DNA from: Sanchytrium tribonematis
Taxonomy: Eukaryota > Sanchytriomycota > Sanchytriomycetes > Sanchytriales > Sanchytriaceae
NCBI GenBank assembly: GCA_018985235.1
Contig: JADGIG010000019.1
Coordinates: 1-44,879, forward strand
Reading direction: 5' to 3'
Length of the DNA stretch: 44,879 bases
Under the pieces are notes generated by a model, which was not told the DNA's origin, did no database searches, and saw nothing but the letters and a program-made list of their open reading frames with translations. Below are positions 1 through 44,879 of this stretch, in pieces. Position numbers and translations under genes: made by a program. Each line of letters starts with the position of its first letter. Position 1 is the stretch's first letter.

Positions 1-2616
1 CTTCGATTCGTGTAATATATTCAAACTAATTGTCGGGTTGAAAATGCCTTTTTTACCTCGATATATTTCTCCAGTGATGAATGATAGCGTGTAGTTTTTC
101 AAAACTAACGATATGTTTATAGACCCGACATGAATCTGAAAGAAGCTGGTACTTTCACTAACTTTGTCAAGTCTATTTTCAAAGTCATCAATTTGATGTC
201 GAAAAATTGACGCCCACATCAAAAAATTCAACAAATGTTCAAATTCGGTACACCCTCTGATGTTGCGAATACTTAGATTATGGTCATCTTTAAACTGATA
301 ATGAAATTCATTAATTAGAATATCGTCATAAAACGCAACAGGTGCTCGAACCATAAAGGAAAATCTCTGAAAGGCATGATAATTTATCTCGAGTAGAGGA
401 ACGGATATTACACTTGTTTCCTTAAAATCTAAATCATGTCCTAAATGCAATTGCGAACTTTGAAAATTTGCACACAAAGTAATATAAGAGTTTTTCGAAG
501 TTGATTGCTCTCTAGGCTTCTTGTCTATATATTCTTGCACAGTCACTGTAGTGGGGGTGACAAACAAATTATCTAAAAAATTTGACATATACTTTACGAT
601 GTGCCCATATAGATAGACCTGAGAATTTTCAGATTCCAAATTTAAATCTAACACATTATCTTTCGCGGAACTGCAGTATGCCCCTAAAAATTTTGCATTA
701 GGACATTTAAAATAAGGCGTTTGAGGATTCCATATATTTGTTTCAGAAAAAAGAGGCAAAACTACTAAATTTTGTACATTACCTGATAGATCGAATGTCG
801 AGCATTCCTCTAGAATTCTATTAAACTCCGTCTTCAAGTTGATTTTAGCGTATTCTAGATCAAACTTTATATGTGAATTGTCCTCAGTTGAATTGTGGTT
901 GTCTAAAATATTAAAATCGTTGATACTACATAGTAAATCTCCTCGTTCTAGCACGATTTCTATTTCATATTTACTTGGAATAAAAAAGTTGGGTATAGAA
1001 TCCTCGTAAATCAGGTAGTCCATAAATGCATCTGTAAAATATACTACGTGATCTCCCATACAGAATCCATCAAAATCCGTCAAATGAAGTTCGACTTGAT
1101 TTTCGGAAGGGTTTCCATATGACGAGTTAAAAGCAAATTGCATTTGCTTAGCATTTAGAAAAGTTTCGTGATTATATGAAGTTTTAAATTCAATATCATT
1201 AAGTGTTCCATGAACGGCAAAATCTTCTCTTTCTCCTTTAAAATGGTGTAGTCTCGTATTAAATTTTGCCGATGTTGAAGATTTAATGTCAATCCAGCTA
1301 TATGGCATTTGAGATACATCAGACGCATTAACACCGTCTTGTGTGAAATTGCGAAATGGGAACCTAAAATCGATTAAACCGGAAAAGTCCAGATTAATGT
1401 CGGTATAATAAGCCGAGCGTTTCAAACCGTCCAATTTTAGATAAGTTGGAAGTTGACCTTCAAAATATGAGTAGTATCTTTTCATAAAACGTTTTCGTTC
1501 TCTTTCTGTGAATGGGCCGTATCTTATGATAGGATTTTGAACATTTATGGTTATACTGTCATGTGGGATGCTCCCCATATTTTGTGCGTTCCATTTACCG
1601 CATATTATATCTATTCGATAAAAAACTTTCAAGCTGTCACAATTCAAAATGTCATAAATGGCTGCGTACTCTGAGACCGTTAGCTGGTTGGCGACAGCAT
1701 ATCTGTCCAAACCGTGCCAATGGCCTTCATCTGGTATGTCAAGATTATCGTATTGCACATTTGCCTGCATACTCACCTTTCGCCCTATTTTTCGCAAGGC
1801 GTTTCCGAATTTATTTTCCCTAACTGTTCTGTTAATATTAATAGTACCCATGCTTTGCTCAACTTGAGGCATTTCTGAGTCTATGTTTGGAATCAGCTTA
1901 ATATTACATTTTGTACAATCCAATGCAACAGTTTGAGCGTAATTGTCCATCGTGGAAGACTTAAAAGAAATTAAAGTTTGAACTTGATTAGCATAAATAG
2001 CCAAAAGATGTTTTGTACTTTTGTTCCCGATGATTAGATTAAATTTGCTTACTAGAATGGAAATTGGCAGAACCCACAATAAGAATGATGGATCGTAATT
2101 TGGAGAATCAATGAGAGAATCTAATGATATTTCGGATATGCTTTGAGCCTTTTTTTTGAGTTCTTCATATAACACTGAATTATTGTATATAAAGATTTCC
2201 ATGCCCTTGATTTTAATGCTCAGTCTACAAGGAAGTGTGGGATCTTCACTTTGCTCTTCTTTGATCGCGTGAATAAACCAATTAAGATATTTGTTTTTGA
2301 CAGATACCGGAAGTGTCTCGACATGGGAAACCTTCCATATCCAGTAGCGCAATGTAACATTTGCTTTATGAATAGTGATTTTAAAACCCGGTGCTGATAT
2401 TGTAATGTTTTTGAAGGTCATTGATCCTGAGAGAAGAGCTAGCTTAAAACTTTCGATAAATATAAAATATGGCAAAAATAGGCTCAAGAATTGAGAACAT
2501 ATAATTCCTAAAATTCTATTAAAGTAAAAAAACATAAAGAGGAAGCAGAACGATAAAACCAGTCCATAAACTAAGAATGTGTAAACATTTAAGTCGGTTG
2601 TGAAAATACTAGACAT
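1..2616 (-). CDS. CSF1: CSF1-type bridge-like lipid transfer protein, N-terminal part (runs off left edge)
   Basis: The minus strand is open from an ATG at 2616 to the window edge, 872 codons with no stop, so this is the N-terminal part of a very large protein. A hydrophobic anchor lies at about residues 12-38, followed by sequence typical of the fungal CSF1 N-terminus (SMTFKNITISAPGFKITIHK, then LRYWIWKV). CSF1 belongs to the RBG/VPS13-like family of rod-shaped proteins that carry phospholipid between the ER and other membranes; yeast Csf1 supports cold tolerance and GPI-anchor synthesis. The remaining beta-groove repeats should lie to the left. No intron is needed in this part. The BUB2 stop codon is 10 bp upstream of the start. 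Family call is by recognised sequence pattern; the lipid-transfer role comes from the family. Confidence 0.82.
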   Translation of the reverse strand, partial: MSSIFTTDLNVYTFLVYGLVLSFCFLFMFFYFNRILGIICSQFLSLFLPYFIFIESFKLALLSGSMTFKNITISAPGFKITIHKANVTLRYWIWKVSHVETLPVSVKNKYLNWFIHAIKEEQSEDPTLPCRLSIKIKGMEIFIYNNSVLYEELKKKAQSISEISLDSLIDSPNYDPSFLLWVLPISILVSKFNLIIGNKSTKHLLAIYANQVQTLISFKSSTMDNYAQTVALDCTKCNIKLIPNIDSEMPQVEQSMGTININRTVRENKFGNALRKIGRKVSMQANVQYDNLDIPDEGHWHGLDRYAVANQLTVSEYAAIYDILNCDSLKVFYRIDIICGKWNAQNMGSIPHDSITINVQNPIIRYGPFTERERKRFMKRYYSYFEGQLPTYLKLDGLKRSAYYTDINLDFSGLIDFRFPFRNFTQDGVNASDVSQMPYSWIDIKSSTSAKFNTRLHHFKGEREDFAVHGTLNDIEFKTSYNHETFLNAKQMQFAFNSSYGNPSENQVELHLTDFDGFCMGDHVVYFTDAFMDYLIYEDSIPNFFIPSKYEIEIVLERGDLLCSINDFNILDNHNSTEDNSHIKFDLEYAKINLKTEFNRILEECSTFDLSGNVQNLVVLPLFSETNIWNPQTPYFKCPNAKFLGAYCSSAKDNVLDLNLESENSQVYLYGHIVKYMSNFLDNLFVTPTTVTVQEYIDKKPREQSTSKNSYITLCANFQSSQLHLGHDLDFKETSVISVPLLEINYHAFQRFSFMVRAPVAFYDDILINEFHYQFKDDHNLSIRNIRGCTEFEHLLNFLMWASIFRHQIDDFENRLDKVSESTSFFQIHVGSINISLVLKNYTLSFITGEIYRGKKGIFNPTISLNILHESK

Positions 2617-2626
2617 GTTTAAAAAA

Positions 2627-3593
2627 TTATTGGTTGTTTATTTTATTAGTGAAAATGATTCTATGCACTAAAGCGAGATCATAAACGTGTTGTTGTAGAT
2701 GAAGCTCAAGCTGGGTATTAAGTAATTTTGAAAATGATTGCGATTTTGCGATTAAATCGGCTGCATCAAGTGCGGGAAAACTTCTGAGCAGCTTAACAGG
2801 AGAAGGGTGGTGTAAAATTTCCTCCTTCATTCTTACCAACTGGCCAACTACACAAAGTATATTTAAATGAACTCCATATGCAAAGTAGTAGTCCCAAAGT
2901 TTTAAAACTTCATCTAAAGGCGTTACACAAGAACTCAATGTCATAATTACTATATTAATAGCAGATACGAGGGAAAGCATATATTTCGGCCGATAATCGT
3001 TTTGATTTCAGATATGTAAACAACTCTCTGTCTATCAGTTCCAAACACTTGTCCAAAAGTATCGCACCAGCTCTCACACCCTCGGTATTCTTCTGAACAT
3101 ATGTGGGACACTTGTTTTGGATTAGTTGAGAAAAACTATAGAAAGCATCAACTTCATTCATTGTGTAAAGAAAGGGAGCCAGTAAAGCGTTCATACCTTG
3201 AACGTAAAAAAATAAACATTTTGTCGAGTCTGCTGCAAATGTAAGTTTTTGTTCTTTCATGTCATTTACAAAAGCATTTAAAACTCTGATTAGCATATGC
3301 TCGTCCACAACTGCCTTGAATTGTTCGTCTGTTTTTAAAGTTCTATGGGTATCATTTTTGATTTTTCCATAAGCATCACTGGCTCCGATCTGCACCAAGG
3401 AAATATATTTCTTTGAAGAAACAAACTTGACATTTAATAATATTTTCCACACTTTTCCTCGAATACTTGTATCAGATGCATCTAATTTACTGTTGCTTAA
3501 TTTTTCTCCACTCAGTATTTTCTCGATTATAACTTTGGTAGTGTTTTGGGCTTCAATTAAAGTTTTGTTTATAGCATCGACTTCAAGGCTCAT
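2627..3593 (-). CDS. BUB2: BUB2-like TBC-domain GTPase-activating protein (one 19-nt intron)
   Basis: Two exons, 3593-2969 and 2949-2627, give 315 residues, close to yeast Bub2 (306). Bub2 with Bfa1 is the GAP for the small GTPase Tem1 and holds the mitotic exit network/SIN off at the spindle pole until the spindle is placed correctly. Recognisable TBC blocks are RGKVWKILL, SDAYGKIKNDTHRT, YVQGMNALLAPFLY, and AEIYAFPLIMTLSSC spanning the splice site. Without splicing the frame ends just after AFPRICY; removing 2950-2968 joins AFP to LIMTLSSCVTPLDEVLKLWDY, as in the family. AATAAA lies in the last codons of the gene. It is divergent from the next gene with 31 bp between the starts. Confidence 0.88.
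2950..2968 (-). other. 19-nt spliceosomal intron in BUB2
   Basis: Read on the minus strand this is GTATCTGCTATTAATATAG, phase 1. Removing it rejoins the two frames inside a conserved TBC block. It has T12 and A14 like the other introns in the window. Confidence 0.9.
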
Positions 3594-3624
3594 CTGAAGT
3601 ATTGTTTCAAATTAAAAAAGTTGA

Positions 3625-5829
3625 ATGATTTCAAATCATACAGTGCTTAATAAATGGAACAATGAAAATAAGAAAATTGAGCTAAAAATAAAGCCAATAA
3701 AACTAAATATTGATTGTGACATTTATTTATTACCTCGAAGTTGGGATAGTCGCAAACGCAAATCGAAAATGCAAGAAAAGATCTTGCTGCCAAAAGTAGA
3801 AGAAGGAAAGTCTGATTATGTACCTACCAAACTCAAATCTCGTCTGAAGTCTTTTGAAGGAACACTATTGCATGAGTTGTATTTGAATTTACCACTCGAC
3901 AAAACTATGAATGTAAAATCCAAAATTATCAACGAAAGAGAGAAATCCACCTCAGTCCAAAATCGTTTCAAAGAAAGAAATTACTTTGAGAACCAAGAAA
4001 TATACATTTCTCCATTTCTGATAGAACAAACCAACAGTATGATGGACCATATTACTCTTTTGAGCCTTGAGAAGGAAATCTGTATCATTCCTTATGAAGA
4101 ATACATAAGGCTGGTAAATCTTTCTTTTATTGAAATGTTTGAAGGACGAGTGGTACGTTTAAGTGGTTTCATTTTGAGTGGTTGCAGTCACATATTTACC
4201 TCTGCTATTAACGAATTTATATTTAAAGTCCAAAATCAATTTTCAGAACTAAATGATATTGCCCAAAATCTTTTCAGTAGTTTGGACAATTATTGGAATA
4301 TTTTAGGACAGGAACTGTACTTCTTTTTACAATCTTCGCACAATTATTTTTGGTCGCAAAATACATACAAATACATTGAAAGTGATATCTTTAAGTATTG
4401 CTCTCAATGGCAAAAAGAATACGAGTTGTCAAATTGTAAATCAATTTCTCAGTTGCAATCCATTGTACAGAACTATCAATTTATTCTAGTCAAAATAGAA
4501 CACCTAGTTAATTGTTTGAAGAGTTCGATCGATTTCTGTAGTTATGACGCAAATGTAAAATCGCTTAACTTTTTCGCACAATGCGTTAAAATAGAATGGT
4601 TGAAGCAACTTAAGGATAGAATTAGCAATTTCGAAGACATATCATCAGTGGTCGTCTCTGATAAGGATCATATGATATTACGAAACAAGAGTCTTAGGGA
4701 TATTTTTACAATTTCATCCATCAATGACTTGCAAAAATGGATCCAGGCATTCCGGCAATTGCGAGTAAACGCTAGAAATGAAATCGATAGGTCGGTTATT
4801 TTAGGCAAAGAAGAGCTTTTATTCTTGATGACTCCAAAGGAAATGTTTAGTATCAATGAAGAATCTGTTCCAGAATTTGTTCCACCGTCAGTCCAAAAAA
4901 TTGAATTACTGCCCACTGATAACAATGTCGAAACGGATGATTTCTCGAAGGCACTTTATAAAGAAAAGGAAATTTTAAAATGGCGACGATCAAGACTATT
5001 GAACAATAATGATAAAGTGGAAAGTTCCGATATTCATCAGCCGCATAGTAAGGAAATTCAGGATACCACATATGAACAAATGGATCTTGATTCCGATCAA
5101 GTCTCAAATACAGAGTTTGAACCAGTTCAAACGGAGGTATATCTGAACGACATGGAAAAGGTGAAGTGTCCTGAATTACTCATAAACTCAACTGCAGAAG
5201 ATTTTCAGATAATAACCCTTCGTGATTTGTATCTTTTTCTTGATGCTGTTATCAACAAAAGGCTGGGTCATTTTTTCGAAGTCATCTTTTTCTTCTACCC
5301 TACCGACTTTCACTCAAATTTCGAGATAATTACAACAAAAATTCCGGAAACGTTTAATGACTTGGAATTCAATTATGATGTTAATTTTATAGACTTTAAG
5401 TTCCTTAGAAAGCTTCTAATAGATTATTATAAGTTGCGTTCTGGCATGAATGTTCATGGTAATCCATTCCCAATTCGTTCACCCAAAAAGTATTTCGAAA
5501 GTATGACAATTTTAGGTGTTAAAATATGTCTTGATCCAGTTTTCAGATTCTTGAATATAGAGTTTTTGCAAGAAATTATTGAATGGAATTTATATTTACC
5601 TGATTCAAAACTATACACAAAACTCTTCCAAGAAATCTTTGATTTAGTCACAAACAAATTGAAAGTATTTATAGAACAGGTTGATTTGCTCAACCAAAAT
5701 GTGCACAATCTCGACAGAATCCTTGATTTGATACCTAATTTAAGCCCTGCACCTTCAAGGCACAACTTTGGTTCAAAAGAATGGTGGGAGGCATGGGAAA
5801 TTTGGGTCAAATTAAACCAATATCAATGA
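3625..5829 (+). CDS. Unrecognised 734-aa protein, partly helical
   Basis: One uninterrupted frame starts with ATG at 3625. I do not recognise the family. The N-terminal 60 residues are basic (SRKRKSKM). Residues about 130-370 are rich in Leu, Phe, Gln and Asn and look helical. An acidic, low-complexity linker (about 430-510) separates a second folded-looking region (about 520-734) containing HGNPFPIRSPKKYF and ending in a Trp-rich tail, KEWWEAWEIWVKL. There is no signal peptide or clear membrane segment. The architecture could suit a spindle-pole, basal-body or axonemal structural protein, but that is a guess. The last 7 bp overlap the end of the convergent RKI1 gene. The length and lack of frame breaks make it a real gene. 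Confidence 0.75.
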   Translation: MISNHTVLNKWNNENKKIELKIKPIKLNIDCDIYLLPRSWDSRKRKSKMQEKILLPKVEEGKSDYVPTKLKSRLKSFEGTLLHELYLNLPLDKTMNVKSKIINEREKSTSVQNRFKERNYFENQEIYISPFLIEQTNSMMDHITLLSLEKEICIIPYEEYIRLVNLSFIEMFEGRVVRLSGFILSGCSHIFTSAINEFIFKVQNQFSELNDIAQNLFSSLDNYWNILGQELYFFLQSSHNYFWSQNTYKYIESDIFKYCSQWQKEYELSNCKSISQLQSIVQNYQFILVKIEHLVNCLKSSIDFCSYDANVKSLNFFAQCVKIEWLKQLKDRISNFEDISSVVVSDKDHMILRNKSLRDIFTISSINDLQKWIQAFRQLRVNARNEIDRSVILGKEELLFLMTPKEMFSINEESVPEFVPPSVQKIELLPTDNNVETDDFSKALYKEKEILKWRRSRLLNNNDKVESSDIHQPHSKEIQDTTYEQMDLDSDQVSNTEFEPVQTEVYLNDMEKVKCPELLINSTAEDFQIITLRDLYLFLDAVINKRLGHFFEVIFFFYPTDFHSNFEIITTKIPETFNDLEFNYDVNFIDFKFLRKLLIDYYKLRSGMNVHGNPFPIRSPKKYFESMTILGVKICLDPVFRFLNIEFLQEIIEWNLYLPDSKLYTKLFQEIFDLVTNKLKVFIEQVDLLNQNVHNLDRILDLIPNLSPAPSRHNFGSKEWWEAWEIWVKLNQYQ

Positions 5830-6533
5830 ATTGCTTTATTTAAGTAAACGCTAGCTTGCCCGTCTGACTTTCCGATGATAACCTTGTTCATATCCCAGAA
5901 TAAACCTACTTCAATGACTCCAGGTAAAAGTTTGATTTTCTTGTACATTTCCAATTCATTCTCAATTGGGTGTTCCAAGTGGATATCCAAAATCGAATTT
6001 CCCATGTCGGTAATTATTGGACCTGCTTTAAATTTATCATTAGACATTCTTAATTTTGGATTGAATTTCATTTCCTTGAGAGAACGAGTTAAGGATGATA
6101 GAGCAATATTACTAACTTCGACTGGAACGAAACCAAATTTTGATCCCAAGATGGAAGAAGGCTTACTCTCATCAGCTACAATGATTCTGCATTTTGAATT
6201 TTGATAAACAAGTTTTTCAAGGAAATGACAACCTCCGCCGCCTTTTATACAAGTAAACTTTTCTAAACAGACCTCATCAGCGCCATCGATGACTACATCT
6301 AAAAGTGGGAATTGATTAAGAGTTCCTAAATTCAAATCGTTTTCTTGAATTAATGACTGGCTCTGAAAGGATGTCGGAACGAAAGTTTTTTCAGATAATT
6401 CCTTTTGTGAAAAGGTTTCTCTCATCAGTTCAAATAAATGAACAATTGTGCTTCCAGAACCAATACCAATTAATTTAGCGGCCCGAATTTCTTGAATAGC
6501 TGCCTTACATGATGCTTTTTTTGCGATATCCAT
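5823..6533 (-). CDS. RKI1: Ribose-5-phosphate isomerase
   Basis: Interconverts ribulose-5-phosphate and ribose-5-phosphate in the non-oxidative pentose phosphate pathway, in the cytosol. The 236-residue protein has the type A isomerase motifs in order: GIGSGSTIVHL (phosphate loop), DGADEV (catalytic Asp region), KGGGGCHFLEKLV and IIVADESK, then PVEV. The ATG at 6533 is chosen because the frame continues upstream only to a TTG; the family N-terminus (AKKAS.KAA) begins right after this ATG. Its TGA overlaps the stop region of the convergent 734-aa gene. AATAAA sits within its last codons. A 121-bp divergent spacer separates it from the MDM10-like gene. Confidence 0.93.
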   Translation of the reverse strand: MDIAKKASCKAAIQEIRAAKLIGIGSGSTIVHLFELMRETFSQKELSEKTFVPTSFQSQSLIQENDLNLGTLNQFPLLDVVIDGADEVCLEKFTCIKGGGGCHFLEKLVYQNSKCRIIVADESKPSSILGSKFGFVPVEVSNIALSSLTRSLKEMKFNPKLRMSNDKFKAGPIITDMGNSILDIHLEHPIENELEMYKKIKLLPGVIEVGLFWDMNKVIIGKSDGQASVYLNKAIH

Positions 6534-6654
6534 TCTGGTTTCGTGGAGTCTTCCTTTAAAACGATCTTTCAAGTCCTAATGTAATGAGTCTGCCTTAGCT
6601 ATTCGTTTGTTGAATGTATTGAAATTGATAAGCCAAATTGCACCAAATTGAAAC

Positions 6655-7530
6655 ATGGATCAATTTTTGCCAGAAAATCGATATTCTCAAATATTGAAGG
6701 AGTCCGATGGCATTTTGAGGCCAAAGAAATCCATAGGTGTATTTATAAACACCGCAAAACTGATTTACAGCGGATTTAATGCTAGTCATTCGCTTCAAAT
6801 TCCATTGAAAAATTCGAAATTGTCCTACAGCTTATTGAAAGAAAAATACTTTCTTAAGAGCGTCTGGTCTTTTAATAATGAAACCGAGTTTATTGCATCT
6901 AGTAAGGTAGTCAACGGATTATATGCTACGTTGATTGGCTCCACCACAATGAATCCTCCTAAAGCATCTATTGCCTACTCAATACTAGCAAATCCCATCA
7001 ACAATCTGAATATAGAAACAAGTGTATCTACATTTGACAATGCTGTAGGCACATCATTTCTCATTGGCAATATAAGAAAAAGCTGCTTTGGGTGCGAATT
7101 TTATTATCTTCCAAAAAATTCTGCAGGTGGTGTATCGTTCGGATTTCGCCAATTATTTAGATCAAATACATTCGTGGTAACGTATACTCCGATCATAGGG
7201 CAAGTTGGCAGTAGTCTTTTTAAGCCTTTATTGAAAAATGATATCTTTCAACTTGATTTTACAAGTAGAATTGATGCCAACCTATTTTCGTACGATTCCA
7301 ATCTCACAGTTGGAATTTCAGCCACACAAAAATTAGAAAATTCCAGCACCCAGACTATTGTGGCGGCATTAGGACATTGGACAGGCTTGTCACTATCATA
7401 TATTTATCATTCTCAACCGGCGGTTCCGGCTTTGTCTTTGAGTATGTACATTCCATTTCAATGGAGTAGATTGGAAAAATTTTATAATCAGAAACCTGTT
7501 TTTTCAGTTGGCATAAATATCGAACTGTAA
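6655..7530 (+). CDS. MDM10: Probable MDM10-like mitochondrial outer-membrane beta-barrel
   Basis: This is 291 residues of alternating polar and hydrophobic segments without helical membrane spans or a cleavable leader, as expected for a mitochondrial beta-barrel. The N-terminus (MDQFLPENRYS) and the central blocks CEFYYLPKNSAGGVSFGFR, YTPIIGQVGSSL and ANLFSYDSNLTVGI resemble Mdm10. That protein anchors the ERMES ER-mitochondria tether and takes part in the SAM complex. The C-terminus (FSVGINIEL) looks like a terminal beta signal. It is much shorter than yeast Mdm10 (about 490 aa), so loop insertions would be missing. Other porin-fold proteins (TOM40, VDAC) are alternatives. I am fairly sure of the barrel and moderately sure of MDM10. 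Confidence 0.55.
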   Translation: MDQFLPENRYSQILKESDGILRPKKSIGVFINTAKLIYSGFNASHSLQIPLKNSKLSYSLLKEKYFLKSVWSFNNETEFIASSKVVNGLYATLIGSTTMNPPKASIAYSILANPINNLNIETSVSTFDNAVGTSFLIGNIRKSCFGCEFYYLPKNSAGGVSFGFRQLFRSNTFVVTYTPIIGQVGSSLFKPLLKNDIFQLDFTSRIDANLFSYDSNLTVGISATQKLENSSTQTIVAALGHWTGLSLSYIYHSQPAVPALSLSMYIPFQWSRLEKFYNQKPVFSVGINIEL

Positions 7531-7542
7531 CCTCCTATTTCA

Positions 7543-8115
7543 ATGGCTACAATTTACAATCTGAATAAAGACTTAAACTACATAAAATACCTAAAGAATA
7601 CATTAGAAGATCTTCAGGTCCAATTTAATGATTCCTTTGAAAATATGGTAGGCAATGACTTTAACACTTGGATGTCATTTAAAGAAAATTTATTAATATT
7701 TTGCCAAAATTGGAGACAAGCGGATATTAAACGTACACCTTACATAGAGCAAAAGCCAGGCTTATCAATTGCTAATCTTGACTACTCAAAACCTATAAAC
7801 TTGAGCCTAAAATATTTTGACGTGGAGGTAGAATTGATTGAAAATGAGATAAAATTCAAAGCACCCAGATGTTATTTGTCTGGATTAAAATTATATCTTA
7901 GGGAATTAAATAATGCATATGACCAAGAAACCATTACATTGGGTACATCTGAAATATCTAAAGTTTATATTTTGTTTCTTCTTGGGATAGTTGCGATGGA
8001 TGAATATACCAACAGTATCAATTTTGAATGGCTTTTTCACGATTTTAGATGTGTAGTTCCGACTAGTCATCTTCACTCTGAAGCATTATTTCATTTGGAA
8101 GAATTGATTTCCTAA
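7543..8115 (+). CDS. Unrecognised 190-aa protein
   Basis: Single frame from ATG at 7543, starting 12 bp after the MDM10-like stop and 34 bp ahead of the coiled-coil start. I do not recognise it. The first 60 residues look helical, possibly a short coiled coil (YIKYLKNTLEDLQVQF); the rest looks like a mixed alpha/beta domain (KAPRCYLSGLKLYLREL, YILFLLGIVAMDEY). No signal peptide or membrane anchor. The short helix plus small globular domain would suit a kinetochore or adaptor subunit, but nothing specific supports this. The TAA stop runs directly into AATAAA. Confidence 0.65.
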   Translation: MATIYNLNKDLNYIKYLKNTLEDLQVQFNDSFENMVGNDFNTWMSFKENLLIFCQNWRQADIKRTPYIEQKPGLSIANLDYSKPINLSLKYFDVEVELIENEIKFKAPRCYLSGLKLYLRELNNAYDQETITLGTSEISKVYILFLLGIVAMDEYTNSINFEWLFHDFRCVVPTSHLHSEALFHLEELIS

Positions 8116-8149
8116 ATAAATATTTCTGAAACAATTGTCAAGCCCAGAA

Positions 8150-8942
8150 ATGTTATTACGCAAAGACATCCAGTCAAAGAAACAAATACTTCGCGAGCGC
8201 TATTTAATTGAAAAAGAAATTGTTCTCTTTCTTAAAAATGGACTAGACGAAGAAGCAATCCTCTCTCATAAACAATATAAAACAAAAATCGATAGTGAAA
8301 GACAAAATTTTATTAAGAGGAAGTTACACCAGCAAAAGCTTCGAGATTCTAGTGATTATCAGCGTGAAATTTATGAATTACAGAACGAAATTATTAGAAA
8401 ATTGCAATTTTCCCAAATTGTTTTGAAGGAAGATAATATTGACAATTGGAAACACCAATACAATGAACTTGAGCTTCTTCGGAATCGGTTTAGGAATAGG
8501 TGCTTACCAAGAAAGGATATCTTAGAACGGGAAATTTTACAATTGCAGTCCGCTTTAGAATTTAAGATAGGTTTAGAAAATGATAAGAGTCAAAAATTGC
8601 TTCAAAATGTCCAAAAAATTCAAATGCAGCAGAAAATCGATTCGAAAAAGAAAAATGCTTTGGAGGAAAGTGAAAGAATTCTTCAGAAAAAACAATTGGA
8701 AGAAGAATTAGCTAAATTTAAAGAATTTCAAAAAGTCGAGAATGAAAAATTGAGAAAAAGGCAACAAAGTTTTATCGAAGATCTCAATTTTCAAGTAAAA
8801 GAGAAAGAAAGAGCAAAAGTTGAGCAAAGTTTAAAAAATTTTAACGACTTAGAGCAGCAACTGGTAAATATTGTTAACTAAGAAACAAATAGAACTAGAA
8901 AAGTCTTGGTTGAAGGATGAAATAAATAAAATGCGTTCTTAA
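8150..8942 (+). CDS. Coiled-coil protein, CCDC112-like (one 19-nt intron)
   Basis: Exons 8150-8863 and 8883-8942 give 257 residues, almost all highly charged coiled coil (Lys/Glu/Gln-rich; LPRKDILEREILQLQSALEFK; repeated EELAKFKEFQ-type heptads). Without splicing, the frame would end at VNIVN inside the heptads. Removing 8864-8882 continues the coiled coil as QQLKQIELEKSWLKDEINKM and ends at TAA. The pattern resembles CCDC112-type centriolar/ciliary proteins, which would fit a flagellated fungus, but coiled coils are poor evidence of identity. Start: the frame extends upstream only to a TTG at 8135, so the first ATG at 8150 is used. Confidence 0.7.
8864..8882 (+). other. 19-nt intron in the coiled-coil gene
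   Basis: GTAAATATTGTTAACTAAG, phase 0, with AAG rather than TAG at its end. TTAAC at positions 11-15 is a good branch-point match with A14 as the branch base. Excision extends the coiled coil by 19 residues. Confidence 0.8.
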
Positions 8943-8988
8943 AGGAAAGAAAAATAAAAATAATGGTTCAGTTTCCCCGCAAATATAG

Positions 8989-10063
<1,075 letters not shown>

Positions 10064-10073
10064 GTAAATTTAC

Positions 10074-10340
10074 TTAAAGGTTATATTTTTCTAATTCTTC
10101 TTTACAACTTTTGATATCATTGATTAATTCTTTATAAGCTTCGGGACAGTCTCGGATTACCGTCAAGTCTTTTCCGATGGACACCAAGGCATAGCTACCA
10201 ACTGACACCAAAATCCAAAAGGGTATGACTGGCCAAATTTCTTGCATAAATAAGTTATCCTGTGGGCCAAGAAGCAACCCGAAATATACTACACTAAATA
10301 TAATAATTCTGAAAGCAAAAATGAAAGCTTTTGAAATCAT
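10074..10340 (-). CDS. DPM3: Dolichol-phosphate mannosyltransferase subunit 3
   Basis: An 88-residue protein with two hydrophobic segments (about residues 6-26 and 36-55) and a charged C-terminal helix. PFWILVSVGSYALVSIGKDL followed by DCPEAYKELINDIKSCKEEL is the DPM3 signature. DPM3 anchors the catalytic DPM1 in the ER membrane to make dolichol-phosphate mannose for N-glycans, GPI anchors and O-mannosylation. Its presence implies the three-subunit (human/fission-yeast) enzyme rather than the single-chain baker's yeast type. It links in pathway to ALG1 and to the GPI-type surface protein in this window. Only 27 bp separates its start from the divergent next gene. Confidence 0.9.
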   Translation of the reverse strand: MISKAFIFAFRIIIFSVVYFGLLLGPQDNLFMQEIWPVIPFWILVSVGSYALVSIGKDLTVIRDCPEAYKELINDIKSCKEELEKYNL

Positions 10341-10367
10341 GGAGGGTTTCTGACAAATTTTGCCAAT

Positions 10368-10670
10368 ATGATTTTAATGCTAAGCCAAGTCGGCATTAAT
10401 CAAAAAGGAAATTATGTTGGGACAATAGGCATTATTCGAAATTATAAGCCTCTGAGCTTTACGGCTGAGTTGACTTATCTTACTAATCGATTGTTACTAG
10501 ATTTGTCAGATTATCCAATTAAGTTTTTGAATCAAAAAGTTCTTGTATATGGAAAATTATTGGCTTTCCGAAAGGGGAACAAAGTCCTATTTAAACTAAA
10601 AGTTTTCCATATCGAACAGTCCAACATCCACAGCTTCATTGTTGATAAAATCGGCTTGTCCAATCTTTAA
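10368..10670 (+). CDS. Small OB-fold-like protein, possibly TEN1- or RPA3-type
   Basis: 100 residues from ATG at 10368, beta-rich, with a pattern (YVGTIGIIRNYKP ... AELTY ... VLVYGKLLAF ... VLFKLKVFHIE) resembling a minimal OB fold ending in a short helix. Size and layout fit TEN1 (telomere CST complex) or the small RPA subunit, both single-strand DNA factors, but no diagnostic residues decide. The MEC1 start is 18 bp downstream on the same strand. The short divergent spacer with DPM3 must hold both start regions. Confidence 0.5.
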   Translation: MILMLSQVGINQKGNYVGTIGIIRNYKPLSFTAELTYLTNRLLLDLSDYPIKFLNQKVLVYGKLLAFRKGNKVLFKLKVFHIEQSNIHSFIVDKIGLSNL

Positions 10671-10688
10671 CAAGGAGATTTTTCCAAG

Positions 10689-13600
10689 ATGAATCTGTTA
10701 TTGTCAAATGAGAAGTCCAAATTCTATAAAATGAGAAAAAACAAAATTAGATACTACCACGAATACAAGGATTTGGTTGGTAAGTATATTTACGACAACC
10801 CGGAACATTTGCATGGCGTGGCTTTTGCATTTGGCTTAAAACCTGACGTTTTATTGTATAAAATTATTGGATCATATTGTGCACATGCAATTGAGTGTGA
10901 TGAATATGCTAAAGATGTATTTGGGATGAGTTTTAAGGATCTATTAAAGAAAGACTTGTCATATTTATGTTACAAAGGAATGTTTGTACCTGCAATACAA
11001 ATTCTTATTGAAAAATATTTCGGAAAGAAAATTCAAACTCTTGGTGGCAACAGAATGATTTGGTATGTGCTAAGTGACCTTTCCATGACGTATGATAAAT
11101 TTGTGGAATTCTTTCCTGAAAAGAATTTTGATGAAATTTTTATGGGTCTTTGCGTATTTATAAAGCATGAATGTTCTCCTTGGCATAGGTGCAAAATACT
11201 TTTGAATTATGTTCCTCGTGTGCAGGCTATCGACGATCTAAATGTTTACGTTCTCAACAATATCATTGATCTCATGAAATATAATATTGGCGACTTGAGT
11301 CAATTAGTCGATTTGTATTTAAATTTTGACTCAACATCGCCTTATAATGTGTTCACAATATCTGCATACTGCTGGTTTTATCAAGTGAAGGATTTTGAAG
11401 TACCCGAATATAAAAGAGATTATTTTAAAGACGATGAAATAGTTAATTTATACATTATTAATTTGTATGGCCAGAATTTTATAAATGACATTGACAAACA
11501 AAAAACTGTAAAATTCATCATGAATCAGACATCATGGCCCCACTACTTTAAGCAAGTATTGCATAAATTATCCTACATCAATTTAAACGAGATTGAGATA
11601 CTTGACCAAGTTTCTGGCCCTTTAAAGCAAGTAGACGATTATCATCTTGATATTTTACAAAAGTGCAATGAATGGTTAATTCAATACAATCATGAGCATT
11701 TAAAAATATCTTTTATAATTCAAGAAATTCTTAAAATACTTGGAGACTTCTTTGCCCTCGAGCCAAACAATTTATTGAAGCCATACTTGAATAGTAGTTT
11801 CGTCAGTAATCGAAAAACAGCAGAGAATGGCAATATATCTAAAGTTATTAAAAAATTAAGGACCTCCATTCCGGAATATCTTCAGCGGATTTTAATTTTA
11901 TTATCCGGATGGTACGATACAATACCCGATCCTTTGCTTTTTATATTGCAAGATTCAGCAGTATTTTTCTTGCTTCCGCCAGTGCGTTGTTTTTATAGTG
12001 ATAAACCACAAAGTCTGTCCAACATAAGCGATAAGAATCTATTTCCAGACAGCCTCAATTTTTATAAGAATGTATACTTTTTAGCTAAAAGAAAATTTAA
12101 CCACCAGACCTCAAACTGGATTCTAAACTCGACTATAAAGCATGGTACGAAAAAAGTATTTTGTTCATTCTATGACTATATGCAACATGAACTACCTTTT
12201 TATTTAGATATTATGATCCAGACCAACAACTTTTTTGAGGCCATTTTTATATTTGAGTATCTTAAATTCAAGGGAGAAGTGGTGGAAGACATCAACAATT
12301 TTTTGCTTAAATTCAAAGACCAAAATAATCAGGACTTCATTGAAGGAATGACAAATGTTACTAACAGACATATACTTGAGGACTGGGAGCCTATTCATAA
12401 AGTTGAAATGCAATATAACAACCTAGTTCAGTCTTTAAATGTATTTGATTATCCAGAAGATTACACAACACTTATTAATCTAGAAGCTCATGATGATCAA
12501 TATTTATTAAACATGATAAAGACTTGTAGAAGCTATAATATTATTTTACCTTGTAAGCAAATTCCTCAGAGCTTTAATTCAAAGCTAGAGTATCTCAAAT
12601 ATTTAAGGCAACAGAGCAGAATAATCGATGCCATCCATTTTTCGGAATCGATCAACCCTTCAAATCCCGATGATTTTGTAAAGTTGAAACTAGAAGCTAT
12701 AAAACTGAAGATAATTTTTCGATTGGAGGACAGCGAAACAATTAAAGAGTCTTATTTGGAATTACTGGATGAATTTCCCGAAACCTCCAAAGTGAACAAA
12801 AAATTGGGTGATTATTGTAACGAGCTTTATTCTGAAAGTGATGATCCAAATGTTAGATATGAAGTGATTTATCATTACACGAAATATCTCAGATACAATT
12901 TGGATCCTCACAAAACTATGTTCCCAAGAATTCTTTCTTTTATTAGCGTTCTGCCTGAAGATGCCAAACTCGAAAAAATAATGAGTGACTTTTTGGAAGT
13001 ATCTAGGGAATCAAAATTTGAGAACATTCTGCCGCATGTCCAATTAGTTACCTCTTATTTACTTACTGAACGGATGCTCTTTTTTGAATTTATAAAAGAT
13101 TTATTGATCGGCTTATTGGAATATTTTCCCAAAAGATCTCTATGGTACACTGTGTCTTCCTGCTTTTCAGCAAACAAGGATCGTAGTTCAATAATGCGAC
13201 GATTGCTCCAAGATTATTGTAAAATTTTCAAAAAAGGAAACTGGCTAAATCATTCAATCCAATTGACTCAATATTTGATACATATGTCTGATGCAAAAAT
13301 TGATCATCAAATAAGCGAGGTTCAAATGCAAAAATCTTTTCGGAAATTAGCAAGAATGGAAAACATTGACATGTTGATTCCCCACAAAGACATTTTGACA
13401 CCTGGTTCCTTATACGTAAATATTTTAAGATTTGGGGACAATGTAACAGTTTTGCACAGCTTAGTCCGGCCTAAAAAGTTTGTAATTTATGGCGATAACG
13501 GCATGGCGTTCAATTTTTTGGTCAAAAAAGACGAAGACTTGCGAAAAGATTCAAGGTATTTGGAAGTTGGATCATTTATAAATCGAAGATTTCAAAAGCT

Positions 13601-14414
13601 TAAACCATCTAAGCAACGCAATTTGTACATCCGAACTTACAATGTTATTGTCTTAAATGAAATTAATGGATTGATAGAATGGATAAACAATACTGTGACT
13701 CTCAGAAAAATAATACACTCTACCTCAAAATTGCAAGGACTAAGAGTTTCTGCTTCTAAAATTAAGGCGAGGCTGGAATCTGCGGACAAACATAGAGAAT
13801 ATTTGAAAATTGTGCAGGAGATTCCGCCAGTATTACATTTGTACTTTTCCTGTTTATTTTCATCCCCGAAAGAATATTTTGAAAGCCGTTTAAAGTTTGC
13901 TTACACTTCCGCAGTGATGAGCATGGTCGGCTATGCAATCGGGCTAGGTGATCGACACTGCGAGAACGTTTTAATCGATGTTACCACAGGCGATATTGTA
14001 CATGTGGATTTTAATTGCCTTTTCGAGAAAGGTAAAAGACTATCAATTCCAGAAGTTGTTCCTTTTCGCCTTACTCAAAACATTGTTCGCAATATGGGCA
14101 TCACAGGAATTGAGGGGCCATTCAGAAAAGCATGCGAGATCACTCTTGAAATTCTAAGAAAGCAATATTACCTGCTAGACAACTTGTTGGAAAGTTTTTT
14201 AAATGATCCTTTAATGGAATGGCAGAACACTCATTCACAAGCAACTCCAGAGCAACTGGCAAAACGCACTCTAAGTCATGTGAAAACTAGAGTATATGGT
14301 CAAAGCAGCGGAATTCCATTAAGTGTAGAAGGAACAGTGCAGTGTGCTATATCTGAAGCCATGGACACTCGCAATCTTTGTAGAATGTATATTGGATGGA
14401 TGCCATTTTATTAG
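10689..14414 (+). CDS. MEC1: MEC1/ATR checkpoint kinase, unusually short
   Basis: PI3K-related kinase that senses RPA-coated single-strand DNA and starts the replication/DNA-damage checkpoint. The C-terminal third is clearly ATR-type: KPKKFVIYG-like N-lobe, RTYNVIVLNEINGLIEWINN, GLGDRHCENVLID (catalytic loop, about residue 1085), HVDFNCLF (the DFG-equivalent), VPFRLTQNIVRNMG, and a FATC tail ending in MYIGWMPFY. Catalytic Asp and Asn and the metal-binding Asp are present. At 1241 residues it is about half the usual ATR length (2300-2650). The upstream gene ends 18 bp before the ATG, so most N-terminal HEAT repeats are really missing. ATM/TEL1 is excluded by the ATR-type HVDFNC motif. AATAAA lies at 14421-14426. 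Confidence 0.92.
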   Translation: MNLLLSNEKSKFYKMRKNKIRYYHEYKDLVGKYIYDNPEHLHGVAFAFGLKPDVLLYKIIGSYCAHAIECDEYAKDVFGMSFKDLLKKDLSYLCYKGMFVPAIQILIEKYFGKKIQTLGGNRMIWYVLSDLSMTYDKFVEFFPEKNFDEIFMGLCVFIKHECSPWHRCKILLNYVPRVQAIDDLNVYVLNNIIDLMKYNIGDLSQLVDLYLNFDSTSPYNVFTISAYCWFYQVKDFEVPEYKRDYFKDDEIVNLYIINLYGQNFINDIDKQKTVKFIMNQTSWPHYFKQVLHKLSYINLNEIEILDQVSGPLKQVDDYHLDILQKCNEWLIQYNHEHLKISFIIQEILKILGDFFALEPNNLLKPYLNSSFVSNRKTAENGNISKVIKKLRTSIPEYLQRILILLSGWYDTIPDPLLFILQDSAVFFLLPPVRCFYSDKPQSLSNISDKNLFPDSLNFYKNVYFLAKRKFNHQTSNWILNSTIKHGTKKVFCSFYDYMQHELPFYLDIMIQTNNFFEAIFIFEYLKFKGEVVEDINNFLLKFKDQNNQDFIEGMTNVTNRHILEDWEPIHKVEMQYNNLVQSLNVFDYPEDYTTLINLEAHDDQYLLNMIKTCRSYNIILPCKQIPQSFNSKLEYLKYLRQQSRIIDAIHFSESINPSNPDDFVKLKLEAIKLKIIFRLEDSETIKESYLELLDEFPETSKVNKKLGDYCNELYSESDDPNVRYEVIYHYTKYLRYNLDPHKTMFPRILSFISVLPEDAKLEKIMSDFLEVSRESKFENILPHVQLVTSYLLTERMLFFEFIKDLLIGLLEYFPKRSLWYTVSSCFSANKDRSSIMRRLLQDYCKIFKKGNWLNHSIQLTQYLIHMSDAKIDHQISEVQMQKSFRKLARMENIDMLIPHKDILTPGSLYVNILRFGDNVTVLHSLVRPKKFVIYGDNGMAFNFLVKKDEDLRKDSRYLEVGSFINRRFQKLKPSKQRNLYIRTYNVIVLNEINGLIEWINNTVTLRKIIHSTSKLQGLRVSASKIKARLESADKHREYLKIVQEIPPVLHLYFSCLFSSPKEYFESRLKFAYTSAVMSMVGYAIGLGDRHCENVLIDVTTGDIVHVDFNCLFEKGKRLSIPEVVPFRLTQNIVRNMGITGIEGPFRKACEITLEILRKQYYLLDNLLESFLNDPLMEWQNTHSQATPEQLAKRTLSHVKTRVYGQSSGIPLSVEGTVQCAISEAMDTRNLCRMYIGWMPFY

Positions 14415-14452
14415 AAATTCAATAAAAGTGAAACTTTATTGTGAAATATTCA

Positions 14453-15967
14453 ATGATAGTCGATATAAGTAAAATCAAAAGTGTAATGCAAACTGGTTAT
14501 TTATTTGATTTTATTAAAATCTTGTCTCTTTTTATAAATTTACACAAGGGAAATAAATTAGAAATACTTTATTCCGAAGATATGTGTGTAGATTTATTAT
14601 TTGACAAGTCAGTGGAATTAGATTGCCACGAAGTTGAAAGTATGTCAATGATATCCTGTATGTGCACAATAGAATGCTGCATAGATTCTATCTCAATGTC
14701 ACGAAGTAAAAAATTATACAAGAACAATCAAATTAACTTAAGTCGAACCAATAGTAAGAAATATTACATAAGGCTAAGCGAATTTTACATCAATTATCCA
14801 GTTAGGAAAGTCAACTTTAGTTTTGTTGCATTTGCTAACGATTTAAAATTACTTTTTAAAGTCTATAGATTTCTTTTTCCGGAAAAGTTATTGACCTTGA
14901 TACATAAACAAAGTCAATGGCACTTTCAAGAGGGCTTGACAACTATAGAAAAATTTGTTTTAGACGTTGGCGAAGTATATCACATTAAAACGGATAAAAT
15001 ATTAAATAAAAAAGTGGTTGGATTTGCTAGGGCAGGAAATTATTTTATTGATTTTTCGCAGCAACTAGATGAAAGAGATGCAGGTGTGAGCGTGGTAATG
15101 GCAAAAGCAAGAGAGTCTTGCATTGTAAATGCTAATAATCTCAATATAGAATGTTTGGAAAGAATTTTGCAATTATTTAAAGTCGAATGTAAGCAAGATG
15201 AGTCTGTCAAATTGAAAATTCCCATGGCTTCTAGTGTTAAAACAAGCGACTCATTCAAAGTACTGAAAAATAGGACAATTGTGCATTCAAATCCTTGCAA
15301 CGTTAATGATGCAAATCCGACAAGCCTTGGCGAAAATTGTTTGGAATCGAAACTTAAGCGATCCTACGAGTGTAAATCAGAGAGTCTGAAAATATCGAGA
15401 GAAGATTTTTCAAAAGCAGAGATCATACGCCAGGTTGACGAAAAATTTATTTTGTTTAGTGTCGCTGTCAATGCAGAATATCATTTGTACTGCGCCGATC
15501 AACATGCTGTTGACGAAAGAATCAAACTGGAATATATTATATCTGAGTATAACCAATGCGTTGAATTGACAACGGAAAGCAACTATTTCAACCTGCAGCA
15601 ATTAGAAATGCTTGATCAGACTCGAAAAAAAATTACGCAAGAGGCCAAAATTGAATTTCACATAAAAGAGATGACCGTGTTCTTTTCACGGGCACCGAAA
15701 GTGCTAGTGGATACCCCACAACATGTCAAAAGATTAGAAGAGATTATGTCAAGATTTCTACATTTCGAAGGTTTTGCGAAATGCGTCATGCCAACTCTTG
15801 AAAGTATTGCATGTCGTAGCGCTATCATGTTTGGAGATTTGCTAAACAAAAATCAGTGCCTTCAGCTTCTAGAGCAACTGAAAAAGTGTAAAAATCCTTT
15901 TGTGTGTGCTCACGGTAGACCAAGCGTTGTTCCATTGTTAAAGTTTGCGAAGAAACGAAAAAAATAA
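14453..15967 (+). CDS. MLH3: MLH3-type MutL homologue with intact endonuclease but degenerate ATPase
   Basis: 504 residues. The C-terminal domain carries the MutL-gamma endonuclease motifs: DQHAVDERIKLE (fits DQHAx2Ex4E, about residue 348), ACRSAIMFGD (about 452) and FVCAHGRPSVVPL (about 484). MLH3 pairs with MLH1 in meiotic crossover resolution and mismatch repair. The N-terminus begins at the usual place, and YINYPVRK resembles the conserved LFYNxPVRR element. But the GHL ATPase N-box (E..NS.DA) and DNG.G motifs are not visible and about 100 residues are missing. Only 38 bp separate the start from the MEC1 stop, so no upstream exon can supply them. The frame extends to a GTG at 14441; the ATG at 14453 is preferred. 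Confidence 0.85.
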   Translation: MIVDISKIKSVMQTGYLFDFIKILSLFINLHKGNKLEILYSEDMCVDLLFDKSVELDCHEVESMSMISCMCTIECCIDSISMSRSKKLYKNNQINLSRTNSKKYYIRLSEFYINYPVRKVNFSFVAFANDLKLLFKVYRFLFPEKLLTLIHKQSQWHFQEGLTTIEKFVLDVGEVYHIKTDKILNKKVVGFARAGNYFIDFSQQLDERDAGVSVVMAKARESCIVNANNLNIECLERILQLFKVECKQDESVKLKIPMASSVKTSDSFKVLKNRTIVHSNPCNVNDANPTSLGENCLESKLKRSYECKSESLKISREDFSKAEIIRQVDEKFILFSVAVNAEYHLYCADQHAVDERIKLEYIISEYNQCVELTTESNYFNLQQLEMLDQTRKKITQEAKIEFHIKEMTVFFSRAPKVLVDTPQHVKRLEEIMSRFLHFEGFAKCVMPTLESIACRSAIMFGDLLNKNQCLQLLEQLKKCKNPFVCAHGRPSVVPLLKFAKKRKK

Positions 15968-15974
15968 ATTTATT
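15963..15974. terminator. Bidirectional AATAAATTTATT polyadenylation palindrome
   Basis: A perfect 12-bp palindrome offers AATAAA on both strands. It contains the MLH3 stop (TAA, 15965-15967) and touches the ALG1 stop (TGA, 15976-15974). It probably serves both convergent transcripts; function is inferred from the consensus. Confidence 0.55.
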
Positions 15975-17188
15975 CACAGGCTGTTCGCTTCAATTAATGG
16001 TAAAACCTTTTCGTTCCACTCGCTTTGCCATTTCTTATTGACAAAGTCTCTCTGCACAGTTTCTTTGCACCTTTTAATTTCAATTGTGTTCTCCAAGTGA
16101 GATACAAACAGTTGAAAAAGACTATTGCTATCTTGAAAGGTGTAACCATATGATTTTTTGACTAGTTCTGGGAGCGCTCGATACTCTAGTGCAAATACTG
16201 GAAGTCCACATCCAAACATATCCCATATCTTCATAGGTAGATCTAATCCGGAACTACTAGAATGTAAGGAAACGCCCACATCACAAGATGCTAGTAGCCT
16301 TGGGTAATCGCTATATTTGAGCCAGACACAGCAAACTTCAACTCTGCTCATTTTTAAGGACTGAATTCTCATTTCTACTTGATTTCTCAAAGGACCCCTG
16401 CCAGTAATAAAAGCTATAACTTTTGTGCCAGGACTTTTTTCCAGGTAGTTATCAAGCATATTCAGTGCGTCCAGTAGCAAAAATATGTCCTCATCAGGAG
16501 TATATGATGTTCCAGTGACAATTTTGAATACATTTCGGATTTGAATATTATCAAGAACACTGCATTCTCTATAATTACTAAGGGAATTCCAAAATGATAA
16601 AATTTCATCACTCGATAAAGGCCGAAAAAGTTCCGGTGGATAATCGTACACCACATGCAAATTTCTGATTTCCCAAGAGTGGGATAGGAATGTTTGCATC
16701 TCTTTAGAAACTGTTAAATTGACATTAGCGATGAACGACAGAGAATTCTCTAGCTTTTTATAAATCTCAACAATTGCTCCGTCAGTTTTGGTTTTCAAAA
16801 TGGTATAGCCTAGATTGTGCCAATCTAATACGATAAATTTTGATGTAAAACTTTTTAGAATCCATAAAACAAATAGTACTGGTAAACTTGGTGGGTTTTG
16901 AATTAAGATATTTCGCGTAGGATATCTTGTCAAGTAATAGAATAGGTACACATTTAGAAGAAGGAATTTAATTCCAGCCCAAAACATATAGAAGCCATGA
17001 ATTTCAAAAGTTGGCAAACTATGTGTTGTAACATCTTTCATCTTCCCATAGCTTACTACTTGTACCTTGCCAATTTGCTTCAGCATGTTGACATGGTTCA
17101 TCATTCTAGGTGATTGATTAATGTCGCCCAAGACAACAACAGTCCAGCTTTTTGAAGACATGATATCCAAGGGGAATCTAGAACTCAT
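15974..17188 (-). CDS. ALG1: Chitobiosyldiphosphodolichol beta-1,4-mannosyltransferase
   Basis: Adds the first mannose to GlcNAc2-PP-dolichol on the cytosolic face of the ER in N-glycan precursor synthesis. 404 residues. GDINQSPRMMNH matches the ALG1 N-terminal GDxGxSPRM block, and NPPSLP, DWHNLGYTIL, TGRGPLR and SLHSSSSGLDLPMKIWDMFGCGLPV (acceptor/donor site of this GT33/GT-B family) follow. The N-terminal membrane anchor of yeast Alg1 is absent; membrane contact probably comes from the hydrophobic stretch around residues 55-75. The first ATG directly abuts the SDR stop codon (TAAATG); a second ATG at 17161 would give a 395-residue protein and a short leader, and may be the used start. Confidence 0.93.
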   Translation of the reverse strand: MSSRFPLDIMSSKSWTVVVLGDINQSPRMMNHVNMLKQIGKVQVVSYGKMKDVTTHSLPTFEIHGFYMFWAGIKFLLLNVYLFYYLTRYPTRNILIQNPPSLPVLFVLWILKSFTSKFIVLDWHNLGYTILKTKTDGAIVEIYKKLENSLSFIANVNLTVSKEMQTFLSHSWEIRNLHVVYDYPPELFRPLSSDEILSFWNSLSNYRECSVLDNIQIRNVFKIVTGTSYTPDEDIFLLLDALNMLDNYLEKSPGTKVIAFITGRGPLRNQVEMRIQSLKMSRVEVCCVWLKYSDYPRLLASCDVGVSLHSSSSGLDLPMKIWDMFGCGLPVFALEYRALPELVKKSYGYTFQDSNSLFQLFVSHLENTIEIKRCKETVQRDFVNKKWQSEWNEKVLPLIEANSL

Positions 17189-18104
17189 TTATTTATTCAA
17201 CGCATGTTTTCTGTACTGCTCCAATTTTTCATTCTCGTAACCCATTTTTGATACTCTTTTCAAAAGCACCACCGGAACCAACTTAAGAATAAATACAATA
17301 ATTCTCCAAAATCCAGGAACAATTACGTTTCTACGTCTGTATTTCATGGCACATGAAATTTTATCGGCTGCGACATCCGCAGAAGTTCGAAATGGAATAC
17401 CTGTTAGCCAGTCATTCATCTTAGTTGTTACAAGACCAGGTCGAATATTTGTGGTCCAAAATCCATCAAGATACAATTCATTATGCACTCCTTCAATAAA
17501 AAAGTCCAATCCTTTTTTTGAGGTACCGTAAGAAACAATTTGAGGCTGTGGCTAATTTAAAATAATATACTCTTGAGCTAGAGATCGAAGAGACTGTTAC
17601 GATGTATGGGTTAAACACCTTTTCACGTTTTGCATACTTAACAAATGCAGAAATGATCGCTATTGGCCCCATGAGGTTGGTTTCTAGGACTGGCTTAGCT
17701 CTTTTGAAATAGTCCTCATCTCCAAGCTCGTGAATATCACTTATTCCTCCATTGACGACAATCGTATCAATGGTACCCAGACTTTTGTGAACATCTTCAA
17801 GCAAAGGTTCAGCGTCATTAAAATGCGTTAAATCATATTTCCTGACAGAAACAGAAACATTGGGATATACATCTTGAATTTCTTTCTTTAGCGCATTGAG
17901 ATCGTCTATTTTACGGGATGCAATTGCAATGCCGATGTTTCTTGATTTTGAATGCTTTGCCAATGAATGCACAAGACTTCGTCCGATGCCGGAACTCGCA
18001 CCAATTATCAAATAGTTTCTAGAAAGAGGCTTTCTTACGAATGGCAGCTTTCTGAGAAGAGTGTAAATAAACTCGTTAAAAATTTGAATTAAAATTTCAA
18101 GCAT
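17189..18104 (-). CDS. Short-chain dehydrogenase/reductase, ER membrane type (one 19-nt intron)
   Basis: Exons 18104-17571 and 17551-17189 give 298 residues. A hydrophobic N-terminus (LEILIQIFNEFIYTLL) precedes the NAD(P) fold GASSGIGRSL; then DTIVVNGGISD (NNAG-equivalent), VTVSSISS (catalytic Ser) and, only after splicing, SYGTSKKGLDFF, which contains the catalytic YxxxK. NIRPGLVTTKM follows. Unspliced, the protein would end before the active site. Resembles DHRS7B or 3-ketosphinganine-reductase-like SDRs; substrate unknown. The frame extends upstream to a GTG at 18155, but the first ATG is 18104. PSO2 starts divergently 32 bp away, and the TAA stop abuts the ALG1 ATG. Confidence 0.88.
17552..17570 (-). 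other. 19-nt intron in the SDR gene
   Basis: Minus strand GTATATTATTTTAAATTAG, phase 0. Excision brings the catalytic YGTSK motif into frame. Confidence 0.95.
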
Positions 18105-18136
18105 TGGAATGGGGAAGTTAGAGATTTCACATTCAA

Positions 18137-19546
18137 ATGCAAACTGCCTTGACACAGTTTTTATTTCGTAAAAGAAAGAATGAGCTCATAGATCTTACTG
18201 TAGAATCTGTTTCTACCAAAGAAATCGAAGTATCGGATATTGCCTCTTCAGATGAAAACCCCAAAGTACAGATTTCTGTTATCGAGGAATCTGAAAATAT
18301 ACCACTTAATCAAGCTTCTCAATCAAAAAAAACATGTCCTTTTCACAAAAAATTGCCAGGTACAACATTTACCATGGACGCTTTTGGGTACGGAGTTATT
18401 CCAGGATGTACAGCATATTTTTTGAGCCATTTTCACGCAGATCACTATGGCGGAATCAGAAAAAAATTCAACCAACCCATCTATTGTTCAGAAATCACCG
18501 CAAACTTGTTGGTTCTTAAGATAGGTATTGACAAATCTTACATACATGTAATTGAGATGTATAAGCCAACCGTTATCGAAGGTGTTACTGTAACACTCAT
18601 TGACGCGAACCACTGTCCTGGTTCCGCGGTTTTTATTTTCGAAGTTCCACAACATAGATTTGTTAGGAACTTTGCTAGTTATTTTTTACCACAACATGAC
18701 TTGCTGATTGTCCATACAGGCGACTTTCGTGCACATCCCGAGATGCTGAAGGCTATTCCAGATAGAAAAGTGGATTATTTGTTTCTAGACACCACTTATT
18801 TAAATCCCAAACATACATTTCCTTGTCAATCAATAGTCATTAGACAAATGTCGGAAATAATCAAAGATTGTGTTTTCAATTTTGGAAAGAATACCGACTT
18901 TTCTCGACCAGTAAAAAGAAGAAAGTTGCCACCAAAAGGCCAAGCTTTACTTTCATTTGGACAAACACCCAATGTCACAGTTAAAAAAATACCCAGCAAA
19001 TTTAAAATCTTAGATCACGACGATATTTTAGTAGTATTAGGCTCTTATACTATTGGGAAAGAGAAGATTGCAATATATTTGGCCGACTTATTGCACTCAA
19101 AAATATATTTAAACGCTGAAAAAAGAAGAATATGGAATTGCTACAATAGTAAGAAAATGTCAGAGTACATCTCTACTAACATCAATACCAAGGTCCACAT
19201 TCTTCGAATGAAAGACATAAATTTTAAAACTCTATCTGAATATGTTAAAAGCACCAAATTTACCAAGGTCATTGGAATCACTCCAACTGGTTGGTCCTTT
19301 AGCTCAGATACCTGGCTTCCTAGCACGGTGTCGGAAACTATTTGCATATATTCTGTTCCATATTCTGAGCATTCCAGCTATTCCGAGCTTCAAAAATTTG
19401 TTTCTCACTTAAATGTCTACAAAGTTCAACCAACTGTAAGTCTATCTTCAGCAAAAAAACAGATCGAAGTTATTTCCAGTTGGCGAAAAGATGATTCACT
19501 TTGGGAAATTGAAGAAGACTATTTCAATGGAAAATCAATTGCGTGA
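18137..19546 (+). CDS. PSO2: PSO2/SNM1 interstrand-crosslink repair nuclease
   Basis: Metallo-beta-lactamase/beta-CASP 5' exonuclease acting in DNA crosslink repair. 469 residues. CPFHKKLPGTTFTMDAF leads into the catalytic domain, with SHFHADHYGG (motif 2, about residue 98), DANHCPGSAVF (motif 3, about 155), HTGDFRAHPEM (motif 4) and the beta-CASP C motif in PYSEHSSYSEL (about 408). All metal ligands expected from these motifs appear present. The first 65 residues are low-complexity and lack an obvious UBZ zinc finger. A Lys/Arg-rich stretch (KRRKLPPK) at about residue 260 may be a nuclear signal. Convergent with the kinase gene, 7 bp apart. Confidence 0.93.
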   Translation: MQTALTQFLFRKRKNELIDLTVESVSTKEIEVSDIASSDENPKVQISVIEESENIPLNQASQSKKTCPFHKKLPGTTFTMDAFGYGVIPGCTAYFLSHFHADHYGGIRKKFNQPIYCSEITANLLVLKIGIDKSYIHVIEMYKPTVIEGVTVTLIDANHCPGSAVFIFEVPQHRFVRNFASYFLPQHDLLIVHTGDFRAHPEMLKAIPDRKVDYLFLDTTYLNPKHTFPCQSIVIRQMSEIIKDCVFNFGKNTDFSRPVKRRKLPPKGQALLSFGQTPNVTVKKIPSKFKILDHDDILVVLGSYTIGKEKIAIYLADLLHSKIYLNAEKRRIWNCYNSKKMSEYISTNINTKVHILRMKDINFKTLSEYVKSTKFTKVIGITPTGWSFSSDTWLPSTVSETICIYSVPYSEHSSYSELQKFVSHLNVYKVQPTVSLSSAKKQIEVISSWRKDDSLWEIEEDYFNGKSIA

Positions 19547-19553
19547 GAATTTT

Positions 19554-20390
19554 TTATAAAATTATTTCTTTACTACCGATAAGCTCGTTGTTGCATTTTG
19601 CTTTTACATCACTACTCAGCCATTCGCAATTTTTAATTTTGCTAATGGACCACCTTGAGCCTTGAGAAACACTCAACATTCCGCGTATCAACAAAATTAA
19701 AGATTTATCTGTTTTATGAGGTAATATCGGCTTACTGTAACAAATAAGTTGAATCAAATGTCTGTTGCTTTCTCCAAAATAAGGAACTCTTTGACATACC
19801 ATAACATATAACACGCAGCCTAAGGACCAAATATCGACAGGAAAAGAATAACATTCTCTTTGCAGAACTTCCAAGGGACAATATAGTGGTGACCCTGTGT
19901 AAGACTCAAGCCTGTCTTTGTAGCTTATTGCAAATCCAAAATCTATTAACCTCACTTTCATTTGTTGATTAAGACAAATATTTTCAGGTTTTATATCTCG
20001 GTGTATCACTTGATTAGAATGCAAATAGTCTAATGCATGCAAAATTTGAATAAATATAAATTTTGAATTATATTCATAGAATTGATGCTTCTGGCAAAAT
20101 GTTAGTAAATCAAAATTGTCGCAATATTCCATGACAATAATGGCTTTTGTTGAAAAATTAAATATGTTGTAAATCTCAATTATATTTTCATGCTTGAGTT
20201 GATTAAGGAAATATAATTCCCGATTTAGATTAATTTTTCTGCTAAGCTTAGTGCAATTTACTTTGTTGATGCATTTGATTGCTACTTTTTTATGATTTAT
20301 CTTATCCTCGCATAGAGAAACTGTTCCAAAACTACCTTTACCAAGATAATGCACATGTTCGTATTGACTGGGGTATTGGAAAGTGGCCAT
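19554..20390 (-). CDS. Ser/Thr protein kinase, CAMK-like
   Basis: 278 residues, essentially only a kinase domain: GKGSFGTV (Gly loop), AIKCINK (VAIK Lys), VIHRDIKPENICL (catalytic loop), LIDFGFA (DFG), GSPLYCPLEVL (APE replaced by PLE, Glu kept) and DIWSLGCVLYVMV. All catalytic residues are present, so it should be active. The sequence resembles CAMK-group kinases; I cannot name an orthologue. There is no regulatory tail. Start at the ATG 20390, since the upstream extension begins at a non-ATG and would overlap the SIZ leader. Divergent from the SIZ gene with 55 bp between starts. Confidence 0.88.
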   Translation of the reverse strand: MATFQYPSQYEHVHYLGKGSFGTVSLCEDKINHKKVAIKCINKVNCTKLSRKINLNRELYFLNQLKHENIIEIYNIFNFSTKAIIVMEYCDNFDLLTFCQKHQFYEYNSKFIFIQILHALDYLHSNQVIHRDIKPENICLNQQMKVRLIDFGFAISYKDRLESYTGSPLYCPLEVLQRECYSFPVDIWSLGCVLYVMVCQRVPYFGESNRHLIQLICYSKPILPHKTDKSLILLIRGMLSVSQGSRWSISKIKNCEWLSSDVKAKCNNELIGSKEIIL

Positions 20391-20445
20391 AAAACACAAA
20401 ATTGAGAGATTCCATACTTGCTCCTCTGTTACAATAATTTTTAAA

Positions 20446-22074
20446 ATGAGTCGAGACAATGTGGAATATTTGCTGGAGCTTATCAAATATAGGTTGACTG
20501 TTCCGCCTTTAAAAGAAATGCTTAAATACGTCGGACTGGCAAGCTCAGGCAGGAAGGATGATTTGCGTTCACGGCTGTTGGAATTTATTGAAAAAAACGG
20601 ACCAAATTATTTTCTACAAATGGATACTATTCAAACAGAAATTAGAAAAAAAGGAGAGGATGATCAAAGGCAACTACTGTACGAGAGACAACGAGAAGCT
20701 CAAAGAAAAGAACAAGAAAATGAAGCAAGACGGCGAAAACTGTCTATTTTGAACAGCGCTGCAGCTATCAGGAATCTACATGACTATGACTCTCCTAATT
20801 CGACACCATCTCATAGTATTGTGGATTTTTTTGAAAGTAGGCATACTCCTACTAAAACTATTAAGTCTAGACAAGTTATAACTGAGGGCGACTTTCCCTC
20901 GATTTTATGGGGTGGCTTAGAATGCTCTACACTTGATATAAACTGGATGATTTTTCCTTTTTACGAACAATTACGAGTTCTTAAATCATATTGTATCAAA
21001 GGATCATCTCAGAAATGCCACCATACATTTAATTTAACAGCCGGCGAATTTGCAGATATATCTTTAGGGAGGAAGTCTGTAATTTTTTGCATGACAAACT
21101 TATTCGCAGCATTTTTATCAACAAGAAGGGCAAACGGAGTAAAGCCATCTTGTCTTTTAGAATATCCTTTCTCATTTAGTATCAAAGTGAATGGCGAGGA
21201 AATAATATTCAAGGGGCATGGAATCAAAGACAAACCTGGAAGTTGTTCTCCTATCGACATTGGCAAACTTTTGATTAGTGGTGAAAATCACATCATTTTT
21301 CCATTCAATGGATTTTCCAAATTAATTGTGAGCTATCTATTTGCGAAAGTTTTTTCCGTGGACGATCTGGTTGAAAAAGTAAGCACTTTTCCGCCTTTTC
21401 CGATGAACTCCAAAGTTGAATTGATCAAGTCTATTAAAAATGCTATAAATGATGAAGATATTCAATTGGGTGAAAACAATTTTATCTTGAAATTAAATGA
21501 TCCTTTGACGTTGTCCAGGATAGAAAAACCAGTGCTTTCAACTATTTGTAACCACATCCAGCCTTTCGATTGTGAGATTTTTTTCCAATCTCAAAAGAAT
21601 TTTCCATTATTTAAATGCCCAATATGTAGGCGTCAATTAGGGGAGCAAAAGCTAACTCTCAGTAGCTTTGATCTCCCAGATAGTATTCGATTAGAGCTTC
21701 AAAATTTTTCGGTAGGAAAATATTTCCGCACAAACCCCGTCTTCTACCTTAGATGCGATAATTTTACGACTAGCATACTTAAGGTTTGCAGCAATCATAA
21801 AGGAATTGCTTATTCTTATAAAGGGAAAACAATTAATAGCGTCAAATTAAATCCAGACGGTACATGGGAAGTCAATGAAATTGACGAAGATTCAGACTTT
21901 TCTCCCTTAGAGGAATCTTTAAGCGAGGCAGGCGATGATTTGCCGAGCAGCACTCATGACATTCCACTAAGCCAAGTCGAACATGAGGATGAAGATATTG
22001 TTTTAGTTGATGCTGTTTCCACAGAGGAATTATACAGACGTCGACAAGAACAACATATCATAGAAATTTTATAG
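20446..22074 (+). CDS. SIZ1: SIZ/PIAS-type SUMO E3 ligase
   Basis: 542 residues. SAP domain at about 5-45 (LTVPPLKEMLKYVGLASSGRKDDLRSRLLEFI), then a Lys/Glu-rich helix, a PINIT-like region (about 165-320), and an SP-RING (LSRIEKPVLSTICNHIQPFDCEIFF ... LFKCPICRRQL, about 360-410). The Cys-His/Cys-Cys ligands are kept, but the usual QCFD Cys is Pro. The acidic C-terminus has a SUMO-interacting motif, EDIVLVDAV. The protein would direct SUMO onto chromatin and repair proteins in the nucleus. The true start is the ATG at 20446, which opens the SAP domain; an upstream GTG is ignored. It ends 9 bp from the convergent gamma-adaptin stop. Confidence 0.9.
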   Translation: MSRDNVEYLLELIKYRLTVPPLKEMLKYVGLASSGRKDDLRSRLLEFIEKNGPNYFLQMDTIQTEIRKKGEDDQRQLLYERQREAQRKEQENEARRRKLSILNSAAAIRNLHDYDSPNSTPSHSIVDFFESRHTPTKTIKSRQVITEGDFPSILWGGLECSTLDINWMIFPFYEQLRVLKSYCIKGSSQKCHHTFNLTAGEFADISLGRKSVIFCMTNLFAAFLSTRRANGVKPSCLLEYPFSFSIKVNGEEIIFKGHGIKDKPGSCSPIDIGKLLISGENHIIFPFNGFSKLIVSYLFAKVFSVDDLVEKVSTFPPFPMNSKVELIKSIKNAINDEDIQLGENNFILKLNDPLTLSRIEKPVLSTICNHIQPFDCEIFFQSQKNFPLFKCPICRRQLGEQKLTLSSFDLPDSIRLELQNFSVGKYFRTNPVFYLRCDNFTTSILKVCSNHKGIAYSYKGKTINSVKLNPDGTWEVNEIDEDSDFSPLEESLSEAGDDLPSSTHDIPLSQVEHEDEDIVLVDAVSTEELYRRRQEQHIIEIL

Positions 22075-22083
22075 ATTTATTGA

Positions 22084-24592
22084 TTAAATCAAATCGGAAA
22101 CTTGAAATACTTCGTCGATGAGGCTACCATTGTCATTACTTTTGTAGTTCAATTTCAATCTCAATTTAATTGGAGCCTATATTATTTTAAATTACATTTG
22201 AGGGGTTTTGAACAGTAAATTCTTGAACAGCTTCTGCATTTACGGAAATATCTGACTTTGAAAGCGGCTGAATTGCCAGCTTTTGAGTTTTTGGTACAGC
22301 AATTAAAAGATTCACCTGAGACACACCGGAAAAAACAGTGTCGTTGATAATTTTGGCTCTAAATTGTACTTCTTCCAACCTTTCCTTTGGAGAATGCAGC
22401 TGAAGTAGAACACGTACGCCACCCTTATTATATACTTCCTTCGCTGGTTGTTCGGTTTTAGCCGGGGTCTTGACAGGGGCTGGGCTAGATCCAAATAATT
22501 CACTCATAAGATCGTTGACCTGTTGTTGCTTGGCATCAGTAACTGCTGTTTTTGCAGGGCTACTGGCACCTAATACATCAAGCAATTGGTTGACATTTGG
22601 ATCTACTTCAGGAGATAATTCATCCGGTGTTCCTTGATCATTTGTGGGTTCAGGCAACTTGTACTCCAAGGCTGGAATTGCAGCCAGCACTTCTCCCAAT
22701 TGAGAGGGATTTAAAACTTCTAAAAATTTCTTATATTCCATGGCACGCTGTTGGCAGTCAGTATTCATGTCGCGTTCATATTTTGTAAAAATGTTCTTGA
22801 TATCGTCAATAAGTTTTGGAAATTTCTGACAAACCTTAAATAAGGCTGTAAAAGCTAACAACTTTGTTTGTCCCGCAACTTCTTTCTTATTATATGTCTC
22901 ATCAACACCAGCAGCAGTAATAGCATCGTAAAACGGTTCGACAGATCCGCCTAGACGTCCTTCGGGTTTACAATTTAAATCTTGTTGTTTTAGTATTGAT
23001 TCCAATTGATTAATAATATCTTTTGGAAGTAATTGGGGTTGACCCAGGGTATCTAATTGTGGCTCGAGCAATTTTTGAGCATATTCGCCCAAGCACCATG
23101 CAGTTACTTGCGAAATGGCCGTGTTATTGATATTCGACTTCAAGCTTTCATACAAAGTCCTGGTTGAAAACCCTTGTAAGTCAGGTATATTTGATATCAA
23201 CTTGATAAATAATGACATATGCTCTTCTTTAACATGTTGATTTGCGAGTCTTAAAACCTCTACTAAAGTTTCAATATGCCATTTTCTATTTGGAGCAAAT
23301 TTTTCGGTGACCTGAAAACATCTAGTAACAATATAACTTTTAAATTCTGAATCCGAGATTTCCAGGAATGTCACCAGTTCCTTCATCATTGCTCTAATAT
23401 TAGTAGCATTGATCAACGTAAAAGACAAGTCCAGAGCGCGTCGTCGAATGCTAGTGTCTGGATCTTTTAAACATTCGACAATAATTGTTCGGTGTCGTTG
23501 AACAGCCTTCATGTCTTGCTCCACACATCTTGACAAAGTTTGCAATGCCACGTACTTCATATTATTGTCTTTGTTACTCAAAAATTTTCCAAGTATATTA
23601 ATTCCTAATACTCTCAAAGATTGGTCGCTTTTAATTTCTAAAATAGTTCTTGCAGTTTCGTACAAGATAGCACTACCCACATTTCTAGAAGCATCTGTTT
23701 TGGTCGCAACTTGGGCTAATATGTCATGAATTTGATCAGAAATTTCTTTTGAATCCTTACCAATAATTCGAAAAAACATCAATATTTTACATTGCAAAAA
23801 CGGGTCAGTAATTCCAGTCACGTCATGCTCCGGAGAGTATCCCGCAGTGATCAAATTTCTCATAAGCCTCAACATGCTTTGTACTTGTTGAGCGGCTTCT
23901 GGAACATGAAGGCTCGGATTTATTTGACAAACCTCAATTAAAACAGACAACGATGTAATAACGACTCCATGATTTTTGTCATTAATTAAATTCAAACATT
24001 TGGCAGCATATCTTTCTGACATTTCAGGCAATTTCTTTAAAACTCTAACAGCACATAGAGCCGCCTTTTTTCTTATATAACTGGACGAGCTTCCTAATAA
24101 TTTCTCAACTTCGGAGCTAAGATCTCTTAACATTTCCTCACTTCCAATATTACCTAATGTTGATAAAGCCAATCCACTGATAAATAAATTTTGATGATTC
24201 AAATCGTTTTTGAGGCAATTGGTGACCAACGTCAAGACTTCCTGATTTTCATCTAATAGCAACATAACACCAAGGTAGCCCAATCGTTTGTCAGAGAACC
24301 GTGGTGAAGCAACTAATTTGACACACTCCATTTGCCCAAAATGAGCAGAATATCCTAACATATGAATATATAACAATTTTTGAATGTTCATGGCTCTCAA
24401 ATCAGCACCTAACATTTGTGCTGCTTGTGCCGTTATCCCAGATACCCCGGATGCGGATCCAGTACCTTCTTTAATAAAGGTTCTAATTGAGGCTGACTCT
24501 TTTGCAATAATTGCGCGTTCTTCAGCTAATGTTTTAGCATTTCGGACTTGTCTAATTAAAGATTTTAAACTAGTAGGAACAAATGATGACAT
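22084..24592 (-). CDS. APL4: AP-1 complex gamma-adaptin (one 19-nt intron)
   Basis: Large subunit of the AP-1 clathrin adaptor for TGN-endosome sorting. Exons 24592-22196 and 22176-22084 give 829 residues, as in yeast (832) and human (822). The N-terminal trunk begins LIRQVRNAKTLAEERAII and LGYLGVMLLLDE; a hinge with Pro/Ala-rich sequence follows, then the gamma-ear from about residue 715 (GGVRVLLQLHSP). The unspliced frame stops inside the ear (QNPSNVI). Removing 22177-22195 continues it as NAPIKLRLKLNYKS and ends at TAA, matching the last ear strands. AATAAA follows the stop immediately. With VPS45 and KEX2 this is part of a TGN/endosome set on the same strand. Confidence 0.95.
22177..22195 (-). 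other. 19-nt intron in gamma-adaptin, near the 3' end
   Basis: Minus strand GTAATTTAAAATAATATAG, phase 0, leaving a last exon of 93 nt that encodes the end of the gamma-ear. Confidence 0.93.
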
Positions 24593-24666
24593 AAACTACT
24601 TTTTCTAAATTCTTGTTTCGAGTCGTCCCCGAGTTTAAGAACGAGAATATTTGACCTGTTTTGAAC

Positions 24667-26152
24667 CTAATTTTTTATTAAGGATTCTATAAATTCTTCA
24701 GAACGTAAAACGCAATTTCCGCCTATTAATACTGATGGTCCCTTTTCTTTCTTGAGTTTATCGTTAAGTAAGTGTATTGCTCTTATTTCGTCATATGTAA
24801 TTCCACCTATGATGTTGACTATTATATTTTGAGGCCTATATTATGATTAATTACCGTATGACACCAGGTAAATTTTGCTGACCAGGCTGCTGATAAGGAT
24901 ATTGTGACTCCATTAGTCTACCTTTTATTAAATCATTGATCAATTTGATTACTAGAGGCTCGTGTTGAGTAAAAACATTATCTATTCCTTTCAGTCCTTT
25001 CATCATTTGCTGACCTTTTTTGAACAAGGCTTGAGTCATATTCATTGGAGTTTTATTCGTACTCATTAGGTGCACTAAAGACATGTATTTTTCCAATCCT
25101 AGTTGCCGCAGGCTGCTTGTAAATTCCTGAACATATGTGTTATACCGAACCGAGTAAAGTAAAATTAGTCTCACTTTGTCAATGTTGTTGATAGAACTTG
25201 AAAGCAATTTCCTTATTTGTTCGGCACACCATTCTTCGTTATCTTCACACGCCAATGATTGTTCAATTTCTCCAATCGTCATGAGTTGATTTTTATTTAC
25301 GATTTCTGATAAAATAGTCATAACATTCACATGAGTTTCTACATTAGCTTGTAAATCTTTTAATTCGGGATATTTGTTTATAAACTGTTTAATGTCTTGT
25401 AAAGTATTTAGATTTCCTAGTGAAGCATATTGATTTTGATATTTTGCTACCAATTCCTTAATTTTGACACCAATGTCGCCAAAAGATGCGAATTTGTTCT
25501 GGTTATAAAAATTGTCATTAGTGAAAGAAACCAAAGGCTGATTGATTTTATAATTTTCAATTCCAATTAGATCATGAATCATGGCTTGATAATACCAAGA
25601 GTGGAGTAATGGCGTCAAATAGTCAAAAGATCTATTCAAATTAAGTATCACACATGGTTGACCTGAACAAGAAGGTAATTGCAAGTTTAATCCTCTTAAT
25701 GCTGGGCTCCACTGAAACGCTTGCAATAATGACCCCACTGATGATGCTAGTGCATTTTTAGGCTGATTAAAAGCATATTCATCTAATGCAATTACATCCA
25801 TATAAAATTCTAAGACTTGGGTAATGCGCTCATGGATATCTGCTTGGGCAATTTGTTCTATCCATTGTGAAGTTGTTTCTGAGACTAAACACAAAATATA
25901 TTGAGAGTAGTGAGGGTTTTGGAGCTCTGTAATTATATCTTGTAAGCTTGAAGGATGTATCATAACAATGGCTGTCCAACTCAAGTGTGTTTGAGCTGGT
26001 AATTTTCCAATATGAAATACATTATGTTGCAGAAAGTAACTCATTGGAACGAAACTAAGTATGTTTAAGCAATAATCATCAAGTAATAATACCTTGTAAC
26101 CGTCGTTGCTCAAAACGCCTTTTAAATAATTCTGAAGTAAATTGAAAATCAT
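24667..26152 (-). CDS. VPS45: VPS45 Sec1/Munc18 protein (one 19-nt intron)
   Basis: SM protein that chaperones the Tlg2-type syntaxin in TGN/endosome fusion. Exons 26152-24855 and 24835-24667 give 488 residues, against about 575 in yeast and human. Key blocks: LDEYAFNQPKNALASSVGSLLQ, LNRSFDYLTPLLHSWYYQAMIHDLIGI (DR..D..TPLL), GLKGIDNVFTQHEPLV and IKGRLMESQYPY. Unspliced, the frame ends at NLPGVIR. Removing 24836-24854 gives RPQNIIVNIIGGITYDEIRAIHLLN and a closing SEEFIESLIKN, the canonical VPS45 end. About 85 residues are missing compared with the family, mainly mid-protein loops. Confidence 0.94.
24836..24854 (-). other. 19-nt intron in VPS45
   Basis: Minus strand GTAATTAATCATAATATAG, phase 2, the only phase-2 case. 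Excision restores the conserved RPQ-IIV/GG-TY block. Confidence 0.95.
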
Positions 26153-26191
26153 TAAATTTATGTTTCAAAATTTTAATTTATACCAAGTTTA

Positions 26192-27487
26192 TTAAGAATA
26201 AGCAGTTTCTGGGTATTTGTCTGCATAAATCGACTCAGTAATATAAGTGACCTTGACTACCTTACCATCAAAAAATCTTCCATTTATCTTCTTATATGCA
26301 TCTATAGCCTGGGATACAACTTCAAATTTAGCGAATACCAATTCGTCTGATAGATTTAAGTTATAGTGGAGTAATTTGCCACTCAACTCTAACTCTAATT
26401 TAACGTCCTCCGAAATTTCTGACAATTCCTGCGCAGGCAAATCTTTATTAAACATATTGGACAAAGTCAAACACCTTGATTCGGTTCCATTGCTAATTTT
26501 AGATGCAAGCATCTGCATCACACGATTACTGGCATCCTTCTTAGAGTACCTGATAGGCTTTGCTTTGTTTGGTTGGACTTCCATCTTTTCAGAGGATACC
26601 TTCATCGGCATTCCCATAAATTCGAAGTTATTCATCTCATTTATAGCTTTTTTTGCATCTTGTTTATTTTCAAAAGTAATAAATGCAGTGCCATTTGATT
26701 GACCATTTTGATCTTTGCTCATGTAGACGCTCTTTATCGGTCCGAATTCGCCAAATAAGTCTTGGAGATCAGATTCATTAACTGAGGTATGTAATTGCGA
26801 CACCATTGCCTGTCCCAAAACATCAACATATTCATCTTTCCCCCCGTCTTCATCCACGGGCTCTACCGTCAAAGGACCATGTTGAAAAATACTTCCATCC
26901 ATTTCCAGAGCTTTGGGAATAGAATCACCATGTAAAAACTCTACGTAAGCAATTCCTTTTGACCTATTGCTGCTTTTGTCATAAACGATCTTAACTTCCC
27001 TAACTTTTCCGACACGGTTAAAATAACGAGAAATATCAAACTCATTTGCTCGAGTATTAATTTGACTCACTAGCACGGTTTTGAGTCGCCTATCACCTTG
27101 CATAAATGCTGTACCATTTGATGGAACCGCATCACTCATACTCTCTCTATGACTTTGATTATAATTATCCCTCTTCAAGTATCTGTCTCTACTGCCATCG
27201 CTTTCACGCCTTTCGAAGTCTCTGGATCTTCCTTGACTATAACTGTCTCTTCTATCATCACTACTGTAGCCTCTAGGACCCCCACGGGCAGCAAACCTTT
27301 CATTATACCTATCATTTAGTTTAGGTTTATCAATCGTTGTATTTGTTGCTTTGGGCTCAGAAATCGGTTTGGTCGTTTCCGCTGCACTTGGAGAGTTTTT
27401 AGACTCGGCATTATCGTTGGTGGCCACTTTGCGTTGCTGATTTTGAATTTTTTTTAATTTTTCGCGAAGTGCAAGTGATGATTTCAT
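26192..27487 (-). CDS. RBM39/Rsd1-like splicing factor with three RRMs
   Basis: 431 residues. A Ser/Arg/Asp-rich N-terminus (about 70-125, RDSYSQGRSRDFERRESDGS) precedes RRM1 (TVLVSQINTRANEFDISRYF ... SKGIAYVEF), RRM2 (AMVSQLHTSVNESDLQDLFGEFG ... GTAFITFE) and a C-terminal UHM-like RRM3 (LTLSNMFNK ... DELVFAKFEVVSQAIDAYKKINGRFFDGKVVKVTYI). This order matches RBM39/CAPER and fission yeast Rsd1, which bind U2AF and SF3b at 3' splice sites. A general PABP-like protein is less likely because of the UHM-type last domain. AATAAA overlaps the TAA stop. Of interest given the 19-nt introns around it. Confidence 0.82.
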   Translation of the reverse strand: MKSSLALREKLKKIQNQQRKVATNDNAESKNSPSAAETTKPISEPKATNTTIDKPKLNDRYNERFAARGGPRGYSSDDRRDSYSQGRSRDFERRESDGSRDRYLKRDNYNQSHRESMSDAVPSNGTAFMQGDRRLKTVLVSQINTRANEFDISRYFNRVGKVREVKIVYDKSSNRSKGIAYVEFLHGDSIPKALEMDGSIFQHGPLTVEPVDEDGGKDEYVDVLGQAMVSQLHTSVNESDLQDLFGEFGPIKSVYMSKDQNGQSNGTAFITFENKQDAKKAINEMNNFEFMGMPMKVSSEKMEVQPNKAKPIRYSKKDASNRVMQMLASKISNGTESRCLTLSNMFNKDLPAQELSEISEDVKLELELSGKLLHYNLNLSDELVFAKFEVVSQAIDAYKKINGRFFDGKVVKVTYITESIYADKYPETAYS

Positions 27488-27532
27488 GTTTCAACTCCAT
27501 TGTGAATAGGCTATTAAAATTTATTTTCAATC

Positions 27533-28561
27533 TCAATTCGTATCATAAATGAACCAGTTTGTGAGCGTGCCCAGATATATTTTGTCATTGACGACTTTCA
27601 ACTTGGTTAATTTCCAGTCAGGAAGCCTCAAGTAATCTTGTTCCCAAACCTCTTCATTCTTTTTTAAGTGAAATACTTTATCCGAACCATCGACATAAAA
27701 AAAGTCCCCATTATGATAGCAAATATCTTTAACTGGTTGTTTAATCTGCATTTCAGTGCAAGACAAGCTGATAAGATCAAATATCACTATCAAATTATCG
27801 AAACATTGAGCAATGACCTGATCCGTGTACAAGGGTTTACAAGAGTCAGCTTTGACAAATTTAAACGGCAATTCGACTTCACACATCGAAACGATATTTA
27901 TAGCCAAAAGCTCATTGGTATAAAATACCAAAATATGATTTTGAATAATGGAATGATGCTGAATTGGACAGTCCAGTGTTTTTGCTATTTGTATAAAATT
28001 CATAATGTCAACAATAAATATGGCATCATATGTGTATGTCACTAATAACGGATGGGTAGTGTTTAACAAACAGATATTTAACAAAAATGAAGGAATTCCT
28101 GGCTGGGTATCTTGAAGTAAATTAATAGCAAGGGTATTTAAATTTTCCAAGCTATACCATTTTATAGCTCCTTTGTTCAAAATGCAAAGAAATTTAGAAT
28201 TTATACTGTAACGCTGATACGGTATCACTTCAAAGTCAGATTGACCCAAAAATTTGTAGTATATCAATTTCAAAGTTTCATCAACACCAATAAATAAACT
28301 CAAATTCACAACGACTTTGTCAAATGGTCTGTTTGACTTAATGACTATGTCGCTCTTATCAAACACGTACACATTTTGAGAACAATAAATTTGCAAAAAA
28401 TTTCCTTCTGTTTTCATTTTCTGTATATTTGATTCTAGATTGACACATTTTATTTCCTTGGCGCTTTCAGATAACCAGAAAACACTTTTCTTTTGAAAGG
28501 TGAGTAAACCATTGTCGTATAAAAGAGGGAATCTAGACTTAAAATTTTTCGAATAAACCAT
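27533..28561 (-). CDS. Unrecognised beta-propeller-like protein
   Basis: 342 residues, start at ATG 28561 (the frame extends only to a TTG). The sequence is a run of short beta strands with repeated hydrophobic-aromatic spacing (VFWLSESAKEIKCVNL; GAIKWYSLENLN; VIFDLISLSCTEMQIKQPVKDICYHNGDFFYVDG; NDKIYLGTLTNWFIYD), as in degenerate WD40 propellers. No canonical GH-WD repeats; no membrane segment. It could be a divergent UTP/snoRNP, vesicle-tether or elongator-type propeller; I cannot choose. The divergent neighbour starts only 18 bp away. AATAAA lies about 9 bp past the stop. Confidence 0.6.
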   Translation of the reverse strand: MVYSKNFKSRFPLLYDNGLLTFQKKSVFWLSESAKEIKCVNLESNIQKMKTEGNFLQIYCSQNVYVFDKSDIVIKSNRPFDKVVVNLSLFIGVDETLKLIYYKFLGQSDFEVIPYQRYSINSKFLCILNKGAIKWYSLENLNTLAINLLQDTQPGIPSFLLNICLLNTTHPLLVTYTYDAIFIVDIMNFIQIAKTLDCPIQHHSIIQNHILVFYTNELLAINIVSMCEVELPFKFVKADSCKPLYTDQVIAQCFDNLIVIFDLISLSCTEMQIKQPVKDICYHNGDFFYVDGSDKVFHLKKNEEVWEQDYLRLPDWKLTKLKVVNDKIYLGTLTNWFIYDTN

Positions 28562-28579
28562 GTTTTTCAAAACACTCGG

Positions 28580-29329
28580 ATGAAAACAATCACATTGACT
28601 AAATTAAAATTGCCTGATGGTGAGAAATTAAAAAATTATCGGCGAATCGAATCTGAATTAAAAATTATCGAAGAAGAGCATAAAAAAATCAAATCCGAGA
28701 AAGACGCAATCAATTTTGCATTGTGGATGAATCAATTCACAAAGTTTGTCAAAAACGAGCCTTATACACCCTTTGAATTTCCTATTGATACCATCACTGT
28801 CAGTACCCATAGAAAATTTCCTTGTTTCTTGTTTACAGAAATCAATCGTTACCCTTTTCCTTTCAAAATCAATTGTTTAAGATTTCCATTAAGGTCAAAG
28901 GATTATTTCAGACTTGTCAGTGAAAAGCCTTATGGATTCCAGGAATTCAGACACGCAACCTTGTCTGATTTAGGCGTGAAAGATAAGGAGAATGCCAGCT
29001 ATTTTCCATTTTTAATTTTGCCAATTCCAGGCGAAGAAAAAGATTTAAAAAAAATATCAAGATCTTTAATTCGAAGATCGAGATCAAGAGAAGCTAGGTT
29101 TCAAGGCAATTCTGTCGTGGATACATCCAATGGTGATCGTCTGAATTGCAGACTAGTTTATTATAAGGATGTGGAGCCAGAATTTATTCTTCCAGTAATC
29201 GGAGACAGATCGTATAGACACGCGATGGTCGGATTTGTCGAATACGATACCACGAAGTATGATCCGAAGCTTTTTTTAAATCCATTTGGAGACGAGCTGC
29301 AGCAAAGGTATATCAGATATATAAAATAA
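28580..29329 (+). CDS. Unrecognised 249-aa protein
   Basis: Single frame from ATG at 28580. Helical N-terminus (about 10-45, Lys/Glu-rich), followed by a folded-looking region with many Pro, Phe and Tyr (NRYPFPFKINCLRFPLRSKDYF), an Arg/Ser-rich patch (RRSRSREARF, about residue 165) and a C-terminal part (RHAMVGFVEYD...). No leader or membrane span. The basic SR-like patch could mean nucleic-acid contact, but no family is recognised. Its stop is part of an AATAAATTTATT palindrome shared with convergent KEX2. Confidence 0.6.
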   Translation: MKTITLTKLKLPDGEKLKNYRRIESELKIIEEEHKKIKSEKDAINFALWMNQFTKFVKNEPYTPFEFPIDTITVSTHRKFPCFLFTEINRYPFPFKINCLRFPLRSKDYFRLVSEKPYGFQEFRHATLSDLGVKDKENASYFPFLILPIPGEEKDLKKISRSLIRRSRSREARFQGNSVVDTSNGDRLNCRLVYYKDVEPEFILPVIGDRSYRHAMVGFVEYDTTKYDPKLFLNPFGDELQQRYIRYIK

Positions 29330-29336
29330 ATTTATT
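29325..29336. terminator. Second AATAAATTTATT bidirectional polyadenylation palindrome
   Basis: Same 12-bp palindrome as at 15963, again built on the TAA stop of the plus-strand gene (29327-29329) and lying just beyond the convergent KEX2 stop. Confidence 0.5.
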
Positions 29337-29360
29337 AGATTATTACATTGTATAATTAGT

Positions 29361-31356
29361 TTAAAGTTTCTCAACATATTTACGGGGCGGTGATGAATGA
29401 CTTATACTCTGGAGCTCAAAATCATCTTCGAAAAATTCGTTGGCATCGTGTAAAATTTCTGTCTCTTCATTGTCATCCTCTTTTAGTCGATGATGAGACT
29501 TGACTCCTTTAAAGTAATATATTCCAAATCCGAGAAACCCCAAAACAGTCAATACAGCAAGTAGTGTACCAAATCCTCCTTTATCTTCGAGGGAAGGATT
29601 CGGTTTCTGATTATTATCAGTATCGGGAATCGTGGTAGTTGAATTCTGGGGCTTAGTGGTATTCGTAATAACATTAGTTTTGTTGCCTTCTAGAGACGCA
29701 CCCATTAAAGTCAGCTGCCATTGTACAAACTTTCCTGTTTTTTTGTTGGAATTAGAATCCTTCACTTTGATTGTCCAGGAGCCAATTTTAATGTCATCAA
29801 AATGAACCACTGTAGACATTGTCCAATCTTTGAGAGTATCAGAATGATAATCTCCAGGTCTGGGTTTAGCTAAAAATGAAGTGATTTTGGATGGTGAAAT
29901 AAGTGTTATTTCCAAATCTCCGCGCCGCTGATGCTCAATTGTTAAAGTAACAGTCACATGTTCTAGATCTCCAAAATTTACACTCGAGAGATTCTCTTGA
30001 GTAATATTATAAATTGAAGAAAGTTCCTCATTATCTCCAAAGTTCTGGTTTACCGCAATTATAGGGCTCTTAAATTGAGTTTCGCGATTAACAAGTTTCC
30101 ATGTCTTGGCAATATCAACCATAGCCGAAGCGTCCAGAAGACCATATCCAAATGTATGGCTAAATTTACGGTTTTTCGCGACTACCTGCCAATCATCTAT
30201 GGCCGCTTCGAATGGTCTTGCTGACAACAGCACCACATGCTGCACGTCTCTCCAAGTTAGATCAGGTCTGACAGATAGAAATAAGGCAATCATGCCCGCA
30301 GCTAAAGGAGCAGCTGCGGAAGTCCCTCCATGTTTTTCAACGCAGTCAGGGTACTCACCATTCCTCCTCCAATTTGTGGTCACAATGGACTTCCCATGAC
30401 CTGATGAGAAAGTCACTCCCAATTGAGCTGCACAATTTTCTGTGTAGGGCGGTTTTGTAAATTCAATATCAGTTGCACCTATGGTAACACTCCATGGCAA
30501 ATTCTAAATAAAAAAATAAAACCGTATATCCATCATAGTTGCAATCATCACTATGCATTCCACCATTACCGCTAGCGAATACAAATATGTTTCCTTTGCC
30601 ATTTCTTCCTTTTTCAATGCCTTTCTTGAATGCAGCAAAAACTGGTTCAGGTGGTCCATCAACAGTAGATCCATCATCGCTCGGGCCCCAACTACAAGAA
30701 TAAATATCGTTTTTATCCATTGCATGGTTCACAGCCAAAGCCTCATCTGCGGTAGTCAGGGCTCCACCCAAAATTCTAATGCCGGATATTGTAGCTTTAG
30801 GTGCTATTCCTAGCCCACATTTTGAATTAATCGCAGCGGCAATCTCTCCGGCGCATCTAGTGCCATGATAATCATCATAAAGAGTTGGAATTGGTAAATC
30901 CCTGTGATCATTGAAATCGTGACTGCATTCTTTGCAAAAATTTAGCAAATCTTCATGAGTAAAATCCACACCATCGTCTAATATAGCCACCGTGATATTG
31001 GCTCCCATATACCCATTTTTCCATGCGGGATATGTATTTAAATGATGATCAGATGTAAAATGCCATTGTTTATCAAACATTGGATCATTTATGTTTAGCA
31101 ATTTTTTGATCTCTTCATTGCTTACATTCTTGGGAACTGTTTTACCGAGCTCCCAATCTCCACGTTTAAATAGCCTTTTTTGCTTTTCGTCTTTTAAGAA
31201 ATATGTGTATTCGTCTCGTTTAAATAAAGTTTGATTGGTTTGTACGATAAAATAATTATCATAGATATGGTAGGCGTCAGGAGTTGGAGGCTCGCCGCTG
31301 GTTTGAATGATATATTGATTCATACCGGCTGAAAGAAGAGGATAAAGATATTTCAT
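29361..31356 (-). CDS. KEX2: KEX2-like proprotein convertase (one 19-nt intron)
   Basis: Golgi subtilisin-type protease cutting after Lys-Arg/Arg-Arg in secreted proproteins. Exons 31356-30523 and 30503-29361 give 658 residues (yeast 814). A KR site (LFKRGDWE, about residue 60) fits autocatalytic propeptide removal. Catalytic triad: Asp in AILDDGVDF (about 127), His in DYHGTRCAGE (about 165), Ser in HGGTSAAAPLA (about 341); oxyanion Asn in FASGNGG. Splicing joins DGYT to NLPWSVTIGATD. A P-domain, Thr/Asn-rich linker, membrane span (about 585-605) and acidic cytosolic tail follow. The N-terminal signal peptide from ATG 31356 is weak (MKYLYPLLSAG), so the start is less certain. Confidence 0.95.
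30504..30522 (-). other. 19-nt intron in KEX2 with divergent 5' site
   Basis: Minus strand GTTTTATTTTTTTATTTAG, phase 0. It begins GTTTTA rather than GTAWWT but keeps T12, A14 and the TAG end. Excision restores the conserved DGYTN..WSVT block. Confidence 0.93.
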
Positions 31357-31398
31357 TATTTGCAAAATGTTTCAAGTTTGAAAATGTCGCAACATTTA

Positions 31399-33211
31399 TT
31401 ACAAGTGAATGCCAATTGAGGATTTTTCAATTTTTAATACATCACAAATTTGATTAATGTATTGTAAAAACTGCGACTTTTCGAGAAATTTGTCGGTATT
31501 CGTCACCTCCATCATTGAGTGTCCTTTATTGGACAATTCCATTAAAATAATAGCAGTAAAAATATCAATATAGTTAAGCTCATTCCTAAAGCAGATCTTT
31601 GCGTGAGCTTCAGAGAGTCTTAATAGACTTTCTACCATTCTGACCGTGGCTCTACCCTGAGAAACAAAATTGTGGTCAGCTCTTTTGTAAGAGTAATATT
31701 TCTTAAAAATCACAGCAAGTTTCTCTGAACACTTCGGATAGAATTGTGACTTGGAATAGCCAATAAATTCTCTTAAAGTACTTTCGTCAAAGCTGAAATT
31801 AGGTGACAAATCCAAGGTTTCTCGATTCAAAATAAAATCAGCCATTAAATTGTCTTGATTTTCATCAACTTCATTTTCCATAAAGAAAATTAAATCAAAA
31901 CGACTTATTAGAGAAGTGGCCATATTTAAATTTTCAGCAATATTCGAGATGTCTCTATTGTAATTCGGGTTACAAGCGGCAACTACTGAGCATCTTGTGT
32001 TTAATGTTGTTCGAATCCCGGCCTTGGTAACTGATAAAGTCTGCTGCTCCATAGCTTCATGGATGGAAATCTGATCGTCCTTCCTGATTGTTGAGAATTC
32101 ATCAATGCAGCAAACTCCTTTGTCTGCTAGTACCAATGCACCAGCTTCCAATGTCCATTGACCCCCTTCTTTGAGTGCAGTTGCAGTCAAGCCGGCTTTC
32201 GTGCTTCCGAGTCCTGTCGTTAAAACTGATCGAGGTATAATCCTGATAATTGACTGAAGAAAATGAGACTTCGCCGTTCCTGGATGTCCTACAAGAAGCA
32301 AATGTGGTTCTCCGCGAATTTTCTTGTTTTCGGTGTGCCTTGAGCAACCGCCAACTAAAGCCAACAACACGGCCAGTTTTATATGTTCTAGTCCTAATAT
32401 ATTGGGGCAAAAACTAGAAACTAAACGTCTTCTTTTATCGAAATCACTATTCACACTTGACCAAATATTGGCAACATCGTTATCAGATTCAATTCGCGTT
32501 TTCCACTTGTACGTTATTTGCGTATATATACCACTCAATATAGATTTTGTCAAAATTGTTTTTAAATCGCCGTCGCATATGCCCTGTTACCATAATTGAG
32601 TCACCTGGTTGACAGGAATCAATCAAATCATTTTGAAGAATCACTGTAATGGCTTTTGGAACCTTGTCTGTTATAATATGACTGTGCTCCTGTAATTTGA
32701 TTTCCTGGAAATCAATATATTCCAATGCTTTCTGTATTTTTTTGAATTTGTTATTTGTGCATAAGTCACCATCCCTCAAATTATTACATCGTTTTGGTAT
32801 GTCTGCCTGATTAAATAAATCTGGAGAAGCTTCCCTTTTAATTATATTTCTACACCTAGAGCACTCAAAATAATAGTATTTTTCAAGTGATTGTACTGAT
32901 CCACATCTAAGAACTGTTCCACTAAAACATATCCATCCAATGCAATAATTTATAGCAAAGCTATGGGTATATAATCTATTTAAATTCGTTATCCTTGCAT
33001 AAATTGTTTTAGGAAAGATAAAGTGCTTGTTTTGCTTCTCAAAGTCTTTCAACGGAAAAATGGCGGATAATTTAAATGTAGGTCCGTTTTCTTGAATATA
33101 CTTGGCTTTCTTTGGGTTATTATGAGCAATGTCTAAAAAATCTACATTGATACCATAGCATTTTTCAGTATTTCCTGACAGATAAATCTGTTTTAATTCT
33201 TCAAGATCCAT
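31399..33211 (-). CDS. MCM9: MCM9-like helicase, frame broken once at about 32491
   Basis: About 603 residues if the frame is continuous. The N-terminal MCM domain has a zinc-finger-like CSRC...C...C set (about 110-150) and an OB region ending YANNVQVENAN. The AAA+ domain has GHPGTAKSHFL (Walker A), KGVCCIDEF (Walker B), EAMEQQTLSVTKAGI and SRFDLIF (arginine-finger region). LGSTKAGLTATALKEGGQWTLEAGALVL matches MCM9, not MCM2-8. MCM9 with MCM8 acts in homologous recombination and mismatch repair. The frame closes at a TGA (32491-32489); ignoring one base there continues without loss as NANESDNDVANIW. No GT-AG 19-mer fits. Start at ATG 33211; the frame's earlier start is a TTG. Confidence 0.85.
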
Positions 33212-33237
33212 GGTTTTGTTACACTTGGAAAATTGGG

Positions 33238-34029
33238 ATGAAACCAAGCTATTGTGTAGCTTTTTTGAGGCAAAATCACAAAACAATACCTACAGTTGGC
33301 CGACTCTCAAATTTCTGGATCGACCAACAACCTTCTGGTAGTGTCAACTTAAAGCCGAACATCCCACAAACCCTAAATTTGACGAAGCAAAAAGTTGAAG
33401 GGGGAATATATTTTCCTGAACTTGATAAGTTTTCATTTGCAAATGGAGTCGATGTCAGTTGGAAATCTGCAAAAGTTCCGAATGAGACCTTGACAGAAAA
33501 AGTCAAAGTTTTAGTTGGAGATGAATTCAAAATCCAGAGCGATATCATTCAAATTGACAATCGATTTAACACCAAATTAGCAGTTTCAATAGCTATAAGT
33601 AGAAGTGTGCTATTGGATAGCCTAGAAAATTTATTTGAAACTTATTTAAGAGAAACCAAAAGCGTTGTGGAAGGTACAAAAAGTATATCTAGAAGTGAAA
33701 TCCAGAAGTTGATTGGCAAATTTATGCAATTAAGATATATGATTAATCTTAGTAACACACCCTATGCAGAATTGGCTGATTTCACTTGGAATGATTTAAG
33801 TTCTGAAAAAACAATGAAAGAAACTTTTCGATATTTTGATATTTACGCTCGAGTTTCATCAATGAATAGAAAATTGGATTACGCTAGTGAAATCGCAAGT
33901 CTTTTGAATTCGAAATTGACAGAAAAACATGGATTTCGTCTTGAATGGATTATTATCATCTTAATCGCATTAGAATTTGCACTTAGTTTAAGCCAAGAAT
34001 ATAGACATCACAAAGAGCGGACTAAATAA
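33238..34029 (+). CDS. RMD1/RMND1 family (DUF155) protein
   Basis: 263 residues. The central and C-terminal pattern is typical of DUF155: LAVSIAISRSVLLDSLE, then IGKFMQLRYMINLS, then RVSSMNRKLDYASEIASLL and EKHGFRLEWIIIILIALEFAL, ending in a single membrane helix (about 238-255). Family members include RMND1, needed for mitochondrial translation, and yeast Rmd1/Rmd8/Sif-type proteins. The basic N-terminus (RQNHKTIPTVGRL) could be a mitochondrial leader. The start lies 26 bp from the divergent MCM9 start. AATAAA spans the TAA stop (34025-34030), 9 bp from the convergent surface-protein stop. Confidence 0.82.
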   Translation: MKPSYCVAFLRQNHKTIPTVGRLSNFWIDQQPSGSVNLKPNIPQTLNLTKQKVEGGIYFPELDKFSFANGVDVSWKSAKVPNETLTEKVKVLVGDEFKIQSDIIQIDNRFNTKLAVSIAISRSVLLDSLENLFETYLRETKSVVEGTKSISRSEIQKLIGKFMQLRYMINLSNTPYAELADFTWNDLSSEKTMKETFRYFDIYARVSSMNRKLDYASEIASLLNSKLTEKHGFRLEWIIIILIALEFALSLSQEYRHHKERTK

Positions 34030-34038
34030 AATGGGTAT

Positions 34039-37000
34039 TTATTGTAATACTAGCAATATTGCAATCCAAGAAAATGACATCAATGAGCCTGAATTGAGGT
34101 TGACTCCTGTTGGTAAAGATCCTTGACCGTTGAGATACAACGACTTGTATAACTCACTGTATGCACTAATTTCACTCTCGTTTAAAGCACGAGTGAATGA
34201 AGTTCCAACTGCGATTCCAGCTCCGGTAGCCTCTGCAGATTGAGAATTTAGGGTTCTGATATCCGAGCTTACACTAACATCAAATACAATTGGTGTTCTA
34301 ACTAACCTTCTGGAAGACATCATATCTCCTACAGACACGACTTCAACATCAGAGGAACTTGATTGTAAGTTGTTTAGGCTACTCTTAGAGTTTGAAGATG
34401 ATACTTGCGTTGGGAGTGATTTTGATGACACATAGCCAGAAATTGATCCGGTTTGAGAAGGTCTGTTAGAAAAACCAGACAACACACTATTTGTCGCATC
34501 CTTGCTTGCAGCTGAATGAATTGTGGTGAATTTTCCAGAATTTGTTGAAAAGCTTGATTTTGATGAAGAAAGAGAGCTTTTGTTTAAAACTGAGGCTGCT
34601 TTGTTTGCAGTAGCATGAGTAATTCCAGCTAAAGCCTCCAAATAAAGTGCAGTAGAATCAGCTTCATTTTGCAAATACAAAGCAGTTGACTCCAGTTGAT
34701 TCTGTAAGTAAACAGCAGTTGACTCGAGTTCGTTTTGAAGATACAACGCAGTACTTATCTCTTCATTCTGAAGATATACAGCGGTAGATTCAAGCTCATT
34801 TTGTAGATACACAGCCGTGCTTTCTAAATTTGCTTGCTCGATAATAGCTGTTATTTCTGCTTGAGCAGCACTCCAAACTCCCAAACTCTCGGTCAGAATT
34901 TGTTGTTCAACACTCCAGAATGCCAAACTTTCATCCAATAAAGCTGCTTGGTTCATGCTCCATACTCCTAAACTTTCATCCAAGATTTGTTGCTCAACAC
35001 TCCAAACTGCAAGGGAATCTTGTAACCAAGCCTCAGTGGACAAGTATTCATTAATCATAATTTCTTCAGTAATAGCAGCTTGGTCTAATAAATATTGATA
35101 AGTAGAGTCAGCTTCAGCTTGAAGATAGATATCTGTGCTTGCTTGCTCATTTTCTGACCAAGCAATCTCAGCAGCAGTATATTCAGCTTGAATTTGGCTC
35201 CAGCCTTCAAGACTGATTGTTAAAGCAGCTTGTGCATCCAAGTATTCAGCAGTAGATTGTGCTTCAGCTGCACTTACTTGTACTAAATAGTCCAAATGGT
35301 CTAAATATGATTGATAAATCTGTTCGGAATGAGCAGCGGACCAAGCTTCAAGTGAAGCAGTTAAGTCTTGTAAAGAAGCAGTTAATTCTGCTTGACTAGC
35401 TAAATATTCTTGTGTTGATGCTTCTTCATTTGCTGACCATCCTGCCAAAGACTCTTGTAAGGAAGCCGTCAATTCTGCCTGCTTTGCGAGATATTCTTGA
35501 GTGGATAGTTCTTCATTAGCAGACCAGACAATTAGTGATTCTTGGAGAGAAGCTGCTGCCTCAACCTGACTAGCCAAGTATTCTTGTGTTGAAGCTTCTT
35601 CATTTGCTGACCAGGCTACTAAAGATTCTTGAAGCGATGCAGTTGCTTCTGCTTGACTAGCTAAATATTCTTGTGTTGAAGCTTCTTCATTAGCTGACCA
35701 AGCAACTAAAGACTCCTGAAGTGATGCAGTAGCTTCGGCTTGACTAGCTAAATAATCTTGAGTTGACAAGTCCTCGTTAGCTGACCAATTGGCCAAAGAT
35801 TCTTGGAGTGATTGGTAAACCTCTTCAGAATGAGCTACGCTCCATTCATGCAAAGAAGCAGACGATTCAGCTTGATTTGCAAGATATTCTTGAGTAGAGG
35901 CATCTTCGTTAGCGCTCCAAACTGCAAGCGATTCTTGTAAACTTTGGTATAAAATATCGGCATTGTTTTGGCTCCAAGCAACGAGACTTTCAGTCAAAGC
36001 TTCTTGTACGGCCAAATAATCAGCAGTGGATTGCTCTTGAGCAGCCAAGTAATCTGCAGTAGATTGCTCTTCCACAGCACTCCAAACAGCTAAGGAATCT
36101 TGCAAACTTTGCAAATGATCCAAGTAATTTTGATAATTGAGCTCCGAATTGGCAGCACTCCACTCTTGTAAACTTTGAGTTATTTCTGCTTGAACCGCTG
36201 ACCATTCTGTCAATGAAGCAGCTAGCTCGTCAGCATGTACTGCACTCCACTCATCCAGACTTGCTTGTAAACTTTCGTATTGAGACTCGGACAAACTTAA
36301 GGAATGATCTAAACTACTATCATGAATGCTTTGAGAACGATCGTGTATACTTTGTGATATACTGATAGAATGGTCTTTGCTACTTTGAGTTAAGGAAGCA
36401 GCTTTGCTAGATTGAGTGTATTGGTAAGCTTTGATACTGGAAGTGACACTTGCAGCTTTGTCATTGATACTTTGAGTCAAAGAAGCTAATTTGCTAGAAT
36501 ATAAACTTAGACTAGATGTTATACTTGCGTCACGAGCACTTTGGCTTGCCGTAATGCTAGCAGCCTTATCACTAATACTTTGTGTCAATGATGCAAGTTT
36601 GCTAGAGTATAAACTTAAACTTGCTGTAATACTAGCATCTTTGGCACTTTGACTTGCTGTGACACTGGCGTCGTGTAGACTCTGACTAGTTGCCAATGAG
36701 GCTAGTTTACTAGAGTATAAGCTCAAACTTAAACTTTGGCTTGCTGTGACACTGGCATCATGAGCACTTTGACTTGCTGTAACGCTAGCATCGTGGACAC
36801 TTTGACTGGATGCCAATGAAGCAAGTTTGCTAGAGTATAGACTCATGCTTAAGCTCTGACTGGCACTTATAGAAGCAAGTTTACTTGAGTATAAGCTGAG
36901 GCTCAAACTTTGACTAGCTGTTACACTTGCATCATGTGCGCTGATACTTGCAGTCAAACTGGAAGCCAAACTTTGGGTTACGCTAATAGCCCAAAAATAT

Positions 37001-38112
37001 TGACTTGTAGACAAACTCGAGTAATGATCTAGTGATGAGCTGTAAACACTTGCGGCAGTACTTGCAGATCGTATTTGATCAATTCGGAATAGAGCAAATC
37101 CCTGACTTACTTTTGTTGACGTGACTGCGACGTGGAAATTACAGGTAGAAGTTGTTGAATCAAATTCAGCAACGTCACAACTCAAACTTTTCCAACAATT
37201 TGCCGCACATGTACTAATATCTTTAGCAATATCAACAGAAGAGCTGGAGGAAATTTTTACTGCGGTTTCCAATACAGGCTTGTAAAGCATTGGCGCATCT
37301 TTTACGGTAAAAAATTCATTGGTAAATTTTTTCGTGATGCTTATCGTGGATAATCCCGAGTCGTCGATACTTTGACAAGACAAAGTCAAATAGTCGTAAA
37401 ATACGTATTTGCAGTTATCTCTTCCTGCGTTCACACAACTCGTCAAACAATCATACAAACTTGAAGTTGTTATGGTTGATGTACCAGTAACGCTATACGC
37501 ATAATCGGATGTGGCATAATCCAAATTATCGAAGAATTTATGGACTATTGTAAAAACATCCACAGAAGCATCAACACTCTTAGTTTCGTCTAGTGCTCCA
37601 CCAGTCAACGTATATGCGAACTGAACTGCCAAAGATGAAATTGGAATGGCTAATTTTTGTTTTGCAGCAGATAAAACACCTGATTGATGGAAGGCATAGG
37701 TATAAGTTGTTCCCAATACGGTCTTGTAGTTGGCATTCGAAACAGAAGTAACTGCACCAGTCAATTGAACGTATGGTTGATGCAACCAACCACCTAGCAT
37801 TTCATAACGATCAATTCCAGCTGCAGTGGGAGCATTTGCACTAGCAAATTGCGTTTTTGCATACGAGGTGTATGCAGAGTCTGCTATTTTGTAAATACCA
37901 GTAGAGTACAACTCTGAATAAGCATAACAAATTTTAGATGCTGAATTATAAGAGTATCCCGCACAATTAGCATCTAAATCACAAACTCCAAGACATGCAG
38001 ATGCAGTAACCGTTGCTCCAGACTTTGAATAGAACTTGGCACCTTGGAAGTAAGCACCGTTTATGGTCACATATGTCGACGCAGATATCGTCGCGCCCAG
38101 GACCCATAACAT
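34039..38112 (-). CDS. Large repeat-rich secreted protein with PAN/apple-like modules and GPI-type tail
   Basis: 1357 residues. A short leader (MLWVLGATISAS) opens the ATG 38112 frame; earlier codons trace to a TTG. Three Cys-containing modules resembling PAN/apple domains lie at about residues 40-65, 215-250 and 295-330 (for example CLGVCDLDANCAGYSYN). Three repeat blocks follow: Ser-rich LYSSKLASL/HDASVTASQS (about 384-604), 29-residue WSANEEASTQEYLASQ units (about 719-916) and 11-residue ESTAVYLQNEL units (about 1091-1160). A Ser/Asn-rich stalk ends in a small-residue site and the hydrophobic tail SFSWIAILLVLQ, typical of GPI attachment. Probably a cell-surface or spore/cyst-wall adhesin; no orthologue recognised. 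The AATAAA overlaps its TAA stop. Confidence 0.85.
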   Translation of the reverse strand: MLWVLGATISASTYVTINGAYFQGAKFYSKSGATVTASACLGVCDLDANCAGYSYNSASKICYAYSELYSTGIYKIADSAYTSYAKTQFASANAPTAAGIDRYEMLGGWLHQPYVQLTGAVTSVSNANYKTVLGTTYTYAFHQSGVLSAAKQKLAIPISSLAVQFAYTLTGGALDETKSVDASVDVFTIVHKFFDNLDYATSDYAYSVTGTSTITTSSLYDCLTSCVNAGRDNCKYVFYDYLTLSCQSIDDSGLSTISITKKFTNEFFTVKDAPMLYKPVLETAVKISSSSSVDIAKDISTCAANCWKSLSCDVAEFDSTTSTCNFHVAVTSTKVSQGFALFRIDQIRSASTAASVYSSSLDHYSSLSTSQYFWAISVTQSLASSLTASISAHDASVTASQSLSLSLYSSKLASISASQSLSMSLYSSKLASLASSQSVHDASVTASQSAHDASVTASQSLSLSLYSSKLASLATSQSLHDASVTASQSAKDASITASLSLYSSKLASLTQSISDKAASITASQSARDASITSSLSLYSSKLASLTQSINDKAASVTSSIKAYQYTQSSKAASLTQSSKDHSISISQSIHDRSQSIHDSSLDHSLSLSESQYESLQASLDEWSAVHADELAASLTEWSAVQAEITQSLQEWSAANSELNYQNYLDHLQSLQDSLAVWSAVEEQSTADYLAAQEQSTADYLAVQEALTESLVAWSQNNADILYQSLQESLAVWSANEDASTQEYLANQAESSASLHEWSVAHSEEVYQSLQESLANWSANEDLSTQDYLASQAEATASLQESLVAWSANEEASTQEYLASQAEATASLQESLVAWSANEEASTQEYLASQVEAAASLQESLIVWSANEELSTQEYLAKQAELTASLQESLAGWSANEEASTQEYLASQAELTASLQDLTASLEAWSAAHSEQIYQSYLDHLDYLVQVSAAEAQSTAEYLDAQAALTISLEGWSQIQAEYTAAEIAWSENEQASTDIYLQAEADSTYQYLLDQAAITEEIMINEYLSTEAWLQDSLAVWSVEQQILDESLGVWSMNQAALLDESLAFWSVEQQILTESLGVWSAAQAEITAIIEQANLESTAVYLQNELESTAVYLQNEEISTALYLQNELESTAVYLQNQLESTALYLQNEADSTALYLEALAGITHATANKAASVLNKSSLSSSKSSFSTNSGKFTTIHSAASKDATNSVLSGFSNRPSQTGSISGYVSSKSLPTQVSSSNSKSSLNNLQSSSSDVEVVSVGDMMSSRRLVRTPIVFDVSVSSDIRTLNSQSAEATGAGIAVGTSFTRALNESEISAYSELYKSLYLNGQGSLPTGVNLNSGSLMSFSWIAILLVLQ
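34634..34838 (-). repeat. Six 33-nt repeats (11-aa YLQNELESTAV units)
   Basis: Tandem coding repeats within the surface protein; the consensus is roughly ESTAVYLQNEL with synonymous drift between copies, so selection acts on the protein. Predicted amphipathic helix with an 11-residue period. Confidence 0.8.
35365..35955 (-). repeat. 87-nt repeats (29-aa WSANEEASTQEYLASQ units)
   Basis: At least five near-exact 29-residue units (ESL-x-x-WSANEE-x-STQEYLASQAE-x-TASLQ) plus more diverged copies on both sides. Neighbouring copies are nearly identical in DNA, pointing to recent expansion. Confidence 0.85.
36300..36960 (-). repeat. Ser-rich repeats (LYSSKLASL / HDASVTASQS)
   Basis: Interleaved units of SLSLSLYSSKLASL, HDASVTASQS, KDASITAS and TQSISDKAAS in the surface protein, with codon differences among copies. 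The high Ser content suggests heavy O-glycosylation. Confidence 0.8.
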
Positions 38113-38318
38113 TTGTGCCAAAAGATGGGCCCATCTATTTAAATGATGGAAAGCCACCAAGTGGCAAAATTAAGCGAATCATCTTTCTTAAAAATTGGAA
38201 TATTCTAAATGCTAGTGTTTTTAGTTTGCTTGAATGTCAATGTCAATAGTGACCATTTTGGAACAAGCTCTTTTTAATTTTTTCTGTTTTTTAAAATTCA
38301 AATGAAGACTTCCCCTAC
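38113..38318. promoter_or_regulatory. Divergent spacer between the surface-protein gene and LEA1
   Basis: The longest gene-free stretch. No RNA gene or conserved protein is visible. It must hold both start regions. A six-codon upstream frame, ATG at 38302, ends in a TGA that shares two bases with the LEA1 start codon (ATGA). Confidence 0.4.
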
Positions 38319-38915
38319 ATGAGGCTTTCCGTTCCAGTTTTAGAAAATGCACTTACTTATCAAAACCCTTTAAAGGAAGATACTATCGATTTAGACAGAC
38401 TTGGTATAATTGATAGTAACATCAGCATAACAGACGATGTTTATCGATGCGTTAATCTTCAGCGAAATATTATGACAAAAATTATTGTACCATCTTTTGA
38501 GAGATTAACTACATTGTTACTAGCACACAACAAGCTTCAGAGTGTTCACATTAAAGCTCCAAATCTGAGGATTTTGTCTTTAAATAGCAACGCGTTTAGA
38601 GATATTGAAGAAATTATAATTGACAGTTTGAAACTTGAAAATTTGACGCTTTACGACACACCACTAGAAAGTATTAAGCAGTACAGGATATTGGTTTGTC
38701 GAAGATTTAGAAACTTAAGAGTATTAGATTATGAAAAAGTCAGGCTAGTTGAGAAACAAGATACTAGTGAAATTAATACCATACTGCAAAAAGTGGAACC
38801 CAAAGAAGATAAAATTTTATCTGGTTTAAAGAAGCAACTTGTTAACGCGAATACTATGGACGAAATTCAACAAATTGAAAAATTAATTTTATTGCATAAA
38901 CAGAATAAAGCTTAG
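38319..38915 (+). CDS. LEA1: U2 snRNP A' protein (LEA1-type leucine-rich repeat)
   Basis: 198 residues; yeast Lea1 has 238 and human U2A' 255. It pairs with U2B'' on U2 snRNA stem-loop IV and so acts in branch-point recognition. Short LRRs run from about residue 20 to 120 (FERLTTLLLAHNKLQSVHI, PNLRILSLNSNAF, LENLTLYDTPLESIKQYR), followed by the U2A' cap ILVCRRFRNLRVLDYEKVRLVEKQ. The tail LKKQLVNANTMDEIQQIEKLI is the U2A' C-terminal helix. The stop codon abuts the ATG2 stop on the other strand with no spacer. AATAAA (38904-38909) forms the last Asn-Lys codons. Confidence 0.88.
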   Translation: MRLSVPVLENALTYQNPLKEDTIDLDRLGIIDSNISITDDVYRCVNLQRNIMTKIIVPSFERLTTLLLAHNKLQSVHIKAPNLRILSLNSNAFRDIEEIIIDSLKLENLTLYDTPLESIKQYRILVCRRFRNLRVLDYEKVRLVEKQDTSEINTILQKVEPKEDKILSGLKKQLVNANTMDEIQQIEKLILLHKQNKA

Positions 38916-41900
38916 CTATTTATATTTGTCATCCATTGCACTTTTATGATCTGGTTGAATTTGATTTCTCATTCCGAGTAATGTCTTTCCAATCAAATCT
39001 GAGATTCCCACCAGAGGTTTGATAATCACAATTGGTACGGCTTGACTTAAATTGCCCTGTTGATCAGCATATCTAATAGCAATAATGGATTCTGATAGAG
39101 ATTGCTGCAGCACTTTTAAACCACTAAATATGCCTTCTCCGACATTGCTTGGCTGATTGCTGTATTTCGATCTACTAATGGGTATACTTTCTCCATTTGT
39201 TATCATACTTTCCACGTATTTTAAGATTTCTTGAGTCTTTAAAACTGCTTTAGCCCCAAGATTGAGTGATTCACCAGCAGTGGTTTCGAGAAATGAGCCT
39301 AGTCCTTTTTGAATTCCCATTAAAACCCTTCCGTCTGTTTGATATTGCTTGACAGGCATCCACACCAAATCAACAAGGCCACTACCAATATTCGTGACAC
39401 TTCTAATAGGCGCAATACCTAGTGCGGCATTCATCAATTGTTTGTTAAGAGTTGGTAGAATTGACCTGGCAATGACATCACTAATTTGCTCAGGGGTGGC
39501 TTTTCCTACATGTCTGATTTTCGGCAATTCAATCTTAACATTCTCGAAACTAACTAGATTTATCATTTCGATGAAATTTCCAAACTTCAGTCTTTTTAAA
39601 TCAACACCTTTTGGTTTATAGTCTATAACAATAACAGTTGGTAAAATTTCAAATTTACCTAAATAAATATAAATTACCAAAGTATGGGACCTCATTGTCT
39701 TCAGAAGAATCAGATAGTGAGTCGTCATGAAAAGACAAATTCGAATATAAAATGGAAAAATTTAGCAAAAAATTGAGAGTATCTTGATCCAGATTGACTT
39801 TAATAGGCGCAATTTTGACTTCAAAAAAATATTCCTGGGGAAGCGAAGGACTACTTTTTCTTTTCAATTTCAGTTGAATAGAATTTCTGGAATAGCCTCG
39901 CTTTAGGGATGTGCAAAGTTTACCCCAAGTGGAACTTTCTAAGTGATCGACAATCTCGAATAATTCACATCCACAATTAATTTTGAAATCAGAGCTAAAT
40001 TTAGATTTGCTTAATTTAAAATAAGTCTTGAGAAGTTTAATCGACATTAAAGGGCTTAAGCTTCGTTTGGAAAAGGACTCATCGGAGGAAACGGATACAT
40101 CGAAATCAAACCCGTCATAAAGATCAACATTAACATTGACTTGAGTGAAGATACAGAAGGTAAACATTGAAGATTGAGACTTTAAAATCTGATTAAAATA
40201 ATCTGGAATGATTTCCAACGGTCCTGACTCTGCCAAAAAACAGGAAAATCCGTCGCTCATAATTGGGTTATCCAGAACATCCAACAAAACGTCCACTGGC
40301 GGTTTCTCAGGAATACTTCGTGTCGATTCGCATAAATTAGATAAATCTTCTTCCACGAATTCATTTTTACCAAAAGTTTTTGCCAATGCTTTAAAAAAAT
40401 CTGCTAATATCCTTAATGAATCGGGGCAAAAAGAAAAATTGATATTTGTGTCCGATGACTTGATCTTCAATCCCTCAAACGACTCATTTGGATAGACTTT
40501 AATATCCAGAGAATCCATGACGCCTATTTTAACCGATTTGGTTATATTAAAGTAGGATTCTAAATCTTTAAAAGTCAATTCATCAACGTGGGTCATCGAA
40601 GCAATGTGGTCTTCGATCCAAAATTCTATTTTACTACTAAAAATTTTGAAATTGTCATGCACAAATGACTCGAAGTAAACATCATCCAGTTGGCAGTGAA
40701 AAATCGTCGGGTTTTCAATTCCATCGACAGAAACAAGAGAGGATGTAATGTGAGCAGTGACGGATAAATTGGGTTTAATTTGTGAATTAGTGTCAACAGC
40801 GGGCAAGAGATCACGTAAATTCAGATCTATAAGACGTCCCTGGTGTATAAAAAATTGATTATCGCTAAGTTGAACATTGATTTTGGTTGGGTCATTTTGC
40901 ATAGAAAGTAAAAATCTATCTATATCAATATGATCAGTGAATGGACGAACGAATGTTTGCTCATCAGAATCAATAAAATTGATTGAATTTGCCAGACATT
41001 CCAACGAGACAAATTTTCCTATTTTGAGTCCGCAGCGCAAATTGTCTAATTCTATACGAAACCAATTTGTAACAAAACTTGAAGGCAATTCAAAATGAAA
41101 GTGAACCTTTGAAATAGTAAGGTTGATTTCTGCAATGTCTAAAGATTCTTTAGCGGCAAAAAAGACTGATTCATCTAGCGATTCTGCCTCAAGTTTCAGT
41201 TGATGCAAGTAAACCGCTAGATCATAAAGGTTCTGCAAATCGAATTTGTTTGTAGACAAGTAAACGTCTGGCAGGGAGATTTCGACAAGTGGAATTGTGT
41301 TATTAGTATGAAAATTAATCTTGCAATTTTCCTCCAATGCGCGAATATTCATTACACACCTTTCATTGTTTCCTCCAAAATATAATTGAATAGTATCCAA
41401 AATTATTTTTTGAGAATTGTATTCTACATTCTTAATCTCTAATCTAGAGCTAAATTCATTGAGTATCGTTTCAAAATTAATTGTGTTGATAGACATTAAA
41501 AAGTCACTATCTGTCTCATTCTTGCTACTATTCAAAGGCAGATTTGGCCATTTCCTTGGTGTAAAAATGAGGCTTTTGATAGCTTCGGACTGTAATAAAA
41601 CATCAATATCATCAATCAGAATTTTAGATTGCTTAATCCAAATTCCTGGTTCCCTTATTTTTGAATTTATTTGCCAAAGCTCATGAATGCTCTGCTTAAG
41701 CCTTTTGGGGGGCCTTTTACTTGTTATAGACGCAATTTTAGAAAGATCCAAATAAATTTCAGTTTTTTGAATCGCAACATCGTCAATACTACCCATTATA
41801 TCGAAAAAATCAAATTTTAGAGATGGGCGGAGCTCAGAAGGACTAAGATAATAAATTAAAGATATGTGGTCAATGTAAAACAATACTTCTAAAACTCTAT

Positions 41901-42603
41901 TGTTTGATTTGTTAGAATTGTGAAATTTGTCGTGAAATAAATAAAATAATTTGTGAATCTCCAATTTTGATGTAAATGCTTGAACAAGATTAGATTCTAT
42001 TTGAACCCTTTCTTTAAATACGGCCAGGCTTATTCGTTCACATTGAAGCATTTTTTCTGAATCGACAAAGATGTGGGACCCATTGATCTCTATGTTATAA
42101 ATTTCGTGAATCGTGGGAACAATCGAGATGCTTTCGGACTCGAATTTAATCTTGGTTGTATCAAAGTCAAAAATCAGATGTATGTTCTCAATGGAAAGAT
42201 AAATATGCTGCACAAGATATTCAATTTGATCTTGAAGTATGTCTAAATCAGAATCTTCCGGCAAAGATTCTTTAGGTTGAGGAGGTGCCGGTTTGAGAGT
42301 AAGCTCAACATTTTTTACCAAAATTTGCAAATCAACGCTATTAATTTCGTGATTTTGTAATCTGGAAACACTAATTTCTGTATCATAATGCGGTATAGAC
42401 AATGATTCTATAGTTCCGTCGCATATCCAGTTGCTAATGGGCATTTGAATTACCTCTATTGAATGCAAATATAGAAATCCTTCGTTTTTAGTCGAGTACT
42501 TACAAAATTTGCCCAAAGTTTTGCTTAAAAAATACTGTATGAGTTGCTTTTTCACTGCATCAATAATCTTTATATCGGAATGATCTGCTAGTAGAAAATT
42601 CAT
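38916..42603 (-). CDS. ATG2: ATG2 autophagy lipid-transfer protein (one 19-nt intron)
   Basis: Bridge-like lipid transporter that feeds the growing autophagosome from the ER, with ATG9 and ATG18. Exons 42603-39678 and 39658-38916 give 1222 residues (yeast 1592). The N-terminus is Chorein-like (KKQLIQYFLSKTLGKFCKY). The conserved C-terminal block carries YFGKFEILPTVIVIDYKPKGVDL (spanning the splice), APIRSVTNIGSGLVDLVWMPVKQY and DGRVLMGIQKGLGSFLETTAGE, diagnostic for ATG2. Unspliced, the frame ends just past VPYFGNLYLF. The middle beta-groove region is shorter than in yeast. With CSF1 and the MDM10-like gene it gives three membrane-contact genes in one window. Confidence 0.95.
39659..39677 (-). 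other. 19-nt intron in ATG2
   Basis: Minus strand GTAATTTATATTTATTTAG, phase 1. Excision joins VPYFG to KFEILPTVIVIDYKP. The downstream exon begins GTAAAT, so the exact cut must discriminate two GTAA sites 19 bases apart. Confidence 0.95.
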
Positions 42604-42761
42604 GATCGTAAATTAAATGTTTAAGTTTCAAAAAGAATTTATTTAGAGTGGCTTTTTGCATTGTGGGTGATCATCATTCGTTTTTAATCGAAAGAAGAGT
42701 TTGTCGGGCTAAAATTTGCTCGCTAACTTCTTACATCAATTAGACATCTTTCAAAATCAAA
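42604..42761. promoter_or_regulatory. Tandem intergenic spacer between the CRT10-like gene and ATG2
   Basis: 158 bp on the 5' side of ATG2. No frame, tRNA or repeat seen; presumably the ATG2 promoter and the CRT10-like 3' end. Confidence 0.3.
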
Positions 42762-44207
42762 TCATAACAATATATCTATACGATAGGTTACTAACGAGCC
42801 ATCGAGATATAATACGTATACGAGGCAAAAGCTTAAAAGCGGGTAAGCTGAATGGTATTGCTGTGAAACAGTGATTCCGGCAATTGGCGACTGAGGTGGT
42901 TCCGTCTCCTCGTTAAATACCTTAAGCGTTTTAAAGTAATATCTATCTGATGTTTTAAATAGCTTTAAAAAACAGCCACTACCTTGTTGGCTGGCGCACA
43001 CGATAACACCAGCTTCTGGGATCACTTCTAGTAAGCAGAACCTGTCGAAATGCTCCAGCAAAGCTGTCTGCTGTCTCAGTTCTAGACCTCTAACCACATT
43101 TGAGCAAGAATATAATGGTCTGAATGATGATTCGTGTATTTCGAATAAATATAGGTCATATTTTGATCCGTATAAAAATAAATCGCTAAATTCGGTGTCG
43201 CGAGAAAAAGCTAAAGATTTGATTTCCTCGTCATTACTCGAACCTACACTTGGGCTAGAATGAAAAGACTCTGTGTCGCTTGCACTAGAGAAAGAGTTCA
43301 AATTGTTTAAATATGTAGCATTTATATCGGAATTGTCTACAATCACATTTCTCGGAAATGCGTTTCTATTCAATGCAATAATTGTCTCTAAATCTCCCAT
43401 TCTAGAACCTCTATTGATTGCTGGGTAGATGGTGCCTAATAAATTTTGAACATCTTCTGTAATGTATTTTTGCAACTCGTGATTATTGCATTCTGCGGCC
43501 ATAGACTTAGATATACACCTTGTAACCCAGCCCCATTGATTATTTACCGTATGTATTGCCACGCAGGACCGATGTTTGATGCTCCAAATACGACAAGTTT
43601 TATCTATAGATGCAGTGACCAAAAATTGAGAACAAGAGGATATAGATACACACGGCACATTATTGCGATGGCCAGAAAATTGCGTGCCATCGCTGACTGA
43701 TACCTTTTTAAAAGGTCTAAATTCAGTCTCTAGTTCATCAAACCATGTGGAAGGTTTCTTTGGTTCGTATGAATTTGCAACCTTCCAAATTCGGATATCA
43801 TGATTATTACTTGTAACAGCTAAAAGACCACTCTTGTGAATATCTACACCCCAATTCGATGCAATATTGAAGAAATATAATGGCTTCTTCAAATTATAAA
43901 TGTCATATATGATAACTCCACCATCGTCCATGGCCAAAACCACACATGCCAAAGAACCACAGTATCCGGCTTTAATTTGATTTATAGTAGGACCAGAATC
44001 GTCTGTCAAAGATACGCTTACTTGGTAGCCTATATCGGTTGCTTTTAATGTGATAATGCGCTCAATAAGGTCAAAGTTTACATTGTAAACATAAACCTCG
44101 TCATGCACTGCAATAAATGTAAAAGAATGGATGGACGCAAGCAAATTTAGTCGCCAAGGTCTCAAGTTGAGAGCTCCTAATTTTTTAATATCAGTTTGAG
44201 AAATCAT
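42762..44207 (-). CDS. CRT10-like WD40 protein
   Basis: 481 residues. Pattern matches the fungal CRT10/WD40 family: LLASIHSFTFIAVHDEVYVYN, a central VVLAMDDGGVIIYDIYN, NWGVDIHKSGLLAVTSNNHDIRIW and SGHRNNVPCVSISSCSQFLVTASIDKTCRIWSI. The latter two are clear WD repeats. Baker's yeast Crt10 affects ribonucleotide-reductase gene expression and links to Rtt101-type ubiquitin ligase pathways. An acidic Ser-rich loop lies at about 305-335. It is about half the length of yeast Crt10 (957). Another WD40 protein of the same type is possible. Confidence 0.65.
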   Translation of the reverse strand: MISQTDIKKLGALNLRPWRLNLLASIHSFTFIAVHDEVYVYNVNFDLIERIITLKATDIGYQVSVSLTDDSGPTINQIKAGYCGSLACVVLAMDDGGVIIYDIYNLKKPLYFFNIASNWGVDIHKSGLLAVTSNNHDIRIWKVANSYEPKKPSTWFDELETEFRPFKKVSVSDGTQFSGHRNNVPCVSISSCSQFLVTASIDKTCRIWSIKHRSCVAIHTVNNQWGWVTRCISKSMAAECNNHELQKYITEDVQNLLGTIYPAINRGSRMGDLETIIALNRNAFPRNVIVDNSDINATYLNNLNSFSSASDTESFHSSPSVGSSNDEEIKSLAFSRDTEFSDLFLYGSKYDLYLFEIHESSFRPLYSCSNVVRGLELRQQTALLEHFDRFCLLEVIPEAGVIVCASQQGSGCFLKLFKTSDRYYFKTLKVFNEETEPPQSPIAGITVSQQYHSAYPLLSFCLVYVLYLDGSLVTYRIDILL

Positions 44208-44240
44208 GTCTCAAGAAAAATATACAAAAATTGAGAGTGC

Positions 44241-44879
44241 TTAAGAATTTATTGCAAGTAGGTCAGATGTAACTTCTTTCCCGTTTATAAGATATTTTTT
44301 ATCCAAAGCCTTTTTAAATGCATTCATTAAAATGGCATTATCATTTAACAACTTTCGTTTTGTGTCCCTTAATTTCAATACATTTTCGCAATTGACAGAT
44401 TTTCCAGATTTTTGAATTTGAGCGATCTTTAAAAGAGAATTTTTAATTTTCTTGGCAGAATTGACGCTATCAATAGAAGAGTTTGCCAAATTTAAAAAAA
44501 GCTTCTCGATTCTTTCTTTTCCCAATTTCTGATCCGCCTTGAGTTCAATATACTTGTCAGAAAGTATCTGCTTTTCTTTGCTTAAAAGGAATGAAGAGCT
44601 TTTTAAAGAATCGTCAATTGAACTAGTTTCATCGGCTTCAATTTTCAACAATTTTTTTAATTGTTCCACTTTTTTAGCAGTGGACTTGATTGATTGGGTC
44701 ACTTGAACATTCTTCTTTTTCAGGTTGTCATAATCTTTCTGTCTATTTTCATTCTGAATTGTATATTCGTGCAAGATCTTCATTAAGTGTTTAAAGTATT
44801 CTTCTTGGCTAGCCTCAGACTGAAGTTTGAGAGTTTGTTTTTCCTCGAGCAGGTAGTTCTTGGAATCTTCATTGCAAGA
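44241..44879 (-). CDS. Coiled-coil protein, C-terminal part (runs off right edge)
   Basis: The frame stays open from the right edge; an internal Met lies at 44783 but codons before it (KNYLLEEKQTLKLQSEASQEEYFKHL) continue the same heptads, so the start is outside. At least 212 residues, Lys/Glu/Ser-rich coiled coil throughout, ending LRDTKRKLLNDNAILMNAFKKALDKKYLING. Nexin-dynein-regulatory (DRC2/CCDC65-like) or other axonemal coiled coils are possible, but not provable by eye. AATAAA lies in the last codons. Confidence 0.7.
   Translation of the reverse strand, partial: SCNEDSKNYLLEEKQTLKLQSEASQEEYFKHLMKILHEYTIQNENRQKDYDNLKKKNVQVTQSIKSTAKKVEQLKKLLKIEADETSSIDDSLKSSSFLLSKEKQILSDKYIELKADQKLGKERIEKLFLNLANSSIDSVNSAKKIKNSLLKIAQIQKSGKSVNCENVLKLRDTKRKLLNDNAILMNAFKKALDKKYLINGKEVTSDLLAINS

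Follow-up and report, generated by a model that had tools for sequence, protein, structure and literature searches.

Putative introns of 19 and, less often, 20 nt form a uniform ultra-short class in the fungus Sanchytrium tribonematis

In the ciliate Stentor coeruleus, thousands of introns have nearly one length, 15-16 nt, and run from GU to AG, much like the 19-mers that we describe here in a fungus (PMC9505925; papers are cited here from excerpts). Their branch A lies at position 10 of 15 or 11 of 16, that is 5 nt before the intron end, as we presume for the fungal introns, and its consensus is weak whereas the fungal one is a strong YTWAY (PMC9505925). The same paper has all snRNAs present, with 'N/A' entered in its table for Slu7 and Prp18 (PMC9505925). 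Mikrocytids (Rhizaria) resemble the fungus in combining a reduced, parasitic genome with introns that are uniform and conserved in sequence, but theirs measure 16-17 nt (217 of 224 are 16 bp) and their spliceosome is far more reduced, with 17-19 proteins and with U2, U4 and U6 identified (PMC10245619). The introns of the Bigelowiella natans nucleomorph span 18-21 nt, the same size range as here (PMC6461891), and '19 nt introns' are mentioned for it elsewhere (PMC2483917); unlike the fungal genome, this is a relict endosymbiont nucleus, with 865 introns in 373 kb and no identifiable 5' site motif, where the fungal introns have a clear one (PMC6461891). Sanchytrium and Amoeboradix have small genomes (GC 34.64 and 36.27%), which were assembled with SPAdes and processed with TransDecoder, the published proteins being made by ORF calling; in the excerpted text of that paper introns are not described, the word 'intron' occurring once, within a reference title (PMC8371127).

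The window analysed here is a stretch of 44,879 nt from S. tribonematis with a GC content of 35.2%. A first-pass annotation had proposed eight introns in it, each a GT...AG segment of exactly 19 nt, and this description holds for all eight, whose GT and AG ends lie on the coding strand, two on the plus and six on the minus strand. The set of systems with which it had compared them omitted the mikrocytids. The eight segments are as follows.

2950 to 2968, minus strand: GTATCTGCTATTAATATAG, 19 nt, phase 1, in a TBC-domain gene (about 2627-3593), BUB2-like according to the first-pass annotation
8864 to 8882, plus strand: GTAAATATTGTTAACTAAG, 19 nt, phase 0, in a coiled-coil gene (about 8150-8942)
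9590 to 9608, plus strand: GTAAATCAATTTTATTTAG, 19 nt, phase 1, in the GAPDH gene (9019-10063)
17552 to 17570, minus strand: GTATATTATTTTAAATTAG, 19 nt, phase 0, in a short-chain dehydrogenase gene (about 17189-18104)
22177 to 22195, minus strand: GTAATTTAAAATAATATAG, 19 nt, phase 0, in the AP-1 gamma adaptin gene (about 22084-24592)
24836 to 24854, minus strand: GTAATTAATCATAATATAG, 19 nt, phase 2, in a Sec1-family gene (about 24667-26152), VPS45 according to the first-pass annotation
30504 to 30522, minus strand: GTTTTATTTTTTTATTTAG, 19 nt, phase 0, in a KEX2-like proprotein convertase gene (about 29361-31356)
39659 to 39677, minus strand: GTAATTTATATTTATTTAG, 19 nt, phase 1, in ATG2 (about 38916-42603)

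The same annotation had stated that removing the segments restores conserved protein. An open spliced protein results in all eight cases, and in seven the junction falls within a Pfam domain; the exception is the coiled-coil gene at 8864, which matches no Pfam family, so that frame and motif are the support for its intron. The TBC-domain gene encodes 321 aa spliced versus 218 unspliced, and its RabGAP-TBC match (49-259) crosses the junction at 214. Likewise, Sec1 (166-488) crosses the junction at 436 in the Sec1-family gene, and ATG2_CAD (46-299 in the numbering of the tested piece) crosses that at 146 in ATG2. In the remaining spliced proteins the junction lies inside Gp_dh_C (158-315) for GAPDH, adh_short (32-225) for the dehydrogenase, Peptidase_S8 (118-399) for the KEX2-like protein and Alpha_adaptinC2 (719-824) for AP-1 gamma, where the spliced stretch NPSN|APIKLRLKL is colinear with other fungi.

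The window contains a ninth frame break, close to position 32,500 in an MCM-like gene, and this one behaves differently. Scanning GT-AG segments of 10-199 nt, we found none below 61 nt that joins the frames and 19 joins of 61-196 nt that do; a 1-nt indel seems a likelier cause than a longer intron. The earlier assertion that introns of any other length are nowhere required agrees with the eight introns and is unproven for the window as a whole, given this break. If this break is an indel, the others might be assembly indels or pseudogene mutations too, with GT...AG segments nearby by chance, a reading that we regard as exceedingly improbable on account of the genome-wide evidence. To this evidence belongs a second GAPDH copy, on contig C99, in which a 19-nt intron of different sequence occupies the same site.

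We searched 6.34 Mb of assembly, probably part of a genome of 10.5-11.2 Mb, with a pattern blind to reading frame, and obtained 126 matches versus 52 with the reversed pattern as control. Among the 100 matches listed (of the 126), 71 were 19 nt long, 12 were 20 nt, two were 21 nt and none was 18 nt, and there was no excess above 21 nt up to 45 nt. Both the concentration of these listed matches at one length, which arises without the use of frames, and the number of distinct sequences among the listed 19-mers (63 of 71) argue against indels or decayed genes. Candidates that join frames and have a motif score above 9 numbered 18 at 19 nt and three at 20 nt, with at most five at every other length; wrong dinucleotides gave 0-3 at 19 nt. 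Scanning 257 kb for the motif without regard to frame returned 24 matches at 19 nt, 18 of which belong to the motif's own training set, together with six at 20 nt and two at 21 nt; lengths of 22-60 nt averaged 1.62 matches each, and wrong dinucleotides gave 2-6 at 19 nt.

A scan with too strict a threshold gave no GT-AG match at 19 nt. An overly permissive codon-bias scan did not single out 19 nt (73, versus 55 at 20, 53 at 17 and 67 at 22), several longer lengths exceeding its count (for example 85 at 55 nt), and a second early codon-bias scan found 25 at 19 nt versus three at 18 and eight at 20, yet also 25 at 82 and at 118 and 32 at 115.

Outside the window, 18 sites were spliced, of which nine were tested as junctions and a tenth served as coding control. 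Seven of the nine junctions fall within Pfam domains, comprising five of six at 19 nt and two of three at 20 nt, the latter within RPB1 and GATA domains. These two lead us to reject the proposition that every length is exactly 19; of the fixed-size class put forward in the first-pass annotation, one dominant ultra-short length genome-wide stands, accompanied by the 20-nt minority. A 21-nt candidate (L004:1906) was rejected as an intron, being coding sequence in a gene for ribosomal protein L18. Left unspliced, the ORF scores 271.2 bits against Ribosomal_L18 across profile positions 2-188; for the stretch 2-172 the score is 242.9 bits unspliced versus 229 spliced. Because this candidate is coding, the motif alone yields false positives.

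The data could also describe a loose class of short introns, as in nucleomorphs, perhaps with a few longer ones, of which 19 nt is merely the mode. The matches at 20 and 21 nt would suit such a class, as would the intron of at least 61 nt formally possible in the MCM-like gene and an intron of at least 23 nt that at least one relative requires at the site of the window's GAPDH intron, according to back-translation by hand. Furthermore, the motif-based scans require or favour a branch-like motif, so that introns unlike the consensus would be missed. The lack of 18-nt matches and of any excess above 21 nt up to 45 nt among the listed matches, and the coding nature of the L18 candidate, speak the other way, and we consider a loose class unlikely, while giving it real weight. 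The sequence evidence supports instead a uniform ultra-short class in a fungus, with 19 nt as the main and 20 nt as the minor putative length.

The fungal placement of the window is supported by its AP-1 gamma protein: in a tree built without a non-fungal outgroup it groups with three unannotated relatives, and the named ones among the best 120 matches listed are fungi. AP-1 gamma ORFs of relatives lose homology at the position of the window's AP-1 gamma intron.

The segments mostly begin with GTAWWT and end with YTWAY-N-TAG, and from its conservation we presume the A at -6, 5 nt before the intron end, to be the branch nucleotide. One intron-like break, in an HBS1-like gene, ends in AT (TAT) rather than AG. 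An Rfam search of the window gave no match. In the assembly, U2 snRNA carries GUAGUA and U6 carries ACAGAGA, the canonical pairing sites, and U1 snRNA begins with AUACUUACCU, a perfect 5' end, yet scores 43.7 bits, below the gathering score of 69.5. PRP38 is present, as are helicases whose best matches are Prp2, Prp16 and Prp22. The best match to U2AF65 (51.6 bits, below the cut-off of 310.3) is an RRM gene in the window with matches to chains of poly(A)-binding proteins, PUF60 and RBM39. Uniform, short, AT-rich segments would also fit removal from the DNA, as with the internal eliminated sequences of ciliates, and bypass in translation is a related reading; the GT...AG ends with their branch-like motif and the U1, U2, U6, PRP38 and helicase matches argue against this rival, we know of no fungus that eliminates such elements, and we judge it very improbable. 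The 19- and 20-nt segments are, very probably, U2-type spliceosomal introns of a genome-compacted fungus.

Searches for Slu7 and Prp18 gave no match in the assembly of about 6.3 Mb; these absences are weak because the assembly is probably partial, EF-1alpha, Prp43 and SF1-HH were likewise not found in it, and the searches had no positive control.

Slu7 and Prp18 serve distant 3' sites, and UAU 3' sites are a class opened by deletion of Prp18 in yeast. Both factors are dispensable where the distance from branch to 3' site is short, and Prp18 has been described as a ruler that sets a minimum (PMC10711555). In the fungus, the whole intron may be recognized through a single compact motif; its lower length bound would be the smallest loop that lets the 5' site and the branch site both dock, and deletion pressure would set the upper bound. 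With so short a distance from branch to 3' site, the second-step factors Slu7 and Prp18 could become unneeded, and the ruler role of Prp18 might even obstruct splicing. We propose tentatively, with slightly more doubt than confidence, that this fungal lineage independently evolved a 'ruler-less' spliceosome, having the branch A 5 nt from the end of 19-20-nt introns, Slu7 and Prp18 lost, and UAU used in the HBS1-like gene through relaxed 3'-site fidelity.

There is a practical cost to such introns, namely that ORF calling blind to them truncates real genes: the EukProt GAPDH P0243, which is identical in every letter to a part of the ORF of the C99 GAPDH copy, ends in a frame-shifted tail.

In the literature searched we found no report of tiny uniform introns in fungi or sanchytrids; the present case seems to be the first in a fungus. 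Such introns being already known in a ciliate, in mikrocytids and in a nucleomorph, the fungus would join lineages that have converged on near-minimum introns, its length of about 19 nt being close to the shortest known. Among fungi, such a comparison can draw on relatives whose introns are ordinary and on an extensive literature about the spliceosome. The convergence could be linked to a testable mechanism, in which the branch-to-3'-site distance falls below Prp18's ruler and Prp18 and Slu7 are lost; Stentor separately shows such a branch geometry, with Slu7 and Prp18 likewise not found, and the fungus may offer a natural test of which parts a spliceosome can dispense with.

Each of the eight window introns proposed in the first-pass annotation proved, when its coordinates were read directly, to be 19 nt long and to run from GT to AG on the coding strand. 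Excision of each 19-mer yields a single open protein (8/8), and in seven of the eight genes the junction falls inside a Pfam domain; the claim that removal restores conserved protein is borne out to that extent, but not for the coiled-coil gene at 8864, for which no Pfam family was matched. Position -6 is A and position -8 is T in all eight introns, which start with GTA (7/8) or GTT (1/8) and end in TAG (7/8) or AAG (1/8). The gene names BUB2, VPS45, HBS1, SF3B1 and NOT3 are presumptive, in part taken from the first-pass annotation; the family-level matches behind them are TBC, Sec1, EF-1alpha-like GTPase, HEAT and NOT2_3_5.

That no other intron length is needed agrees with the eight 19-mers, but is less certain at a ninth break:

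32489-32586: MCM-like gene, frame break with two frames overlapping near 32,500

When GT-AG segments of 10-199 nt were scanned by script, no segment shorter than 61 nt joined the frames at this break; 19 segments of 61-196 nt did, and with these a longer intron is formally possible. We favour a candidate 1-nt indel, because the upstream frame is plausible up to its end. A further window gene showed no Pfam match besides its PAN domain:

34039-38169, minus strand: 1376-aa single-ORF protein, N-terminal PAN domain

Elsewhere in the genome, the candidate intron was removed at 18 sites, drawn from contigs and short loci; nine of the resulting junctions were tested against Pfam, and seven of these lie inside a domain.

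Introns with the junction inside a Pfam domain
19 nt: kinase; HEAT (SF3B1-like); NAD kinase; GH31; ferric-reductase NAD domain
20 nt: RPB1; GATA

Among the nine, one 20-mer gene matched no family, and the 19-mer junction of the NOT-like gene lies 8 residues beyond its domain. A length fixed at 19 nt therefore describes the window introns, but not the 20-nt introns inside the RPB1 and GATA domains. A 21-nt candidate in the L18 gene was rejected as coding (242.9 bits retained vs 229 removed). One HEAT-repeat gene, which we take to be SF3B1, a core branch-site factor, has its own intron:

L019:6225-6243, minus strand: 19-nt intron within the repeats

In two earlier scans based on codon bias, which admitted too many candidates, 19 nt did not stand out. 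A frame-joining scan of GT-AG candidates of 15-100 nt (motif score >9) gave 18 at 19 nt and three at 20 nt, with at most five at any other length; in seven controls with wrong dinucleotides, the count at 19 nt was 0-3. A position matrix derived from 20 frame-supported introns, covering the first six and the last nine bases with a free spacer, was applied at threshold 10 to both strands of 257 kb of sequence, ignoring reading frames. Counts at 17 to 22 nt were 0, 2, 24, 6, 2 and 0, against a mean of 1.62 per length over 22-60 nt; with wrong dinucleotides the count at 19 nt was 2 to 6. Since 18 of these 24 19-mers belonged to the training set, a genome-wide pattern is the better test. GTAAWT-N{1,30}-YTWATTTAG matched 126 times in the 6.34-Mb assembly, vs 52 for the reversed pattern. 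Among the first 100 matches listed (four of them training introns), 71 are 19 nt, 12 are 20, two are 21 and none is 18; the remaining 15 are spread over the 27 other lengths permitted.

GAPDH occurs in a second copy (83% identity to the exon-1 ORF of the window gene), which carries an intron of different sequence at the same site:

L002:757-775 (contig C99): 19-nt intron, second GAPDH copy

The C99 ORF contains the EukProt P0243 GAPDH letter for letter, and in this public protein the intron is read through into a frame-shifted tail. The EukProt entry very probably comes from this assembly. PMC8371127 describes sanchytrid genomes as small, with GC of 34.64 and 36.27%, processed with SPAdes and TransDecoder. 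Across its junction, the spliced AP-1 gamma of the window has the residues NPSN|APIKLRLKL and is colinear there with its counterparts in other fungi; homology of the unspliced P0121, P0122 and P0123 proteins ends exactly at this junction, and that of P0124 ends near it, with an uninterpretable tail. Hand back-translation from protein alone makes the tail of P0246 GAPDH consistent with an intron of 19 nt that sits at a different site and shares the 3' motif. The same approach suggests 20 nt, or possibly 14, for the tail of P0122 AP-1 gamma, and requires at least 23 nt for that of P0242 GAPDH. The closest AP-1 gamma matches (best 120 of 6199) are three relatives (68-72%), then named fungi. In a tree with no outgroup, these three and the window protein group with full support, near Blastocladiomycota and chytrids.

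U1 retains its 5' end, U2 GUAGUA and U6 ACAGAGA. If the A at -6 is the branch nucleotide, as we presume, its distance to the 3' site would be 5 nt. PMC10711555 gives a natural minimum of 10 in budding yeast, describes Prp18 as a ruler setting a minimum and both Slu7 and Prp18 as dispensable at short distances, and reports C. merolae as lacking both. Brys and Schwer 1996 is reportedly a further reference on this dispensability. Neither Slu7 nor Prp18 had a match in the 6.34-Mb assembly, which is probably partial (6.3 of 10.5-11.2 Mb). PRP38 is present, as are helicases best matching Prp22, Prp2 and Prp16; Prp43 is absent from the four OB_NTP_bind matches, SF1-HH was not found in the assembly, and nothing in all of it exceeded the EF-1alpha cut-off, that gene lying beyond the partial assembly or having been replaced. 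Because these three are missing too, incompleteness is a live alternative for Slu7 and Prp18. The genome's top match to the U2AF large-subunit model, far under cut-off, is a window protein:

26195-27490, minus strand: RRM protein, matching poly(A)-binding, PUF60 and RBM39 chains

One break, in a gene we take to be HBS1-like, departs at its end:

L025:1485-1503 (contig C164): 19-mer with the intron consensus, TAT instead of TAG

Its excision regains DFVPNM|ISGASQ, which none of three GT-AG alternatives (15-59 nt scan) keeps. The TAT end fits the proposed splicing mechanism; as a single case, it may be a sequencing error.

Uniform tiny introns are described in Stentor (15-16 nt; PMC9505925), mikrocytids (16-17 nt; PMC10245619) and the Bigelowiella nucleomorph (18-21 nt; PMC6461891, PMC2483917). 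Stentor has the 5-nt branch-to-3'-site distance that is presumed here, and its Slu7 and Prp18 went undetected (PMC9505925). Among the matches listed from the open-access papers searched, none concerned uniform tiny introns in fungi. We file such introns as a known phenomenon, for which fungi are a new kingdom.
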